From assembly GCF_000172155.1 (NCBI RefSeq), contig NZ_ABIZ01000001.1, positions 1,612,001 through 1,676,000 on the forward strand: a DNA stretch of 64,000 nt. Direction: 5' to 3'. The notes below the pieces were generated by a model. The model worked only from the letters and a program-made list of their open reading frames with translations. It had not been told where the DNA came from and made no database searches. A program made the translations under genes and the position numbers. Positions 1 to 64,000 of this stretch are shown piece after piece. The stretch's first letter is position 1. The number at the start of each line of letters is the position of its first letter. Source of the stretch: Verrucomicrobium spinosum DSM 4136 = JCM 18804 (GTDB taxonomy: Bacteria > Verrucomicrobiota > Verrucomicrobiia > Verrucomicrobiales > Verrucomicrobiaceae).

Positions 1-5
1 CGCCC

Positions 6-269
6 GTGGCGGTGGCGGCGGCGGTGACTTGGTGGCTCTATGTGCTGCGTTGTGCAGACCGCTCCCTGTACTGCGGCATCACCAACGATGTGGAGAAGCG
101 TCTGGCCCGCCACAACGCCGGCACCGGAGCCCGGTACACCCGCGGTCGCGGCCCCCTGGTGCTGGAGCGCTCCTGGCCCGCAGGATCCAAACCCGAAGCC
201 CTGAAGATGGAATTGCGGTTCAAGAAACTACGCAAGGCCCGCAAGGAGCAGGCGGTGCGGGAGACATAA
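6..269 (+). CDS. GIY-YIG endonuclease domain protein (UPF0213/YhbQ type)
   Basis: This is a small single-domain protein of the GIY-YIG nuclease superfamily. The hallmark LYVLRC...LYCGITND segment near the N-terminus corresponds to the GIY and YIG strands, followed by the conserved RL..HN element and the basic K.LELRFKKL-like tail (seen as ALKMELRFKKLRKARK). The 87-residue length matches stand-alone YhbQ-like proteins of about 80-100 residues. The frame is open to the window edge, so the true start may lie upstream; the GTG at 24, giving MTWWLYVLRC, is an equally plausible start. The cellular role of this family is poorly defined; a DNA-processing role is inferred from the fold. It stands alone before a repeat-rich gap. 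Confidence 0.8.
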   Translation: MAVAAAVTWWLYVLRCADRSLYCGITNDVEKRLARHNAGTGARYTRGRGPLVLERSWPAGSKPEALKMELRFKKLRKARKEQAVRET

Positions 270-433
270 CGTAGCGCAGATTGGCAATCGGCATCAGTTG
301 GCCGGAGGGGCGAATGATCATTCTCACACGAAGGCACAAAGGCACGAAGAATTGGCAAAGCACGAACAGGGCGGTGCATGAGCTATCTTCCCAGTGCAGG
401 TCCGCAGCGGGTTTGGAGTACCGCCTTTAGCCC

Positions 434-802
434 AATGCCATCAGGGGAAACGCATCGTCTTGCTGTTTTGCCTTGGCGCGCCTCGGAGCCGCGATGGTGC
501 AACCGCCACGACTGTAACGGGTGAGCCCTTTCAGAAGGGCCGAAGGTCCGGGTTCATACCAGCCTGGGGCAACGCCCCAGGGATAGATGGCCAAACTACC
601 CTTGAGGGCTGTAGGCCCGGTGTCATCGCGTCTGCCTATGACGAGCATCCCTGAATGACGTCGGGCCTGCAGCCCTCAACCTCTAAAACGAGCGCCTACC
701 TTGGGCGTTGCCCAAGGCTGCAATGATGCCGGACCTTCGGCCCTCAGGTCATTCCCAAAAAGGAGGTCATCGGCCACGCCACTTTTTCCCTGATGGCATT
801 GG
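434..802 (+). repeat. 369-bp segment bounded by aatgccatcaggg inverted repeats, copy 1
   Basis: The segment begins with aatgccatcaggggaaa and ends with its inverse, tttccctgatggcattgg. Its interior is the reverse complement of 4689-5057 with scattered mismatches, while the sequence to the right (from 813) is in the same orientation in both loci. The interior carries several small palindromes built on gggccgaaggtccgg and ggggcaacgcccc, and no coding signal. Confidence 0.8.
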
Positions 803-812
803 CTTTTAAGCC

Positions 813-955
813 GAATCAGGATTCGCATGGCCCTTGATATCGCTTCCGATGGAGCGGATGGCGACAACTTGGAGGCCTCCGGGAAGGAATCACATCATGG
901 GACGCTCGCTTCCTGATTCCGCTTAAAAGCGGTACTCCAACCCTGCTGCGGAGAT
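813..955 (+). repeat. direct repeat of 5068-5210 containing a REP-like palindrome
   Basis: About 140 bp nearly identical to 5068-5210. It ends with gattccgcttaaaagcgg followed by tactccaaccctgctgcgg. The same palindromic end recurs at 4524, 13428, 13859 and 14296, so it belongs to a dispersed family. Confidence 0.8.
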
Positions 956-1239
956 TGGCAGGACTTTGCGGGTGGTTTGGCGCTGGTGGAGGCGATGAAG
1001 AAATGGGAGCAGCGGGGTGGGTGGCCTCAGTAGATTGGGGGTCGGAAGCAGGGTTGGAGTTCCGCGTTTACGCGGTCAGGATCAGGACCCAAACGACCCA
1101 GTGCCCCGCCGCAGGGCCCGCTTCGTCTGTCATGGTCGCGTCTGCGACAGCGTAGCGCAGATTGGCAATCGGCACCTTCCGCGCATTCCTCTCACCTCTC
1201 TCCGTCCCTGACCTCAGGGATGCTCATCGCGGGCCGCCG

Positions 1240-2004
1240 CTATTTCCCAGAAGGAGCGCCCTCGCCCAGCTTTCGATGAAACAACTCCAGGGCCAGGCCA
1301 TGGCAGGTGTTCGCCAGCACGGGGTCATAGCGGTGGCCCTCATCACGAATGAAGGCGTGCTGCCCGTTGAACTCGTGCCAGGTGTAGCTCAGGTCTTGGG
1401 CATCCAGTTCTGCCTGCACCTTGCGGCGGCCTTCCAGAGGGATGTGGGGATCCTGCCGCCCCCAGATCATGCAAAGCTCCGCCCGGGTGTTCCGGATGCT
1501 GGCCAGGGTGTCATCGTTCATCCCCTTGCCCAGGCTTTGTTTGTGGACGTCGGTGGCGTAGAGACACACCGCGGCGTCGAGGTCCTGATTCTTGGCCGCA
1601 GCGCGGAAGGAGAGATGGCCGCCGATGCAGATGCCGAAGGTGCCCAGCTTCCCCGTGCAGGCGGGGTGGGCCTTCAGATAGTCCAGGACGGCCCGGGAGT
1701 CGGCATCATAGCTTGCCAGCTCCTTGGCTGTTTTCAGATCATTGCCTTTGTCCGCCCCCGCCTGGTCATAGGCCAGCACCTCGCCCGGCGGCAGGAATTC
1801 ATGGTAGATCTCCGGGACCGCCACCAGGTAGCCATGCCCGGCCAGATAGGCTGCGGTCCGGCGGATGGGTGCGGTGGCCTGAAAGATCTCCGAGTACATC
1901 AGAATGCCGGGATACCTGCCCTCCGCCACCGGGCGGAAGAGGTGCGTTCGCATGGGGCCGAACGGGGTCGGCAGGTCGGCAAATTCGTCAGAGCGGAGGA
2001 TCAT
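1240..2004 (-). CDS. dienelactone hydrolase family protein
   Basis: This 254-residue alpha/beta hydrolase belongs to the dienelactone hydrolase family, which cleaves enol-lactones and related esters. The Cys-His-Asp triad is visible: the nucleophile elbow GICIGG with Cys126, Asp185 in GRQDPHIP and His216 in NGQHAF. The SEIF segment (Glu39) matches the glutamate that activates the cysteine in characterised family members. There is no signal peptide, so it is probably cytoplasmic. Length is typical (230-260). It is divergent from the solute-binding lipoprotein gene, with about 107 bp between start codons. No catabolic partner genes lie nearby, so the substrate cannot be assigned. Confidence 0.88.
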   Translation of the reverse strand: MILRSDEFADLPTPFGPMRTHLFRPVAEGRYPGILMYSEIFQATAPIRRTAAYLAGHGYLVAVPEIYHEFLPPGEVLAYDQAGADKGNDLKTAKELASYDADSRAVLDYLKAHPACTGKLGTFGICIGGHLSFRAAAKNQDLDAAVCLYATDVHKQSLGKGMNDDTLASIRNTRAELCMIWGRQDPHIPLEGRRKVQAELDAQDLSYTWHEFNGQHAFIRDEGHRYDPVLANTCHGLALELFHRKLGEGAPSGK

Positions 2005-2111
2005 GGGGGAAACGGGGCGGGTTCTGGGGCTCCTTGGACCGGGCCGGGAACACCCTTCGACAAGATCCGGTGGAAGGCAAGCCAGAGCCGCGTCTGACGG
2101 AGAATCCTCTT

Positions 2112-3002
2112 ATGACGTTGCTTGGCAAAAAGTCCGTTTCAGTGTATGCAGCCCTCATGACGATTTCACTTCGGGCGTTCATGGGATGGGTGGCAGCCAG
2201 CGCAGCCTGCGCCCTGGTGGGATGCGGCCCGAGTGACCAGCCCGGGGCTCCCGCCAAGCCCAAGAAGCTGGTGGTGGCGATGGATGCCACCTACCCGCCA
2301 TTTGAGGTGGTGGACGAGAAAGGCGAGTTCTACGGCGTGAGCGTGGATCTGGGCCGGGAGCTGGGCAAGTTCCTGGGGCGCGAGGTGGAGTTCAGGAACA
2401 TCAACTTCGACGGCCTCATCGCCGCCCTGAAGTCTGGCAGTGTGGACTGCGTCATTTCTTCCATGAGCGCCAACGATGATCGGCGCAGGTCCATCGACTT
2501 CAGCGATCCCTACGTGAAGACGGGTCTGGCCATCCTGGCAGCCGCCAAGTCCCCCGTGCAATCGCTGGAAGACCTGAAGGCCCCCGGCCGGCGGGTGGCC
2601 GTGCGGCTCGGCACCACGGGCGAGCAGTATGCCCGGCAGTTCCTGCCCGATGCCTCCCTGGTGGTGCTGGACTCAGACACCGCCTGCGTCATGGAGGTGG
2701 TGAAAGCCGGGGTGGACGCCTGGATCTATGACCAGCTTTCTCTCATGAACTATCACAACCGCCACCCGGAGGCCACGCGGGTGCTCCTGCAGCCGCTGCG
2801 TGAGGAAGTGTGGGCCATCGGCATCCAGCAGGGCAACACGGACCTCAAGACCAAGGCCAACGAATTCCTCGCCAAATTCCGCGCAGAGGGCGGATTCGCG
2901 CGGCTGGGGGACAAGTACCTTGCCAAGGAAAAAGAGGTCATGAAAGAGCTGGGCATCCCGTTCGTCTTCGATCTGGAGCCGGGCGATCTGGGGAAGAAGT
3001 GA
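2112..3002 (+). CDS. solute-binding lipoprotein, family 3 (amino-acid ABC type)
   Basis: This is a 296-residue periplasmic binding protein of the SBP_bac_3 family, which captures polar amino acids for ABC import. A long hydrophobic signal ends in the lipobox LVGC, so a lipoprotein is expected. The mature part opens with LVVAMDATYPPFE, the characteristic first strand, and contains EFRNINFDGLIAALKSG, DCVISSMS and the hinge segment RVAVRLGTTGEQYA. The ATG at 2112 is chosen because GGAG lies 9 bases upstream; ATGs at 2157 and 2181 also leave a signal. No permease or ATPase gene adjoins it, so it is either an orphan or served by a transporter encoded elsewhere. Confidence 0.88.
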   Translation: MTLLGKKSVSVYAALMTISLRAFMGWVAASAACALVGCGPSDQPGAPAKPKKLVVAMDATYPPFEVVDEKGEFYGVSVDLGRELGKFLGREVEFRNINFDGLIAALKSGSVDCVISSMSANDDRRRSIDFSDPYVKTGLAILAAAKSPVQSLEDLKAPGRRVAVRLGTTGEQYARQFLPDASLVVLDSDTACVMEVVKAGVDAWIYDQLSLMNYHNRHPEATRVLLQPLREEVWAIGIQQGNTDLKTKANEFLAKFRAEGGFARLGDKYLAKEKEVMKELGIPFVFDLEPGDLGKK

Positions 3003-3078
3003 CCGCGCTGGCCGGGTGGGCGTGCCCCCGGCACGATGAGGCTTGACGCCTGCTCCTTGTGGTTTGAAATGGGCCCCT

Positions 3079-4389
3079 ATGAGCGAAGCGTTTCCTGACA
3101 TTCCGAAGATCAAGTACGAGGGGCCCAAGTCGAAAAACCCGCTTTCCTTCAAGCACTACCATGCTGACGAAGTGGTGGCGGGGAAGAAGATGAAGGACCA
3201 CATGCGCTTCGGCGTGGCCTACTGGCACGCCATGCGCAACACCCTGTCTGACCCCTTTGGCGGTGGCACCTCCCAGAAGCCCTGGGATGATGGCACGGAC
3301 AGCATTGCCAACGCCCAGCGGCGCGCCCGCGTCTGCTTTGAGTTCATGGAGAAGCTGGGCGTGGACTACTACTGCTTCCACGATCGGGACGTCGCGCCGG
3401 AGGGCAGGTCCCTCGCGGAAAGCAATGCCAGCCTCGACGCCGTGGCGGACGAGCTGGAGCGCCTGCAGAGGGACACCGGCAAGAAGCTCCTCTGGGGCAC
3501 GGCCTGCCTCTTCGCCCACCCGCGCTACAACCAGGGCGCGGCCACCAGCCCCAATGCCAACGTCTTCGCCTATGGCGCGGCCCAGGTGAAGAAGGCGCTT
3601 GAAGTGACGCACCGCCTGGGCGGTGAAGGCTACACCTTCTGGGGCGGTCGCGAAGGCTACGCCACCCTCTGGAACACCAACCTGAAGCGCGAGATGGACC
3701 ACCTCGCCCGCTTCATGCACATGGCGGTGGACTACAAGAAGAAGATCGGTTTTGCCGGTCCGTTTTACATCGAACCCAAGCCCCGGGAGCCCTCCACGCA
3801 CCAGTACGACTCCGACTCCGCCGCCTGCCTGAACTTCCTGCGTGAGTACGGCCTGCTGGAGCACTTCAAGCTCAACATCGAGACCAACCACGCCACGCTG
3901 GCCGGGCACACCATGCGCCATGAGCTGGAAGTGGCCCTCGCCGCCGGCGCCCTGGGCTCCATCGATGCCAACACGGGTGACGAGCTCATCGGCTGGGACA
4001 CGGACCAGTTTCCCACCGACATCTACCTCACCACAGAGATCATGCTGGTGCTCCTGAAGATGGGCGGCTTCACCACAGGCGGGCTCAACTTCGACGCCAA
4101 GGTGCGGCGCGAGAGCTTCGAGCCCGTGGACCTCTTTCACGCCCACATCGGCGGCATGGACGCCTTTGCCCGCGGTCTCAAGATCGCCGCCGCCATCATC
4201 GAGGACGGCCGTCTTGAAGGGTTTTTGAAACAACGCTACAGCACCTTTGACAGTGGCATCGGCGCCCAGATCGAGAGGGGGGATGTCGGCTTTGAAGAGC
4301 TCGAAGCCTACACCCTGAAGAACGGCGAACCCGCGATCGGCAGCGGTCGCCAGGAAATGCTGGAAAACCTCGTCAACGAGTTCATCTGA
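3079..4389 (+). CDS. xylA: xylose isomerase
   Basis: Interconverts D-xylose and D-xylulose (and D-glucose and D-fructose). The protein is 436 residues when started at the ATG of [10 protein letters not shown], matching the long class II enzymes of about 440 residues. Catalytic and metal-binding signatures are plain: [13 protein letters not shown] with the ring-opening His, [16 protein letters not shown] and [16 protein letters not shown]. It is followed at once by a strong intrinsic terminator and has no xylulokinase beside it, so it is likely monocistronic. An in-frame ATG at 3043 exists but would add residues not expected for the family. Confidence 0.97.
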
Positions 4390-4433
4390 GGTTGCCTCAG
4401 GAACTGAAGGGGGAATCCGACATGGTCCTGGGA

Positions 4434-4459
4434 GCCACCGCGAAAGCGGTGGCTTTTTT
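4434..4459 (+). terminator. intrinsic terminator of xylA
   Basis: A perfect 8-bp stem, gccaccgc/gcggtggc, with a GAAA tetraloop is followed by six T residues, 45 bases after the xylA stop. Confidence 0.9.
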
Positions 4460-5398
4460 GTGCAAGCAGCGCGGGCTTTGTGAGACGGGGGGCGCGGAGC
4501 GCGTCATGGGACGTGCGAGGCGTGATTCCGCTTAAAAGCGGTACTCCAACCCTGCTGCGGTGATTGGCAGGACTTTGCGGGTGATTTGGCGCTGCTGGAG
4601 ACGATGAGAAATGGGAGCAGCGAGTTGAGTGGCCGCAGTAGATTATGGGTCGGAAGCAGGGTTGGAGTTCCGTCCCGCATGCGGGACCAATGCCATCAGG
4701 GAAAAGTGGAGAGGTCGAGCATCTCCCTTTTGTGAAAGTATTGAGGGCCGAAGGTCCGGCATCATTGCAGCCTTGGGCAACGCCCAAGGTAGGCGCTCGT
4801 TTTAGATGTTGAGGGCTGTAGGCCCGACTTCATTCAGGGATGCTCGGCATAGGCAAACTTGATGACACCGGGCCTTCAGCCCTCAAGGGTAGTTTGGCCA
4901 TCTATCCCTGGGGCGTTGCCCCAGGCTGGTATGAACCCGGACCTTCGGCCCTTCTGAAAGGCGCTCACCAGTTACAGTCGTGGCGGTTGCACCATCGCGG
5001 CTCCGAGGCGCGCCAAGGCAAAACAGCAAGACGATGCGTTTTCCCTGATGGCATTGGCGTTTAAGCGGAATCAGGATTCGCATGGCCCTTGATATCGCTT
5101 CCGATGGAGCGGATGGCGACAACTTGGAGGCCTCCGGGAAGGAATCACATCATGGGACGCTCGCTTCCTGATTCCGCTTAAAAGCGGTACTCCAACCCTG
5201 CTGCGGTGATTGGCAGGACCTTTGTAAGGGGTTTGGCGCTGCTGGAGGTGAGTGGCCCCAGTGGGTTGGATGTTGGAAGCAGGGTTGGAGTTCCGCGTTT
5301 ACGCGGTCAGTTTCAGGAACCAAGCACCCAGCACTCCGCCGCCTGCAAGAGGTTCTCGTTTCTGTTATCCGCCCTCCCGCCCCCCCCCATCAGGCCGC
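4460..5398. other. gene-free, repeat-rich intergenic region
   Basis: No credible gene. The stretch contains the gattccgcttaaaagcgg palindrome at 4524 and 5170, partner palindromes of the ggttggagttccg type near 4660 and 5282, the inverted copy 4689-5057 and the direct copy 5068-5210 of the locus near the left edge. Confidence 0.75.
4689..5057 (-). repeat. 369-bp segment bounded by aatgccatcaggg inverted repeats, copy 2 (inverted)
   Basis: Same length and content as 434-802 but in the opposite orientation, bounded by aatgccatcagggaaaa on the left and ttttccctgatggcattgg on the right. The right-hand flank (5068 onwards) keeps the orientation seen in copy 1, so only the interior is flipped. Confidence 0.8.
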
Positions 5399-5432
5399 AA
5401 AAAAACAACGGCACAGAGTCGCCCCTGTGCCG
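5399..5432 (-). terminator. intrinsic terminator of the 5485-6396 gene
   Basis: Read on the minus strand, the 8-bp stem cggcacag/ctgtgccg is followed by a T-rich tract (aaaaaaacaa on the plus strand), about 50 bases past the stop codon. Confidence 0.85.
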
Positions 5433-5484
5433 CTGAAGATTGAGGAGTCAACATCCCGCCGGTTCGAGACCGGCAGGAAATGCA

Positions 5485-6396
5485 TCAGAACTTGATGACA
5501 AAGTCCACAATGAACCGGTCATCAATGAAGCCTTCTTTCTTGCCCACCGACTTGGTGTAGGCGAAGCCGAAGTCCAGGTAGCTGGTGAGGTGGGAGCGGA
5601 AACCGCCGCCGACCGTGATCTGGGTTTCGCCATCGGCATAGGCGCTGCCGAAGTTGACGAGGTCGTAGCCTTCGGAATCAAGGGGCGCTACGCCGCCTTC
5701 CTTCACCACGGTGTAACCGTTGGCCACGACGAAGGGGATGAAGTGGCTGCAGACGTAGTAGTCGGCCTGCAGGTGGTAGTGCAGGATGGTGCTCTTCCAG
5801 TAGTCATCATTGGGGACCTGGATGCCGACGTTCGCCTGCAGGTGAAAGTCACCAAAGCCCTTCTGGCTGGAAACGAAGAAGTTCCACAGACCGTCGCCGT
5901 TGCCCTGGAACACTTCCTCGTCACCGGAGGGGAACTCATAGGTCACACCGGGGGTGAGGATGAACTGGTGCTCCGGCAGGTCGATGAGTGCGTACTTCAG
6001 ACCGACTCCCAAGTCGCCGAATCCATCCGCATCCTCGCCTACGCCCGGGTGAAACTCGTTCCAGCCGCCCTTCACCATCATCAGGCCGAGGCGGGGCGTC
6101 GCGGCCCAGCGCAACTGCATGCCGTACACCTGGAGATCCCCGCCCTGGGTGGCGAAGTCGTCCGCCAGATTCTGGTAGCCGAACACCGGACGGATTTCGT
6201 TCCGGATCACCGCGTCTTCAAAGAGGATGGGATCCGCCACCGGAGCGATGGTGTGCTCGCGCCAGTCGATCGCCTTTTCCAGATTCACGCTCTTGGAGAG
6301 CGGGGCGGCGACGGGCTCTCCTGCTTGGAGAGAGACGGTGGAGAACAAACTGGCCACCAGCACGGCGTGAGCCGCAAAAAAGGCGAAGGGACGCAT
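5485..6396 (-). CDS. outer-membrane beta-barrel protein (Phenol_MetA_deg-like)
   Basis: A 303-residue exported protein. The chosen start, MRPFAFFAAHAVLVASLF, gives a clean signal peptide ending near SLQAGE; an upstream in-frame ATG at 6423 would bury the signal. The rest consists of alternating hydrophobic/polar strands rich in Gly, Tyr and Phe and ends in FIVDFVIKF, a C-terminal Phe typical of outer-membrane barrels. TPGVTYEFPSGDEEVFQGNG resembles the signature of the putative phenol-degradation meta-pathway transporter family, whose substrates are largely unknown. AT-rich sequence with TATAAT-like hexamers (minus strand at 6431-6436 and 6464-6469) lies upstream and may be its promoter. Confidence 0.78.
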   Translation of the reverse strand: MRPFAFFAAHAVLVASLFSTVSLQAGEPVAAPLSKSVNLEKAIDWREHTIAPVADPILFEDAVIRNEIRPVFGYQNLADDFATQGGDLQVYGMQLRWAATPRLGLMMVKGGWNEFHPGVGEDADGFGDLGVGLKYALIDLPEHQFILTPGVTYEFPSGDEEVFQGNGDGLWNFFVSSQKGFGDFHLQANVGIQVPNDDYWKSTILHYHLQADYYVCSHFIPFVVANGYTVVKEGGVAPLDSEGYDLVNFGSAYADGETQITVGGGFRSHLTSYLDFGFAYTKSVGKKEGFIDDRFIVDFVIKF

Positions 6397-6430
6397 AGTT
6401 GGGAGGGCGACATTATTGAGCATGCGAAAT

Positions 6431-6469
6431 ATTATAGACGTCTCGTCGCGAAACGCTACGAAAATTATA
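6431..6469 (-). promoter_or_regulatory. possible promoter (-10-like hexamers) for the barrel gene
   Basis: Two TATAAT sequences on the minus strand (plus-strand ATTATA at 6431-6436 and 6464-6469) lie 35-70 bases upstream of the chosen start in an AT-rich pocket. No convincing -35 element accompanies either. Confidence 0.35.
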
Positions 6470-6583
6470 GAAACAATCAAAGAAGCCGGTTAAATTTTAA
6501 ATATCGGAGATTCTGCGATGCTGGAATGACCGATTTTCTCGAAACTATGAACGGGCACCCCGCTGCCTCTTTGACGATTTTGG

Positions 6584-7183
6584 CTAGTTGAACTGTTCCA
6601 GAATGGCACCCAGGAGGCCAAAGGCGAGGATGACCACCACACAAAGGACGACCACACCCAGCCAGACGTAGTTGAGGATCAGGCCCGTCATGGCCAGCGC
6701 CTTGCCTTCATAGCGGGAGCCTGGCGCTTTGATTTGATTGAGAGCGATATGGCCACAAATCAGGCCTGGAATCACCAGCAACACCCCAAGGCTGCAGGTG
6801 ACCAGAGAAATGATGCCAAGCACCAGGCTGGCAATGGCAGTGCCCGGGGTGGGCATCACTCCCATGCCCACATGAGTGGGCGGAGCGGGCGGTGCTGGCC
6901 AGCCCGGGGTTGTGGGGGCGGGGGAGGGCGAGACCTTGGTGAGAGAGGGGCCCGTGCCTGGGCGAAGCACCTCCACGTCCGCTGGCGAGGAGGGGATGGG
7001 GGAGGGAACGGCAGGCAGTAAGGCGGGCTGTGGGAGCACTTCTGACAGCGGCTTCCAGTCGGACATCCCCGCACACCACGCCAGATCAGTGGGGAGGAAC
7101 CGGCCTGTGGTCAGGCCGCTGAGGATTTCTGCCTCAGGGAATTCTCCAAGGGGGCTGCCGTCTCTGCCGAGGTGGTACTGCAT
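6584..7183 (-). CDS. GYF-domain and DUF4190 membrane protein
   Basis: A 199-residue protein with three parts. Residues 1-50 form a GYF_2-type domain (MQYHLGRDGSPLGEF... TDLAWCAGMSDWKPLSEVL). A proline-rich linker of about 60 residues follows. The C-terminus holds two transmembrane segments typical of DUF4190 (AIASLVLGIISLVTCSLG and LNYVWLGVVVLCVVVIL) flanking GHIALNQIK. The GYF domain normally binds proline-rich peptides, so the linker could be a ligand for sister proteins. The start at MQYHL aligns with its neighbour MDYHV. It is the downstream member of a tandem pair with 7322-8155. Specific function unknown. Confidence 0.8.
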   Translation of the reverse strand: MQYHLGRDGSPLGEFPEAEILSGLTTGRFLPTDLAWCAGMSDWKPLSEVLPQPALLPAVPSPIPSSPADVEVLRPGTGPSLTKVSPSPAPTTPGWPAPPAPPTHVGMGVMPTPGTAIASLVLGIISLVTCSLGVLLVIPGLICGHIALNQIKAPGSRYEGKALAMTGLILNYVWLGVVVLCVVVILAFGLLGAILEQFN

Positions 7184-7321
7184 GGTGGGGAGTCGTTGGG
7201 GGCGGGAGGCAGGGGTGACAGGATGGCCGTGCCCATCAAGCACCGTGCACGCCAGAGTCCTGCCACTTCCTGAATGCTTCGCGAGATTTTTTCAACCCTA
7301 AATGCAACCTGCCCTGGCTGG

Positions 7322-8155
7322 TTAGGGGGCGGAGAGATTTGGCGGAGGCGGGATCGAAAAATCCGTGTTACCGTCCCTTCTGCCCACGACACGTTTGCCG
7401 CGGATCTCCGCCTTGCTGAGGAAGAGGGGTGCCTCAGGGTTCTCCCCGTCCTTTTGCCCAGCGCCCAGATACTCGTAGCCAGGAGAGCTATTGCTGAGAG
7501 GGCAGCGCAAAAGGCTGCTGTACACCTCTTGCTCCAGGATGCCGTCGGTGACCAGCGCGTCCAGGTTGTCCGGGTACTTGCCTTCGTGGTCCAGGGCATA
7601 AATTTTGCACGCCGTCACCAGTTGCCGGACATTGCTGATGGACTTGGTGATGTTTCCCCGCTCCTGGATGCGGGTGAAGGTGGGTAGCGCGAGGGATGCC
7701 AGAATGCCGACGATGGCGAGGGCGATGGAGGCGTAGCCCATCACCAGGCCGGCCACCGCCATGCCCTTGCCCCCGAGTGACCCACCGGACTGGCGCACTC
7801 GCGTGAGCGCCATGTGGCCAAGGACGATGGTGATGATCGATCCGATGCCGCACAAGCCGAAGGTAAAGATGGAGATGATGCCCATCACCAGTGCGGCAAT
7901 GGCCAGACCATTGGTGGGGGAGTGGTACTCCGGGGCCACGGAGGAGGAGAGCGGCACCTGGGTGACCGGGGCGCTCTTGATCTTGGCCGCAGGGGTCATC
8001 TGCCCAAACAAGGTGCTCAGCGGCACCCAGTCGGCCTGCCCTTCCTTCCACCCCAGATCCGTTGCTTGAAACTTGCCGTCGAAAAGTCCATGGCGGATTT
8101 CTTCGGCGGTGAATTGCCCCAACTGCTCACCATTGCGCGCGACATGATAATCCAT
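7322..8155 (-). CDS. GYF-domain / DUF4190 / pseudopilin-like membrane protein
   Basis: A 277-residue protein. Residues 1-50 are a GYF_2 domain (MDYHVARNGEQLGQF... TDLGWKEGQADWVPLSTLF). Residues 80-160 are a DUF4190 two-helix membrane unit. After a further hydrophobic helix, IALAIVGILASLALPTFTRI, residues 170-260 resemble a type II secretion pseudopilin (ISNVRQLVTACKIYALDHEGKYPDNLDALV). There is no prepilin cleavage site at the N-terminus, so the pilin-like domain appears anchored by the upstream helices. The start is set by alignment with MQYHL of the next gene. It lies 32 bp downstream of the SahR-like gene on the same strand. Confidence 0.8.
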   Translation of the reverse strand: MDYHVARNGEQLGQFTAEEIRHGLFDGKFQATDLGWKEGQADWVPLSTLFGQMTPAAKIKSAPVTQVPLSSSVAPEYHSPTNGLAIAALVMGIISIFTFGLCGIGSIITIVLGHMALTRVRQSGGSLGGKGMAVAGLVMGYASIALAIVGILASLALPTFTRIQERGNITKSISNVRQLVTACKIYALDHEGKYPDNLDALVTDGILEQEVYSSLLRCPLSNSSPGYEYLGAGQKDGENPEAPLFLSKAEIRGKRVVGRRDGNTDFSIPPPPNLSAP

Positions 8156-8187
8156 GCGCAAGACGCTATGGATTTTGCTTGTGGACG

Positions 8188-9129
8188 TCAAGATTTCAAA
8201 GCAACGGCCAGAAGCGTCTGAAAGTGCGGGCTCTTTGCCTCACGATCCACGAGCCGGATCTCGATGTTTTGGAAGCCTGCCCGCTCCAGCATTTCATGAA
8301 GTTCCACCTCGGAAAAGCCCAGCCAGACATCGGCGTACAGCAGCCGCGCTTTTTCGAAGCTATGGCGGAGCAGGTCCAGCACAATGACCCGGCCGCCGGG
8401 CTTTAGAATGCGGTGCGCCGCCGCGAGGGCGAGCTCGGGCCTGCCGGCGTGGTGCAGGGCCTGGCTGAAGAGGGCCACATCCACGCTGCCATCGGTGATC
8501 GGCGGGTCTTCGATGTCGCCCAGCCGGTAGTCGAGATTGGCGAAGCCATGCTCCTGCGCGAGGCTGGAACCGTAGGCCACCATTTTCTCGGAATTGTCCA
8601 CCGCAATGACCTGCCGCGCATGCTGCGCCAGCATCTGGGAGACCACCCCCTCACCGGCCCCCAGATCGGCAATGACCAGCGGGGGAACGAAGTGCAGCAG
8701 CATCTCCCCCAGCGCCTTCCAGGATCGGCCGGGAATGTACTGGCGGCCAAATTTGCCCGCCAGAGCGTCGAAGTAGGATCGCGCGGTGTCAGCGCGCTTC
8801 CGGCGCACGAGCTTGAGGGAGGTGAGGTCATGTTTCGCCTCATGCAGTTCCTGGGTGGCGGCGTCCAGCAGCGCCAGGAGGTGCTCGTGGGTCTCCTGAT
8901 CCTTGGGCCGTGGCGGCTGCAACTGGTACAGCCGGTTCTTCCCAGACCGGCGGTCGGTGACGAATCCCGCCGTCTTCAGGCGGGCCAGCTGCGCAGAGAT
9001 GTTGCTCTGGCCCAGGGCCAGAATCTCCTGCAGCTCCGCCACAGAGAGCTCCTCATGACGCAGCAGCGCCAGGATGCGCACGCGGGTGGCATCGGAGAGA
9101 AGGGCGAAGGATTTGAGAATTGACGACAC
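8188..9129 (-). CDS. ArsR-family regulator fused to SAM-dependent methyltransferase domain (SahR-like)
   Basis: A 313-residue protein. Residues 1-75 form an ArsR winged helix (LSDATRVRILALLRHEELSVAELQEILALGQSNISAQLARL). Residues 145-300 form a class I methyltransferase fold with VIADLGAGEGVVSQML as the SAM-binding motif I. This architecture matches SahR, the S-adenosylhomocysteine-responsive repressor described in Proteobacteria, which controls SAM-cycle genes. Here it is divergent from metK with ahcY just beyond, so the same role is a strong inference. The start is GTG at 9129. No Shine-Dalgarno is seen on the minus strand, and an imperfect dyad (cgtat...atacg, 9145-9174) lies between the two genes. 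A true methyltransferase role cannot be excluded. Confidence 0.83.
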   Translation of the reverse strand: MSSILKSFALLSDATRVRILALLRHEELSVAELQEILALGQSNISAQLARLKTAGFVTDRRSGKNRLYQLQPPRPKDQETHEHLLALLDAATQELHEAKHDLTSLKLVRRKRADTARSYFDALAGKFGRQYIPGRSWKALGEMLLHFVPPLVIADLGAGEGVVSQMLAQHARQVIAVDNSEKMVAYGSSLAQEHGFANLDYRLGDIEDPPITDGSVDVALFSQALHHAGRPELALAAAHRILKPGGRVIVLDLLRHSFEKARLLYADVWLGFSEVELHEMLERAGFQNIEIRLVDREAKSPHFQTLLAVALKS

Positions 9130-9144
9130 GAGAGGAGGTAGTAA

Positions 9145-9174
9145 CGTATCAACGCATCATCATTTGTAAATACG
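9145..9174. promoter_or_regulatory. candidate operator between sahR-like gene and metK
   Basis: The 61-bp divergent spacer carries the inverted pentamers cgtat (9145-9149) and atacg (9170-9174) around a 20-base AT-rich centre. ArsR-type regulators bind imperfect dyads of about this size. The match is imperfect and the assignment rests on position. Confidence 0.4.
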
Positions 9175-9190
9175 AACTGAAACCCGATCC

Positions 9191-10366
<1,176 letters not shown>

Positions 10367-10373
10367 GACAGAA

Positions 10374-10405
10374 GACACCAGACTGCCAGACACCAGACAT
10401 CAGAC
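10374..10405 (+). repeat. gacaccagac-type repeat, also at 53435-53466
   Basis: A 32-bp stretch made of gacaccagac/ccagacatcagac variants directly after the metK stop. An identical 32-bp copy follows the metR stop at 53435-53466. A diverged inverted counterpart lies at 10797-10836, after the four-helix-bundle gene, so that gene is flanked by inverted repeats. Confidence 0.8.
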
Positions 10406-10416
10406 CTGACCCCGGC

Positions 10417-10821
10417 ATGGCGCATCACAACTTTGAGGAACTGGAAGTATGGAAGCGGAGCGCCCGTCTGGGCGTCGCTGTTCTCCAGCTTGCAGATACC
10501 TTGACGCTTTATGCGCTGCGAGATCAGATGGCCCGGTCTGCCATCTCCATCGCTTCAAATATTGCTGAGGGTTCTGAGCGAGATAGTGACAAGGAGTTCC
10601 GCCGCTTTTTGGCGATAGCCAAAGGCTCTGCTGCGGAACTCCGCACTCAGCTCTATCTCGGTCAGCGAGCCGGGCTGCTTACTGCCGAAAGCGCTGCTCC
10701 CCTGATCAGGGAGGCAAAGGAAGTTTCCTCCATGATTCAGGGTCTGATCCTCTCGCTCACCAGGGCATCAACTTCGGTCTGCCTGGTCGCATGGATCAGT
10801 CTGGCGTCTGGAGTCTTCTAG
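10417..10821 (+). CDS. four helix bundle protein (23S rRNA intervening-sequence type)
   Basis: A 134-residue helical protein of the family often called four helix bundle or S23, first noticed inside 23S rRNA intervening sequences. Hallmarks are [33 protein letters not shown] and [19 protein letters not shown]. Its biochemical function is unknown. The gene lies in the metK-ahcY spacer between inverted copies of a gacaccagac repeat. Its last residues (about [14 protein letters not shown]) are encoded by or next to the right-hand repeat, replacing the usual family C-terminus. Both facts suggest insertion into a pre-existing metK-ahcY operon. Confidence 0.85.
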
Positions 10822-10836
10822 TCTGGTGTCTCTTCT
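10797..10836 (-). repeat. inverted counterpart of the 10374 repeat
   Basis: Read on the minus strand this segment gives agaagagacaccagact followed by agactccagacgccagac, the same motif order as 10368-10405. It overlaps the 3' end of the four-helix-bundle gene. Confidence 0.7.
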
Positions 10837-10885
10837 CGTAAGCCATTTCAACGAACCAAAACCCCGAACCACCACCACCACCACC

Positions 10886-12310
10886 ATGAGCAACCGCGTT
10901 ATTCAAACTGAAGACTACAAAGTAAGAGATTTCTCCCTGGCCGATTTCGGCCGCAAGGAGCTGGACATTGCCCAGCATGAAATGCCCGGCCTGATGGCCA
11001 CGCGTGAGAAGTACGGCCCTAAGAAGCCCCTTCAAGGCGTCCGCATCACGGGCTCCCTGCACATGACCATCCAGACCGGCGTTTTGATTGAAACGCTGAC
11101 GGAACTCGGTGCCGATGTGCGCTGGGCGTCCTGCAACATCTTCTCCACCCAGGACCACGCTGCCGCCGCCATCGCCGCTGCCGGCACCCCGGTGTTCGCC
11201 TGGAAGGGCGAGACCCTGGAAGAATATTGGTGGTGCACCTGGAAGGCCATCATGTTCCCCGGCGGCAAAGGCCCGCAACTGATCGTGGACGACGGTGGCG
11301 ATGTCACCCTCCTCATCCACAAAGGCTATGAAATGGAGAACGGCGACACCTGGGTGGACACCCCCTCCGACAACCACGAAGTGTCCGTCATCAAGGCTCT
11401 GCTCAAGCAGATCGCCGTGGAGCAGCCCGGCATCTTCCACGAGATCGTGAAGGAGCTCAAGGGCGTCTCCGAAGAGACCACCACCGGTGTGCACCGCCTC
11501 TATGAAATGGCGAAGGCTGGCAAGCTGCTCTTCCCCGCCATCAACGTGAACGACAGCGTCACCAAGTCCAAGTTCGACAACCTCTACGGCTGCCGTGAGT
11601 CCCTGCTGGACGGCATCAAGCGTGCCACGGACGTGATGATCGCCGGCAAGGTCGGCGTCGTCTGCGGCTACGGCGATGTGGGCAAGGGGTGCGCCGCTGC
11701 TCTGCGCGGCATGGGCGCCCAGGTCATCGTGACGGAAATCGACCCTGTGTGTGCCCTTCAGGCCGCCATGGAAGGCTACCGCGTCATGCCGATCGAGGAC
11801 ACCCTTGGCACTGGCGACATCTACGTGACCACCACGGGGAACAAGGACATCATCACCGTGGAGCACATGGTGAAGATGAAGGATCAGGCCATTGTTTGTA
11901 ACATTGGCCACTTCGACAACGAGATCCAGGTGGACAAGCTGGAGAAGCTTGCCGGCATCCAGAAGCTCAACATCAAGCCCCAGGTGGACAAGTACACCTT
12001 CCCCGCCGGCAACAGCATCTACATGCTGGCAGAAGGCCGTCTCGTGAACCTCGGCTGCGCCACCGGCCACCCGAGCTTCGTCATGAGCAACAGCTTCACC
12101 AACCAGACGCTGGCCCAGATCGAACTCTGGGAAACCAGGGACTCCCGCCCCATCGGCGTGACCGTGCTTCCCAAGAAGCTCGACGAAGAAGTGGCCCGCC
12201 TCCACCTCGGCAAGATCGGTGTGAAACTCACCGTCCTCTCCCAGGAACAGGCCGACTACATCGGCGTGCCAGTGGACGGCCCGTACAAGACGGACCACTA
12301 CCGCTACTAA
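10886..12310 (+). CDS. ahcY: adenosylhomocysteinase
   Basis: Hydrolyses S-adenosylhomocysteine to adenosine and homocysteine, closing the SAM cycle. From the ATG of [15 protein letters not shown] the protein is 474 residues, the usual bacterial length with the insertion characteristic of this class. The NAD-binding motif [18 protein letters not shown], the substrate region [21 protein letters not shown] and the C-terminal YKTDHYRY are all present. An earlier in-frame ATG at 10826 would add a Thr-rich tract absent from homologues. It probably shares regulation with metK through the SahR-like repressor and ends in a strong terminator. Confidence 0.98.
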
Positions 12311-12351
12311 GCGGAACAGGCCCCCCTCACCGGGCGGCTGGAGATGGACTC

Positions 12352-12388
12352 AAAACGCGGTCCCCTGAAAAGGGGGCCGCGTTTTTTT
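12352..12388 (+). terminator. intrinsic terminator of ahcY
   Basis: The stem acgcggtcccct/aggggggccgcgt (with one bulge) around GAAA is followed by seven T residues, about 40 bases past the ahcY stop. Confidence 0.9.
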
Positions 12389-12408
12389 GGATCTTGGTTC
12401 GCAGGGGA

Positions 12409-12656
12409 GTGATGGAGTGATGGAGTGATGGAGTGGTGGAGTGGTGGAGTGGTGGAGTGGTGGAGTGGTGGAGTGGTGGAGTGGTGGAGTGGTGGAGTGG
12501 TGGAGTGGTGGAGTGGTGGAGTGGTGGAGTGGTGGAGTGGTGGAGTGGTGGAGTGGTGGAGTGGTGGAGTGGTGGAGTGGTGGAGTGGTGGAGTGGTGGA
12601 GTGGTGGAGTGATGGAGGGGCGGAGTGATGGAGGGGCGGAGTGATGGAGGGGCGGT
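12409..12656 (+). repeat. 8-bp tandem repeat (minisatellite), 31 units
   Basis: Three gtgatgga units (12409-12432) lead into 22 perfect consecutive gtggtgga units (12433-12608). They are followed by alternating gtgatgga and ggggcgga units up to 12656. Because the unit is 8 bp, the array is open in several frames, producing spurious Trp/Val/Glu or His/Pro/Thr repeat ORFs. Confidence 0.97.
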
Positions 12657-12804
12657 TCGGGGGAGTTATGTCATGAACCCTGTGGATTTGTGCGATCTTG
12701 ATGCTGCGGTGGCATTGCTTCCTGAACCCGGAGGGTTCGCCATGCATAGCCATGGGTGAAGGGAGCGTAGCGAACGCAACCCATGGTAAGTGGCACTGGG
12801 CAAT

Positions 12805-12935
12805 CTACCGCGGAGCGGTAGGCCCATGGCGGCCAAGAATTCCACCAGGTGCATCCCGTGAAGGACGGCAGCGGTTCGGTACGCGATGGGCCTACCGCTC
12901 TGCGGTAGCAGGCAAACAGACCCATTCCATGGGCG
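12805..12935. repeat. facing pair of REP-like palindromes (ccatgg/taccgc family)
   Basis: The palindrome ctaccgcggagcggtag followed by gcccatgg faces cgatgggcctaccgctctgcggtag about 80 bp away. This has the inverted-pair layout of a BIME, with a different core from the other families in the window. Confidence 0.6.
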
Positions 12936-13119
12936 GCCCTTTCCCGATCTGTGAGCTCGGTCGACCAGGGGGTAATTACACGTCTTGGCGTTCGGTGCGG
13001 GTTCCTTCCGTAGCGAAGAGTCGGAAATGAGGGCAGTCACCTTTTTTTGGCTGCGGGTGCATAAAGCTGCGCTGCTCGGTTGAGAGGAGCAGCGAGGTGG
13101 GTGGCCTCAGTTGATCATG

Positions 13120-14370
13120 GGTTGGCAGCAGGGTTGGAGTTCCGCGTTTACGCGGTCAGTTTCAGGCCCCAAGCGGCCGAGTGCCCATCCGCAGAGACCG
13201 CTTCATCTGTCACGCTCGCGTCTGCGACCGCGTAGCGCAGATTGTCAATCTGCTGTGCCGCCGATTGGCAATCGGCATCCGTCGCCGGAGCGAGCAAGCG
13301 AACCAAGCACCACTGCATCGGAGATTTCCACGAAGCCGGGGCTTCAGTCCTTCTGATGCGGCACTCCTTTTCCCTGATGGCTCGGGCGTTGGGAGACGGG
13401 GTTTGCGTCATGGGACGTGCGAGGCGTGATTCCGCTTAAAAGCGGTACTCCAACCCTGCTGCGGAGATGGGCAGGACTTTGTAAGGGGTTTGGCGCTGGT
13501 GGAGGTGATGAGAAATGGGAGCGGCGCGGTGGGTGACCGCAATGGGTTGCGGGTTGGCAGCAGGGTTGGAGTTCCGCGTTTACGCGGTCAGTTTCAGGCC
13601 CCAAGCGGCCGAGTGCCCATCCGCAGAGACCGCTTCATCTGTCACGCTCGCGTCTGCGACAGCGTAGCGCAGATTGTCAATCTGCTGTGCCGCCGATTGG
13701 CAATCGGCATCCGTCGCCGGAGCGGGCGGGCGAACCAAGCACCACTGCATCGAAGACGGCCATCAAGCCGGGGATTCAGTCCTTCTGATGCGGTACCCTT
13801 TTCCTTGATGGCTTGGGCGTTGGGAGACGGGGTTCGCGCCATGGGACGTGCGTGGCGTGATTCCGCTTAAAAGCGGTACTCCAACCCTGCTGCGGTGATG
13901 GGCAGGACTTTGTAAGGGGTTTGGCGCTGGTGGAGGTGATGAGAAATGGGAGCGGCGCGGTGGGTGACCGCAATGGGTTGCGGGTCGGCAGCAGGGTTGG
14001 AGTTCCGCGTTTACGCGGTCCGGATCAGGCTCAGGACCCAGACGACCGAGTGCCCCGCTACAGACACCGCTTCATCTGTCACGCTCGCGTCTGCGACAGC
14101 GTAGCGCAGATTGGCAATCTGCTGTGCCGCCGATTGGCAATCGGCATCCGTCGCCGGAGCGGGCGGGCGAACCAAGTCGCACGGCATCGAAGACGGCCAT
14201 GAAGCCGGGACTTCAGTCCTTCTGATGCGGCGCCCTTTTCCCTGACGGCTTGGGCGTTGGGAGACGGGGTTTGCGTCATGGGACGTGCGAGGCGTGATTC
14301 CGCTTAAAAGCGGTACTCCAACCCTGCTGCGGTGATGGGCAGGACTTTGTAAGGGGTTTGGCGCTGGTGG
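13120..14370. repeat. about 430-bp repeat units with paired palindromes (three copies)
   Basis: The landmark gattccgcttaaaagcgg recurs at 13428, 13859 and 14296 (periods of 431 and 437 bp). Each is followed about 115 bp later by the facing palindrome gttggagttccgcgtttacg. Each unit also includes gtagcgcagatt and ccgattggcaatcggcat. Copies are highly similar, differing mainly by short substitutions and small indels. Confidence 0.85.
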
Positions 14371-14529
14371 AGGGGATGAGGAATGGGATGGCCGGGTGTT
14401 TTAGGCTTATGAAGTGGGTGGGTGCCCTTGCTGCTCCTCCTCCCTGCGCCAAATGACGGCTCCTTCATCTCGCTGATTTCCCTGCCAGAGGCCCAGTTTT
14501 CGCTTCGTTACCCTTTGGCCATCCGTTCC

Positions 14530-17106
14530 ATGTCCTGCCGATTCGTTCTCCCGGTTCTCACCCTTCTCGCCGCTCCTGCCGTCTCCCTGCGCGGGGCGTC
14601 TGCGTCTGCGACGGCGCTCCTTCCACCCGAATCTGTGCGGGTCATGATTGAAAACCGCTGCACAGACTGCCATGACGCGGAGACGAAGAAAGGCAGTCTG
14701 GATCTCACGGCGCTCGCCTTCGACCTCCAGAACCCGAAGGCCTATGCCCGCTGGGTGAAGGTCTTTGACCGCGTGGAGGCCGGCGAAATGCCGCCGAAGG
14801 GAAAGGCCCAGCCAGAGGCTGCGCTGCGCAAGGACTTCCTGGGCCAGCTCAGCGCCAGTCTGGTGAAGTCCGATGCGGAGCGGGCCACCGCAGACGGGCG
14901 CTCCACGGTGCGCCGCATGAACCGGTATGAATACGAAAACACCGTGCGGGACCTGCTCAAAGCACCCTGGTTGCAGATCAAGGACAAACTGCCGGAGGAT
15001 GGGGAGGCCAACCGCTTCAACAAGGTGGGGGACGCGCTGGATGTCTCCCATGTGCAGATGGCCCGCTACCTGACCGCGGCCGACTATGCGCTGCGCGAGG
15101 TGATGGCGGACCAGCAATCACGTCCGTCGTCCAAGCCGGTGCGCTACTACGCCCGTTCAGAGCCGTCGATGGTGAAGAAGATGTTCTTCAGCGAGTTTAA
15201 CCGCAACCCGGTGAGAGCCACGTTCCCGGTGCTGGGGTATGCGCCGCAGCCGGATGTGCGGGCGGGCAAAGCGCCTGCCACGGCGGGTGAGAAGGACGCC
15301 GCCATCCGGGATCAAGAGGCCATCGGGGTGGTGGCCAGCAGTTATGAGCCCATTGAGCTCAAGTTCAGCTCCTTCAAGGCACCCCGTTCCGGCCGTTACA
15401 AGCTGCGGTTCAATGCGTATGCCGTGTGGGTGGGACCGGGGGCGGAGAAGGCCTGGTGGCAGCCGAATCTGGATGTTGTTTCCAAGGGCCGCCGCTCTGA
15501 GCCCATCACCATCTACGGTGAGACTCCGCCGCGTCTGTTGCGCTTGCTGGGCAGCTTTGACGTGGGCGTGGAGCCCACCACCCGCGAGATCGACACCTAC
15601 CTCCTCAAGGGGGAGACCATCCGCTGGGATGCCGTGCGGCTCTTCCGCTCCCGCCCACCGGCACCGCGGAATCCACTGGCGGAAAAGGACGGACAGCCAG
15701 GGGTGGCCTTCAAGTGGATGGAGGTGGAGGGCCCCTTGCTGCAGAGCTGGCCAGATGCCGGGCACAAGGTGCTCTTTGAAAACCTGCCCGCGACACGGAA
15801 GGACGCGAAGTCTCCCCTCACGGTGGAATCCAGGGATCCGCAGGATGCGGAACGTTTGTTGCGTCGTTTCCTCGATCGCGCTTACCGCCAGCCCTATGAC
15901 GAGGAGGATGTGCAGATCTTCCTGGGCATCATTCAAAAGGCCCGGGGCGAGGGGCTCGACTTTGCCAATGCGATGCTGGCCGGATACACCGCCGTGCTGT
16001 GCTCCCCCAAGTTCTTCTGCCTGGAGGAAAAGCCCGGGAAACTGGACCAGAGAGCGCTGGCCGCACGGCTGGCTTATTTCCTCTGGAACTCCGCCCCGGA
16101 TGAGGCGCTGCTCAAGGCAGATCTCAGCGACCCCAAGGTGCTGCGTCAGCAGACTGACCGTCTGTTGAACCATCCCAAGTCCCGGCAGTTCGTGGATGCG
16201 TTCCTCAACTACTGGCTGGATCTCCGCAAGATGGGGGCTACCTCGCCAGATGCGGAACTCTATCCCGACTACTACCTGGACGACCTGCTCATTGAGTCCG
16301 CCATGCAGGAGACGCAGCTTTTCTTTGCGGAGATGCTGAAGAGCAATCTGCCGGCCCGCACAGTCGTTGACTCCGACTTCGCCATGCTGAATGAGCGGCT
16401 CGCCCAGCACTATGGCCTGCCACCTTTGGAGGGGGTGACCGTGCACAAAGTGGCACTGCCCAAGGGAAGCGTGCGTGGCGGGTTGATGACCCAGGCGAGC
16501 GTGCTCTCCGTCACCGCCAACGGCACCACCACCTCCCCCGTGGTGCGCGGAGTGTGGATCATGGAGCGCATCCTGGGCAAGGCACCACCGCCACCGCCAC
16601 CCAGTGTGCCGGCCATTGAGCCTGACACACGCGGGGCTCACACGATTCGCGAGCAACTGGAGAAGCACCGCGCCCAGCAGTCCTGTGCGCTCTGTCATAC
16701 CAAGATTGATCCGGCAGGCTTTGCCCTGGAGAACTTCGATGTCATGGGCGGCTGGCGGGAGCAATATCGGGCCATGGGGGAGGGGACGTCGCCTCCTGGT
16801 TATGGGAAAAACGGCCAGCGGTTTGCCTTCCACGCCGCGCAGAAGGTGGATGCCAGCGGGGAGCTGCCCAATGGCGGCGGCACCTTCCAGGACATCCGCG
16901 GGCTGAAGGATCTGTTGGTGAAAGACGAGACTCAGATTGCCCGCAATCTCACCTCCCAGCTCATCACTTATGGCACCGGTGCCCCGGTGAGATTCGGCGA
17001 CCGCGCCGTGGTGGAACAGATCCTGCAGAGCACCGCCGCAGACGGCTACCGGTTGCGCTCCCTCATCCACGCCCTGGTGGGCACCGACCTCTTCCAGTCC
17101 AAGTAG
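14530..17106 (+). CDS. DUF1587/1592/1588/1585 multi-domain cytochrome c-like protein
   Basis: A large exported protein of 858 residues with a signal peptide ([20 protein letters not shown]). It has a heme-binding CTDCH at residues 44-48 and a second CALCH at 719-723. The intervening order fits the DUF1587-DUF1592-DUF1588-DUF1585 architecture abundant in Planctomycetes and Verrucomicrobia: [16 protein letters not shown] for DUF1587, [17 protein letters not shown] for DUF1592, [14 protein letters not shown] followed by [26 protein letters not shown] for DUF1588, and the C-terminal [27 protein letters not shown] for DUF1585. These proteins are thought to act in periplasmic redox chemistry, possibly polysaccharide degradation. 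The DUF1552 gene follows at 23 bp, the usual partner. An upstream in-frame ATG at 14422 overlaps repeat sequence and is rejected. Confidence 0.9.
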
Positions 17107-17129
17107 CCCCTTTTTCTGATCTGATCACG

Positions 17130-18452
17130 ATGAACCCTTCTGTCCATGTCTCCACCCAGCGTAGCGTGTCCCGTCGCCAGTTCCTGCGTGCCACCGGAGT
17201 GGGGCTGGCCCTGCCCCTGCTGGACGCCATGGTGCCCGCGTTTTCCCGGGCGGCTGCTGCCATCGCCACGCCACCCCGGCGCATGCTCGGCATCTGCAAC
17301 AACCTGGGGCTGCTGCCAGAGAAGTTCTTTCCCGCTCTGAACTCCACCGGTGCGGGCTACACGCTCTCGCCCTATCTGGAAGAACTGCAGGCCCACCGGA
17401 ATGACTTCACCGTCTTCAGCGGCGTGTCCCACCCGGATGTGGACGGCGGTCATCCGGCGGACAATTGTTTCCTCACGGCTGCTCCGCATCCCGGGAGCGG
17501 CGGATTCCGCAACACCATCTCGGTGGATCAGTACGCGGCAGAGCGTCTGGGGCACCTCACGCGTTTCCCTTCGCTGACGCTGGGCGTCAATGTCTCCCAG
17601 GGGGTTCGCAGCCTCTCGTGGACCGGGGCGGGCGTGTTGATCCCGTGCGAAGAACATGCTGCCGATGTGTACCGCCGGTTGTTTCTGAAAGGCTCCCCGA
17701 AGGAAGTGCGTGAGCAGGAGAGAAAGCTGTCCCTGGGGCAGAGCATCATGGATGCGGTGGCCGGCCAGGCCAAGAGCCTGCAACGGGATCTGGGCGCTCA
17801 CGATCGGGAAAGGCTGGACCAGTACTTCACCGGGGTGCGCGATCTGGAGAAGCGCCTGGAAAAATCCCGGGAATGGGAAAAGAAGCCCAAGCCCGTGGTG
17901 AAGGAGAAGCAGCCCGTGGATCCTGACAGTCCGGCCGAGTATATGGAAAAGGTGCGGCTCATGTATGACATGGCCGCCCTGGCCTTTGAGACAGACAGCA
18001 CCCGGCTCATCACCCTCATGCTGGACAGTGTGAATTCACCCACGCTCGACATCGAGGGGGCACACATCACGGACGGCTACCACAGTCTCTCCCACCACGG
18101 GAAATCTGAGAAGAAGCTTGTGCAGTTGGAGGCGATTGACCGGGAACACATGCGGCATCTCAGCGCCTTGTTCACGCGGCTCAAAGGAACCGGGGAGCAG
18201 GGAGCCAACCTGCTCGACCAGTCCATGATCCTCTACGGGAGCAACCTGGGCAACGCCAGCACCCACGTGACGACGAACCTCCCCGTGCTCTTTGCCGGCG
18301 GCGGGTTCAAACACGGCCAGCACCTTGTGTATGACAAGGAGAACAACTACCCGCTTCCGAACCTCTTTGTTTCCATGCTCCAGCGCATGGGGTTGGAGGA
18401 AGGGGCGTTTGCGAGCAGCACCGGGACGATGAAGGGGCTGGAGATGGTTTAG
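17130..18452 (+). CDS. DUF1552 Tat-exported protein
   Basis: A 440-residue protein beginning with a twin-arginine signal ([21 protein letters not shown]) and therefore exported folded. The body carries the DUF1552 signatures [32 protein letters not shown] and [34 protein letters not shown]. The fold is probably related to the alkaline-phosphatase/sulfatase-like DUF1501 group. It lies 23 bp after the DUF1592-type cytochrome with which it is almost always paired. The two are probably one operon and act together in the periplasm; substrate unknown. Confidence 0.92.
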
Positions 18453-19217
18453 GTAGGGGGTGTTGGGTGGTGGTTGTGCGGGAGCCAACTGGGGGTTGAG
18501 GATGGGTTCGCGCTGTTGGAGGGGGTGGGGAAATGTGAACCGCGAGGGGGGTGTTCTTGGTTGGTGGAGCGTTCGTGGCAGGGTTGGAGTTCCGCCTTTA
18601 GGCGGTCAGGAAACAACCGCCCAGCGCGTTGCTCTCACGATGGTTTCAGTGTTGGAGTACCGACTTTAGTCGGCCGAAGCTTTTCAATCGCGCCCTGAGC
18701 CGACTGAAGTCGGTACTCCAACCCCGGTGCGGGAGCCAACTGGGGATTGAGGATGAGTTCGCGCTGTTGGAGGGGGTGGGGAAAGATGAGCCGCGAGGGG
18801 GGTGTCCTTGGTTGGTGGAGCGTTCGTGGCAGGGTTGGAGTTCCGCCTTTAGGCGGTCAGGAAACAACCACCCGGCGCGTCGCTCTCACGATGGTTTCAG
18901 TGTTGGAGTGCCGACTTTAGTCGGCCGAAGCTTCTCAATCGCGCCCTGAGCCGACTGAAGTCGGTGCTCCAACCCTGGTGCGGACCTTGGGTGAAGATTG
19001 GAGATGGGTTCGCGCTGTTGGAGGGGGTGGAGAATGTGAGCTGGTTGTTCTCAGTTGATGGAGCGTTGGTCGGGGGTGGACGTTTTTCCCTCCTGCGACT
19101 GAGCCGCCTAAAGGCGGAACTCCAACCCCGGTGCGGGAATCAACTGGGGGTTTGAGGATGGGTTCGCGCTGTTCAAGTGACGGTCGTGTGCTGAATGTTG
19201 TCGCCAGACGCAGCCAC
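18453..19217. repeat. tandem 250-bp repeat with REP-like palindromes
   Basis: No gene. The phrase gggagccaactggggg at 18481 recurs at 18731 (250-bp period), and two degenerate partial copies follow near 18980 and 19135. Each unit holds three palindromes: ccgcctttaggcgg, ccgactttagtcgg and its inverse ccgactgaagtcgg, each preceded or followed by gttggagt or actccaac. These are the same phrase that frames the palindromes near 915 and 13428. Confidence 0.85.
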
Positions 19218-19256
19218 AAAAAAAACCGGGGCGTCCTCGTGAAGAGAACGCCTCGG
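19218..19256 (-). terminator. intrinsic terminator of the VWA gene
   Basis: On the minus strand the stem ccgaggcgt/acgccccgg (one G-T pair) with a 14-base loop is followed by eight T residues, about 60 bases past the stop. Confidence 0.85.
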
Positions 19257-19314
19257 TCCGGGGTTGTTTGTTTTTTGGGTGGGGTCTTTTGATTCTCTCT
19301 GGCGGGCGCTCGTC

Positions 19315-22068
19315 CTACTGCGGACGGTCGGTGACAATGCCGCGGGCCTTGTCGATGAGTTGCAGGAATTCACCGCGATAGCCCAGGTCATCGGAGCCTT
19401 TGCCGGAGAGGGCAAGCTGTCGAATCTGTTCCCAGTTGAGCTCTCCAGCGTGTTGCGAATTCCGCAGCATCATCCCAAACCCTGCGACGGAGGCGGCGAA
19501 CTTGAAGTCTCCGGGTGCGTCGGCCATTTTCTTCTCCTTGTCCACCACGGGCACCTCCATGAGCACGCTGGTATCGGCGAGGGGCTGCTTGTAGCGGAGC
19601 TTCACGGTCATGGTCTCGTTGCTGGCGGGGCCCGCCTTTGCCGCCTGGGCAGGCACGGCTGCGGGAGCGGCGGGGGTGTCGGCGTATTTAAGGTCATCCA
19701 CCAGGGGGCGTCCGTCGGGGAGCTTCACGTTGGCAGGAACGATCTCATAGAGGGCGGTGACGGTGTGTCCTTCGCCAATCTCACCCGCGTCCTTGCGGTC
19801 GTTGTTGAAGTCCTGCTTGGCCAGCACGCGATTCTCGTAGCCGAGCAGACGATACGCCTGCACCTGGGCGGGGTTGAACTCCACCTGGATCTTCACATCC
19901 TTGGCGATGGTCACGAGGGTGGCGTTCATCTGCTCCACCAGGACCTTGCGGGCCTCGCTGAGGCTGTCGATGTAGGCGTAGTTTCCGTTACCCTTGTCGG
20001 CCAGGGTCTCCATGGTGCGGTCCTTCAGGTTGCCGGCGCCGAAGCCCAGCACGCTGAGGAACACCCGGGACTTGGCTTTCTCCTCGATCAGCTTCTGCAG
20101 CTCCCCGGGGCTGCTGATGCCGACGTTGAAGTCGCCATCGGTGCACAAGATGACGCGGTTGACGCCTTCTTTCTGGAAGTGCTGCTGCGCCTGTTCATAG
20201 GCCAGGCGGATGCCGCCAGCGCCGTTGGTGGAGCCACCGGCTCCCAGGCCGTCAATCGCCTCGATGATCCGGGACTTCTCCGTACCCGCCGTGGAGGGCA
20301 AGATGACGGCGGTGGAGCCTGCGTAGGTGACGATGGCCACGCGATCCTTTGTGGAAAGGCGCTCCGTGAGCATGCGCAGGGACTGCTTCACCAGGGGGAG
20401 CTTGTCTGGCTCGTCCATCGAACCTGACACATCCACCAGGAAGACAAAGTTGGCCGGGGCGCGCTCTTGCTGGTTCACGCGGCCTTTGATGGCGATGCGG
20501 GCCAGGCGGTGCTCGGGTTTCCAGGGGGCTTCGGCCATGTCCACCTGCACTCCGAAGGGCCTGTCATCCGTGGGGCCTTCGTAGGCATAGGGGAAATAAT
20601 TGATGAGCTCCTCCAGCCGCACCGCATCCGCAGGCGGGCGCTGGCCGCTGTTGAGGAAGCGGCGGACATTGGCGTAGGAGGCCGTGTCCACATCGATGGA
20701 GAAGGTGGAGAGAGGCTCCTGGGCTACGGCCATGAAGGGGTTCTCGTAGATGGGCGTGTAGGTTTCCCCTGCGGAGACACTTTCTCTCTGGCGGAGGGGT
20801 TCAGTAACTTCGGGGGGGAGACCCCGGCCGAACCTGGTCGTGTCACCCGTGCGGCCGGCGTCTTTGTCTGCCTTCGTGCTGTCGGTCCCCACGTAGAAGT
20901 TTGATCCTGTCGTGATGGTCACGCCCGGTTGCGCCTTTGCACCTGCAGCCGGTTGGGCCGGCTGACGGGCTCTCGCGGAGGCGCCTTCCGCTGGCGTGCC
21001 CAGTTGAGGGGTCGCATCCAGCATGACGGGTGCGGCTGCCAGAGGGTCTGGACTGGACGGTGCTGCGGGAGCGGTCGCTGCTCCCGCGGCGGTCACACCG
21101 CTGGTGCTGGCGCTGGTGCTGGTGATGGGTGCCGCTTTGGCGAGGGGCTTGGCCGGAACTGCGGCGGCTGCCTGCTTGGCGCGCTCCATCAGATCTGCGG
21201 GCGTTTCGGCGAGCTGCGCTTCCCTGGCCTTGAAGGTGCGTGCCGGGGGCAGGGCATCCAGCATGTGGCCCGCAACGCCAGAGGGCGGGGGGCTCGCGGC
21301 CACGGACCCGGCCGACTCTGGGGCAGGCGCGGTGCTGGCCATCGGTTGTCCCTTGCCAGACTGCTCTATTTTGATTTCAGCGGTTCCCGCCCCGTTGGTA
21401 GCTCCTGCCCCGCTGCTGCTGGTCACGAGTTGAGGGGCGGTGATCGGGGCGGGAGGCGCGGTGGGCAGTGCCAGCGGGGCTGCCGGGACACCGCCCAGGA
21501 GAGACTTTCTGTCCTCTCCCTCGGCATTGGTAGTATCCCTGAACCGCTCATCCTGGAGCTCGATCTTGCCAGCCACGCTGGATGAGCGCACCTCCGCGGG
21601 GAGCGTGCGATTTTTCTTCTTCACGGTCGTTTCCAGTTCTTTGGGCGCTGGTTCTGCACGCGTCACGGTGATTCCCTCGGACGCATTCGACCGGGCAGCC
21701 GCTTCCGGCATGTCCTGCCTGCGCTCAATGAGCACGCCGCTGGGGACCAGCAGCGTCAGGGCCAGGCCCGCAGCGATGGCCGTGGAGATGAACTCGGCCC
21801 GCTTCCAGAACGGGGGGCGCACGACTTTGCGAGGCGTGTTGAGGAATGCCTTGAGCACCTGGCTGCGTTGATCGCCGGTCAGCTCCTCTTGCTCGGGAGC
21901 GGATGGACCAGCGTTCTCCCCCACTTGCTCCTTGAGGAGGCTGCAAAAGACCTTCATGGCTTCGGCTTCCTCGCGCAGGGCGGGATCCAGGGTCATCTGC
22001 TGCTCCAGAGCTGCCCGTTCGTCCGGAGGCAGTTCATTGAGCGCGTAGGCAGTGAGTTTTTCGTTCAT
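19315..22068 (-). CDS. YfbK-type von Willebrand factor A domain protein
   Basis: A 917-residue protein. The N-terminus, MNEKLTAYALNELPPDERAALE, resembles anti-sigma-factor cytoplasmic regions. It is followed near residue 90 by one transmembrane helix (FISTAIAAGLALTLLVPSGVLI) and a long Ala/Pro-rich low-complexity region (about 200-400). The YfbK N-terminal segment (NPFMAVAQEPLSTFSIDVDTASYANVRRFL), a VWA domain with the MIDAS motif DVSGSMD, and the C-terminal DUF3520 complete the usual YfbK order. The start at 22068 is preferred because the upstream extension overlaps the sigma-factor gene. It lies 32 bp downstream of the ECF sigma gene; the pair suggests that this protein restrains the sigma factor, which is an inference. 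Confidence 0.9.
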   Translation of the reverse strand: MNEKLTAYALNELPPDERAALEQQMTLDPALREEAEAMKVFCSLLKEQVGENAGPSAPEQEELTGDQRSQVLKAFLNTPRKVVRPPFWKRAEFISTAIAAGLALTLLVPSGVLIERRQDMPEAAARSNASEGITVTRAEPAPKELETTVKKKNRTLPAEVRSSSVAGKIELQDERFRDTTNAEGEDRKSLLGGVPAAPLALPTAPPAPITAPQLVTSSSGAGATNGAGTAEIKIEQSGKGQPMASTAPAPESAGSVAASPPPSGVAGHMLDALPPARTFKAREAQLAETPADLMERAKQAAAAVPAKPLAKAAPITSTSASTSGVTAAGAATAPAAPSSPDPLAAAPVMLDATPQLGTPAEGASARARQPAQPAAGAKAQPGVTITTGSNFYVGTDSTKADKDAGRTGDTTRFGRGLPPEVTEPLRQRESVSAGETYTPIYENPFMAVAQEPLSTFSIDVDTASYANVRRFLNSGQRPPADAVRLEELINYFPYAYEGPTDDRPFGVQVDMAEAPWKPEHRLARIAIKGRVNQQERAPANFVFLVDVSGSMDEPDKLPLVKQSLRMLTERLSTKDRVAIVTYAGSTAVILPSTAGTEKSRIIEAIDGLGAGGSTNGAGGIRLAYEQAQQHFQKEGVNRVILCTDGDFNVGISSPGELQKLIEEKAKSRVFLSVLGFGAGNLKDRTMETLADKGNGNYAYIDSLSEARKVLVEQMNATLVTIAKDVKIQVEFNPAQVQAYRLLGYENRVLAKQDFNNDRKDAGEIGEGHTVTALYEIVPANVKLPDGRPLVDDLKYADTPAAPAAVPAQAAKAGPASNETMTVKLRYKQPLADTSVLMEVPVVDKEKKMADAPGDFKFAASVAGFGMMLRNSQHAGELNWEQIRQLALSGKGSDDLGYRGEFLQLIDKARGIVTDRPQ

Positions 22069-22100
22069 GGCGGAAAAAAAAGGGGGGGTGAAGGTTCGCC

Positions 22101-22616
22101 TCAGGCATTCAGGGCGAGCCAGCGTTCGCGGAGATTGGCCACTCCGAGGTGGATGAGGGTTCCGACGTTGCCCACGCTGGTCTTGAGGGCCTCGCTGATC
22201 TCCTTGTAGCTGAGGTCGGCCTCGAATTTGAGGCGGACGGCCTCCCTTTGTTTCTCGGGCAGCTGGTGCAGCCACTGGCGCAACTGCTGCGCCAGCTCCT
22301 TCTGCTCCAGCTCCGCCGAGGGCAGGGGAGTGTTGGCAGATTCCTGGTCGAGAACTTCGAGGTCCATGGGAACAAGACGTTGATGTTTGCGCTGGTGATC
22401 CAGAGCGCGGTTGCGGCACACCGTGAAAAGCCACGGGGCCAGGCGCTCGCGATCCAGCGTGGCCAGCGACTGGCTCAGCTTGATGAAGACATCCTGGGCG
22501 ATGTCGCGAGCCTGGTTGATCTCTCCCACGATGCCAAACGCATAGCGAATGACGGGGCGCTCGTAACGTTCGAGCGCGGCGAGGAGGAACGCATGATCAG
22601 GGTCACGTTGGCTCAT
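22101..22616 (-). CDS. ECF-type RNA polymerase sigma factor
   Basis: A 171-residue sigma-70 family protein with region 2 (RYAFGIVGEINQARDIAQDVFIKL and LAPWLFTVCRNRALDHQRK) and region 4 (LPEKQREAVRLKFEADLSYKEISEALKTSVGNVGTLIHLGVANLRERW). There is no extracytoplasmic domain. It directs transcription of a subset of genes on an unknown signal. The start MSQRDPDHAF at 22616 is chosen; an in-frame ATG six codons upstream (22634) is possible. Its downstream neighbour encodes an anti-sigma-like N-terminus fused to a VWA protein, probably co-transcribed. Confidence 0.92.
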   Translation of the reverse strand: MSQRDPDHAFLLAALERYERPVIRYAFGIVGEINQARDIAQDVFIKLSQSLATLDRERLAPWLFTVCRNRALDHQRKHQRLVPMDLEVLDQESANTPLPSAELEQKELAQQLRQWLHQLPEKQREAVRLKFEADLSYKEISEALKTSVGNVGTLIHLGVANLRERWLALNA

Positions 22617-22736
22617 GAGATGTTCAGCGGGCATGACGGCAGGGCGGACCGGATCTTGGAAAAAATTGCGAAAACTCTCTCTTCGCGGCGGTCAGAGGCT
22701 GCCGGTGTGAGCGCCCCGCCCGGCTGGAGGCTGAGC

Positions 22737-23771
22737 TCAACCCTGGAGCTGGCGGACGAGCTGCTTGATGTCATGCGGACGGCGCACGTCCTTGAAGCGC
22801 ACCTCCGCACCCGGGCTGGCGGAAGAGTCGAAGTCCACATTGCCGATGCCAAGGAGGGCTGCGTAACTTTTTTGCCGCACGTCGATGGCGCGAATGTCCG
22901 CGATGCGCACCTCCTTTGAGTTCCTGCCCACCAGCCCGAACTCCATCTCCACACGCCGCGTGGTCACGAAGTAGGTGGTGGTGGTGCGGTCCAGAGAGAC
23001 GAAGACCAGGATGAGCGCGGCGATGGAACCGAGCAGGACGATCCACTCCAGCCCGTACTGCTGGGTGATGCAGAAGGCCGCACCGCCCAGGCAGGCAAAC
23101 GAAACCGCCAGAGACTTGGGATAGGCGAACCAGCTGGGGTGCCCCAGAAAGAGGATCTCCTCGCCACCGCGGGAGGGCAGGGTGGGGCCCGCCGGGGGGC
23201 TGAACTCCTCCGCCTGTAGCGAAGGTGAAGTGGGCAGGACCGGGGCTGGAGGAGAGAGGCGGGGTTCTAGGAAAAGGTCCTCCGGCTCGTCATCCAGACC
23301 GGCCGGGCGATGGGACAGCGGTTGAGGCGGGGTCTGCCGGCTGACCGGTCTGGAGTAGGAAAAGAGATCCCGCTCATCAAGGTCATCTTCGTCCTCCTCA
23401 CAGTCCTCAGCGGGAGGCTCATCGTCGAAGCCATCGTCCCCTTCATCATCGTCGTCCCGGTCATCCGCGTCCTTGTGAAGCCGCACGTTCTCGGGCGGCA
23501 GGGATCGGGTGAGGGGCGTGTCAGCGCGGAATTCCTGTTTGAGAGGGGGGCGGGGCCGGGAGCCGGTGGTCGTCAGCATCGGCGTCCCGGTCACATCGGG
23601 ATAGGGGGCGGCGAGCAGGTCACCCAGCAGATGGCCCAGCCCCGTCTCATCATCCACCACGATCTCACTGCGGCTGAGCTCCCCGCTCTGGAGCATCGCG
23701 CGGAGATCCGCCTTGCTATAGACTTCCGTCAGAGCCGGGTGGTCTGGGAGGAAGTAGCGGGGGTGGCTCAT
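22737..23771 (-). CDS. bacterial PH-domain membrane protein with acidic linker
   Basis: A 344-residue protein. The first 50 residues (RYFLPDHPALTEVYSKADLRAMLQSGELSRSEIVV) resemble a degenerate GYF-type module. A very acidic linker (about 100-135, DDRDDDDEGDDGFDDE and more) and a proline-rich stretch follow. After two hydrophobic helices (SLAVSFACLGGAAFCI and IVLLGSIAALILVFVSL), a bPH_2-like domain (YFVTTRRVEMEFGLVGRNSKEVRIADIRAIDVRQKS) ends the protein. Such PH domains in YdbS-like proteins are membrane-associated with unknown ligands. It lies about 120 bp upstream of the sigma gene on the same strand. Confidence 0.78.
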   Translation of the reverse strand: MSHPRYFLPDHPALTEVYSKADLRAMLQSGELSRSEIVVDDETGLGHLLGDLLAAPYPDVTGTPMLTTTGSRPRPPLKQEFRADTPLTRSLPPENVRLHKDADDRDDDDEGDDGFDDEPPAEDCEEDEDDLDERDLFSYSRPVSRQTPPQPLSHRPAGLDDEPEDLFLEPRLSPPAPVLPTSPSLQAEEFSPPAGPTLPSRGGEEILFLGHPSWFAYPKSLAVSFACLGGAAFCITQQYGLEWIVLLGSIAALILVFVSLDRTTTTYFVTTRRVEMEFGLVGRNSKEVRIADIRAIDVRQKSYAALLGIGNVDFDSSASPGAEVRFKDVRRPHDIKQLVRQLQG

Positions 23772-23816
23772 GGCGGGCAGGATGGAGCAACCAATACCCT
23801 TTTTTGAGCCCTAAAA

Positions 23817-24380
23817 TCAAGCCTGCAAAGGCTTCTCTTCATCCTCATCATCCTCTGGCACCACGGGCAGCAGGTCCTCCCGGCGGAGGAGCTGTTGCAG
23901 ATCCAGCAGCGGCAGCATGGCGGCTGTGGATTTGCACAGTTCCGCCAGGTACGGCGTCATGCGGTCCATCTCGGCGATGGCGTTGTGCACCAGATTGATG
24001 ATGATGCTCTCATCGTAGCGGTGCTTGGAGAACACCTGCCCCTGGCGGAAGACGACCGTGCCCTGATCCCAGTCGAGCTCGAAGTTGCCCAGGTTCAGGT
24101 CGCGGTTCACGCGCATGAGCAGCTCTGCGGCGCGGCTCTTGTGCGTATGGGGCACGTTGACGGAGGCCGTGGCCACCACGCCCAGCACGTGCATCTCGCC
24201 GTAGCTCTGCACATGCACGGGGACCTTGGTGTGGTAGGCCTCGAAGTTGGATTCCACCACCTCCATCTCTGATACTTCCCGGTAGGCCCAACCCTTGTTT
24301 TTAAAGGCAGTCAGGACAGTAGCGTGGAGTGCGGACATGGACTGGGGCAGAGAAGTGAGGAGGGGGCTCAACTCTGCCAT
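23817..24380 (-). CDS. YbjN-domain-like protein
   Basis: A 187-residue cytoplasmic protein of mixed alpha/beta character. Residues 15-140 (TAFKNKGWAYREVSEMEVVESNFEAYHTKVPVHVQSY... LLMRVNRDLNLGNFELDWDQGTVVFRQG) resemble the YbjN/type III secretion chaperone-like sensory fold. An acidic tail (PEDDEDEEKP) ends it. The function of the family is uncertain. Start at 24380 (MAELSPLL) is preferred; an internal ATG at 24338 would still leave the whole domain. The ORF cannot begin much further upstream because that region encodes tRNA-Pro. Confidence 0.68.
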   Translation of the reverse strand: MAELSPLLTSLPQSMSALHATVLTAFKNKGWAYREVSEMEVVESNFEAYHTKVPVHVQSYGEMHVLGVVATASVNVPHTHKSRAAELLMRVNRDLNLGNFELDWDQGTVVFRQGQVFSKHRYDESIIINLVHNAIAEMDRMTPYLAELCKSTAAMLPLLDLQQLLRREDLLPVVPEDDEDEEKPLQA

Positions 24381-24408
24381 GAATACGGCACCCAAGATCA
24401 AAAAGAAA

Positions 24409-24485
24409 TGGTCGGGGCGAGAGGATTCGAACCTCCGGCCTCGTGGTCCCAAACCACGCGCTCTACCAGGCTAAGCTACGCCCCG
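24409..24485 (-). tRNA. tRNA-Pro (anticodon UGG)
   Basis: The minus strand folds as a complete cloverleaf: acceptor cggggcg/cgccccg, D arm with agcttagcctggtagagc, anticodon stem cgtgg/ccacg enclosing tttggga (anticodon TGG), and T arm ggaggttcgaatcctc. Discriminator A and a genomically encoded CCA end follow, giving 77 nt. Confidence 0.96.
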
Positions 24486-24581
24486 AAAAAGTTGAGGGCG
24501 GAGTCTCGGTCAGGAATACGCAACGTCAAGTGCAAGACTGAATTAACGCAAGATTCTCTGCCGAAAACTCACACCAGCGTC

Positions 24582-25388
24582 TTAGCCGCGCCATTGGGGC
24601 AGGGTTTCCAAGACGGAGTGTGCTCCCTTGGCGAGCCAGGCGTGGGTCTTGTCGATCTTCTTGGGCACCACGGTCTGGGCCAGAGCGACCCAGAGGAGAC
24701 TGGCGAGGAGGAGGATGGCACCGGAGATGGCGAAAATGCCTGTCAGGCTGGGATCGGTCTGCCCCAGGGCGATGCCCCAGAAAATCAGCCCCAGGCCGGA
24801 TAGCGATCCAAGCCAGGTCAGCGCGAGCTTGCGGGTCCGGGCGCGTTTGCAGTCCCGGCACAGGGGGATGGCCACCTTGGCCGTCTTCCGCACGCAGAGA
24901 GCGACGATGATGTAGATCAGCATGCCGGGGAGGATGGCGAGGTAGATGAGAGGATGGTGCCAGGTGAGGGTTTTCTTCACCACCTTCACCGGCGGGGCAC
25001 CGCATTTGAAGCACTTGTCCGGCAGCGGTGTGTCCTTCATGACGACCATCTGCTTCCCATCCTGCCATGGCCCGGCCCCCAGGGTGACGCCCTGGCGGAG
25101 CTTGTCGATCACGGTCGGCTTGCAGGTGGGGCACACCTCCACGTTGTCGATTCGCATCAGTTCAGACGCAGGGTAGAACCGGTTGCACTCCGAACAGGGC
25201 GCGACCAGTCCCTGAGCCGTGGCTGGTTGCTCGTCGGGCCATACTTGGGACGCCTGCTGCCAGTCCGGCCAGCCCGCCTTCCAGACCCGGGTGTGGCCAT
25301 TGATTTCCCCACTTGCCCTCATCGCCTGCAGTTGCGCCTCGCTCACGGGACCTGCTGAGCTGCCATCCTTTTCATAATGCCAATCCAT
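24582..25388 (-). CDS. GYF-domain membrane protein with Cys-rich motifs
   Basis: A 268-residue protein. The N-terminal 55 residues form a GYF_2 domain (MDWHYEKDGSSAGPVSEAQLQAM... TRVWKAGWPDWQQAS). Next come two CxxC-type knuckles, CSECNRFY...CPTCKP and KCFKCGAPP, then a pair of hydrophobic helices (LIYLAILPGMLIYIIVALCV). A further Cys pair, CRDC, and two more helices follow. The paired CxxC motifs could bind zinc. The start at MDWHYEKD aligns with the GYF proteins near 7-8 kb. It is divergent from thrS by about 150 bp. Function unknown. Confidence 0.78.
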   Translation of the reverse strand: MDWHYEKDGSSAGPVSEAQLQAMRASGEINGHTRVWKAGWPDWQQASQVWPDEQPATAQGLVAPCSECNRFYPASELMRIDNVEVCPTCKPTVIDKLRQGVTLGAGPWQDGKQMVVMKDTPLPDKCFKCGAPPVKVVKKTLTWHHPLIYLAILPGMLIYIIVALCVRKTAKVAIPLCRDCKRARTRKLALTWLGSLSGLGLIFWGIALGQTDPSLTGIFAISGAILLLASLLWVALAQTVVPKKIDKTHAWLAKGAHSVLETLPQWRG

Positions 25389-25541
25389 GGGTTCCTTAAG
25401 CAAAAAAGACCCGGTTGCGCAAACGAATCCGCGAGCCCGGGAGAGGGTCGGCCACTTTCACCAGAGCGGTGGAGCACAATTCTGGCGCTCCAGCTTGCTG
25501 ATTCCCCGTGATGCGCGAAACTGGCCGACTACCTCAATTTT

Positions 25542-27500
25542 ATGTCAGCCGAACGCAAGACCCTCGAAGAACGCGCCCAGATGTCCGACCTGGAGCGCCT
25601 GCGTCACTCCTGCGCTCACATCATGGCGACAGCCATCCTGCGGATCTGGCCCGACGCGCAGTTTGCCTACGGTCCGCCGGTGGAGAGCGGGTTCTACTAC
25701 GACTTCGACCTCAAGCATCGCATCACTCCTGACGACTTCGAGAAGATCGAGGCGGAGATGAAGAAGATCGCGAAGGAGAACCAGAAGTTCGAAAAGCGCG
25801 TGCTCTCCCGTGAGGAAGCCATCGCCCTGGCAGAGAGCGGCCGTCTGGGCGGGCTCAGTGAGCGTCCGGGCAATGCCTCCCAGTTCAAGCTCGACCTCAT
25901 TGCCAAGATTCCGGAAGGGGAGGAAATCTCCTGCTACCAGAACGGGGAGTTCCTGGACCTGTGTGCCGGACCTCACGTGAACTACACCTCCAAGTGCAAG
26001 AACGTGAAGCTCATGTCCATCGCCAGCGCCTACTACATGGGCGATGAGTCGAAGCCGCAGCTTCAGCGCCTCTATGGCACCGCTTTCCCCTCCAGTGAAG
26101 AGCTGGCCAAGCACCTGGAGCAGCTTGAAGAAGCGAAGAAGCGCGACCACCGCAAGCTGGGCCGCGAGCTTCAGCTCTTTGCCATCGATGAGAAGGTGGG
26201 CCAGGGCCTCATTCTCTGGCTGCCCAAGGGCGCGGTCATCCGCCAGGAGCTTCAGAACTTCATTGGCGAAGAGCTGCGCAAGCAGGGCTACCAGCAGGTC
26301 TTCACCCCGCACATCGGCAAGCTGGAGCTGTACAAGACCAGCGGCCACTTCCCCTACTACAAGGAGAGCCAGTTCAGCCCCGTGGTGGAGAACGACGAGC
26401 TCGCCAAGGCGGCCGACTGTGGCTGCTCCTGTGCTGAAGTGATGGCCCGCCTGGAAGGCGTGTCCAAGAAGCTGCGTGAGGAGATCAACTCCCGCACCGG
26501 GCAGGACACCATCACCGCAGACCGGGTGATGCCTGAAGAGGACCTCATGGATGGCTTCCTGCTGAAGCCCATGAACTGCCCGCACCACATCCGCATCTAC
26601 GCGCAGAGCCCCAAGAGCTATCGCGATCTGCCGGTGCGTCTGGCCGAGTTCGGCACCGTGTATCGCTGGGAGCAGAGCGGCGAGCTGGGTGGCCTCACCC
26701 GGGTTCGTGGTTTTACCCAGGATGATGCGCACCTCTTCTGCACGGAAGACCAGGTGGAGCAGGAGATCATGGGCTGCCTCAGCCTCGTGAAGACCGTGCT
26801 CACCACTCTGGGCATGTCAGACTACCGCGTGCGCGTGGGGCTGCGTGACCCGGACAGCAACAAGTACACGGGCACTGCCGAAAGCTGGGACAAGGCCGAG
26901 GCCTCCTGCCGCAAGGCTGCCAGCACCCTCGGTGTGCCCTTCACTGAGGAGCCCGGCGAAGCCGCCTTCTACGGCCCGAAGATCGACTTCGTGGTCAAGG
27001 ACGTGATCGGTCGCGAGTGGCAGCTCGGCACCGTGCAGGTGGACTACAACAACCCCGTGCGTTTTGACCTCACCTACATCGGTGCGGACAACGCCGCCCA
27101 CCGCCCGGTGATGATCCACCGTGCGCCCTTCGGCAGCATGGAGCGCTTCACCGGCGTGCTCATCGAGCACTTCGCAGGCCACTTCCCCGTCTGGCTCGCG
27201 CCGGAGCAGGTGCGCGTGCTGACCGTGAGTGAGAAGAGCGATGCCTTCGCCAACGAGGTGCTCAACGAGCTCAAGGCCAAAGGCGTGCGCGTGGTGCTGG
27301 ACCAGTCGTCCGACAAGATCGGTGCCAAGATCCGCAACGCGCAGATCGACAAGATCCCCTACATGCTCGTCATCGGTGAGAAGGAGGCCAACAGCGGTGC
27401 CGTCGCCGTGCGCCACTCCAAGAAGGGCGACCTCGGCGTGAAGGCGCTGGGCGAGTTCGTGACCGGCCTTCAGGAAGAGATCGCGGAACGGAAGCTGTAG
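25542..27500 (+). CDS. thrS: threonine--tRNA ligase, lacking the TGS domain
   Basis: Charges tRNA-Thr. The 652-residue protein starts directly in the N2 editing domain (LRHSCAHIMATAI, with His22/His26 and later CAGPH), so the N-terminal TGS domain of E. coli ThrRS is missing. The class II core follows, then motif 3 and the anticodon-binding domain (APEQVRVLTVSEKSDAFANEVLNEL). Unusually, about 55 residues (roughly 283-337), beginning with a Cys cluster CGCSC, are inserted between motif 1 and the zinc-binding KPMNCPHH. The canonical form there is NCPGH. Catalytic residues appear intact, so it should be active. A terminator follows at 27530. Confidence 0.96.
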   Translation: MSAERKTLEERAQMSDLERLRHSCAHIMATAILRIWPDAQFAYGPPVESGFYYDFDLKHRITPDDFEKIEAEMKKIAKENQKFEKRVLSREEAIALAESGRLGGLSERPGNASQFKLDLIAKIPEGEEISCYQNGEFLDLCAGPHVNYTSKCKNVKLMSIASAYYMGDESKPQLQRLYGTAFPSSEELAKHLEQLEEAKKRDHRKLGRELQLFAIDEKVGQGLILWLPKGAVIRQELQNFIGEELRKQGYQQVFTPHIGKLELYKTSGHFPYYKESQFSPVVENDELAKAADCGCSCAEVMARLEGVSKKLREEINSRTGQDTITADRVMPEEDLMDGFLLKPMNCPHHIRIYAQSPKSYRDLPVRLAEFGTVYRWEQSGELGGLTRVRGFTQDDAHLFCTEDQVEQEIMGCLSLVKTVLTTLGMSDYRVRVGLRDPDSNKYTGTAESWDKAEASCRKAASTLGVPFTEEPGEAAFYGPKIDFVVKDVIGREWQLGTVQVDYNNPVRFDLTYIGADNAAHRPVMIHRAPFGSMERFTGVLIEHFAGHFPVWLAPEQVRVLTVSEKSDAFANEVLNELKAKGVRVVLDQSSDKIGAKIRNAQIDKIPYMLVIGEKEANSGAVAVRHSKKGDLGVKALGEFVTGLQEEIAERKL

Positions 27501-27529
27501 GGAGTATCCAGCTCAGGAGAAGTTTCAGG

Positions 27530-27560
27530 AAACCCCGGTTGGAAGTCCGGGGTTTCTTGT
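27530..27560 (+). terminator. intrinsic terminator of thrS
   Basis: A perfect 9-bp stem aaaccccgg/ccggggttt with an 8-base loop, followed by cttgtttg, 30 bases after the thrS stop. Confidence 0.85.
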
Positions 27561-28374
27561 TTGTGGGGGGAGGCTTGATGAAAGTAGAAGAGCCGTCCCG
27601 GCTCTTGGGAGCGCTGGGTGATGTGGGAGCAAGAACCGCTGGGGTGCAGGACGCTGGGGGCTGTTCGGAGTGGCTTTGGCCTGCCTGCGTCAACAGCAGC
27701 TTCAGCGCCGCTCCCTCTGCCATTGCACCTCCAAAGCTGGCGGTAGTTGACGACGTGAGGAGAACCGACCAACCGCGCGCGTTTTGGAGTGGCTGCCAAG
27801 GAACCAACTTTGGCAGGTCAATCTCAGTTCGAAGTTAATCCCCGAAGGGGATTTCTAGCACAGCCCAGCGGTTGGACGAGCCTTAAGCGAGTCAACCCTG
27901 GGTACCTCCGGAGATGTTGATCAGGTGGGAAGGCCGACAGCATCCGCTTTCTCCCCTCCGCCATCAACACCTCCACGTCAGGCGGATACGATGTCGTGCG
28001 TTGACTGACGTTCGCGGCAAGATGCCGCGAACAGCACGCAGGATGCGTGCGCTCCCCAAGCTGCCCGGGCACAGACCATTTGAGGACTGTCAGACCGTGC
28101 GTTCCTCAGGTTCCTTGGCAGGCACAAAATTTCCCCGTCTATCACGCTGTGGCAGGAAAGAGGACCAAGGGGCCAAGGTCTGCGCTGGAGCGGGAGCGAG
28201 TCGCTGGGTATGCGGAAGACCGTTGCGTGAATCACGTCGCAGACGCTTCAGTGAGTGCCTCCTCACGTCGACAACTACGACCGTCGGAGGTCGCGCCTTG
28301 GCAGAGGGTATGACTCCACTGGCCATTGCCGCCGTCGTCAGCCTGTGCGCTGTCGCGATGTTGGAAGCGACACC
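27561..28374. other. gene-free region with hairpins
   Basis: Frames across this stretch show no domain, no plausible start and no codon pattern like that of neighbouring genes. Two structured spots stand out. One is aatccccgaaggggatt near 27838. The other is an imperfect hairpin at 27864-27902 (cccagcggttggac...gtcaaccctggg), which looks like a dispersed intergenic repeat type. Nothing else is recognised. Confidence 0.6.
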
Positions 28375-29967
28375 TCACCCGCGCTCCCTCAGGAACCGCT
28401 CGATCTCCTCGGCCAGGCCCTTGCCGATTCCTTGAACCTTGGCGATCTCTTCCACGGTCGCCTTGCGCAATCTCGTCACGGAGCCGAAGTGCCGCAGCAG
28501 GTTGGCCTTCCTGGTCTGGCTCACCCCCGGGCAGTCATCCAGGATGCTTTCCTCGACCCGGCGGCCGAGCAGCAACTGGTGGTAGCCGTTGGCCCAGCGG
28601 TGGGCTTCATCGCGGATGCGCTGCAGCAGCTTCAGCGCACCGCGATCATGTGGGATCAGCAGCGGTTGCTCCACATCGGGGCGATAGACTTCCTCATTCT
28701 CCTTGGCCAGCCCGATGATGGGCACCTCATGCAGGCCCAGGCGTTGGAGCTCCTTCGTGGCGGAGGAGAGCTGTCCCTTGCCGCCGTCCACGATGATGAG
28801 ATTGGGCAGGGTGACAAACTTGGGGCCCACGCCCTTGGGCTTTTCCTCCTCCAGCCGGCGCATGGCCTCCAGCGGGTTTTCCTGGGAGACGTCGGCGGCG
28901 TCTTCACCCAGCGCGGCCCGGCCCTCCAGCAGAATGCGGGAGTAGCGACGGCGCACCACCTCGCTCATGGCGGCGAAGTCGTTCTGCCCGCTGACGATGC
29001 GGATGCGGTAGCGGCGGTAGTTGGCGTTGTCCGGCGCGCCGTTCTTAAATCGGACCATGCTGGCCACGCAGTGGGCGGTGCCGATGTTGGCGATGTCAAA
29101 GCACTCCATCACCAGCGGGGGCTCCTCCAGGCCCAGATACTCTTGAAGCTCGGCCACATCACGCATGGGATCGATGGTGCTGGAGATGCGGGTGCGGGCC
29201 CCGCGCTCAAAGGTGCGCGTGGGGCGCAGCGTCTTCTTGAAGTCCTCGATCATGTCGCGCAGCTCGGCGGCTTTCTCGAAGTCGAGCCGGGCGGCCGCCT
29301 TCTTCATCTCCTCCTCCAGAGCGGTGACGAGGTCGCGTGATTTGCCTTCGAGGAATTCACACGCGCGGTCAATCCGGGCGCGGTACTCCTCCTGCGTCAC
29401 CCGGCCGATGCACGGGGCGGAGCACTTCTTGATGATGTCGTTGTTGCAGTGCTTGTAGTCGTCTTCATCCGGATTCAGCGGGCGGCAGACGCGCAGGCCG
29501 AACTCCCGGTTCATCCAGTTCAGCGTAGTGCGCAGTGCTCCCGAGTGGGCAAAGGGCCCAAAGTACCGGGCACCGTCGTCCTTCTTCAACCGCGTGAGCG
29601 TGAACCGGGGAAACGGCTCCGCCATCTGCACCTTCACCAGGAGGAAGCGCTTGTCGTCGCGGAAGCTGATGTTGTACTTGGGGCGGAAGTCCTTGATGAG
29701 GCGACCTTCCAGCAGGAGGGCCTCCGGCTCATTGCGCACGAGCTGGGTTTCAAAGTCCCAGATGCTGTCAATGAGCGCCCGCGTTTTGAGATCGGCCTTC
29801 CGTGCGCGGGAGGGCATGAAGTAGCTGCTCAGCCGCTTGCGCAGGTCACGGGCCTTGCCCACGTAGATCACCCGGTTCAGGCGGTCGCGCATGACATAGA
29901 TGCCCGGCAGGTGGGGCACATCATGAAGCCTGGCGTTGAGGTCGGGTTTCTCGCGGGAAAAAGACAT
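28375..29967 (-). CDS. uvrC: excinuclease ABC subunit C
   Basis: Makes both incisions in UvrABC nucleotide-excision repair. The 530-residue protein has the GIY-YIG nuclease (LPGIYVMRDRLNRVIYVGKARDLRKRLSSYF) and the Cys-containing segment KCSAPCIGR. It also has a UVR helical pair (RLDFEKAAELRDMIEDFKKTL), the RNase H-like domain (MECFDIANIGTAHCVASMV... LIIVDGGKGQLSSA) and a C-terminal helix-hairpin-helix (VEEIAKVQGIGKGLAEEIERFL). It is somewhat shorter than the 610-residue E. coli protein, as in many phyla. The start MSFSREKPDLNARLHDVPHLPG at 29967 fits the domain; an upstream ATG at 30078 would overlap divergent DNA. Confidence 0.96.
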   Translation of the reverse strand: MSFSREKPDLNARLHDVPHLPGIYVMRDRLNRVIYVGKARDLRKRLSSYFMPSRARKADLKTRALIDSIWDFETQLVRNEPEALLLEGRLIKDFRPKYNISFRDDKRFLLVKVQMAEPFPRFTLTRLKKDDGARYFGPFAHSGALRTTLNWMNREFGLRVCRPLNPDEDDYKHCNNDIIKKCSAPCIGRVTQEEYRARIDRACEFLEGKSRDLVTALEEEMKKAAARLDFEKAAELRDMIEDFKKTLRPTRTFERGARTRISSTIDPMRDVAELQEYLGLEEPPLVMECFDIANIGTAHCVASMVRFKNGAPDNANYRRYRIRIVSGQNDFAAMSEVVRRRYSRILLEGRAALGEDAADVSQENPLEAMRRLEEEKPKGVGPKFVTLPNLIIVDGGKGQLSSATKELQRLGLHEVPIIGLAKENEEVYRPDVEQPLLIPHDRGALKLLQRIRDEAHRWANGYHQLLLGRRVEESILDDCPGVSQTRKANLLRHFGSVTRLRKATVEEIAKVQGIGKGLAEEIERFLRERG

Positions 29968-30095
29968 GGATGGACCGGTAATGTAACGTGAGCAGCCACC
30001 CGGCGGCAAATTGAGATTGCACCTTGAAGCCGGGTGGAGGAGAATCCACCCACCTGATGGGCGGCAGGCACCGCTCACCTTCTGTGTTACGTTTC

Positions 30096-30503
30096 ATGCC
30101 TCCCTTCCGTCCCAGCATCCGGCATCTTTATCTGCTCGCGCTGTTTCAGCTCGTAGGTGGGCCGCTGGTCATACTGGCGGTGGTCTTCTTCAGCAGGATG
30201 GTGGTTCACCAGACTGCGGAGCACGGCCTGACCGTCGGGGTGGTGAAGGCCAGCCAGAGCGCGGAGTGGCAAAAGGTGGCCTCTGCCTTGAGCGGTGCCT
30301 CCTACGGCCAGCTCCCCTCTGGGAAGAAAGATCCCGTGCCCGTGGTCAAAGATCCCGGTGGCAAGCTGCTCGGGCTCCTGTGGGTGGGCGTCACGCTCCC
30401 TGAGGATCCGCCTATGCCCTGCGACGGCCCCCACCTCTGGGTGCGCCCCCTGATCTCGGCCTGGCCTCATGCGCCGCCCCTGCCACCGCCACGATGCGCG
30501 TGA
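30096..30503 (+). CDS. small exported protein, Cys-less paralogue of the HPCxMC family
   Basis: A 135-residue protein with an N-terminal hydrophobic segment (LYLLALFQLVGGPLVILAVVFF). Its first 60 residues follow the same pattern as the products of 33689, 45325 and 45905 (hydrophobic start, LVGG, then a helix and an RGL/HGL-V-V-A segment). At the position of the FDGxHPCxMC motif, however, it reads SQSAEWQKVA, with no Cys or His. Like its relatives it ends in a proline-rich tail (PPLPPPRCA) and precedes a TonB-dependent receptor, here by 266 bp. Divergent from uvrC. Probably a membrane-anchored periplasmic protein whose metal site was lost or never gained. Function unknown. Confidence 0.65.
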   Translation: MPPFRPSIRHLYLLALFQLVGGPLVILAVVFFSRMVVHQTAEHGLTVGVVKASQSAEWQKVASALSGASYGQLPSGKKDPVPVVKDPGGKLLGLLWVGVTLPEDPPMPCDGPHLWVRPLISAWPHAPPLPPPRCA

Positions 30504-30769
30504 CATTCCCCGCCGGTGAACCGTCGGTGATCGGTGCTTTTTTGCTGAATGCCACCTCCTTCTGCGGAGGGGCTGGAAGAGTGCGTGACAGTGCCCTGCC
30601 CTCGTGAAAGGGCGGGTTCTACGCCCCCCCCATGGCAGTGAAGCGCCCTGCTGACTGACGGCGCATTGGAATCTCGTTCCCCGCCCTGGCCTCGCCTTTG
30701 TGCAGGCAGACCCTCTCGCGACCGATGACCGGGCACACGCGCCCGGACAACGCATCCACTCATTCTCCC

Positions 30770-32932
30770 ATGTCACTTTCCATCCATTCTCGATTTGTTA
30801 TCGCATCATCCCTGGCAGTGGCCATCGCGGCCCCCTTGGCAGGACAGGAAGCCCCCACCGAACTCGACGCCGTCACGGTGGTCGGCAAAGCGGAAGATCT
30901 CCTGGGGGCCGCGCCAGCGGCTTCTGAAGGTCGTGCCAGTTCAGAAGATCTGCTGAGTCGCCCGATCCTGCGCCGGGGCGAGATTCTGGAGACCATACCC
31001 GGCGTCATCATCACCCAGCATGCTGGTGGCGGGAAGGCCAACCAGTATTTCCTGCGCGGCTACAATCTGGACCACGGCACAGACTTCGCCACCAGTCTGG
31101 ATGGGATGCCGCTGAACATGCGCACTCATGCCCATGGCCAGGGTTATACGGATCTCAACGGCGTGATTCCGGAGCTGGTGGAGCGTCTGGACTATGTGAA
31201 GGGTACCTACACCGCCGCCAACGGAGATCTCTCCACCGCGGGCGGTGCGAACTTCCTCCTCTTCAAACATCTGGAACGCAACCAGGCCACCTTTGAGATT
31301 GGGGAGGACAACTACTACCGCGGCCTCATTGCCGGCTCCATCCGCCTGGATACACCTGTGGCTCCGGCGGATGGTGGGGTGGTGAACGCCAAGAATGCCG
31401 GGAAAAACCCGCAGCCCGTGGCTCCGGTGGACCCCGACGTGACGGAGAGCCTGACGTATGCACTGGAGTACAACACCTATGATGGCCCCTGGGTGCTCCC
31501 GGAGGACTTTGAGCGCTGGAACGGGCTGCTGCGTTATTTCAAAGGTGATGAAGACAACTGGTTCACCGCCACGCTCATGGGCTACCACGGTGAGTGGCGC
31601 TCCAGTGACCAGATCCCCCAGAGGGCCGTGAAGGACGGCCGGATTGACCGGCTTGGCACTGTGGATCCGACGACGGGTGGACACTCCCAGCGCTACAGTT
31701 TGAATCTGGCCTTCCAGACGACGGAGGGCGATGTCGTCACCACCGGGAATGTGTACGGCATCCACTATGATCTGGACCTGTACTCGAACTTTACTTATTT
31801 CCTCGACTATCCGGATCGCGGGGATCAGTTCCAGCAGAAGGAAGAGCGGTGGATCATCGGCGGCAATCTGGCCCGCACTTGGAAGAACCAGGAGTTCTTT
31901 GGCACTCCGGCGGACTATACGCTTGGCTTCCAGACGCGGCATGATCTGATCGACCCCATCGGCCTCTATCGCACGGAGGCGCGCCGGCGATTTGCCACGG
32001 TGCGGGAGGACGAGGTGTATGAGAGCAGCTACAGCGTGTACGCAGACAGCACCGCCCGCTGGACGGACTGGTTCCGCACGAACATCGGCGTGCGCGGGGA
32101 TGTGTTCTACTTCGACACCTCACAGAGCACCCTGGCGGCCAACGAAGGCTCTGAGTGGGACGGCATCGTCAGCCCGAAATTCAGCGCCATCTTCGGCCCG
32201 TGGCAGGAGACGGAGCTCTATCTCAACTACGGCATGGGCTTCCACAGCAACGATGCGCGTGGGGTGAACACGGTGGTGGATCCCAACAGTGGGGATCGCG
32301 TGAACAAGGTGGATCCGCTGGTCCGTACGATGGGGGGAGAGATCGGCGTGCGCACCCAGGTGGTGCCGCACCTCACCAGCACGCTGGCCCTCTTCTGGCT
32401 GGAGAGCGATAGCGAGCTCGTGTACATTGGCGATGCCGGTGCCAATGAGGCGGGTCCCGGGTCCCGGCGGTATGGCATTGAGTTTGCCAACTACTGGCGT
32501 CCGGTGCGCTGGTTCAGTCTGGATGCGGAGATCGCGATCACCCACGCACGCTTCACAGACGCTGGTGATGAAGACCACATCCCGGGGAGCATTCCCTTCA
32601 TGTTCAGCGGCGGGATGACGCTCGGCGCGCATGCGGAAGACGAAGGTTTCTTCGCCACCCTGCGGGCACGGGCCTTTGACCGCCGTCCCCTCATTGAGGA
32701 CAACAGCGTGAAAGGCAAGTCCAGCTTCTTGGTGAATGCCGGGGTGGGTTATCGCAAGGCCAACTGGGAGGCGGCGGTGGAGTGTCTCAACCTCTTCGAC
32801 CGGGAGGACAATGACATCGAGTACTCCTACACAAGCCGTCTGCGGAACGAGGGGCCGGAAGGCTATGATGACGTGCACCTGCACCCTACGGAGCCCAGGA
32901 CGTTTCGGTTGAGGGTGACGTATCGGTTCTAG
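30770..32932 (+). CDS. TonB-dependent outer-membrane receptor
   Basis: A 720-residue receptor with a signal peptide (MSLSIHSRFVIASSLAVAIAAPLAGQ). The plug domain contains SRPILRRGEILETIPGVIITQHAGGGKANQYFLRGYNLDHGTDFA and GGANFLLF, and the beta-barrel ends in FRLRVTYRF with a terminal Phe. The plug begins with a TonB-box-like ELDAVTVVGKAE. HAGGGKANQYFLRGYNLDHGTDFA and MPLNMRTHAHGQGYTDLNG resemble receptors often annotated as copper or other-metal transporters rather than siderophore receptors; this is a weak inference. The His/Met content of the plug loop (MPLNMRTHAHGQG) would suit a soft metal. Follows the Cys-less small paralogue. Confidence 0.92.
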   Translation: MSLSIHSRFVIASSLAVAIAAPLAGQEAPTELDAVTVVGKAEDLLGAAPAASEGRASSEDLLSRPILRRGEILETIPGVIITQHAGGGKANQYFLRGYNLDHGTDFATSLDGMPLNMRTHAHGQGYTDLNGVIPELVERLDYVKGTYTAANGDLSTAGGANFLLFKHLERNQATFEIGEDNYYRGLIAGSIRLDTPVAPADGGVVNAKNAGKNPQPVAPVDPDVTESLTYALEYNTYDGPWVLPEDFERWNGLLRYFKGDEDNWFTATLMGYHGEWRSSDQIPQRAVKDGRIDRLGTVDPTTGGHSQRYSLNLAFQTTEGDVVTTGNVYGIHYDLDLYSNFTYFLDYPDRGDQFQQKEERWIIGGNLARTWKNQEFFGTPADYTLGFQTRHDLIDPIGLYRTEARRRFATVREDEVYESSYSVYADSTARWTDWFRTNIGVRGDVFYFDTSQSTLAANEGSEWDGIVSPKFSAIFGPWQETELYLNYGMGFHSNDARGVNTVVDPNSGDRVNKVDPLVRTMGGEIGVRTQVVPHLTSTLALFWLESDSELVYIGDAGANEAGPGSRRYGIEFANYWRPVRWFSLDAEIAITHARFTDAGDEDHIPGSIPFMFSGGMTLGAHAEDEGFFATLRARAFDRRPLIEDNSVKGKSSFLVNAGVGYRKANWEAAVECLNLFDREDNDIEYSYTSRLRNEGPEGYDDVHLHPTEPRTFRLRVTYRF

Positions 32933-33009
32933 GAGTTGGTGAGAGGGAGGCTTGAAATGGCAAACTTCAAACTTCAACGATCAAACCACAAGGTGGCATG
33001 GCCGCAGGG

Positions 33010-33390
33010 TAAAGGAGGCGGGGTCTCCGGCCCCGCGGTCTGTGGGGTGGGCGGAGCGGGGGAGCGGATCAAGGGACGCTTGGTGTGTGAGCGGGGCTGG
33101 GAACCCCCGCCTCCTGTACCCACGAACAAGCGACGAGGTGACTTGGCCGCGGGTTAAAGGAGGCGGGGTCTCCGGCCCCGCGGTCTGTGGTGTGGGCGGA
33201 GCGGGGGGGGGGATCGTGGGACGTTTGGTGCGTGAGCGGGGCTGGGAACCCCCGCCTCCTTTACTTACGATCAAACCACAAGGTGGCATGGCCGCGGAAT
33301 ACAGGAGGCGGGGTCTCCGGCCCCGCGGTCTGTTGGGTGAGCGGAGCGGGAAGGGGATCAAGGGACGCTTGGTGAGTGAGCCGGTCAGAA
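33010..33390. repeat. three units of the ggaggcggggtctccggccc palindrome family
   Basis: The palindrome ggaggcggggtctccggccc, extended by cgcgg, appears near 33012, 33157 and 33303 (about 146-bp period). Between copies lies a facing element, gcggggctgggaacccccgc with a cctcct end, so the layout is again alternating inverted pairs. Spacers include aaccacaaggtggcatggcc. Confidence 0.85.
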
Positions 33391-33647
33391 CAACCGGACT
33401 ACGCCCGTAGCGACCTCACATGGTCAGAACTCAAGTCTTGAGTCTTTCGTCTTCCAGTCTTGTGTCTCCCGCGCAGCGGGTCGAGAGCGGCAAAATGTCG
33501 CACCGCACTACCGCACTACCGTATTTCGGTGTCACCTGCACTACAGCCTGACAGACAACCTTCGTCACCTGTTATGCCATTAGTAGTTGAATAGAACCCG
33601 CCTCTGTCCATGGCGTTCCTGGAAGGCATGGAGCGTCAAACTTCCGG

Positions 33648-33653
33648 TTGACG
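33648..33653 (+). promoter_or_regulatory. candidate -35 (TTGACG) for the HPCPMC gene
   Basis: TTGACG lies 41 bases upstream of the GTG start. The two other intact paralogues have TTGACA or TTGACG 38-39 bases upstream of their starts, suggesting transcription beginning at or next to the start codon. Confidence 0.45.
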
Positions 33654-33688
33654 GAGGAAGTGCCTCACATGATGGTGCATAACTTGTC

Positions 33689-34093
33689 GTGAAGCGTTCT
33701 CTGCAATCATTGCTGTGCCTGATTGCCGCCCTGCATCTTGTGGGCGGGCATTGGGGCGTCATGCAGATGATTGCCTGGGCGCAGATGTTGCGGGACTACT
33801 CGCAAGACCGCGGTGTGGCGGTGGCGGTGATGGATACCTTTAATGGAGAACATCCCTGCCCCATGTGTGACAAGATCAAGGCGGGCCGGGCTCAGGAGGA
33901 GCAGCAGAAGCCCGCTTCATTGCCCAAGGCAGACCAGCCGGCGATCTGGCTGGTTGCCTCCAAAGTGGTACAGGATCTGCCCGCGTCTCCGTGGGCCACA
34001 AGCAAGGTGCAGGCGGCATTCGCCGAACCACGGCAGCTTGCTGCACAGTATGATGCCGGGCCGGCCACGCCGCCGCCACGAGCTGGCATCTAA
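33689..34093 (+). CDS. small exported HPCxMC-motif protein (HPCPMC)
   Basis: A 134-residue protein with a GTG start, chosen because it aligns VKR/MKR with its paralogues. A hydrophobic signal (SLLCLIAALHLVGGHWGVMQMIAW) is followed by YSQDRGVAVAVMDTFNGEHPCPMCDKI, a charged helix and a Pro/Ala-rich tail ending PPPRAGI. The HPCPMC motif offers His, two Cys and a nearby Met as ligands and is the family signature. A copper-binding periplasmic role is inferred from the downstream cytochrome/SCO1 cluster and from similarity in plan to DUF2946-like proteins; it is not proven. No Shine-Dalgarno is seen. A short upstream frame starting at 33669 ends in TGA overlapping the GTG. Confidence 0.78.
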   Translation: MKRSLQSLLCLIAALHLVGGHWGVMQMIAWAQMLRDYSQDRGVAVAVMDTFNGEHPCPMCDKIKAGRAQEEQQKPASLPKADQPAIWLVASKVVQDLPASPWATSKVQAAFAEPRQLAAQYDAGPATPPPRAGI

Positions 34094-34461
34094 CCTCCTG
34101 TTTTGCAGATCCTTGCGAGGCCTCAGCCGGTAACCTCAGATGGTGTGACCGCGCCTTCTGCCACGGGCAGAGGGGTGCAACATGGCCATGTGGCGGTCGT
34201 TGGTGACCTGGTCCCTGCATGAAGAGTGATGGTTCACGCCATTCCTTTCATGCCGCCATCGCGGTGGACTGCCAGACAGGATAGAAACGCCCTCTTAACG
34301 CGCCCGATCATTTCTCCGGTCTGCCTCTGTGTGTGGCCGGAGGGGCGTGCGTGCTCAGTTACCCTGGACCGCCCGGGCCTCTTCCGCCCCAGGCCTCATC
34401 ATGTCCATGGCCGATTGCTGCCTTCCTTGTTACATCCAACCCCTCATGCCCTTAGTTTGAT
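34094..34461. other. intergenic leader before the cytochrome cluster
   Basis: A 368-bp gap without a gene. It has small hairpins such as tctgccacgggcaga but no recognisable riboswitch. The end, cttagtttgatatgtattgc, is locally AT-rich and may include the promoter of the cytochrome c gene. Confidence 0.5.
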
Positions 34462-34950
34462 ATGTATTGCAAAAACTTTCTTGTTCCTTGTTTGACCGCC
34501 CTTTCCCTTGGTCTCGCCACTGCTGCCTCACACGCCCAGGATGCGGCGCTGGAGGCTCAGAAACAGGCTGGCCAGCAAGTGTACTCCATGGTCTGCTTTG
34601 CCTGCCACCAGCCCACAGGAGCAGGGATTCCCGGCATGTTCCCGCCGCTTGCGGGCTCGGACTGGGTCTCGGCAAAGAAACCGGACCGCCTGATCCGCAT
34701 GGTCATTCACGGCATCACCGGGCCCATCTCCGTGAACGGCAAGCCCTTCCCCACCCCCGCACCCATCATGCCTCCGCAGGGGACTCTGAGTGATGAACAG
34801 ATCGCCAATGTCCTCACCTACGTGCGCACGGCCTTTGGCAACACTGCTTCCGCAGTCTCGGCTGCGGAGGTGAAAGCCGTTCGCACGGCGGAAGCTGCGC
34901 GAACCTCACCCTGGACCGAGGCGGAACTTCTGAAGATTGCAGTGGAGTAA
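34462..34950 (+). CDS. c-type cytochrome, single heme
   Basis: A 162-residue exported class I cytochrome c. The signal peptide (NFLVPCLTALSLGLATAASHA) precedes a single CFACH heme site (about residue 45). The domain continues GIPGMFPPLAGSDWV, GITGPISVNGKPF and the axial-Met region PAPIMPPQGTLSDEQIANVLTYVRTAFGN. This pattern is common in small electron-transfer cytochromes linked to copper nitrite reductases and dehydrogenases. It heads a run of eight plus-strand genes to 41563 and is separated from the next by 4 bp, so co-transcription is likely. Confidence 0.9.
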   Translation: MYCKNFLVPCLTALSLGLATAASHAQDAALEAQKQAGQQVYSMVCFACHQPTGAGIPGMFPPLAGSDWVSAKKPDRLIRMVIHGITGPISVNGKPFPTPAPIMPPQGTLSDEQIANVLTYVRTAFGNTASAVSAAEVKAVRTAEAARTSPWTEAELLKIAVE

Positions 34951-34954
34951 CGTC

Positions 34955-35686
34955 ATGAGCACAAACGAAAAACCAGAAGGGGAGGCCGGAGTGGGAAAAG
35001 GAGGGTGGATTCATCTGCTCACTCTCTTTTTTGCCTCTGTCGTGGCGCTGTTCGCGGCCAGCGCCGGGCTGGTGCTTGCTGCCGGCGGTCTGCAGCACAG
35101 CCTTGGCCTGGCCGGGGCTTCGCAGCCACCGCCACCGGCGAAAGGCACTTCTGACCAAGGACGGGCCGGCGCGCCCACGCTCGTGTCTGAAGCTCCAGCC
35201 GCCCAGGCGGGCGGCCCCGGCGCGGCAGCAGCAGGGGTGAATCCGCAGGTCATGGCGGAGGGGCAGAAGATCTATGCAGGCTCCTGCATGGCATGCCACC
35301 AGGCGACTGGCCAGGGCGTCCCCAACGTCTTTCCTCCTCTGGTCAACAGCGACTGGGTTTGCAACGAGGACGCAGACTGCGCCATCGCCGTCGTGCTGTG
35401 TGGATTGCAGGGGCCCATTGAAGTGAACGGCAAGCCGTTTTCCTCACCCATGATCATGCCTCCGCATGGGGCGATGCTGGATGATGCGAAGATCGCCGCG
35501 GTTCTTACCTATGTGCGCAACGCCTGGGGCCATGCCGGCTCTGAGGTGCCCGCCACCCGCGTGGCGGCGCTGCGTGCCAAGTTCAAGGAACGCACCGCTC
35601 TCTGGACCCAGGCAGAGGTGCATGGCGCCGTGCATGGCGCTGCCTCCCAGCCCCACCCTGCCAAAGCCGATGGGCCGGTCAAGTAA
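34955..35686 (+). CDS. membrane-anchored c-type cytochrome
   Basis: A 243-residue protein with one N-terminal membrane helix (IHLLTLFFASVVALFAASAGLVLAAGG), an Ala/Pro-rich linker, and a cytochrome c domain with the heme site CMACH. FPPLVNSDWV, GLQGPIEVNGKPF and SPMIMPPHGAMLDDAKIAAVLTYVRNAWGH mirror the preceding cytochrome. Two extra Cys (CNEDADC) flank an insertion in the heme pocket loop. The ATG at 34955 follows the previous stop by 4 bp. The tail is His/Ala-rich. The gene overlaps the next by 17 bp, indicating tight translational coupling. Confidence 0.9.
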   Translation: MSTNEKPEGEAGVGKGGWIHLLTLFFASVVALFAASAGLVLAAGGLQHSLGLAGASQPPPPAKGTSDQGRAGAPTLVSEAPAAQAGGPGAAAAGVNPQVMAEGQKIYAGSCMACHQATGQGVPNVFPPLVNSDWVCNEDADCAIAVVLCGLQGPIEVNGKPFSSPMIMPPHGAMLDDAKIAAVLTYVRNAWGHAGSEVPATRVAALRAKFKERTALWTQAEVHGAVHGAASQPHPAKADGPVK

Positions 35687-36221
35687 CCTCAAGGTTCCAC
35701 CGGGATCCTTCTCACGCGCCTGGTTCCTGGTGGGCGCGGCGGGGGCGCTGCTGTTTGCCCATGCCCCGCTGCCGGAGGATCAGGACGGCAGGCCCGGGGC
35801 CCTGCACCCGCTGGTGCCCAGCCTCGTCTATGATCAAGCGTGCTGCCAGTGCCACGGGGCCGAGGGGCGCGGCGTGCCGCCGTGGGTGGGGCCCTTTCCG
35901 GCGCGCCGTATGAGGGAAGCCAACTCCACCGGGTGGAGCATCGCGGTGGTGTTGCAGGGGTGCAGCCTTGCGAATCCCCAGGCCCCGGGAGGGGCCCGGG
36001 TCATGCCCGCCATGGGGGCGTGGTTGAATGATGCTCAGATTGCCGAGGCGCTCACTTTTGTGCGCGTCGGCCTCTGCGGTGCCGGCTCCGAGGTGTCCCC
36101 GGACGCCGTTGCCTCCTGGCGCGGGCGCGCCGGGGGGCGGCGGGAGCCGTGGACACGTGATGCATTTCATCGAACCTTTGGGGGTGCGGCAGCCACCCTT
36201 GCCCAGGACGACCACCCATGA
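35670..36221 (+). CDS. c-type cytochrome, diverged third copy
   Basis: A 183-residue protein. An N-terminal hydrophobic stretch (AWFLVGAAGALLFAHAPL) anchors or exports it, followed by the heme site CCQCH. The distal region is VVLQGCSLANPQAPGGARVMPAMGAWLNDAQIAEALTFVRVGLCGAGSEV, homologous to the two previous cytochromes but more diverged, with ARVMPAMG supplying the Met ligand. The ATG at 35670 overlaps the preceding gene by 17 bp. It overlaps the SCO1 gene by ATGA, so the four genes are translationally coupled. Confidence 0.85.
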   Translation: MGRSSNLKVPPGSFSRAWFLVGAAGALLFAHAPLPEDQDGRPGALHPLVPSLVYDQACCQCHGAEGRGVPPWVGPFPARRMREANSTGWSIAVVLQGCSLANPQAPGGARVMPAMGAWLNDAQIAEALTFVRVGLCGAGSEVSPDAVASWRGRAGGRREPWTRDAFHRTFGGAAATLAQDDHP

Positions 36222-36928
36222 ACAAGCCTGAATTGTCCCCCACCACCGGTCCGCAGAGCGTTCCCTTCCGCCCATGGAAGTTCTGGACCGCCATCGTCTG
36301 CCTTTGCGCCCTGCTGGCAGGCATCTTCTGGTGGATGAATCGTACGCTGCAGCGCGGAACCCGTGCTTCCGAGCCTCTGCCCCGCTATCTGCGGGTGGCG
36401 GAGACCTTGCAGGCGGTCGAGCGTGATGGCAGGGAGGTGAGCTCCGCCTCGCTGGACGGCAAGGTGCGCCTGTTTGCCTGCCTCTACACCGTGTGTCCGC
36501 ATGGGTGTGCCGCCGTGATGGGGCAGATGAAAAAACTGCATGAGGCTCACGGCAACCGCCCGGACTTCCAACAGGTCTCCATCACTGTGGTGCCGGATCG
36601 TGACACCCCCGAGCTGCTCACCGCCTTTGCTGAAGGCATGGGGGCCGGGCAGTCCTCGTCGTGGTGGTTCCTCACCGGGCGCCAGTCTGCGCTCTGGGAT
36701 TTCATGAGCAAGGGGCTGGGCATGGCTCCGCCGGTGCCCATCCCGCCGGATGAACGGCTCAACCCGCTGGACTTGTATGCGCATGACCTGCGCATCGTGC
36801 TGGTGGATCGCAAAGGTTGGGTTCGCGGTTATTACGAAGTCTTCCATCCCCAGCCGGAGATAGCCTCCCTCATCTGTGAGCGTCTGGCGGAGGATGTGAG
36901 CCGCCTCCTGGACGACCCAGACCTTTAA
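36218..36928 (+). CDS. SCO1/SenC/PrrC-family protein
   Basis: A 236-residue membrane-anchored thioredoxin-fold protein. One N-terminal helix (FWTAIVCLCALLAGIFWW) is followed by the SCO domain with the copper-binding CxxxC in YTVCPHGCAAVMGQM and the distal His in LDLYAHDLRIVLVD. SCO proteins deliver copper to the CuA site of cytochrome oxidase or act as periplasmic thiol/copper sensors. No cox genes are present here, so a partner among the neighbouring cytochromes is inferred. Its start overlaps the previous stop (ATGA). Confidence 0.92.
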   Translation: MNKPELSPTTGPQSVPFRPWKFWTAIVCLCALLAGIFWWMNRTLQRGTRASEPLPRYLRVAETLQAVERDGREVSSASLDGKVRLFACLYTVCPHGCAAVMGQMKKLHEAHGNRPDFQQVSITVVPDRDTPELLTAFAEGMGAGQSSSWWFLTGRQSALWDFMSKGLGMAPPVPIPPDERLNPLDLYAHDLRIVLVDRKGWVRGYYEVFHPQPEIASLICERLAEDVSRLLDDPDL

Positions 36929-36986
36929 CCCGCCTGTCTGCCCCACGTCATCATCCGCCCCTGAACCTGAAAACCTGATCCCTGCC

Positions 36987-37355
36987 ATGAACACCCAAAC
37001 CAAACTCACCCTCTCCCGCCCGTTGGCGTCCACAAGCCATTGGCTCCTCGCCGCATGGATGATCGTCCTGGCCCTGCTGCCGCAGGGTGGGCTGCGCGCC
37101 GGGGAGAAGCCTGTTTACATCTATGAAGGCCGGATCTCCGGTGTCTATTGCAGCGCCTGCTCTGCCAAGGTCAAGGCGGCGCTGGGCAGGCTGGATGGAG
37201 TGTCCAAGGTCAAGATCACCGCCGCAGAAGAGCTGGGCGTGCAGGCGTTGCAGGTGCTCTCCACCTCCCCTGGACTTACGAAGGAGGCTGCCATCGCCGC
37301 CCTGGGGACGTCGGCCAAGGAGTTCACCATCCTGCAGTTCAGCCGCAAGCCGTGA
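36987..37355 (+). CDS. exported HMA-like metal-binding protein
   Basis: A 122-residue protein with a signal peptide (LLAAWMIVLALLPQGGLRAG) followed by a ferredoxin-like heavy-metal-associated domain. The loop GVYCSACSAKVKAAL carries the CxxC and the following basic helix, and LDGVSKVKITAAEE is the matching second strand. Such domains bind Cu(I) or Hg(II) and hand them on. The canonical GMTCxxC is altered to GVYCSAC. It sits 58 bp after SCO1 and just before the Met/His-rich barrel, reinforcing a copper theme. Confidence 0.82.
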   Translation: MNTQTKLTLSRPLASTSHWLLAAWMIVLALLPQGGLRAGEKPVYIYEGRISGVYCSACSAKVKAALGRLDGVSKVKITAAEELGVQALQVLSTSPGLTKEAAIAALGTSAKEFTILQFSRKP

Positions 37356-37452
37356 TGCCGTGAAGGCGGAAGAATTTGTGCCGGGCGGCTCTCCTGAAGC
37401 CCGGCGCAAGAACCAACCAGACAAACAACCAAACAACTCAGAACATCCTCAA

Positions 37453-38583
37453 ATGAAAAAGACAAAGCGACATGGAATCGCAGCGCTGGCTCTGGCCTGT
37501 GGCATCCATTCCGCAGCGGCAGGGGTCCCCTCCGCTGCTGACTCTGGCAAGGCGGTCATCACGCCGGCCGCAACGGAAGAAAAAGACTGGACCGCCGCCC
37601 GCCCGGACGGGCACGCGCCGATTGGCGTCATGGCTGATCACATGCACCACGCGGGTGAATGGATGTTGGGCTATCGCTACATGTTGCAGCACAGCGAGGG
37701 GCTGCGGCAGGGGGATGACTCTCTCTCCACGAATGCACTCTTCCACACCCACGCCCCCAACGGTGACCACTATGCGGTGGCCCCGCTGGAGATGGACATG
37801 CAGATGCACATGCTGGAGCTCATGTATGCACCCACAGATTACCTGACCTTCATGGTCATGGGAAACTACATGGAGATGGACATGGACATGTACGGGGCCG
37901 CCCACCACGGCGGGCATGGAGCCGGCCATGGTGACGCCCATGGCGCATCCACCCACAGGACGTACAGCAGCCACTCCGTGAGCGGCTGGAGCGACACCAG
38001 CTTCACGACGATGGTGCGCCTGTTCAATGCCAACCGGCAGTCCGCCCATCTGCAGCTCGGCATCAGCGCCCCAACCGGGGACGACGGCATCAAAATGGGC
38101 GATACCTACACCCACTATGGCATGCAACTGGGCTCCGGCACCTGGGACCTGTTGCCGGGCATCACCTACCTCGGCCAGGCCGACCGCCTCTCCTGGGGGG
38201 CGCAGTATTCCGCTGTGCTCCGTCTGGAGGAGGAGAATGACAGCGGCTTCCGTTTTGGCAACGTGCACCAGGTGACAGCCTGGTCGGCCGTGAAGCTCAA
38301 TGACTGGGTCAGCGTAAGCGGCAGGGCCGTCTATCGCCACGAAGGGGTGATTAGAGGGCATTACAACGGGCCGCACAACCATTCATCCCCGCCTGATTTC
38401 CAGGGCAACTACGGCGGTGACTCGGTTGATCTCGGCGTGGGCATGAACTTCCGCGTGCCCAACGGGCCGCTGAAGAACCAGCGCCTTGCGGTCGAGTGCC
38501 TGTGGCCGGTCTATCAGGACTTGAACGGCGTGCAACTGGAGCGGGACTGGACGCTCTATGCGGGCTGGCAGTGGGCGTTCTGA
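37453..38583 (+). CDS. Met/His-rich outer-membrane beta-barrel
   Basis: A 376-residue exported protein (signal MKKTKRHGIAALALACGIHSAAA). The barrel region ends LYAGWQWAF, with a terminal Phe. SAPTGDDGIKMGDTYTHYGM and LLPGITYLGQ resemble the putative transporter family that the 5485 barrel also suggests. Notable are dense soft-metal clusters: MADHMHHAGEWMLGYRYM, MDMQMHMLELMY and a Met-Asp stretch, NYMEMDMDMYGAAHHGGHG, with further His repeats. These suggest metal binding at the outer membrane. The start ATG at 37453 follows aacatcctca with no strong Shine-Dalgarno. Two hairpins separate it from the next gene. Confidence 0.82.
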   Translation: MKKTKRHGIAALALACGIHSAAAGVPSAADSGKAVITPAATEEKDWTAARPDGHAPIGVMADHMHHAGEWMLGYRYMLQHSEGLRQGDDSLSTNALFHTHAPNGDHYAVAPLEMDMQMHMLELMYAPTDYLTFMVMGNYMEMDMDMYGAAHHGGHGAGHGDAHGASTHRTYSSHSVSGWSDTSFTTMVRLFNANRQSAHLQLGISAPTGDDGIKMGDTYTHYGMQLGSGTWDLLPGITYLGQADRLSWGAQYSAVLRLEEENDSGFRFGNVHQVTAWSAVKLNDWVSVSGRAVYRHEGVIRGHYNGPHNHSSPPDFQGNYGGDSVDLGVGMNFRVPNGPLKNQRLAVECLWPVYQDLNGVQLERDWTLYAGWQWAF

Positions 38584-38614
38584 CGGAACCCCCGCCCTTT
38601 GTCATCATCAGTTT

Positions 38615-38679
38615 GCGCCGGCGGCAGTTTGCCGGCGCGTTTGGGCATGCGGCTGCACCCCGGAAATGGGGTGCAGCCG
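38615..38679 (+). terminator. two consecutive hairpins (terminator or attenuator)
   Basis: The stem gcgccggc/gccggcgc (38615-38638) is followed by a perfect 12-bp stem cggctgcacccc/ggggtgcagccg (38650-38679). Neither has a long T tract, so partial termination between the barrel and the CydA-like genes is the most that can be said. Confidence 0.5.
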
Positions 38680-38771
38680 TTGTCGTGCGTTCAGGTTTCA
38701 TCGAACCACGACTGTTCCAGTGCGACATTTCGCCACCTTTACGTTGTGATGCTTTCCGTGAACCTTGCAGG

Positions 38772-40196
38772 ATGGACTTTCCACCCTACTATCTGGATCA
38801 CGTGGCGGGGGGGCGATTGATCATCGGCCTGATCGCCTCGCTTCATGTTCTCATCAACCACCCGCTTGCCGTGGGGGCATATCCCATCCTCACCTGGATG
38901 GAGTGGTGGGCCCACAAACACCAGCGGCCGGATATTGACCGCCTGGCCTACCGCGTCACCTCAGTCGTGTTTATTGTGACGACGACGGTGGGCGCGCTGA
39001 CGGGCGTGGGCATCTGGGTGTCCACCTCCTTGTTTGCCCCGTTTGCGATTGGCAGCCTGCTCAGAGTGTTCTTTTGGGGATGGTTTGCGGAGTGGCTGGT
39101 CTTCATCAGCGAGGTGGGTCTCATCATGTGGTGGTTCCTGAGCTGGAAGCAGGCAAACACCCCTGAGAAGAAGCGCCGGCACATCAAGATCGGTGTCGCG
39201 CTGAGTGTCATGTCCTGGTTCACCATGGCTCTTATTGTGGCGGTTCTGGGCTTCATGATGAAGCCCGGGGAGTGGAGCCAGACCAGGGCGTTCCTGGACG
39301 CGATGGTGAACCCTCTCTACCTGCCGCAGCTTGGGTTCCGCACCTTCTTTGCGCTCATGACCGGGGCGGTGTTTGTGTGGTTTTCCTCCTTCTTCTTCAC
39401 GAAGGGGCAGCGGGAGCTGCGCACCTGGCTGGTGTACCGCCTTTCCCACTTCACCATGGTGGGGCTCCTGATGACGTTGCTCTTTGGCCTGTGGTACTGG
39501 CAGAGTGTGCCGGATGTGATGAAGGCCAACAGTGCGGTGGCCCTGCTCTCCCAGCAGTTCATGAGCTGGCATGACCAGTTTTCCGCCCTGCTTGGGTGGA
39601 CGCTTGTTTCGTTCCTGGTGGTGGCTGTCGCAGGCCTGTCGTTCTCAGAGATGGTACCCCGGTGGGCGCTGCTCCTGCCCAGTTTCATGGGCATCTGGAT
39701 GCTCGGTCATTTCGAGCGGGCGCGTGAGTTCATGCGCAAGCCGTGGGTGATCGGGGAATATCTTTACTCCAACGGGGTGCGAAAGGATGAGCTGGCATTT
39801 CTCCAGCACGAAGGAATGCTGAAGCATGCCACCTATGTGGCCCACCGGACCGTGACGCCGGAGAACAAGGTGGAGGCGGGCCAGGATGTCTTCATGATCG
39901 CCTGCTCCCGCTGCCACAGCACCACGGGGCTCAATGGCGTGCTGGAAAAATTTGCCATCATGTACGGGGCTGACAAGCCATGGGACGACGGAGCGATGAA
40001 GGCCTTCATGGCCAACATGCACCAGTCCCGCACGTTCATGCCGCCTTTCCCCGGCACTCCTGAGGAAGCGGAGGCGCTGGTCGCCTATCTGCAAAAACTG
40101 CGTGCGGAACCCCGGTCCCTCGAAGGCGCGCAGAGCGCCGGCATCAGGCTGCCCCAGCCGGACGCCGGGACGCGTGTAGCCCAGCAGAAACTCTGA
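38772..40196 (+). CDS. CydA-like membrane protein with C-terminal cytochrome c domain
   Basis: A 474-residue protein with about nine hydrophobic helices and then a CSRCH heme site (residue 378) in a short cytochrome c domain. RLIIGLIASLHVLINHPL, VGALTGVGIWVSTSLFAPFAIGSLLRVFFWGWFAEW and IKIGVALSVMSWFTMALIVAVLGFMMKPGEW parallel the helices of cytochrome bd subunit I (compare the TGxP, EGLLAFF and NGWMQ regions). The quinol-binding Q-loop of true CydA is not evident. Divergent cytochrome bd relatives bearing heme c have been described as OR-C or OR-N groups; membership is inferred. GGATGG provides a weak ribosome site. The gene is paired with 40220-41563 at 23 bp. Confidence 0.75.
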   Translation: MDFPPYYLDHVAGGRLIIGLIASLHVLINHPLAVGAYPILTWMEWWAHKHQRPDIDRLAYRVTSVVFIVTTTVGALTGVGIWVSTSLFAPFAIGSLLRVFFWGWFAEWLVFISEVGLIMWWFLSWKQANTPEKKRRHIKIGVALSVMSWFTMALIVAVLGFMMKPGEWSQTRAFLDAMVNPLYLPQLGFRTFFALMTGAVFVWFSSFFFTKGQRELRTWLVYRLSHFTMVGLLMTLLFGLWYWQSVPDVMKANSAVALLSQQFMSWHDQFSALLGWTLVSFLVVAVAGLSFSEMVPRWALLLPSFMGIWMLGHFERAREFMRKPWVIGEYLYSNGVRKDELAFLQHEGMLKHATYVAHRTVTPENKVEAGQDVFMIACSRCHSTTGLNGVLEKFAIMYGADKPWDDGAMKAFMANMHQSRTFMPPFPGTPEEAEALVAYLQKLRAEPRSLEGAQSAGIRLPQPDAGTRVAQQKL

Positions 40197-40219
40197 CTCA
40201 TCTTCTCTCTCCCTATTCC

Positions 40220-41563
40220 ATGACCCTGTCTTATACCGCTGTTGCCCAGTTCCTTGCAGCCGTGCCCGTGCCCCGGGACCTGCCTCTGCCACTGCCCGTG
40301 CCTGAGGCGGTGCTGAAGGGGCTGCTGGTGCTCTTCTTCTTGTTGCACATCTTTTTTGTGAACCTCATGGTGGGTGGTTCCTTCATGGTGGTGTTTTTCG
40401 AGTATCTCGGTCTGCGCCGCAAGAAGTGGGACGGCCTGGCCTATGAGGTGGCCAAAACGGTGACGGTGAACAAGAGCCTCGCCGTGGTGCTGGGCATTGG
40501 CCCGTTGCTCTGCATCAACCTGGTGTACACGGTGCAGTGGTACGGGGCCAATGCGCTGACCGGACATGCCTGGCTTCTCATTGTGCCCACGGTCATCAGC
40601 GCCTTCCTGCTGGCTTATTTGCACAAGTACACCTGGCATGCCTGGGATCACGGATGGAGGAAGAAGCTGCACCTCGCGGTGGGCGTGCTCATGGCCCTGC
40701 ACTTCTTGTTCATCCCGCTCATCTTCCTGGCCAACGTCAACCTCATGCTCTTCCCCAGTGAGTGGGAGAAAGTGCGCGGCTTCTTCTCGAGCCTGCAGAT
40801 CGGGAATGTCTTTCCCCGCTATCTGCACTTCCTGCTCGCCTCTGTGGCGCTGGCTTCCCTGTTTATGGTGGGGTGGTTTGGCAGGGCTGGTGCGGCAGGT
40901 GCTCTGCCTCAGGGATTCAGCCGGGATGACCTGCGGCGCACGTTCTACCGGGCCGCGCTGGTGCCGACGGCCGCGCAGTTCCTCGCGGGTCCCTTGTTGC
41001 TCTTCACCCTGCCTCCGGTGGGCATCACCCACACGCTCTACGGGGTCATTGGTGCAGGGGCACTGCTGGGGCTGGTGGTGCTGCATCAACTGGCAAAGGA
41101 GGTGGGGGCTCCGGACGGCCAGGTGGGCCGGCGCTATGTGGGCATCTGCATCTTGTTCAGCTTTGTGGTGCTGGGCATGGGCAGTGGGCGGCACATCTAC
41201 CGGGAGGCCGCCCTGGCCTCCCACAAGGCGGAAGTAAAACATCGAACCCAGGAGTACGAGACCGCCCTGGCCGCCTTCAATGCCCAGCAGGCTGCCGGCG
41301 CAGGCCCGGCGAAGGCGCAGACGGGCGAGCAGCTCTTTGCCTCTTGTGCGGCATGTCACGCGCCTGCCATCCGTCTGGTGGGGCCGCCGCTGGCAGAGAT
41401 CGCCCAGATCTACGCTGGCAATCCTGCCGGCATCGTTGCCTGGGCCAAGGCGCCGGGCAAGAAACGCCCAGACTACCCGCCCATGCCGCCCTTTGCGCAT
41501 CTCTCGGATGCAGATCTCACCAAGATCGCTGAATTCATGCTCACCCAGGCGGTTTCAAAGTAA
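40220..41563 (+). CDS. second CydA-like membrane protein with C-terminal cytochrome c domain
   Basis: A 447-residue protein with about nine hydrophobic helices and a C-terminal CAACH heme site (residue 376). The first helix (LLVLFFLLHIFFVNLMVGGSFMVVFF) and KKLHLAVGVLMALHFLFIPLIFLANVNLMLFPSEW share the plan of the preceding protein, so the two look like diverged paralogues forming a heterodimer. The cytochrome c domain (GEQLFASCAACHAPAIRLVGPPL... MPPFAHLSDADLTKIAEFML) has a Met ligand. The pair resembles the CydA-CydA' arrangement seen in some divergent bd-type enzymes. Substrate (oxygen, NO or another acceptor) unknown. Confidence 0.72.
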   Translation: MTLSYTAVAQFLAAVPVPRDLPLPLPVPEAVLKGLLVLFFLLHIFFVNLMVGGSFMVVFFEYLGLRRKKWDGLAYEVAKTVTVNKSLAVVLGIGPLLCINLVYTVQWYGANALTGHAWLLIVPTVISAFLLAYLHKYTWHAWDHGWRKKLHLAVGVLMALHFLFIPLIFLANVNLMLFPSEWEKVRGFFSSLQIGNVFPRYLHFLLASVALASLFMVGWFGRAGAAGALPQGFSRDDLRRTFYRAALVPTAAQFLAGPLLLFTLPPVGITHTLYGVIGAGALLGLVVLHQLAKEVGAPDGQVGRRYVGICILFSFVVLGMGSGRHIYREAALASHKAEVKHRTQEYETALAAFNAQQAAGAGPAKAQTGEQLFASCAACHAPAIRLVGPPLAEIAQIYAGNPAGIVAWAKAPGKKRPDYPPMPPFAHLSDADLTKIAEFMLTQAVSK

Positions 41564-41671
41564 GTCTCTAAAAAGAAGACCCGGGGGCGGGTGAGGAGTT
41601 TCCACACCCCCCCACGGCTTCTTTCTCCAAACAGATTCCAAGAGCAGGCGCAGTGGTGGCGGGTGAGCTGC

Positions 41672-42964
41672 TCATGCGCTCACGGCCCGGGCGTTGCGCC
41701 GGGTGAACCCTCTCTCCGCCAGGGCAAAGGCGAGTACGGTGATGCCGAACATGGGCATGAAGAGTGCCGCTGTGGCGAGGCTGAATTTCACCACTCCCGG
41801 GAGGCGCGGTGTGCGCACCCATTGCGGCAGGTCCAGTCTCCCTTGGGGACGGCGTCGCCACCACATCATGGCGGCAGCGCCAGAGATGAGCATGAAGAGC
41901 AGGGCGAGCGTGGTGGAGAGGATCTGGTTGAGACGGCCGAAGAGCTTGCCTTCATGCATGTCGATGCCCATGGACACAGCTTTCTGCGTGGCGGGCATCG
42001 TGTTCCATCCAGCCTGGGCCAGCACCTCTGCGGTGTAAGTGTTGAGCTGGTAGTGGGTCTCCAGTGCCGTGTCTCCATTCCGGTTGCGCACGTGTACCGT
42101 GCCGGAAGGGCCGGGCGGCAGACTGATCTCCAGGGGACCGGGAAGGTTCTGCGCGAGGGCAAACTGCACAAAGGCATCCAGCGGCAGCGGCCGGGCGTCC
42201 GGGGTGGGGGGGAGGCTCTCGTGACCGGCGTTGTCCAGCATGCAGTGGGGGTACTCCTGTCCTGTTGCTTCCTGAATCCCGGTGAAGAGCTTGCCGCCCC
42301 AGAAGGCCGTCCACGGCAGGCCTGTGAGGAGATAGAGGGCCAGAATGGCGGAAAGGTAGAAGCCACCCACGGCGTGAAGGTCCCGCCAGCGCTGGCGTCC
42401 CAGGCCGCTCAGGCGGGGCAGAAAGGTGCCCCACACGCTCCACTGGCGACCGCGGGGCCACCAGAGGTACACGCCAGTGAAGCAGAGGATGATGCCCCAG
42501 CAGGCCAGCAGTTCGAGGAGCCAGCTCCCATAAGGCTCGGCGAAGGTGAGGCCGTGCAGGGAGATGGCGGCAAAGCTGAGGCGCGTCCACTCATCGATGG
42601 TGGTGATGACTTCACCCGTGTAGGGGTTCACCAACACGGAGGTGGGATTGCTCCATTCCCCGAACCAGAACTGGGAGGCATGGTGGGGGTCGCCGTCCAC
42701 TTTCACAGAGCCCAGAGGCTTCCCCTGGCAGGCAGCGCGGGCGGCCCCCAGCTGCTGCTCATAGGACACCCTGGTGGCCTGCGGCTTCAGGGCGCGGTAC
42801 TCCGGGTGCAGCCAGTCTTCCAGTTCATGCTGCCACACATAGGGGAGCCCGGTGAGTGACATGAAGAACAGGAAGGGGATGACAAACAACCCTGCATAAC
42901 CATGCCACCGCCAGAGCCAGCGGTGGAGCGTGGACTGATCCGGCGATGGCATGGGCTTCTTCAT
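41672..42964 (-). CDS. PepSY-associated transmembrane protein
   Basis: A 430-residue inner-membrane protein with four main helices. The first block, LHRWLWRWHGYAGLFVIPFLFFMSLTGLPYVW, is the PepSY_TM hallmark. A periplasmic PepSY-like stretch (SVLVNPYTGEVITTIDEWTRL) follows, then WLLELLACWGIILCFTGVYLWWPRG and DLHAVGGFYLSAILALYLLTGLPW. Conserved His residues in helices may ligate heme, as proposed for FsrB/PiuB-type siderophore reductases. It begins 5 bp after the TonB-dependent siderophore-receptor gene, the usual partnership, suggesting reduction or release of imported metal chelates. Confidence 0.88.
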   Translation of the reverse strand: MKKPMPSPDQSTLHRWLWRWHGYAGLFVIPFLFFMSLTGLPYVWQHELEDWLHPEYRALKPQATRVSYEQQLGAARAACQGKPLGSVKVDGDPHHASQFWFGEWSNPTSVLVNPYTGEVITTIDEWTRLSFAAISLHGLTFAEPYGSWLLELLACWGIILCFTGVYLWWPRGRQWSVWGTFLPRLSGLGRQRWRDLHAVGGFYLSAILALYLLTGLPWTAFWGGKLFTGIQEATGQEYPHCMLDNAGHESLPPTPDARPLPLDAFVQFALAQNLPGPLEISLPPGPSGTVHVRNRNGDTALETHYQLNTYTAEVLAQAGWNTMPATQKAVSMGIDMHEGKLFGRLNQILSTTLALLFMLISGAAAMMWWRRRPQGRLDLPQWVRTPRLPGVVKFSLATAALFMPMFGITVLAFALAERGFTRRNARAVSA

Positions 42965-42969
42965 GAATC

Positions 42970-45078
42970 CTAGAACTTGTAGGTGATGCTGGCCTGCACG
43001 CTGAAGGGCTGGCTGGGATCCAGGGTGTAGTTGAACGCGCCCGCCTCGCCGCCCGTGTAGTAGTCCCGGTCAAACACATTCAGGAAGTTGACCTGGAACT
43101 TCCAGTTGTCCCGCTCGTAGAACACCGTGGCATCGGTGCGCCAGTAGGCGGGCAGTTCATAGGTGTTGGGCAGATTCGCCTCCCGGTCGCCTGTGTAGTA
43201 GAGCCCGGCTCCGAGGCCAAAGCCCTTGAGAGCGCCGCTCTGGATCTGGTAGGTGGTCCAGATGCTGCCGCTGTGCAGGGGAACGTTGGAGAGAGGCTGG
43301 CCCACCGGCAGCACCGTGTCACTGACGACCTCGGTATCGGTGTAGGCATAGCTGGCGATCATCTTCCAGCCAGGAGCGATTTCACCGGCCAGATCCAGCT
43401 CAATGCCGCGGCTGCGGCGTTCACCCGTCTGAATCAGATTCTCCGGGTCAGTGGGGTCAGACACCAGGACCCCCTCACGCGTCAGGTCATAGACCGCCAG
43501 ATTGGCGCTGAGACGGTCCTTGATGAGGTCCTGCTTGATGCCCACCTCAAACTGCTCTCCCTTCTCTGCATCATAGATGGTGTTGCTGGAGCTGTGGTTG
43601 ATGTTCGGGATGTAGCTCTTGCCGTATGAGAAGTAGAGCGAGGTCGCATCCACCGGCTGCCAGACCAGCCCTGCACGGCTTGAGAAGCGGGCTTCGTCAG
43701 CTTTCTGCACGGTTTCTTTGTTCCATGTCTGGGTTTCATTGAAGAACCAGTCTTCACGTGCCCCAAGCAGGATCTTCCACTGCGGCGTGAGCTCAATGAG
43801 GTCTGACAGGTAGATGCCGAAGGTCTGGGCCTGGGCTCTTCTCACCCCACCGCTGGTGCTGGAGTAGCCGTAGTCAGAGATGCGCCCGGGATGGCTCAGG
43901 CTCATGTTGAAGGTGTAGCGGTCATTGGGGCTGCCGCCATCGTTGAGATAGCTGTACTCAGTGCCAACCAGCAGGCTGTGCTTGATCGCACCGGTCTCAA
44001 ACGAGCCCAAAAGTTCCGCCTGGACCGAGAAGTCCGTGGCTTCCTCACTCACATCCAGATAAGAGGTGAAGGGAAGAATGTCCCCTCCCTCATACAGATA
44101 GTTGTCCGGGAAGGTCTGGGTGGAATCCTGGGTGCCGTAAGTGTAGTGGCCGCCCAGGCGCAGCTTCCAGTTGTCGTTGAACTCATGCTCAAGGATCAGC
44201 GATGCGGAGTAGGTCTCGTTCACGCCATAGTCGTGCGGCAGACCATAGTAGCCCTTGCGCGGGAAGCGGGTGTAGCCGGGGAGGTTCGGCACGCCGAAGT
44301 CGAATGCCTCACGCTCCAGGCGATTGTACTCCAGCAGCACCAGCAGGGTGGTGTCGTCTGTGATGTCCCACTTGATGGCGGGGGCGATGGAGAATGCGTC
44401 GTAGCCGGAGCGGTCGCGGTAGCCGTCGTTGTGCTCATACGCGCTGTTGAGCCGCAGACTGACATCGTCTCCCAGGGGCTGGTTCCAATCCAGCGTGGGG
44501 CGGAGCAGGCCGTAGCTGCCGGAGGTGATGCTGAACTCACCTGCCTGAACGTCGAATGGCCGCTTGGACACGGTATTGATGTAGCCGCCCACGGAGCCCA
44601 CGCCGCCGTAGAGGGCGCCTGCCGGTCCCTTGAGCACTTCCACACGCTCGATCGCCTGGACATCCCGGTAGGTGAAATAGCCGTAGTTGCGGAAGCCGTC
44701 CCGCAGGGAATTGCTGGTGGTAAAGCCGCGGATGTTGAAGAACGTCGCGCCGTTGCCGCCATAGCTGGACTCGGCACGCACGCCGCTTACGTTTTCCACC
44801 ATCTGGGACACTCGGGTGACTCCTCGATCCTGAAGGATTTCCTTGGGCACCACCTGGACGGAGGCGGGCAGATCTTTGAGCGGGGTGTCTGTCTTGGTGG
44901 CTGAAGTGGCCTCCGCAGGAGCATAGGTGCGCTCCACGCTGGAGGCGGTAACCTCCACTGTGGGAAGCTGGGTGGCCTGATCCGGCGCGGCCTGGGAGCG
45001 GGCGGGTTGAGGGGTGAGCGCTGCCGCCAGGGCGGAAGCGGTGACGACGTTGGCAAAAAGGGAGTGTGAAGTTTTCAC
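42970..45078 (-). CDS. TonB-dependent siderophore-type receptor
   Basis: A 702-residue receptor of the FhuE/FpvA type. A signal peptide (SLFANVVTASALAAALTPQPARS) is followed by a plug with the TonB-box-like LPTVEVTASS, then SATKTDTPLKDLPASVQVVPKEIL and VENVSGVRAESSYGGNGATFFNIRGF. AIERVEVLKGPAGALYGGVGSVGGYINTVSKRP is classic. The barrel ends FSVQASITYKF. It probably imports a ferric or other metal chelate. Upstream on the same strand, 246 bp away, is a small HPCSMC protein gene; 5 bp downstream is the PepSY gene. All three may form one transcription unit. Confidence 0.95.
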   Translation of the reverse strand: MKTSHSLFANVVTASALAAALTPQPARSQAAPDQATQLPTVEVTASSVERTYAPAEATSATKTDTPLKDLPASVQVVPKEILQDRGVTRVSQMVENVSGVRAESSYGGNGATFFNIRGFTTSNSLRDGFRNYGYFTYRDVQAIERVEVLKGPAGALYGGVGSVGGYINTVSKRPFDVQAGEFSITSGSYGLLRPTLDWNQPLGDDVSLRLNSAYEHNDGYRDRSGYDAFSIAPAIKWDITDDTTLLVLLEYNRLEREAFDFGVPNLPGYTRFPRKGYYGLPHDYGVNETYSASLILEHEFNDNWKLRLGGHYTYGTQDSTQTFPDNYLYEGGDILPFTSYLDVSEEATDFSVQAELLGSFETGAIKHSLLVGTEYSYLNDGGSPNDRYTFNMSLSHPGRISDYGYSSTSGGVRRAQAQTFGIYLSDLIELTPQWKILLGAREDWFFNETQTWNKETVQKADEARFSSRAGLVWQPVDATSLYFSYGKSYIPNINHSSSNTIYDAEKGEQFEVGIKQDLIKDRLSANLAVYDLTREGVLVSDPTDPENLIQTGERRSRGIELDLAGEIAPGWKMIASYAYTDTEVVSDTVLPVGQPLSNVPLHSGSIWTTYQIQSGALKGFGLGAGLYYTGDREANLPNTYELPAYWRTDATVFYERDNWKFQVNFLNVFDRDYYTGGEAGAFNYTLDPSQPFSVQASITYKF

Positions 45079-45324
45079 GTTGAGAATGATGAGATAACTG
45101 GATGAAGTGGATGCGGCAGCCCGGGGTCCGGGCAGTCGTTCGAGAAAAGATGATTCCGTCGGCGACGATCACGCACTTCGCCCGATGGGGGCATAGGCCC
45201 AGCAGCAGGAGGGGAGGATCTGTCTCAGCAGGCTACAAGGGTGCGCTGCTGCCGGGGCGTGCAGGCACGAGTTGTTGCGTGGGTGACCAGGGGAAATGGT
45301 CGGGGTCTGACGGCTTGTTTAGGA

Positions 45325-45744
45325 TCAAGCCACGGACATGAAGTGACCATCACGCCGCGGGGGCGGGGTGGGCGGCCGCGTCATCCACTGGGTCTCACAC
45401 CCAGGGCGGCCATCATAGGCTGGCGTGGCGGCATCACCGGCCGGGGGGCTCTGTGGCACCTCCGTATGGACCACTGCGGCCAGCATCTGGCAGGGCTTTT
45501 CCACCTTGTACTGGCGGAGCGGATCGCTCTGCGCGTCCGTCTCACGGCGTTCCTGCAGATCCAGGCACATGGAGCACGGGTGCTCACCGTCGAAGGTCTC
45601 CTTCACTGCCAGCACCAGCCCTTTCTCCCGGGAATAGTCCTGTAGCATCCGGCTCCAGGCCACCAACTGCAACCATCCCCAAGATCCACCCGTCAGGTGC
45701 AGAGCGGTCAGGATGCAAATGGCGGTAGTGAGCCAGCGTTTCAC
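45325..45744 (-). CDS. small exported HPCxMC-motif protein (HPCSMC)
   Basis: A 139-residue paralogue of the products of 33689 and 45905. GTG at 45744 is chosen because VKRWLTTAICILTALHLTGGSWGWLQLVAW then aligns with the MKR... starts of the others. The family motif reads KETFDGEHPCSMCLDL. The remainder is charged, with an extra CQM and CETQW and the tail PPTPPPRRDGHFMSVA. No Shine-Dalgarno is visible. TTGACG 39 bases upstream plus a tctaga hexamer suggests a promoter placing the RNA start at or near GTG. Divergent from the 45905 gene. Confidence 0.78.
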   Translation of the reverse strand: MKRWLTTAICILTALHLTGGSWGWLQLVAWSRMLQDYSREKGLVLAVKETFDGEHPCSMCLDLQERRETDAQSDPLRQYKVEKPCQMLAAVVHTEVPQSPPAGDAATPAYDGRPGCETQWMTRPPTPPPRRDGHFMSVA

Positions 45745-45754
45745 AGAGGCGCTA

Positions 45755-45783
45755 TCTAGAACACGCCCAATGCATCCCGTCAA
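45755..45783 (-). promoter_or_regulatory. candidate promoter of the HPCSMC gene
   Basis: On the minus strand TTGACG (45783-45778) and TCTAGA (45760-45755) are spaced by 17 bases and end 10 bases before the GTG start, implying a very short or absent leader. Confidence 0.5.
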
Positions 45784-45866
45784 CCCGCTCTTCTAAAGGG
45801 AAAGGGAGGGGGCGCGTCACTATTTCCCCAAAAAAGGTTCTCCCAGAAGTCACCTCCTAACTCTCG

Positions 45867-45896
45867 TTGACATTGTCCTTCATCGCCACTTACTCT
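45867..45896 (+). promoter_or_regulatory. candidate promoter of the HPCAMC gene
   Basis: TTGACA (45867-45872) and TACTCT (45891-45896) are spaced by 18 bases. The expected RNA start falls within one or two bases of the TTG start codon at 45905. Confidence 0.5.
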
Positions 45897-45904
45897 CCCA
45901 CCGC

Positions 45905-46309
45905 TTGAAACGCTGCCTCCATACGCTGGTGTGCCTCATTGCCGCTCTCCATCTGGTGGGCGGACATTGGGGTGCGCTTCAGATGGTGGCCTGGGCGAAG
46001 ATGTTGCAGACTTACTCTGAGGACAGAGGGCTGGTGGTGGCGATCAAGGACACCTTCGATGGCGGGCACCCCTGCGCCATGTGCAAAAAGATTTCGGCAG
46101 AGAAGGAAGGGGAGTCTCAGAAGAAGCAACCTGCTTCCAATATGGAGCAGGGCGCTGTCGCCAAATGGCTGGGAGTCGCGTCTGCCGCCGTGTTGCCGGG
46201 CCCTGCCTGGTGCCATGGCAGCGCTGTCTCGCAACATCCCGCCTGCTCGCCGCACTATTACCGCTGGGACATTCTGCCCCCAGTGCCTCCGCCCAAAATC
46301 GCGGCCTGA
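45905..46309 (+). CDS. small exported HPCxMC-motif protein (HPCAMC)
   Basis: A 134-residue paralogue beginning at TTG, selected because MKRCLHTLVCLIAALHLVGGHWG matches MKRSLQSLLCLIAALHLVGGHWG of the 33689 product almost residue for residue. The motif reads KDTFDGGHPCAMCKKI. Two further Cys (PAWCHGSAVSQHPACSPHYY) occur near the C-terminus, where a second HPxC-like element gives extra potential ligands. The tail is PPVPPPKIAA. It is divergent from its paralogue 45744 and precedes the TonB receptor at 46700 by 390 bp. Probable periplasmic metal-binding role, inferred from context. Confidence 0.8.
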   Translation: MKRCLHTLVCLIAALHLVGGHWGALQMVAWAKMLQTYSEDRGLVVAIKDTFDGGHPCAMCKKISAEKEGESQKKQPASNMEQGAVAKWLGVASAAVLPGPAWCHGSAVSQHPACSPHYYRWDILPPVPPPKIAA

Positions 46310-46699
46310 GATCTCATCCCTACAGCAGGGATGAACAGCCCGCATGCAGGCACGGTTGCTCAAGGGTGACAGCCTCATGCGAAACCGCCCTCACGCTCCG
46401 TGCCCAACTCCCTGGCACGGGCTGACAAGGCAGCTGGGTATTGCCCACCCTGATTTCCCAGATCCACACTTTCCGCGTGGTCGTGTCATCGCCGCATTTC
46501 TCCCTGCATGACCACGCAGTCTTTCGGGTAACTGAGCAGAGTGCCCCGGATACCGCGGCCCGTCCTGACGCCACCGTTTTGGCGGCAGGGCGGGTCGCAC
46601 CTTTTCCGGATCACCGGTTGGCCCCGATCGTTCCGCTATTTCCTGAACTCCCCCAGGTCCCAAACTCCCCTCTCAACCAAGACAACAACGACATCACTC
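46310..46699. other. intergenic leader before the third TonB receptor
   Basis: No gene seen. Small inverted elements such as gcgtggtcgtg...catgaccacgc (about 46475-46516) could form a hairpin, but no known riboswitch core (for example a B12 box) is recognisable. Confidence 0.5.
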
Positions 46700-48880
46700 A
46701 TGAAACACCAGACCATCCTGGCCGTGGCATCCATGGGCATCCTGCCCCTTGGAGCCCAGCAGCCATCCACGCCCCCGCCCGCTCCCACCGCGACCCTTCC
46801 AGAGGTCACCGTCACTGGCACCAAGGAGTCTCCCTCTCTCACCGTCCCCTCAGTGGAGGCCGCCAGGGAGAATCTGGCCCGCACCCCGGGCAACACCTCG
46901 GTGGTGGATGCAGAGGAGTATCGCATTGGCCGGTCTTCCAGCTTTGAGGACGTCTTCAAAAGCGTGCCTGGGGTCTATGCACCTGCCCGCGGCAGCGATG
47001 GCGATGAGGTGAAGCTCTCCATCCGCGGCAGCGGACTGGATCTGGGCTATCACCTGCGTGGCATCAAGATCCTGCAGGACGGCGTGCCGGTGAGCCTCGC
47101 AGACGGATTTGGAGATTTTCAGTCCATTGATCCACTCTCTCTGAGATATGTGGAGATCTGGCGGGGATCCAACGCGCTGCGCTACGGCTCTACCACGCTC
47201 GGTGGTGCCGTCAATTTCGTGAGCCCCACAGGTTATGATGCGGACCCTTTCCGCGTGCGTTTTGAAGCCGGCAGCTTCAACTACTACAATGCGCAGCTCA
47301 GTGGCGGCGGTGTGAGCGGCCCTCTGGACTACTATGTCAGCGGCTCGTTCATGAGCCGGGAGGGGTTCCAGGAGCACTCCCAGATGGACAATGAGCGCTT
47401 CTACGGGAACTTCGGTTATCGCATCAGTGATGACCTGGAGACGCGCTTCTTTCTCACCTACGTGCGCAGCCGTTCCGACCTGCCTGGCAACCTGACCAAG
47501 TCGGAGATCGAGAACTCACCCCGCGCTGCGGATCCTGACGCGATCGCCTTCGACCAGGGACGGGACGTTGACTGGTTCCGTATTGCGAACAAGACCACTT
47601 TGAAGCTGGACGAGACGCACCGCCTGGAAGGCAGCCTCTACTACACCCACTTCGAGCTGGATCACCCGCTCTTCTGGAACCCTTATTTCCTGAACGGCCT
47701 GGGCGTGCGCATCGGCACCTACGACAGCTTCGGCGGGGAGTTGCGCTATCTGAGTGAGGAAGACTGGCTGGGGCGCAAAAATCGCTTCACATTGGGCTTC
47801 ACTCCTGCGGTGACGTTTCTTCACGATGAACGTCTGGAGAACGACTTCGGCAGGCACGGTCCCCACGTCGCCGACGGAGACTTCACCGCGGTGAACTACG
47901 ACCTCTATGCGGAGGAGCAACATTACCTCACAGACAAGCTCTCCGTGCTGGTCGGTTCTTCTTTCACCTATTCCGTGCGCAACTTCGATGACAACTTCAA
48001 CAGTGACCCCAACGGGGACCAGTCGCGAGATCAGGATTACTATGGTTTCAGCCCCAAACTGGGCCTGCTCTATGAAGTGAGTCCGCAGAGCCAGTTCTTC
48101 GCCAACGTCAGTCGCAGCTTTGAGCCGCCGACGGCAGTGGAGACGGTTGGCCTGGGCGGCCCGTCTGGCGATGTCCTGACGCGGGATATTGATGCGCAGA
48201 CCGCCACCACGGTGGAAGTGGGGACGCGGGGAGAAGCCGGCCGCTTCAAATGGGAGCTTGCCTACTACTACTCCTGGCTGAACGATGAACTCCTCACGGT
48301 AAACGATGCCGCAGGCAATCCTCTCGGTACCGTCAACGGTCCGGACACCCATCATCAGGGGGTGGAGCTCGGGCTCGACGCCATTTTGTGGCAGAGCAGC
48401 CCAGCACCGGTGGTGACCAGCGCGAAGTCGCCCAAGGCGGTGGCGCCGGTCCAACTGCAAGGTGGGGACAAGCTCACCTTGAAGCAGGTGTTCAACTGGA
48501 ATGACTTCCGGTTCGATGACAGCGATGCCTATGGCGACAATCACCTCGCGGGGGCCCCGGAGTTCTTCTACCGCGCCGAGCTCCTGTTGGAACTCAGCAA
48601 TGGCATCTATTTCGGGCCCAACTTCCAGTGGGTCTCGCGTGTGCCTGCGGATTATGCCAACAGCCTCTATGCTGACAGCTATGCGATTCTGGGCGTTCGC
48701 CTCGGTTACCGCAGCTCCAAAGGCTGGACCATCTTTGCAGAGGCGCGCAACTTGACGGACGAGAATTATGCCTCGTCCGCTGAGCCCATCGCTGACGCGA
48801 GAACCGCTTTTGGTCCGGCACGAGTCTTCCATCCTGGCGAGCCGGTTTCCTTCTACGGCGGCTTTGAGTGGAAGTTCTAG
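46700..48880 (+). CDS. TonB-dependent outer-membrane receptor
   Basis: A 726-residue receptor. MKHQTILAVASMGILPLGAQQP is a short signal. A Pro-rich stretch precedes the TonB-box-like LPEVTVTGTKE, then SFEDVFKSVPGVYAPARGSDGDEVKLSIRGSGLDLGYHLRGIKILQDGVPVSLADGFGDFQSIDPLSLRYVEIWRGSNALRYGSTTLGGAVNF, a plug resembling FecA-like or metal-chelate receptors. The barrel closes at FYGGFEWKF. An upstream in-frame ATG at 46541 lacks a signal and is rejected. It is convergent with metF across a strong hairpin. Confidence 0.93.
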   Translation: MKHQTILAVASMGILPLGAQQPSTPPPAPTATLPEVTVTGTKESPSLTVPSVEAARENLARTPGNTSVVDAEEYRIGRSSSFEDVFKSVPGVYAPARGSDGDEVKLSIRGSGLDLGYHLRGIKILQDGVPVSLADGFGDFQSIDPLSLRYVEIWRGSNALRYGSTTLGGAVNFVSPTGYDADPFRVRFEAGSFNYYNAQLSGGGVSGPLDYYVSGSFMSREGFQEHSQMDNERFYGNFGYRISDDLETRFFLTYVRSRSDLPGNLTKSEIENSPRAADPDAIAFDQGRDVDWFRIANKTTLKLDETHRLEGSLYYTHFELDHPLFWNPYFLNGLGVRIGTYDSFGGELRYLSEEDWLGRKNRFTLGFTPAVTFLHDERLENDFGRHGPHVADGDFTAVNYDLYAEEQHYLTDKLSVLVGSSFTYSVRNFDDNFNSDPNGDQSRDQDYYGFSPKLGLLYEVSPQSQFFANVSRSFEPPTAVETVGLGGPSGDVLTRDIDAQTATTVEVGTRGEAGRFKWELAYYYSWLNDELLTVNDAAGNPLGTVNGPDTHHQGVELGLDAILWQSSPAPVVTSAKSPKAVAPVQLQGGDKLTLKQVFNWNDFRFDDSDAYGDNHLAGAPEFFYRAELLLELSNGIYFGPNFQWVSRVPADYANSLYADSYAILGVRLGYRSSKGWTIFAEARNLTDENYASSAEPIADARTAFGPARVFHPGEPVSFYGGFEWKF

Positions 48881-48932
48881 GTCTGACCTCCTGCAGGCCG
48901 GTATTCACCGCGCCTGTCTTTCATGCACAGAC

Positions 48933-48961
48933 GCCGGGTGCAGCCGCTCGCTGCACCCGGC
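48933..48961. terminator. hairpin between convergent TonB-receptor and metF genes
   Basis: A perfect 12-bp stem gccgggtgcagc/gctgcacccggc with loop cgctc. There is no T tract on either side, so it may act as a weak bidirectional terminator or mRNA 3' end stabiliser. Confidence 0.55.
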
Positions 48962-48976
48962 CTGTGGGGCAATGTT

Positions 48977-49921
48977 TCATGAACCAATCTTTCCCGCTTC
49001 CATTTCGGATGGGGGAGCTCCCCCTTTCGGGCCGCCCAGTCTTTTAAGGATCTCCAGAATGGGACCTGCCTGGTTGAGGGTGTACAGGTGAATGCCCGAC
49101 ACGCCGTGGTGGAGCAGCTCGGAGCATTGCTCTGTGGCATGATGAAGGCCCACCTCCAGCACGGCAGCGGGATCGTGCTGGACTTTCATGAGGGCCTTCA
49201 GCAAGCGGGCCGGGACCCGGGCGCCGCCCGCCAGCTCTGCCATGCGTCTCAACCCGCTGAGGCTGGTGACAGGCAGGATGCCCGCCAGGATGGGGACCCG
49301 TATGCCCGCCAGTTCGCAACGCTCGCAAAAGTCGTGGAAGTCGCGATTGTCAAAGAAGAGCTGCGTGCAGATGTAGTCGGCACCGGCGTCGATCTTGGCT
49401 TTGAGATGGTCCATCTCCAGCAGCCGGTTGGGAGTGCCGGGGTGACCTTCGGGAAAGCCTGCCACGCCAATGCCGAACCCCCGCCGGTCCGGGTGGGTGC
49501 CGCTTTGGTTGAAGTTCTGAATGTGCCGGACCAGATCGACACACTGCACGCAGTAGTCCTGGCTGTGATCGTAGTCGGGCAGGTTGCGCGGGGCATCCCC
49601 GCGCAGGGCCAGGATGTTGCAGATGCCCTGCGCGGCATAGTGGCTCAGCAGGGTGTCTATTTCCTCGCGCCGGTGATTCACGCAGGTGAGGTGCGGGATG
49701 GGGGGCAGCGTGGTGGTGCGCTTGACGTGTTCCACGAGCTGCATCGTGGCGTGGCGCGTGGAGCCGCCAGCCCCGTAGGTGATGCTCAGGAAGTCAGGCT
49801 TGCAGGCGCTGAGTTGCTCAATGGTGTCGTTCAAGCGGTCGCGACCCTCCGTGGTGTTGGGGGGGAAGAACTCGAATGACAGCGACGGTCTGGAGGCCTG
49901 GAGGATGTCGCGGATGTGCAT
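48977..49921 (-). CDS. metF: 5,10-methylenetetrahydrofolate reductase
   Basis: Reduces methylene-THF to methyl-THF, the methyl donor for MetE. The 314-residue protein begins MHIRDILQASRPSLSFEFFPPNT and contains FLSITYGAGGSTR, the folate/FAD-binding FGIGVAGFPEGHP and AGADYICTQLFFD, all standard in MetF TIM barrels. The start at 49921 is set by homology; the open frame continues upstream to 50128 but overlaps no expected family sequence. It lies downstream of metE on the same strand (125 bp between them), so the two are probably co-transcribed. The C-terminal GGPKGGAPPSE extension is low complexity. Confidence 0.96.
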   Translation of the reverse strand: MHIRDILQASRPSLSFEFFPPNTTEGRDRLNDTIEQLSACKPDFLSITYGAGGSTRHATMQLVEHVKRTTTLPPIPHLTCVNHRREEIDTLLSHYAAQGICNILALRGDAPRNLPDYDHSQDYCVQCVDLVRHIQNFNQSGTHPDRRGFGIGVAGFPEGHPGTPNRLLEMDHLKAKIDAGADYICTQLFFDNRDFHDFCERCELAGIRVPILAGILPVTSLSGLRRMAELAGGARVPARLLKALMKVQHDPAAVLEVGLHHATEQCSELLHHGVSGIHLYTLNQAGPILEILKRLGGPKGGAPPSEMEAGKIGS

Positions 49922-50046
49922 GATAGACGGGGAGATGGGAGACTCAGTGGAGAACGGGCCGCCAGCAGGAGTGAGGTGGAGAGGGGCACGATGAGACCGT
50001 GGAGGGGAGTTGCCTTCCCCTCCACGGTCTGCGGGGTGGGGCGGGC

Positions 50047-52407
50047 TTAGACGGCGGCAGGCTGGGCCGCGCGCAGCGTGCGGGCGGCCGCCACCATGTG
50101 GATGAGGGAAGGTTTCACCTCCTCCCACCCGCGGGTCTTCAATCCACAGTCCGGATTCACCCAGAGATTGCGACGGGGCAGCACGGCCTCGGCCTTGCTC
50201 ATCAGTCGCACCATCTCCTCCTCAGTCGGCACGCGCGGGGAGTGGATGTCATACACACCCGGCCCGATTTCGTTGGGATACTGGAAACCAACGAACGCGT
50301 CCAGCAGCTCCATGTTGGAGCGGGAGGTCTCGATGGTGATGACATCGGCATCCATGTCCGCGATGGACTTGATAATGTCATTGAACTCCGAGTAGCACAT
50401 GTGCGTGTGAATCTGGGTGTCATCCTTCACCCCGCTGGCGCTCAGGCGGAAGGCCTTGACCGCCCAGTCCAGGTAGTGATCCCAGTCATGGCGACGCAGA
50501 GGCAGCCCTTCGCGGATCGCGGGTTCATCGATCTGGATGGCAGCGATGCCGGCCTTTTCGAGGTCCACCACTTCATCCCGGATGGCCAGGCCGATCTGGT
50601 GGGTGGTCACGGAGCGCGGCTGGTCATCGCGCACGAAGCTCCACTGGAGGATCGTCACCGGGCCGGTGAGCATGCCCTTCATGGGGCGCTTGGTGAGGGA
50701 CTGGGCGTACTCAGACCAGTAGGTGGTCATGGGTTTCGGGCGGCTCACATCGCCAAAGATGATCGGCGGTTTCACATAGCGGCTGCCGTAGCTCTGGACC
50801 CAGCCGTTGCTGGTGAAGGCGAACCCTTCCAGGTTCTCGCCGAAGTACTCCACCATGTCGTTGCGCTCGAACTCGCCATGCACCGGCATGTCGATGCCGA
50901 TCTCATCCTGCCAGGCCACGCATCTGGCGGTTTCCTCCTTGAGGAACTGGTCATAAGCCTCGTCACTCAGCTCGCCTTTTTTCCACTGGGCGCGCGCCTT
51001 GCGCACCTCGGCGGTTTGGGGGAAGGAGCCGATCGTGGTCGTGGGGAACTCGGGCAACTGCAGCTTGGCCGCCTGCTGCTGCTGGCGGGCAGGGAAGGCG
51101 GAGGCCCGCTCGTAGTCAGAGGCCTGCACCGCGGCCAGGCGGGATTTCACCGCCTCGTTGTGGATGCGCTTGCTGGCCTTGCGGGAGGCGGCGGCAGCCT
51201 GGTTGGCTGCCAGCTTGTCGATTGCGCCGGTGCCGTCCAGGAGCTGGCGCAGGTCCACCACCTCGGCCAGTTTCTGATCAGCAAAGGCCAGCCAGTTCTT
51301 CAGTTCATCATCCAGCTTGGGCTCATTCGCCAGCGTGACGGGGGAGTGCATGAGCGAGCAGGACGGGGCCACCCACAGTCGGTCGGCTCCCACTGCGGCG
51401 CGGGCTTTAGCGAGCACTTCCAGGGAGGCGTCGTAGTGGTTCTTCCAGATGTTGCGGCCTTCCACAATGCCCACGGAGAGGATCTTGTCCTGCGGGAACT
51501 TGGCCAGCACGGCGTCGATGTCCTCTGCGCCGCGCACGAAGTCGAAGTGCAGGGCCTCCACCGGGAGGGCCAGGTAGGCATCCAGATTGCCACGCACACC
51601 ACCGAAGTAGGTGGTGACGATCAGTTTGGCCGAGCCTTTGGCCTTGGAGAGGCGCTCGTAGCTGCTCTTCAGCGCGGCCAGTTGTTTCTCTGTGAGATCC
51701 AGGGAGAAGACCGGCTCATCAAGCTGGATCCACTGTGCCCCGGCGGCGGCCAGCCGGCTGATGACCTGCTCATAGACGCCCAGCAGATCGTCCAGCAGCG
51801 TGAACGGGTCGAAGTCGGGATGGTTGACGTCTTGAACCTTGCCGAGGGAGAGGTAGGTCACCGGTCCCACGAGCACCGGCTTGGCATTGATGCCGAGCGC
51901 TTTTGCTTCCGCGAACTCGTCAAACACCTTGGTGCTGCTCAGGGTGAACTTCGTCTCAGCCCGGAACTCCGGCACAATGTAGTGGTAGTTCGTGTCAAAC
52001 CACTTGGTCATCTCACTGGCATAGGTGGAGACGCCCTTGCTCTCGCAGCCACAGTCAGCGCCGTGCGTATGAGCCACGGGGGACGCGCCCCCCTGGGTGC
52101 CGCGGGCCACAGTGAACACCGTGTTGGCATCCGTCTGGCCGCCCTGCCACTGGAACCGCGGGGGCACGTTGCCCACGAGGCAGCTCAGGTCGAGCGTCTG
52201 GTCGTAGAAGGAGAAATCGTTGACCGGAATCAGGTCGATCCCTGCCGCCTGTTGTTTCCTCCAGTTGGTCTCCCGCAGCTTCCTGCCGGTGGCCAGCAGC
52301 TCGTCCAGCGCCAGCCTGCCCTTCCAGTAGGACTCAGTGGCCTTTTTCAGTTCACGTTGCTCTCCGATGCGCGGGTAGCCGAGGGTGTGTGTTTTGATCG
52401 CAGTCAT
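50047..52407 (-). CDS. metE: cobalamin-independent methionine synthase
   Basis: Transfers methyl from methyl-THF polyglutamate to homocysteine. The 786-residue protein covers the full two-barrel enzyme. It starts MTAIKTHTLGYPRIGEQRELKKATESYWKG, and the zinc ligands are visible in IHTHMCYSEF and NPDCGLKTRGW. The linker has LPEFPTTTIGSFPQT, the start of the catalytic barrel. Length is slightly above the E. coli enzyme (753). Divergent from a MetR-type regulator with a dyad overlapping its start codon, so activation by MetR with homocysteine is the expected control. Confidence 0.98.
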   Translation of the reverse strand: MTAIKTHTLGYPRIGEQRELKKATESYWKGRLALDELLATGRKLRETNWRKQQAAGIDLIPVNDFSFYDQTLDLSCLVGNVPPRFQWQGGQTDANTVFTVARGTQGGASPVAHTHGADCGCESKGVSTYASEMTKWFDTNYHYIVPEFRAETKFTLSSTKVFDEFAEAKALGINAKPVLVGPVTYLSLGKVQDVNHPDFDPFTLLDDLLGVYEQVISRLAAAGAQWIQLDEPVFSLDLTEKQLAALKSSYERLSKAKGSAKLIVTTYFGGVRGNLDAYLALPVEALHFDFVRGAEDIDAVLAKFPQDKILSVGIVEGRNIWKNHYDASLEVLAKARAAVGADRLWVAPSCSLMHSPVTLANEPKLDDELKNWLAFADQKLAEVVDLRQLLDGTGAIDKLAANQAAAASRKASKRIHNEAVKSRLAAVQASDYERASAFPARQQQQAAKLQLPEFPTTTIGSFPQTAEVRKARAQWKKGELSDEAYDQFLKEETARCVAWQDEIGIDMPVHGEFERNDMVEYFGENLEGFAFTSNGWVQSYGSRYVKPPIIFGDVSRPKPMTTYWSEYAQSLTKRPMKGMLTGPVTILQWSFVRDDQPRSVTTHQIGLAIRDEVVDLEKAGIAAIQIDEPAIREGLPLRRHDWDHYLDWAVKAFRLSASGVKDDTQIHTHMCYSEFNDIIKSIADMDADVITIETSRSNMELLDAFVGFQYPNEIGPGVYDIHSPRVPTEEEMVRLMSKAEAVLPRRNLWVNPDCGLKTRGWEEVKPSLIHMVAAARTLRAAQPAAV

Positions 52408-52423
52408 GAATCGGAAGCATTCA
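52407..52423. promoter_or_regulatory. candidate MetR operator (tgaat N7 attca)
   Basis: A perfect 5-7-5 dyad TGAAT-CGGAAGC-ATTCA overlaps the first base of metE. A second dyad, TCAT-N7-ATGA at 52469-52483, overlaps the regulator's start. Both have the T-N11-A form of LysR sites, though spacing differs from the E. coli MetR consensus TGAA-N5-TTCA. Confidence 0.5.
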
Positions 52424-52479
52424 ACCGTCTTGCGGTTTCATCCAATTCATTGTATTGAGGCTTCGCATTCATCTGATTT

Positions 52480-53415
52480 ATGATTTCCGGAACCTCATCC
52501 ACCCTGGAGTTTCGTCATCTCCGCACCATCTCGGCCATTGTGGACACGCACAGCCTGTCCAAGGCGGCGGAGCGTCTGCACCTCAGCCAGCCTGCCGTGT
52601 CGCACCAGGTCCGGGTGATGGAGGAGCTCTGCGGGCTGCCACTCTTTGAGCGCAAGACCATGCCGGTGAAGCTCACGCCTGCCGGGCAGCGGCTGCTGGA
52701 ACTGGCCCGTTCCATGGAGCAGCAGATGGCAGATGCAGAGCGGGATCTGGCCAGGATCGCCGGCGGGAGCACCGGCCAGCTCCGGATCGCGGTGGAGTGT
52801 CATTCGTGCTTCGACTGGCTCATGCCGTCCATGGATGCCTTTCGTGAACGCTGGCCCGAGGTGGAGCAGGATCTGGTTTCAGGGTTTCACGCTGATCCCA
52901 TCGGCCTGCTTCATGAGGACCGGGCGGATCTGGTCATCGTCTCCCATGCGATCAAGCGGCCTCACACCGCCTACCATCCGCTTTTCCGGTATGAAGTTTC
53001 CGCCTTGCTGGCCAAGGAGCATCCGCTGACCCGGAAGCCGTATCTCACAGCCAGGGACTTCGCTACAGAAACGCTCGTGACCTATCCCATTCCGGATGAT
53101 CGCATTGACGTGATGCGCGAGGTGCTGATCCCGGCGCGGATCGATCCCGCCAAGCGTCGCGCCACGGAGCTCACAGTCGCCATTTTGCAGTTGGTGGCCA
53201 GCCGTCGCGGCATCGCTGCCATGCCCCGCTGGGCCATCCAGCCCTTCCTGGATCGCGAGTACGTCGTCGCCCGGCCCATCGGCAAAAATGGCCTGCAGAG
53301 CGCCCTGTACGCCGCCACCACCGAGACGCTCGCCAAGGTGGCCTGGATGTCTGATTTCCAGCAGATCATGCGCAGGGTGAGCTTTGCTTCGTTGCAGGGG
53401 ATCAAGGCGTTCTAA
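52480..53415 (+). CDS. metR: LysR-family regulator, MetR type
   Basis: A 311-residue LysR-type activator. The helix-turn-helix is LEFRHLRTISAIVDTHSLSKAAERLHLSQPAVSHQVRVMEE. The effector domain includes LRIAVECHSCFDWLMPSMDAFRERWPEVEQDL, a MetR signature for the homocysteine-sensing domain. It ends SFASLQGIKAF. Divergent from metE, the classical metE-metR arrangement. ATG 52480 gives a short leader (MISGTSST) before the DNA-binding domain. The 32-bp gacaccagac repeat lies just past the stop. Confidence 0.92.
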   Translation: MISGTSSTLEFRHLRTISAIVDTHSLSKAAERLHLSQPAVSHQVRVMEELCGLPLFERKTMPVKLTPAGQRLLELARSMEQQMADAERDLARIAGGSTGQLRIAVECHSCFDWLMPSMDAFRERWPEVEQDLVSGFHADPIGLLHEDRADLVIVSHAIKRPHTAYHPLFRYEVSALLAKEHPLTRKPYLTARDFATETLVTYPIPDDRIDVMREVLIPARIDPAKRRATELTVAILQLVASRRGIAAMPRWAIQPFLDREYVVARPIGKNGLQSALYAATTETLAKVAWMSDFQQIMRRVSFASLQGIKAF

Positions 53416-53434
53416 GAGAAGACACCAGACATAA

Positions 53435-53466
53435 GACACCAGACTGCCAGACACCAGACATCAGAC
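53435..53466 (+). repeat. gacaccagac-type repeat, identical to 10374-10405
   Basis: A 32-bp identical copy of the segment after metK, preceded by a further gacaccagacataa phrase (53421-53434). It sits between the metR stop and the 406-bp inverted-repeat element. Confidence 0.8.
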
Positions 53467-53493
53467 TTGAGGGGGAGGGGGCCGTCGCTGGGT

Positions 53494-53899
53494 TGCGACA
53501 CCATCGACACCCTTTTTGAAGGTTTTACGAAAATCGTCTATTTGGCGTGTATTTGGCGTATGGTGTTGGATCTGAGGCGGATGTGTGGAAAATAAGGGCG
53601 GTGTTGAGTAAGGTTGGAGCAGGGTAGGTGAGTGGATAGTCTCCACTTGGCCAAGGTGTGGGTGGTCTCCTGAACCCCCGGCGCTTCCGCCTGGGGGAAA
53701 GCGGCAGTGGTCCGGGCCAGGGGAAGAGGCTATCTGCTGCACCCCTCCAAGGGCCTGGGTCATCCAGCGGTGCCCAAGTAGATGCACATGATATATGCCA
53801 GTTTTTGGCGTATGATCCTCAAAATGAGTACTATATGTAAAATAGTCGTTAATAGTCGTTTTTCGTAAAAACTCCAAAAAGGGTGTCGATGGTGTCGCA
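53494..53899. mobile_element. 406-bp element with 49-bp terminal inverted repeats (MITE-like)
   Basis: 53494-53542 and the reverse complement of 53851-53899 match over about 49 bp with only a few mismatches (shared phrase tgcgacaccatcgacaccct). The interior is more AT-rich than the surroundings and carries a duplicated aatagtcgtt and several tttggcgtat phrases, but no gene. The structure suggests a non-autonomous transposable element. No target-site duplication is obvious. Confidence 0.65.
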
Positions 53900-53994
53900 G
53901 AAGAGGGGGGACTGCATGCGCCAGTTCCTTGGCAGGCACTAGCTGAAGCGTCTGAGGGCCTCGCCTTCTCGACGACCTCATCAAGTTTCAATAG

Positions 53995-54845
53995 GCCAGG
54001 CTGGTTGAATTCGGGGTCGGGAACAGAGCACCCAAAGACCTTCGCACACCCAACCCACCCCGGACACCCTGTAGGGCAAGCGCCCCGCTTGCCGCGCGCC
54101 ACCCCTGACTGAGACAACCGGAGCGGTCGCCCTACAACCCAGGGTGGTTGAATCCGGGGTCGGGAAATGAGCCCCCAAAGACCTTCGTACACCCAACCCA
54201 CCCCGGACACCCTGTAGGGCAAGCGCCCCGCTTGCCACGCCCCACCCCTGACTGAGGCAACCGAAGCGGTCGCCCTACAACCCAAGATGGCTGGATCCGC
54301 GGACGAAGACGGAACCCCCAAAGACCTTCGCGCCCCCAACCCGCCCCTGACGCCTGTAGGGCAAGCGCCCCGCTTGCCACGCGCCACCCCTGATGAGGCA
54401 ACCGAAGCGGTCGCCCTACAACCCAGGGGGGTTGAATCCGGGTCTGGTAAAAGAACCCCCAAAGACCTTCGCGCCCCCAACCCCCCCCGGACACCCTGTA
54501 GGGCAAGCGCCCCGCTTGCCGCGTGCCACCCCTGATGAGGCAACCGAAGCGGTCGCCCTACAACCCAGGGTGGTTGGACGCGGGTTGGGGAACAGAACAC
54601 CCAGAGACCTTCGCACACCCAACCCACCCCTGACACCCTGTAGGGCAAGCGCCCCGCTTGCCACGCGCCACCCCTGATGAGGCAACCGAAGCGGTCGCCC
54701 TACAGACCCAGGACATCCGGCCACTCGTTCAGAAAAAGAACACCCAACGGTCTCTGCGCTTTGCACCTCCCGTCGCGCCAAAAATCTCCGGCGGCACCTC
54801 CACCAACCCCTTGCGCAAACTTCAACTCGTTGCTATCGAAAAATC
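53995..54845. repeat. REP/iREP (BIME) array, left arm, 5 pairs
   Basis: Five copies of tgtagggcaagcgccccgct (starting about 54070, 54213, 54354, 54498 and 54640), each followed about 45 bp later by the facing element that reads gtagggcgaccgcttcggtt on the minus strand. The period is about 142 bp. Each element is GTAG plus a hairpin (ggcaagc/gcttgcc or ggcgacc/ggttgcc), the layout recognised by RAYT transposases. Spacers (caaagaccttcgc...acccaaccc) are also conserved. Confidence 0.92.
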
Positions 54846-55316
54846 ATGGCGCATCCGCCCCGTATTCCCGTGCTCTTACCTGTGGAAAAGGCGGTGATTT
54901 ATTTCATCACCTTTTGCGTGCAAGATCGACACAAGGTGCTGGCCAATCCGGAGGCTATGACCGCCTTCCTCGATGCTGCCAACCGGATGGAAGGACGTTG
55001 GATTGTTCGCTCTGCAACGTTGATGCCCGACCACATCCATGTGCTGGCTGTTCCACATGATCGCTATGAATCCGTGGGCAATTTCGCGGGAGCTATCAAA
55101 CGGTGGATGCGCCAATCCTTGGCTGCGAAATGGGCATGGCAAACCGGGTGTTTTGATCGGCTTTTGCGCTCGGCAGAATCGGCCGACGCCAAGTGGCACT
55201 ACATCAGGGAGAATCCCGTGCGCGCGGGTCTGGTGAAGCACTGGCAGGATTGGCCCTATCACATCGGTGTCGATCCAGAGGAACGGCAGGAGTTGCCGTT
55301 CGTGATCGAGGCCTGA
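54846..55316 (+). CDS. REP-associated tyrosine transposase (RAYT, Y1_Tnp family)
   Basis: A 156-residue transposase of the IS200/IS605 Y1 HUH superfamily. The HUH pair is in LMPDHIHVLAVP and the nucleophilic Tyr is in KWHYIRENPVRAGLV, the RAYT hallmark. The YFITFCVQDR segment is the first strand. RAYTs cut and move single-stranded REP units next to a GTAG tetranucleotide. This gene sits inside 12 REP/iREP pairs carrying GTAG, five to the left and seven to the right, so the pairing is clear. All catalytic residues are present; the gene appears intact and may be active. Confidence 0.93.
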   Translation: MAHPPRIPVLLPVEKAVIYFITFCVQDRHKVLANPEAMTAFLDAANRMEGRWIVRSATLMPDHIHVLAVPHDRYESVGNFAGAIKRWMRQSLAAKWAWQTGCFDRLLRSAESADAKWHYIRENPVRAGLVKHWQDWPYHIGVDPEERQELPFVIEA

Positions 55317-56340
55317 CTGAGGCAACCGAAGCGGTCGCCCTACAACCCAGGGGGGTTGGATCCGGGGTCGGGAAATGAGCCCCCAAAGACCTTCGTACAC
55401 CCAACCCACCCCTGACACCCTGTAGGGCAAGCGCCCCGCTTGCCGCGCCCCACCCCTGATGAGGCAACCGAGGCGGTCGCCCTACAACCCAGGGTGGTTG
55501 GACGCGGGTTGGGGAACAGAACACCCAAAGACCTTCGCACACCCAACCCGCCCCAGACGCCCTGTAGGGCAAGCGCCCCGCTTGCCACGCGCCACCCCTG
55601 ACTGAGACAACCGAAGCGGTCGCCCTACAACCCAGTGTGGTTGAATCCGGGGGCGGGAACAGAACTCCCAGAGACCCTCGCACACCCAACCCACCCCTGA
55701 CACCCTGTAGGGCAAGCGCCCCGCTTGCCGCGCGCCACCCCTGACTGAGGCAACCGAAGCGGTCGCCCTACAAACCCAGGGTGGTTGAATCCGGGGTCGG
55801 GAAATGAGCCCCCAAAGACCTTCGCGCCCCCAACCCCCCCCCGGACACCCTGTAGGGCAAGCGCCCCGCTTGCCGCGTGCCACCCCTGATGAGGCAACCG
55901 AAGCGGTCGCCCTACAACCCAAGGTGGTTGAATCCGGGGCCGGAAACAGAACACCCAAAGACCTTCGCGCCCCCAACCCCCCCCGGACACCCTGTAGGGC
56001 AAGCGCCCCGCTTGCCACGCCCCACCCCTGACTGAGGCAACCGAGGCGGTCGCCCTACAACCCAAGGTGGTTGGATCCGGGGTCGGGAACAGAGCACCCA
56101 TGACTCTTGCGCGCCCAACCCCTGCCCCGGACACCCTGTAGGGCAAGCGCCCCGCTTGCCGCGCGCCACCCCTGACGGAGGCAACCGAAGCGGTCGCCCT
56201 ACAGACCCAGGGTGGTTGAATCCGGGGCCGGGAACAGACCCCCAAAGACCTTCGCTCACCCAACCCGCCCCAGACACCCTGTAGGGCAAGCGCCCCGCTT
56301 GCCACGCGCCACCCCTGACGCCGCAGACCTCATCACGGCC
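55317..56340. repeat. REP/iREP (BIME) array, right arm, 7 pairs
   Basis: Seven further copies of tgtagggcaagcgccccgct (about 55421, 55563, 55706, 55851, 55993, 56138 and 56280), each paired with the facing GTAG hairpin, with a period of 141-145 bp. Copies are highly similar, including spacers, consistent with recent amplification. The remaining 90 bp up to the next gene contain no feature. Open frames across the array are translations of the repeat. Confidence 0.92.
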
Positions 56341-56433
56341 TAACAAACCTCCCACGCTGCCTCCCTCCGCTCCCGCAACCGACGGGGACCGTCGGACTAA
56401 GCGGCGCGCCGGGTGGGGCACCGCCCGGCAAGG

Positions 56434-59400
56434 CTACTCGCTGGAGGTCTTTACCTCCACTTTGCGGAGGACGATCTCGCGCCCGTCTCCCGGTGCGTAG
56501 AGGTAGCCGGGCCGGTAGCATTCCGTCACGCGGGTCTTCCCGGTGCCGCTCCGGTTTTCCACCACCGCGATGCGCTGGCGCAGGGCAATGTCCACTTCCG
56601 TGTCGGGGCGGACCTTGAACTCGGTGACACCATGCTGGGCCAGGATGTCCTCAAAGGAAGCCCGCAGGGTGCGCAGTTGCTGCACGACCCCGGCGGGGTT
56701 GGGTTCGCGCTCGTAACGCTGGATGAGATTTTCCACGAGATCGAGCCGCTTGATGACATCCCCTGCGAAGAAGATGATCGTCTGCTCCTCTGTGCTGGAG
56801 GAGAGCTTGTGTTTGAGCTCCTCATGCTTCTCCAGCAGCTCCCGGTTGCGCTCCTTCATCCGGGAGACCAGCAGGGCCTCCTCGGCGCGGATCTCGTTGG
56901 CGAGCTTCTTCTTGACATCCTCGGCATCGCGGCTGGCCTTGTCGAGGCTCTTCTGTACATCGGTCTCCACTTCCTCGCGCTCGTGCCGCAACTGGTCCAG
57001 GCGCTGGTTCTCCTTCTTCACCGTTTCCTGAAGGCTGTTCAGCCTGACCTGAAGGGAGAGCTCCAGCTCCGAGAACTGGCTCAGCCGGGCCTCGGCGTCA
57101 CGGCGGCGTGCCTCTGCCTGCGATGTGGCCTCATGGAGGGAGAGGATCCGGTCGCCGCTCTGTGTGAGTGACTGCATGCGGTTCTCCGTCTCCAGCAGGC
57201 GTGCCTGCGCTTCCAGCACGAAGGACTCATGACTGGAGTGTTGTTTCCTGAGGGCCTCGATGCTGGCGCTGAGGCCGGCCTCCTCCTCATGCAGTTGTTT
57301 GAGGTAGAGTTCGTGCTTTTCAGACGCGTCAGCGAGCAGCTTCTCGTGCTCCTGAATCCTGGTCTGCAGCTCGTTGAGCTTCTGGCCCGCCGTGGTGCCC
57401 GCATCCAGCACTTTTTGAATGCTCTGCTCCTGGTTTTCGATCGCGTGCTGCAGGTCGGCGAGTTCGCGTTCCCGCCGCGCCTTCTCCTCTACCAGGGCGG
57501 CGCTTTGCTCCGCCAGCTCCGCCAGCTTCTTCTGGGTGTTGGCGGCTTCTTTGGCGAGGTTGAGCGCCAGGCTTTCTGCCTCGCTGCGCTGGCCCAGCAG
57601 GGTTTGCAGGGTGGCCTGGGCGGCGGTCATCTCGGCATTGAGCTCGGGCATGCCGGCGCGGATGGCTTTTTCCTCATCGATGGTGGCCTGGAGCTTGCGC
57701 TCCAGTTGCACGAGTTCGACCTCCTGGGTGTTGATCTGCGCGGTCAGCGCGTCCGCCTTCTGCTGCACTTCCTGGAGCTGGGCCTCCCCACTCTCCAGCC
57801 TGCGGGTGTGATCCTCCAGGCGGGAGCGGCCCAGTTTCTCCTGTTCTGCGACCGTGATGACCTCACGGCGCAGCGTTTCACGCTGCATTTCCAGGTCCAC
57901 GAGTTTCTTCTCCTCCGCATCGCGCTGCTTTTCAGCAGCTTTCAGGGAGACCAGAGCCTGCTGCAGACGTTCCTCGATCTTCTCCAGTTCGGCGAGCCGC
58001 TCGTTGGCAGCGGCCACGCGGCCGTACAGGCTCTCCAGCGTGCGCTCGGCGCTGCCGATCTCGCTCTTCTTCACCGCGAGGGAGGTGGTGAGCACCTGGA
58101 TCTCACTGCGAACGTCCACCGTTTTCGCGTCGAGCTGGGCGCGCTCAGTCCGGGAGCGCTGCAGCTCGCGGGTGGCGGTTTCCAGGCCTGCACGGGTGGA
58201 CTCGAACTGTTGCCGGTCTGCCTCCATGTCGGCCTTCATCTGGGCGGTGGCGGCTTCTGTGGACTCCTTGTCTGAGAGGAGCTGCGCCAGCAGGGCCTGT
58301 TGCTCCGTGGTTTTCTGGTTCAAGGAGTCCAGCGTCTCCCGCACCGTTGCCAGTTTCTGCTCTGTGTCGGCCTGTTCGGCCAGCTGGGCCTCCAGGGAGG
58401 CGGTCTGCCGTTGCAGTTCGGTCAGACGGGAGTCCAGCTCCGCCACTTCTTTCTTGCGGGTACCCAGCACCAGGGTGGCGGACTCTGTCTCCAGATGAAG
58501 GCTTTCCAGGCGTTTCGTCTGGAGGGTCTCCTCCTCGGTCATACGGGCCAGGGCTTCCACCAGCACGACGTGACGCTGGGTGGTGCCCTCCAGCTCCTTG
58601 CTGATGGCTTGCGTCTGCTCGCTCAGACTGGCGTGCTCGAGTTGCTTCGTCGCGAGGGTCTCCTGCAGGGCGGTGGTCGCCTTTTCCGCCTCGCTCTTCC
58701 GCAGTTCAGCATCTTCCAGTTGTTTCCTGGTTTCGGCCAGGCGGGCTTCCACCTCTTTGTGGTCGGAGAGGTGGATTTCGAGCTGGGAGGACTTTGCCAG
58801 GAGATCCTTCAACACCGCGTCGGTGGAGGCCCGTTTTTGTTCGAGCTCGTGGAGGAGTTTCTCGTGCTCGGCCTGCCGGTCGGTGAACCGTTGCTGTTGC
58901 TCCTTGGCAGCGGCTTCCAGTTCTTCGTTTTTTTTGCGGGAGTCCTCCTGGGTGATCTGCAGGAGCTCGATGTTCTCCTCCAGGCTGGCCTGCTGCCGGG
59001 TGAGGGTCTGCACCAGGGTGTGCTGGGCCGTGCCCCGCTCCAGCAGGTCCTTGAGCGTCGTTTCCTTGGCCTCACGTTGACCCGTCAGTTCCAGAAGCTG
59101 TGCCTCTTCCCGGGATCGTTTTTCCGTGATTTCCTCGAGCGACCTGGTCGCTGCTTCCAGTTTGGATTCGCAGGCCGCGAGTTCGGCGAGCCGTTGATCA
59201 GCGCCTTCTTCCCTGGAGCGAAGGACGGCAAGTTTTTCCTCAATCCGCTTTTCTTCGGTCTCCAGGTTCCCGATGGATTTTTCCAGTTCTGCTTTCTGGG
59301 CGGCAAGTTTGGCGGTGGTTTCTTTGGCCCGGGCATTTTCTTCATCCAGATGCTGGCGCGTGGACTGGAGTTCCGAGTTGAGCGCCTCCATCCCTTGTCT

Positions 59401-61389
59401 GAGGGACTTCTCCAGAGCACTTGCCTCTTTGAGGGCCTGCTGCTTCTGGGCGAGCGAGGTCTCCAGGGCAGCTTGCTCCTCATTGACCCCCTGCATGGCC
59501 GGTTCCGGGCGGTTTGGCTCAGGGGAGGCCAGGGGGGCGGGCGTCGGGGAACTTTCCACGCTGCCGCTTTCCGCGGGTTTGGGAGCGAGGTTTTGGGGCT
59601 TGGCAGAGAGATTCAGGGCAGGCGGCGGAGAGACCACTTTCTCCATCATGGTGTCAGCGGAGATCACGCCTTGGCGGGGCAGTTGCGCGTCAGCGGGCGA
59701 GGGTGGTGGTGCGGATGGGCTCACTGCGGTCGGCGGCGGTGAGGGAGCGGAAGCTGAGGCGGGAGGAGGTGAGGGTGGCGCTGCGGGGGAGGAAGGCTGG
59801 GGGGTGGACACGGGAGAGGTGGGGGCTGCGGGGGCAGCCGTGGCCCCTGAGGAAGGGGCGAGCGCTGGCGATGGCGGTGGCGGGGCTGCTACTGAGAGGA
59901 TGGGGGGGAGGGCGACAACCGGAGCTTCCACTGCGGATGCCGCAGGTGCTGGCTTGTCGGCGGTGGCCGTGGGCGCAGTCGAGGGAGAGGTCGAGGTCTC
60001 GGCGTTCGGCTTGGGTGGGGTCACCGCCAGGGGCGTGACGTCCACCGTCGCGGTGGTGACCACGGGGGCCACCAGCACTGGCGCAGTGGCGGGGCTGATC
60101 TTCACGGCGGACGCCGCGACGGCTGCATGAGCCTTTGACTGGGATTCAGGAGTGGGGGGAGGCACGGTAACCGAAGCTGGCGCGGGGGCAGGTGCTGGCT
60201 GGGGGGCAGGCACAACGATCTGTACAGGAGCAGGAGCAGGGCCAGATGATGGGGGAACTGGTCGGCCCGGGACGGGGACTTGTGTTCCTGGTGAAGGAAC
60301 GGCAGGCCGAGCCGGTATGACGGGGCCAACGGGACGCTGCGGAGTTTGTGGTCCTGGGACTGGGCCGGGCGGACGGGCACCACCTCCAGTGGGTACTTGG
60401 GGCCCGGTGGGACGGATCGTGGCCCCAGGCGGGCTCACCACCGGGCGCGTGGCGGGACCTGCGGGTGCAGGCGGCCCCGGGCGCTGGGCCCCTGGTGGGG
60501 GAGTGACGGGTTTTCCCGTGGGGGGAGCCGTGGGGCGTCCTGGCACCTGTGCTACGGGCTTGCCAGGTGTGGGAGCCATGGGTTTGCCGGGCACGGGCAT
60601 TCCCGGTTTTGCGGCCACCTGGGCACCGCCGTGGACAGGTGCGGCTGGTGCGGCTGGTGCGGCAGGTGCGGCAGGTGCGGCAGGTGCGGCAGGTGCGGCA
60701 GGTGCGGCAGGCATGGCAGGCATGGCAGGCATGGCAGGCATGGCAGGCATGGCAGGGCGGGCAGGGCCTGCGGCGGGACCGGGAGGCAATGGGCGGGGGC
60801 CGGCATTCTGACCGGGAATGGGGGCCCTGGACCCACCGGGTGGCAGGGGCAGGTTGGGCCTCGGTGCCGCCCCCGCGGGAGGCACCAGATTCGGCGCAGG
60901 CGGAGGGGCGGTTGCCCCGGCTGGGGGAGATCCAGCGGTGCCAGAAGCCAGTGCAGGGGCAGGGGCGACAACAGGGGCTGGCGCAGGAATGGGGATGAGC
61001 TGGGTGGAGCGGTGACCGCCTTCCAGAGATTCTGCATCGCGGCGTTTCTCCTCAGCGGAGGACGTGCCTCCGCGGGCCTCCCGCTCGCCACCCGGCAGCT
61101 TGGTGTCCCGGAACCGGGCTTCGAGATGCCCAAAGTTGACCTTGTCGCCAGGTTTGAGGGTGGCCCGCTTCACCCGTTCATCGTTCACAAAGGTGCCGTT
61201 GGACGAATTGAGGTCCACCACTTCATAATGCCCGTCAGCCTGCCTGAGCAGTTCCGCATGGAAACTGGAGATCCCTTCGTTTTCGATCAGGATTTCGTTT
61301 CGAGCATTGCGCCCGAGGCTGAGCCGATCTTCGACCAGGTCGAAAATGAACTCGTTTCCGTTGTTGAGATTAAACGCCAGATAGGGCAT
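56434..61389 (-). CDS. FHA-domain / Pro-Ala-rich / coiled-coil protein with GrpE-like C-terminus
   Basis: A 1651-residue protein. Residues 1-95 are an FHA phosphothreonine-binding domain (LSLGRNARNEILIENEGISSFHAELL... VVDLNSSNGTFVNDERV). Residues about 130-560 are Pro/Ala/Gly-rich, with 9-bp DNA repeats encoding AAP and MPA triplets. Residues about 620-1550 are almost continuous heptad coiled coil. The last 90 residues (TLRASFEDILAQHGVTEFKVRPDTEVD... CYRPGYLYAPGDGREIVLRKVEV) resemble the GrpE dimer tail and beta domain (compare HGV..., ...GYRL.DRVLRPA.V). No signal peptide. A large phospho-dependent scaffold, possibly touching DnaK, is inferred; function unknown. Confidence 0.85.
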   Translation of the reverse strand: MPYLAFNLNNGNEFIFDLVEDRLSLGRNARNEILIENEGISSFHAELLRQADGHYEVVDLNSSNGTFVNDERVKRATLKPGDKVNFGHLEARFRDTKLPGGEREARGGTSSAEEKRRDAESLEGGHRSTQLIPIPAPAPVVAPAPALASGTAGSPPAGATAPPPAPNLVPPAGAAPRPNLPLPPGGSRAPIPGQNAGPRPLPPGPAAGPARPAMPAMPAMPAMPAMPAAPAAPAAPAAPAAPAAPAAPAAPVHGGAQVAAKPGMPVPGKPMAPTPGKPVAQVPGRPTAPPTGKPVTPPPGAQRPGPPAPAGPATRPVVSPPGATIRPTGPQVPTGGGARPPGPVPGPQTPQRPVGPVIPARPAVPSPGTQVPVPGRPVPPSSGPAPAPVQIVVPAPQPAPAPAPASVTVPPPTPESQSKAHAAVAASAVKISPATAPVLVAPVVTTATVDVTPLAVTPPKPNAETSTSPSTAPTATADKPAPAASAVEAPVVALPPILSVAAPPPPSPALAPSSGATAAPAAPTSPVSTPQPSSPAAPPSPPPASASAPSPPPTAVSPSAPPPSPADAQLPRQGVISADTMMEKVVSPPPALNLSAKPQNLAPKPAESGSVESSPTPAPLASPEPNRPEPAMQGVNEEQAALETSLAQKQQALKEASALEKSLRQGMEALNSELQSTRQHLDEENARAKETTAKLAAQKAELEKSIGNLETEEKRIEEKLAVLRSREEGADQRLAELAACESKLEAATRSLEEITEKRSREEAQLLELTGQREAKETTLKDLLERGTAQHTLVQTLTRQQASLEENIELLQITQEDSRKKNEELEAAAKEQQQRFTDRQAEHEKLLHELEQKRASTDAVLKDLLAKSSQLEIHLSDHKEVEARLAETRKQLEDAELRKSEAEKATTALQETLATKQLEHASLSEQTQAISKELEGTTQRHVVLVEALARMTEEETLQTKRLESLHLETESATLVLGTRKKEVAELDSRLTELQRQTASLEAQLAEQADTEQKLATVRETLDSLNQKTTEQQALLAQLLSDKESTEAATAQMKADMEADRQQFESTRAGLETATRELQRSRTERAQLDAKTVDVRSEIQVLTTSLAVKKSEIGSAERTLESLYGRVAAANERLAELEKIEERLQQALVSLKAAEKQRDAEEKKLVDLEMQRETLRREVITVAEQEKLGRSRLEDHTRRLESGEAQLQEVQQKADALTAQINTQEVELVQLERKLQATIDEEKAIRAGMPELNAEMTAAQATLQTLLGQRSEAESLALNLAKEAANTQKKLAELAEQSAALVEEKARRERELADLQHAIENQEQSIQKVLDAGTTAGQKLNELQTRIQEHEKLLADASEKHELYLKQLHEEEAGLSASIEALRKQHSSHESFVLEAQARLLETENRMQSLTQSGDRILSLHEATSQAEARRRDAEARLSQFSELELSLQVRLNSLQETVKKENQRLDQLRHEREEVETDVQKSLDKASRDAEDVKKKLANEIRAEEALLVSRMKERNRELLEKHEELKHKLSSSTEEQTIIFFAGDVIKRLDLVENLIQRYEREPNPAGVVQQLRTLRASFEDILAQHGVTEFKVRPDTEVDIALRQRIAVVENRSGTGKTRVTECYRPGYLYAPGDGREIVLRKVEVKTSSE
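60636..60756 (-). repeat. in-frame 9-bp coding repeats (AAP)n and (MPA)n
   Basis: On the plus strand ggtgcggca occurs in about eight consecutive copies, followed by about six of ggcatggca. Being multiples of three they keep the FHA-protein reading frame and encode Ala-Ala-Pro and Met-Pro-Ala triplets, so copy number can change without frameshift. Confidence 0.85.
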
Positions 61390-61482
61390 GGGACACTGGG
61401 CTAGGCGAAGACGCCCATTTTGGGCTGCGAGCTTGCGTAAGGAAAGAAATCCAGCGGTGAGTTGCTGGGAGACTCATTGAAA

Positions 61483-62322
61483 ATGATCGTCACTCCTACT
61501 GCCAGAAAAATGAAATTTGGCTTTAATAATATCTTTGTTCCAGGGCGGGTATCGGGCTTGGTCCTCTTCCTCTTTACCACCGTCCTTGCCATTTCGGCTC
61601 ACGCTCAGAATCTCTCCCAGCCGCAACTGGAGCGCATCGGGCGCAGGATCTGGCAGAACGAATGCGCTGGCACCGTGGAGGGGCTCACCAGCTGGAACAA
61701 GGGGGAGTACTTCGCCTCACTGGGGATCGGGCACTTCATCTGGTATCCTGCCGGAGTGCAGGGCCCGTTTGAGGAGAGCTTCCCGCCGCTGGTGCGCTGG
61801 CTCCAGCAGACGGGGGCCCCAGTGCCTCCGTGGCTGCTGAAGACTCCCGACTGCCCGTGGACCTCCCGCGAGGCCTTTGAGCAAGACCGCAACTCCCCGA
61901 GGCAGAAGGAATTGCGGAATCTCCTGGCCAGAACCGTGGCCCAGCAGACCCAGTTCATCATCCACCGGCTCGCTGCGGCCACGCCCAAGTTCAAAGCCGC
62001 AGCAGGCAAGGCTGCGCCTCATGTGGAGCGGAACGTGGCCCTGCTCCAGCAGTCCGCGGCAGGCAACTTCGCGCTTATCGATTACGTCAATTTCAAAGGA
62101 GAGGGGCTCAACCCCAAGGAGCGGTACAACGGGCAGGGCTGGGGGCTCCTCCAGGTGTTGATCGAGATGCGTCCGACAGATGCCGATGGGGCACCCGCTG
62201 CCTTTTCAGAGGCGTCCAAACGGGTGCTCACCCGGCGGGTGCAGAATGCTCCCGCAGAGCGGAAAGAGCAGCGCTGGCTGGAAGGGTGGAAGAATCGTTG
62301 TGAAGGCTACAAGTCCGCCTGA
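61483..62322 (+). CDS. exported protein of unknown function
   Basis: A 279-residue protein with a hydrophobic signal (VSGLVLFLFTTVLAISAHAQ). The mature part has the lysozyme-like phrases RIGRRIWQNECAGTVEGLTSWNKGEYFASLGIGHFIWYPAG and GEGLNPKERYNGQGWGLLQVL, which look like a divergent muramidase or transglycosylase-like fold. This is suggestive only. ATG 61483 has GGGAG 11 bases upstream; ATGs at 61462 and 61510 are alternatives. Divergent from the FHA protein and 74 bp upstream of ndk. Probably periplasmic. Confidence 0.75.
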   Translation: MIVTPTARKMKFGFNNIFVPGRVSGLVLFLFTTVLAISAHAQNLSQPQLERIGRRIWQNECAGTVEGLTSWNKGEYFASLGIGHFIWYPAGVQGPFEESFPPLVRWLQQTGAPVPPWLLKTPDCPWTSREAFEQDRNSPRQKELRNLLARTVAQQTQFIIHRLAAATPKFKAAAGKAAPHVERNVALLQQSAAGNFALIDYVNFKGEGLNPKERYNGQGWGLLQVLIEMRPTDADGAPAAFSEASKRVLTRRVQNAPAERKEQRWLEGWKNRCEGYKSA

Positions 62323-62396
62323 GGCGAAATCGCCCCAGAATCCCCTGTGGCATCTTGCTTGACTCCCCGGATGCCTTGACCTAAACACTCCGCCCC

Positions 62397-62837
62397 ATGG
62401 CCGAACAAACGACCCTCATCCTTCTCAAGCCCGATTGCGTCTCCAAAAATCTCTGCGGCGAAGTGCTCAAGCGCTTTGAAGGAGCCGGTTTCCAGATCCG
62501 TGGCCTGAAAATGCTTCAGCTGGACGACGCCGTCCTCGCTGATCACTACTCCCATATCGCTTCCAAGCCCTTCTTCCCGGATGTGGCGGACTTCATGAAG
62601 AAGACCCCGGTGGTCGCTCTGGCGCTCGCAGGTGAGAACGTCATCGAGCAGGTGCGCGCCCTCCTCGGGCCGACGGACTCCCGCAAGGCTGACAAAGGCA
62701 CCATCCGTGGCGACTTCGGTGGCGACATGATGGTGAACGTGGCGCACGCCTCCGACTCCCCGGAAGCCGCCGCGGCAGAGCTCAACCGTTTCTTCAAGGA
62801 CGGTGAGATCTTCACCTACACGAAGATCTCCGCCTGA
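62397..62837 (+). CDS. ndk: nucleoside-diphosphate kinase
   Basis: Transfers the gamma-phosphate between nucleoside triphosphates and diphosphates through a phosphohistidine. The 146-residue length is typical. TLILLKPDCVSKNLCGEVLKRFE is the N-terminal nucleotide-binding part, and RGDFGGDMMVNVAHASDSPEAA contains the catalytic His with the following serine loop. The common NxxHGSDS appears as NVAHASDS. A strong hairpin follows. Confidence 0.97.
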   Translation: MAEQTTLILLKPDCVSKNLCGEVLKRFEGAGFQIRGLKMLQLDDAVLADHYSHIASKPFFPDVADFMKKTPVVALALAGENVIEQVRALLGPTDSRKADKGTIRGDFGGDMMVNVAHASDSPEAAAAELNRFFKDGEIFTYTKISA

Positions 62838-62891
62838 TCCCAGGCCGTCAGAGGCCCTGCACGCCTCTGGCCATCAATGATTTAAACGAAA

Positions 62892-62930
62892 AACGGGCGG
62901 ATGGCGTGTGCCATCCGCCCGTTGCGTTTC
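62892..62930. terminator. hairpin terminator between ndk and the TM2 gene
   Basis: A perfect 14-bp stem aacgggcggatggc/gccatccgcccgtt with a GTGT loop. A-rich and weakly T-rich sequences on the two sides suggest it serves both convergent genes. Confidence 0.8.
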
Positions 62931-62955
62931 CTGGCTATTTATAAAATGGGGATGA

Positions 62956-63369
62956 TCAGGCCGCTCCGGAAAGGAGCTCGCGGTTCCGCTCATCCACCTG
63001 CTGGTTCAGGGTGCAGTAGTCCCAGGCATAGCCGAAGCCGACGAGACCGCCGGTCAGCGCCCAGATGATGCCTGTGACCCACTTGCCCATGTAGAAGCGG
63101 TGAATGCCAAAGATGCCCAGAAAGGTCTGGAGCACCCAGGCCACCGAGTAGTCGATGGGGCCGGACGTGAACTTCAGATCGGCCTCCCGGTCCATCTTGG
63201 GGATCAGGAACAGGTCAACGATCCAGCCAATGAGGAAGAGGCCGAAGGTCAGCATCCAGATGATGCCGCTCACCCGCCGCCCATAATAGAAGCGGTGCGC
63301 GCCAAAGAAGCCAAAGATCCATAGCAGGTAACCAACGGTTTTGCTGTGTGTACTGGAGGTGGTGTTCAT
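62956..63369 (-). CDS. TM2-domain membrane protein
   Basis: A 137-residue protein with two TM2-type helix pairs. The first is VGYLLWIFGFFGAHRFYYGRRVSGIIWMLTFGLFLIGWIVDLFLI. The second is VLQTFLGIFGIHRFYMGKWVTGIIWALTGGLVGFGYAWDYCTL. The GAHRFYYG/GIHRFYMG signature occurs twice, so it is a duplicated TM2 unit. TM2 proteins have no firmly assigned bacterial function. The start at MNTTSSTHSK (63369) avoids an upstream extension that has no family support. Confidence 0.88.
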   Translation of the reverse strand: MNTTSSTHSKTVGYLLWIFGFFGAHRFYYGRRVSGIIWMLTFGLFLIGWIVDLFLIPKMDREADLKFTSGPIDYSVAWVLQTFLGIFGIHRFYMGKWVTGIIWALTGGLVGFGYAWDYCTLNQQVDERNRELLSGAA

Positions 63370-63717
63370 TGAGGGGGGGGGCAGAATTGTCTGCGGCATC
63401 AATTTAGTGCACCAACGCGATGAACCCAACCGAAACTGGTCAGGATCGAATACGAAAGAAAATTCACCTTGCCTTCTGTCGAAAAGGGTGTATTCCTACC
63501 TGTCTGGCACATAAGGGCGTATTTGACTCGGCCCGCCAGGGATAATTTTTCAGCATGTCGTTCAACATTTCGTTCCGCCGCAGCCTCATCCGTTTTGTAC
63601 AGGATGTGAAAGAGTTGTCGGCTCGCGTATGTTAAGTGTGTTCCGTATGGTACTCACTGCGTCCATGCCCATATGCTTTGGCATCCATGTTGGATGTCTT
63701 TTTGCCATTAACTCACC
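63370..63717. other. intergenic region before infC
   Basis: No gene is visible over about 350 bp. The sequence is relatively AT-rich, with phrases such as gataatttttcagcatg near 63541 and gcgtatgttaag near 63625 that could contain promoters, but no clear -35/-10 pair. An in-frame ATG (63687) lies upstream of the infC start. Confidence 0.5.
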
Positions 63718-63723
63718 GGAGGT
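63718..63723 (+). promoter_or_regulatory. strong Shine-Dalgarno of infC
   Basis: GGAGGT lies 5 bases before ATC at 63729 and fixes that rare codon as the probable initiation codon. Confidence 0.75.
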
Positions 63724-63728
63724 GCGTC

Positions 63729-64000
63729 ATCAACCCTAGCTTCAATAACAGACCACGACCAGGCTTCAACCGTGGAGGCCGGTTCCAGGACCAAACCCGC
63801 GTCAACGACCGTATTCGGTCTCCGAAAGTCCGTGTCATTGACGGTGCCACGAACCAACAGCTCGGCGTGTTGCCGACAGGCCAGGCCGTCCGCATGGCCA
63901 AGGAGCGCGGGATGGATCTCGTGGAAATCTCCGCTTCCGCCGATCCACCGGTCTGCAAGATCGTGGACTACGGCAAGTACAAGTACGAGCAGGAGAAAAA
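63729..64000 (+). CDS. infC: translation initiation factor IF-3, N-terminal part (runs off the window)
   Basis: About 90 residues are present: INPSFNNRPRPGFNRGGRF, then QTRVNDRIRSPKVRVIDGATNQQLGVLPT and RMAKERGMDLVEISASADPPVCKIVDYGKYKYEQEK, the unmistakable N-terminal domain of IF-3. The gene continues past the edge. The likely start is ATC 5 bases after GGAGGT. IF-3 genes are known for rare AUU/AUC starts through which IF-3 limits its own synthesis. An in-frame ATG at 63687 is an alternative but has no good ribosome site. rpmI and rplT are expected next, beyond the window. Confidence 0.92.
   Translation, partial: MNPSFNNRPRPGFNRGGRFQDQTRVNDRIRSPKVRVIDGATNQQLGVLPTGQAVRMAKERGMDLVEISASADPPVCKIVDYGKYKYEQEK

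Follow-up and report, generated by a model that had tools for sequence, protein, structure and literature searches.

Short reading frames ahead of TonB receptors and cytochrome genes in Verrucomicrobium spinosum as probable regulatory nascent-chain leaders

Organization of the locus

The window analysed here is a stretch of 64,000 nucleotides from Verrucomicrobium spinosum DSM 4136 (contig NZ_ABIZ01000001.1, positions 1,612,001 to 1,676,000). All four short open reading frames (ORFs) listed in a preliminary description of this DNA could be found at the positions given there. They are referred to below by their lower coordinate and are presented here together with the genes and features around them.

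30096–30503, + strand: class II leader ORF, nested in a longer frame; membrane segment RHLYLLALFQLVGGPLV, then linker, then tail APPLPPPRCA; without the Cys/His motif
30770–32932, + strand: TonB-dependent receptor type R1 (TonB plug/barrel; ATG start re-read, frame 30698), putative nickel/cobalt (or cobalamin) receptor
33689–34093, + strand: class I leader ORF; GTG start, HPCPMC, tail PATPPPRAGI
34462–34950, + strand: cytochrome c (domain match), first gene 3' of leader 33689
34937–35686, + strand: cytochrome c (domain match)
36218–36928, + strand: SCO1/SenC (domain match, E 3.5e-15)
36987–37355, + strand: HMA (heavy-metal-associated) domain protein with CSAC (domain match)
38784–40196, + strand: hydrophobic protein with a C-terminal cytochrome c domain, start not fixed
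40220–41563, + strand: hydrophobic protein with a C-terminal cytochrome c domain (domain match)
41672–42964, − strand: PepSY_TM protein behind receptor R2 (E 1.4e-59)
42970–45078, − strand: TonB receptor type R2, siderophore-type (TonB plug/barrel)
45325–45744, − strand: class I leader ORF; HPCSMC, tail PPTPPPRRDGHFMSVA; start placed by homology, frame open from 45783
45905–46309, + strand: class I leader ORF; HPCAMC, tail PPVPPPKIAA
46314–46334, + strand: hairpin of 8 pairs directly 3' of the stop of leader 45905, within a well-folding stretch
46700–48880, + strand: TonB receptor type R3, YncD/PqqU-like (NCBIfam below cut-offs, PDB; ATG start re-read, frame 46541)

The products of 33689, 45325, 45905 and 30096 are 134, 139, 134 and 135 aa long. 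Kinship of the first three is evident from common MKR starts, LHLxGGxWG, TF(D/N)GxHPCxMC and P..PPP(R/K), and the 33689 protein shares 40% and 50% identity with the other two Cys copies. With starts re-read, leaders 30096, 45325 and 45905 each precede a TonB receptor (266 nt from stop 30503 to start 30770, 246 nt to start 45078 and 390 nt from stop 46309 to start 46700, respectively) and 33689 precedes the cytochrome/SCO1 operon (368 nt from stop 34093 to start 34462), in agreement with the about 250–390 bp noted earlier. Changes between orthologues fall mostly at third positions (e.g. 26/23/62 at codon positions 1/2/3), as is characteristic of coding sequence. Pfam and NCBIfam gave no match of useful significance for the leader proteins, a plasmid search with the 33689 protein returned chance-level matches alone (E ~0.5), and a term search in the V. 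spinosum essential-gene paper (PMC12283558) gave no passage on these leader genes.

Distribution and neighbouring genes

Relatives of the leaders are present in 64 of the 68 family genomes and in 97 of the 387 phylum genomes, and 196 members (93 family, 103 phylum) were read. The preliminary description was built on a link with TonB receptors and copper/cytochrome genes, and this link recurs across these genomes. The next gene in the family (n=88) encodes a TonB plug in 41 cases, cytochrome c in 13 and SCO1 in 3; in the wider sample (n=150) it encodes a TonB plug in 55 cases, NosL in 1 and CusF in 1, besides genes without a plain copper link (N_methyl in 13 and sigma-70 in 4). For next genes of at least 550 aa the median distance is 116 nt (45 cases). 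In one genome (G012) a leader starts 26 nt after an ORF with a CKACH haem motif and therefore not every leader is clearly the first on its transcript.

Conserved elements of class I

What is conserved in the 196 members is the membrane segment, the TFDGxHPCxxC motif, the tail and the spacing (about 65 residues), and the linker drifts. The mean majority-residue fraction, taken from alignment A4 (72 rows), is 0.82 in the sensor, 0.69 in the tail, 0.57 in the membrane segment and 0.29 in the 62-residue linker. An N-terminal hydrophobic segment, identified by Kyte-Doolittle hydropathy only, is seen in 91 of 93 family and 75 of 103 phylum members; CxxC is seen in 91 of 93 family members, the remaining two being class II. 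PP[RKQ] is located within the last 14 residues of 89 of 93 family and 94 of 103 phylum members, as compared to 8 of 508 other ORFs from the same stretches, which served as the control set. The PxxPPPR tail lies 1–14, mostly 2–6, residues ahead of the stop, and the proline codons vary among members, suggesting that the amino acids themselves are kept. The distance from the last Cys to the end of the P run is 65.8 residues (sd 4.8) in the family and 65.5 (sd 3.2) in the phylum.

A tail-free test, using a model of 60 N-terminal positions, matched 233 of 384 class genomes, and 60 ORFs were read, these being taken from among the better-scoring matches in previously unsearched genomes; one of them is 99% identical to a model row and the others are less than 80% identical to earlier members. 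At least three prolines are present in the last 14 residues of all 60 (control, 27 of 508), and in 56 of the 60 the last Cys lies 62.2 residues (sd 2.6) from the end of the P run. PP[RKQ] is found in 38; the other 22, among them PVPI/PIPI (14) and PPPL (4), count against the leader reading.

The predicted structure of the 33689 protein contains helices at residues 2–18, 20–40, 43–50 and 58–73. Residues 71–120 are nearly without secondary structure (mean pLDDT 47–67), and helix 58–73 and the tail (76–81) are modelled better than this region.

RNA between leader and next gene

The 110 nt 3' of the leader stop are more stably folded than mononucleotide shuffles (mean z −1.81, 39% below −2, 92 members), and comparison stretches 700 nt further on give a mean z of −0.34 (8% below −2). 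In the window, the fold of 46307–46426 reaches z −3.09 with 0 of 200 shuffles equally stable, and the RNA 3' of the other copies folds weakly (z −0.73 for 33689, −1.15 for 45325 and −1.08 for 30096). Three post-stop hairpins covary in one subgroup, with 26 both-side-changed cells vs 8.4 in shuffles (a count reached in 0 of 500) and no more than 9 in a slid control, using the 17 of 27 aligned sequences left after 10 poorly aligned ones were dropped and stems extended from the very alignment on which they were scored. Further pair types, one of five covariation measures, did not exceed shuffles (156 of 500).

No consistent terminator was seen between leaders and next genes in the terminator scan, whose 20 sites (11.1 expected, sd 3.7) are also spread across coding sequence; two weak sites lie between leader and receptor (30522–30536, + strand, and 45168–45156, − strand). 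An Rfam search of the locus matched no family. Rho_N, the one domain searched, was not found in the V. spinosum genome, which does not exclude Rho.

Comparison with known leader systems

CutF, encoded in R. capsulatus cutFOG, is a short exported leader that has in common with the present, putatively exported proteins a central Cys metal motif, a PPPR tail near the stop, a position upstream of copper genes and RNA structure between leader and next gene. Its tail is PEPEGPPPRL, and Cys motif and tail are both reported to be required (PMC8456105). It differs from the present family in its motif (CxxxC rather than HPCxxC), in the distance from the last Cys to the end of the P run (43, C73 to P116 in published positions, vs about 65) and in its downstream gene (a multicopper oxidase rather than, mostly, receptors). 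Verrucomicrobiota are unnamed in the main text of PMC9973294, whose supplementary lists may hold members. All four window proteins agree with the CutF-like rule of that study, which is loose and no proof of common descent, in being shorter than 150 aa, carrying PP within the last 15 residues and lying at a suitable distance (246–390 nt); the signal peptide that the rule also asks for is putative here, as judged from hydropathy. The proline tail of CutF gave no strong stall in a LepB fusion, an observation that speaks against arrest (PMC9973294).

CruR of Bordetella pertussis (DUF2946; PMC9426467) also combines CxxC with a C-terminal arrest motif and a copper theme ahead of a TonB receptor and PepSY_TM, and CxxC and RAPP are reported to be required there. 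The order cruR-crtA-crpH (PMC13038864) is that of leader 45325, receptor R2 and the PepSY_TM protein. However, the tail is RAPP there and PxxPPPR here, and the spacing, counted in the same way, is 49 (C93 to P142) vs 65, so that the present spacing is 16–22 residues longer than in CutF and CruR.

Membership in DUF2946/CruR (PF11162) was considered and rejected. Class I members of the family contain the CxxC of that group, but its 45 residues (plus or minus one or two) between CxxC and RAPP compare with averages of 65.8 and 65.5 to the end of the P run. None of the 72 A4 members matched PF11162 at E≤1, hhalign against three DUF2946 proteins of the phylum gave a probability of 0.5%, the V. spinosum genome held no PF11162 match at E≤0.001, and, among the tail types recorded for family members (n=93), none contains RAPP or RGPP. 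The phylum also contains DUF2946 proteins with RAPP/RGPP. Structures of RAPP arrest peptides have reportedly been studied. The RAPP/RGPP arrest peptides surveyed in PMC12992588 are regulatory leaders with an export signal, which is putative in the present family, and resemble that family in having a C-terminal arrest or arrest-like sequence and a position upstream of TonB-related genes; the tails here are PxxPPP[RKQ] or PVPI, which a survey following RAPP/RGPP would presumably not have listed.

Proposed mechanism of class I

We consider it likely that the four ORFs are regulatory nascent-chain leaders of the CutF/CruR kind and not effectors. In class I, the N-terminal hydrophobic segment of the short chain would be inserted into the membrane, with TFDGxHPCxxC some 65 residues before the point where the C-terminal PxxPPPR tail ends. 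When copper is absent, the ribosome would pause on the proline tail and, while parked, would hold the downstream RNA (hairpins and a C-rich stretch) 'on', allowing expression of the receptor or cytochrome-assembly genes. Copper, the putative ligand of HPCxxC, may pull or fold the chain and thereby free the ribosome, after which the RNA would either bring transcription to an end or mask the next start. Degradation of the leader peptide set free in this way is probable.

The sign of the switch may be the opposite, copper strengthening the pause and opening a hairpin over the next start as in CutF, so that the genes are turned on. The PxxPPPR tail is closer to PEPEGPPPRL of CutF than to RAPP of CruR, the covarying hairpins sit between the stop and the next gene, and cytochrome/SCO1 genes could be wanted under copper. 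We nevertheless regard this direction as rather unlikely, since receptors, presumably serving uptake, are the most frequent next genes (41 of 88 and 55 of 150), the B. pertussis receptor–PepSY_TM operon with its leader is repressed by copper (PMC12914433), and a median of 116 nt to genes encoding 550 aa or more is a rather large distance for unfolding at short range, as proposed for CutF.

The preliminary description had favoured a periplasmic component that handles or senses metal. If the proteins were stable copper chaperones or periplasmic metal-handling factors, exported and active in trans, this would account for the hydrophobic segment, for HPCxxC as a plausible Cu(I) site and for copper proteins as neighbours. 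Such a role seems improbable because the linker is barely conserved, residues 71–120 are almost without secondary structure in the model, the strongly conserved residues next to the stop are unneeded by a chaperone and the spacing stays constant despite the drifting linker; moreover, there is one copy for each operon, with three close copies in this locus, and CutF, built in the same way, undergoes rapid degradation after export and is inactive in trans (PMC9973294). Sensing is thus retained from the earlier proposal and metal handling in its own right is not, because the conserved positions cluster in the membrane segment, around the Cys motif and in the final ~10 residues, as they do in nascent-chain leaders like CutF and CruR.

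Class II and receptor R1

Relatives of leader 30096 are present in 18 genomes, all ahead of receptor type R1. The class II and class I profiles are homologous (hhalign probability 97.9, E 3.5e-13). None of 17 class II proteins contains CxxC and no His or Cys column is conserved (best His 8 of 17, best Cys 3 of 17); the invariant residues are L11, L14, L16, Q18, G22, P23, K90 and W96. The fourth copy therefore has the same plan without Cys/His, as first described, but instead of having simply lost these residues it is part of a sister class whose cue is probably a different one. A decayed paralogue whose metal site was lost, as the missing Cys/His motif and an identity of only 21% to 33689 might suggest, is hardly tenable given that 30096 is 80–87% identical between species with mostly third-position changes (14/5/34 vs L230), retains its membrane segment and proline tail, and has these relatives with invariant residues of their own.

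HupE/UreJ follows in 3 class II genomes and nickel or cobalt is therefore the likely theme of this class; R1 is probably a TonB receptor for nickel or cobalt and is served by a class of leaders to itself. Class II would rely on the membrane segment and tail that class I also has, and on no metal motif. The His-only CutF-like clusters 14 and 17 (PMC9973294) are similarly leaders ahead of the nickel/cobalt genes HupE/UreJ, but class II lacks a conserved His or Cys column. An Rfam search for a nickel/cobalt or cobalamin riboswitch covered 20 of the 23 stretches that surround R1-type receptors lacking a class II leader, and gave no match. HupE/UreJ and NikR are present in the V. spinosum genome, and the examined stretches around them contain no PxxPPPR leader.

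A tentative extension of the leader model, possible rather than probable, is that a modular platform operates across Verrucomicrobiota, in which a constant anchor and a constant proline brake enclose an exchangeable sensor. A chain of about 65 residues would stretch, roughly, from the peptidyl-transferase centre across the translocon to its far side. With the copper site at this distance from the brake, the ribosome would, in class I, read periplasmic copper; class II might use a ligand-free or a non-thiol, non-imidazole cue.

Implications

The proteins had been called undescribed at the outset. This holds for the family, which is unnamed in the literature found (supplementary lists may hold members), and not for the class of mechanism, which is published (PMC9426467, PMC9973294). 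The phylum-wide leader family and its metal-motif-free sister class appear to be undescribed, and the general trick is known in other bacteria. Nascent-chain metal sensing would thus be extended to a phylum without such reports in the literature found, with a different arrest-like tail. Owing to the conserved 65-residue ruler, insertions and deletions could show directly whether sensing takes place in the cytoplasm or the periplasm. The leaders may give access to the control of copper uptake and of cytochrome assembly in Verrucomicrobiota, and they single out a TonB receptor, probably for nickel/cobalt, that has a leader class to itself. They also serve as a warning that a small 'exported metal protein' encoded ahead of a TonB receptor can be a leader, active only during its synthesis.

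Probable leader ORFs in the window

All of the small ORFs claimed in the preliminary description were found in their places when the ORFs of the window were read. They fall into class I, which carries the HPCxxC motif, and a sister class without the Cys/His motif (class II), and they lie ahead of the following genes.

30096, plus strand: class II leader ORF, followed by the TonB receptor R1 (30770-32932)
33689, plus strand: class I leader ORF, followed by two cytochrome c genes, then SCO1/SenC, an HMA protein and two hydrophobic proteins with cytochrome c domains
45325, minus strand: class I leader ORF, followed by the siderophore-type receptor R2 and a PepSY_TM protein
45905, plus strand: class I leader ORF, followed by the YncD/PqqU-like receptor R3 (PDB matches 6v81, E 2e-37, and 9c4o, E 2.5e-37)

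The leaders at 45325 and 45905 point away from each other. Alignment of the three Cys-bearing proteins has 39 invariant columns, the second and third copies being 40% and 50% identical to the first (33689), and the copy at 30096 does follow the same plan, as had been said of it, at 21% identity. The 33689 copy and its relative in locus L008 differ by 26, 23 and 62 changes at codon positions 1, 2 and 3, and the 30096 copy and L230 by 14, 5 and 34; the leader ORFs are therefore coding. The host genome (8.22 Mb, single contig; nearest named relatives Verrucomicrobium sp. BvORR106 and BvORR034) contains a further copy, the fourth of the Cys type, at 3967999-3968403, and the receptor behind it is 46% identical to the receptor at 46700. 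Between R1 and the leader at 33689, a 145-nt unit is present in three head-to-tail copies (32977-33411; 100, 88 and 65% identity).

Distribution of the leader family

The leader family is real and phylum-wide. A three-sequence profile matches 64 of the 68 genomes of the host's taxonomic family at E<=1e-3. In the phylum sample of 387 genomes, a 72-sequence profile matches 97, and in the class sample of 384, a profile of the N-terminal 60 positions alone matches 233. The matches of these two wider searches do not include genus g12, which belongs to the same order (listed genomes of 2.2-3.5 Mb). The family set consists of 93 distinct members from 60 fetched stretches (part of all matches), seven named loci and the window, and the phylum set of 103 further members from 80 phylum regions and 23 search loci.

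Conserved plan and spacing of the leader proteins

The proteins are built from an N-terminal hydrophobic segment, the motif TF(D/N/S)GxHPCxxC, a linker and a P-x-x-P-P-P-R tail. The hydrophobic segment passes a 17-residue hydropathy of 1.6 in 91 of the 93 family and 75 of the 103 phylum members. The motif was located in 95 phylum members, of which 29 have His-Pro ahead of the first Cys; both residues vary outside the family. Conservation in the 72-row family alignment is 0.82 for the sensor, 0.69 for the tail, 0.57 for the membrane segment and 0.29 for the linker. The last Cys is separated from the end of the proline run by 65.8 residues (sd 4.8) in the family and 65.5 (sd 3.2) in the phylum set, with 2-11 and 1-14 residues, respectively, behind the tail. 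A structure model (mean pLDDT 75.9, pTM 0.42) has its helices inside residues 2-73 and almost none after; pLDDT averages 47-67 over residues 71-120 and 76-81 in the tail.

PP[RKQ] occurs within the last 14 residues of 89/93 family and 94/103 phylum members, as compared to 8 of the 508 control ORFs (150 aa or longer) on the same DNA stretches. Since these members came from profiles that include the tail, a search with the N-terminal, tail-free model was performed, and 60 proteins were read from its better-scoring matches in genomes not searched before. At least three prolines are present in the last 14 residues of all 60 (27/508 in the controls). PP[RKQ] is found in 38; the remaining 22 have PVPI or PIPI (14), PPPL (four) or other ends (four). 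The Cys-to-proline-run spacing is 62.2 residues (sd 2.6) in 56 of the 60. L282, among the 60, is 99% identical to L012, which is itself a row of the N-terminal model; the remaining 59 reach at most 66% identity to earlier members. The proline codons vary and therefore the protein, not the RNA alone, is under selection. APPVPVPI replaces PPxPPPR as a lineage variant in L122, L123, L287, L308, L310, L313, L340 and other loci.

RNA between the leader and the next gene

The 110 nt after the leader stop have a mean folding z of -1.81 against mononucleotide shuffles (92 members), as compared to -0.34 at 700 nt further on. Starting about 150 nt ahead of the stop, C is more frequent than G, with a peak near +180 in the family, in raw, uncontrolled composition. 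In the window, folding stands out after 45905 alone (z -3.09 at 46307-46426 and -2.33 at 46547-46696). For covariation, 27 leader-to-gene stretches of one genus-level group were aligned and the 17 well-aligned ones kept; both sides change in 7 of the 26 pairs of their predicted consensus. Scores were obtained for three hairpins in the stretch from leader stop to next gene, with the stems of one extended by hand. In these, 91% of cells pair, 26 cells are changed on both sides (8.4 in shuffles, 0/500 as high) and eight pairs have both-side changes (4.8 in shuffles, 6/500), while further pair types are not above shuffles (17 versus 15.7; 156/500). When the hairpins are slid along the alignment, at most nine both-side-changed cells are obtained. 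The leaders may be read out through termination or through the start of translation.

Genes behind the leaders of relatives

A simple longest-ORF rule was used to call the next genes, which makes the counts approximate; a few of these genes are leader ORFs themselves. Among 88 next genes of the family (three of the 93 leaders lack a usable one and two share one), 41 have a TonB plug, 13 cytochrome c and three SCO1. For the 163 leaders of the phylum and fresh sets, an ORF on the same strand lies within 900 nt in 152 cases, at a median gap of 115.5 nt; the 150 next genes scanned comprise 55 TonB plug, 19 Phenol_MetA_deg, 13 N_methyl, three TonB_C, four sigma-70, one NosL and one CusF, and many without any match. 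The Phenol_MetA_deg products are presumably outer-membrane-barrel-like. The copper link of the 13 genes with the prepilin-type N_methyl motif is not obvious. Behind class I leaders in the family, 42 next genes are 550 aa or longer, and of these 30 are R3-like, six R2-like, six neither and none R1-like.

Some family next genes contain CxSCGxM close after the export signal. Proteins with this motif that look like outer-membrane barrels adjoin class I leaders (L068:4175-5209, L072:7993-9030, L079:2114-3136) and are possible copper-binding porins. Leader ORFs also occur in series of two or three per locus (L065:5663-6821, about 380 nt apart; L074:1555-5206), which suggests serial switches. In L048 (6957-7873), one leader is followed by an ORF with a CKACH haem motif and this, 26 nt on, by the start of a class I leader, which lies inside an operon.

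A sister class without the metal motif

The leader family includes a metal-motif-free sister class. Class II and class I align as homologues along the full length of class II (hhalign probability 97.9, E 3.5e-13). Among the class II proteins, CxxC is absent and neither Cys nor His is conserved in any column; the positions that never vary are K90, W96 and others in the membrane segment and the tail. Genome-wide search located relatives of 30096 in 16 genomes, G014 and G315 included, and all 16 have a same-strand R1-type receptor behind the leader. Reading upstream of R1 located class II in G013 and G020 as well, and a class II leader precedes R1-type or more distant R1-like receptors in 17 of 40 stretches; one of the 40 is shortened by a contig end.

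Neighbours of R1 were chosen by eye and then confirmed by Pfam. HupE/UreJ lies behind R1 in three class II genomes (G061, G062, G003) among 20 R1 loci with flanks read, and a cobW GTPase is present on the opposite strand near R1 in a further one (G017). Four plasmids were looked at among 50 records with R1-like receptors, and their receptors match at 41-45% identity. The receptor lies directly behind nikR on the Methylomagnum plasmid (siderophore receptor, PepSY and zinc ABC genes are also near). On C. necator pHG1 it is separated from hoxN by 4.4 kb and has the regulatory hydrogenase nearby, and in M. extorquens CM4 it is near cobalamin genes and also iron ABC genes; the Indioceanicola plasmid lists no neighbour of these kinds, the plasmid gene tables being incomplete. 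The neighbours point, weakly, to nickel or cobalt as the likely theme. In the PDB, R1 matches BtuB only (the receptor for B12; E 3e-7, in the plug part), which adds cobalamin to the candidates. Elsewhere in the host genome (L354, 1962867-1963292), a HupE/UreJ_2 gene is followed by an ExbB-like gene (by eye), possibly encoding an inner-membrane partner of R1.

Comparison with known copper leaders

CutF of R. capsulatus senses copper as a nascent exported chain and needs both its Cys motif and its C-terminal PEPEGPPPRL (PMC8456105, PMC9973294), and CutF-like proteins are mostly from Pseudomonadota and Bacteroidota (PMC9973294). CruR of B. pertussis combines CxxC and RAPP, 45 residues apart, with Rho termination (PMC9426467) and stalls in vitro (PMC12992588). 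Verrucomicrob- is unmentioned in the main texts of PMC9973294 and PMC9426467 and occurs once, in a figure legend, in PMC12992588; the supplements may list members. A literature search on Verrucomicrobiota, copper and upstream open reading frames yielded one paper, this last survey. The order leader-R2-PepSY_TM is that of the copper-repressed cruR-crtA-crpH operon of B. pertussis (PMC12914433, PMC13038864), a likeness of gene order.

The leader family is probably a device of the CutF and CruR type, with a spacing and tail of its own, and membership in DUF2946, to which CruR belongs, was rejected. DUF2946 proteins with RGPP/RAPP tails are present in the same phylum (L139, L140, L142), one of them in a genome that also holds the new family (G200). 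Counted in the same way, the last Cys and the end of the proline run are 65 residues apart here, a spacing clearly different from the 43 of CutF and 49 of CruR. A nascent chain has about 30-40 residues inside the ribosome and gets to the far side of the translocon at about 65-70. If these lengths hold, the 65-residue ruler means that the class I family would read copper in the periplasm. By analogy with crtA, the receptor operons would be expected to be on in copper starvation and off with copper; the sign of the switch is less sure for the cytochrome operon. The family probably represents metal-responsive leader proteins, and its APPVPVPI variant is a natural test of which tails stall.
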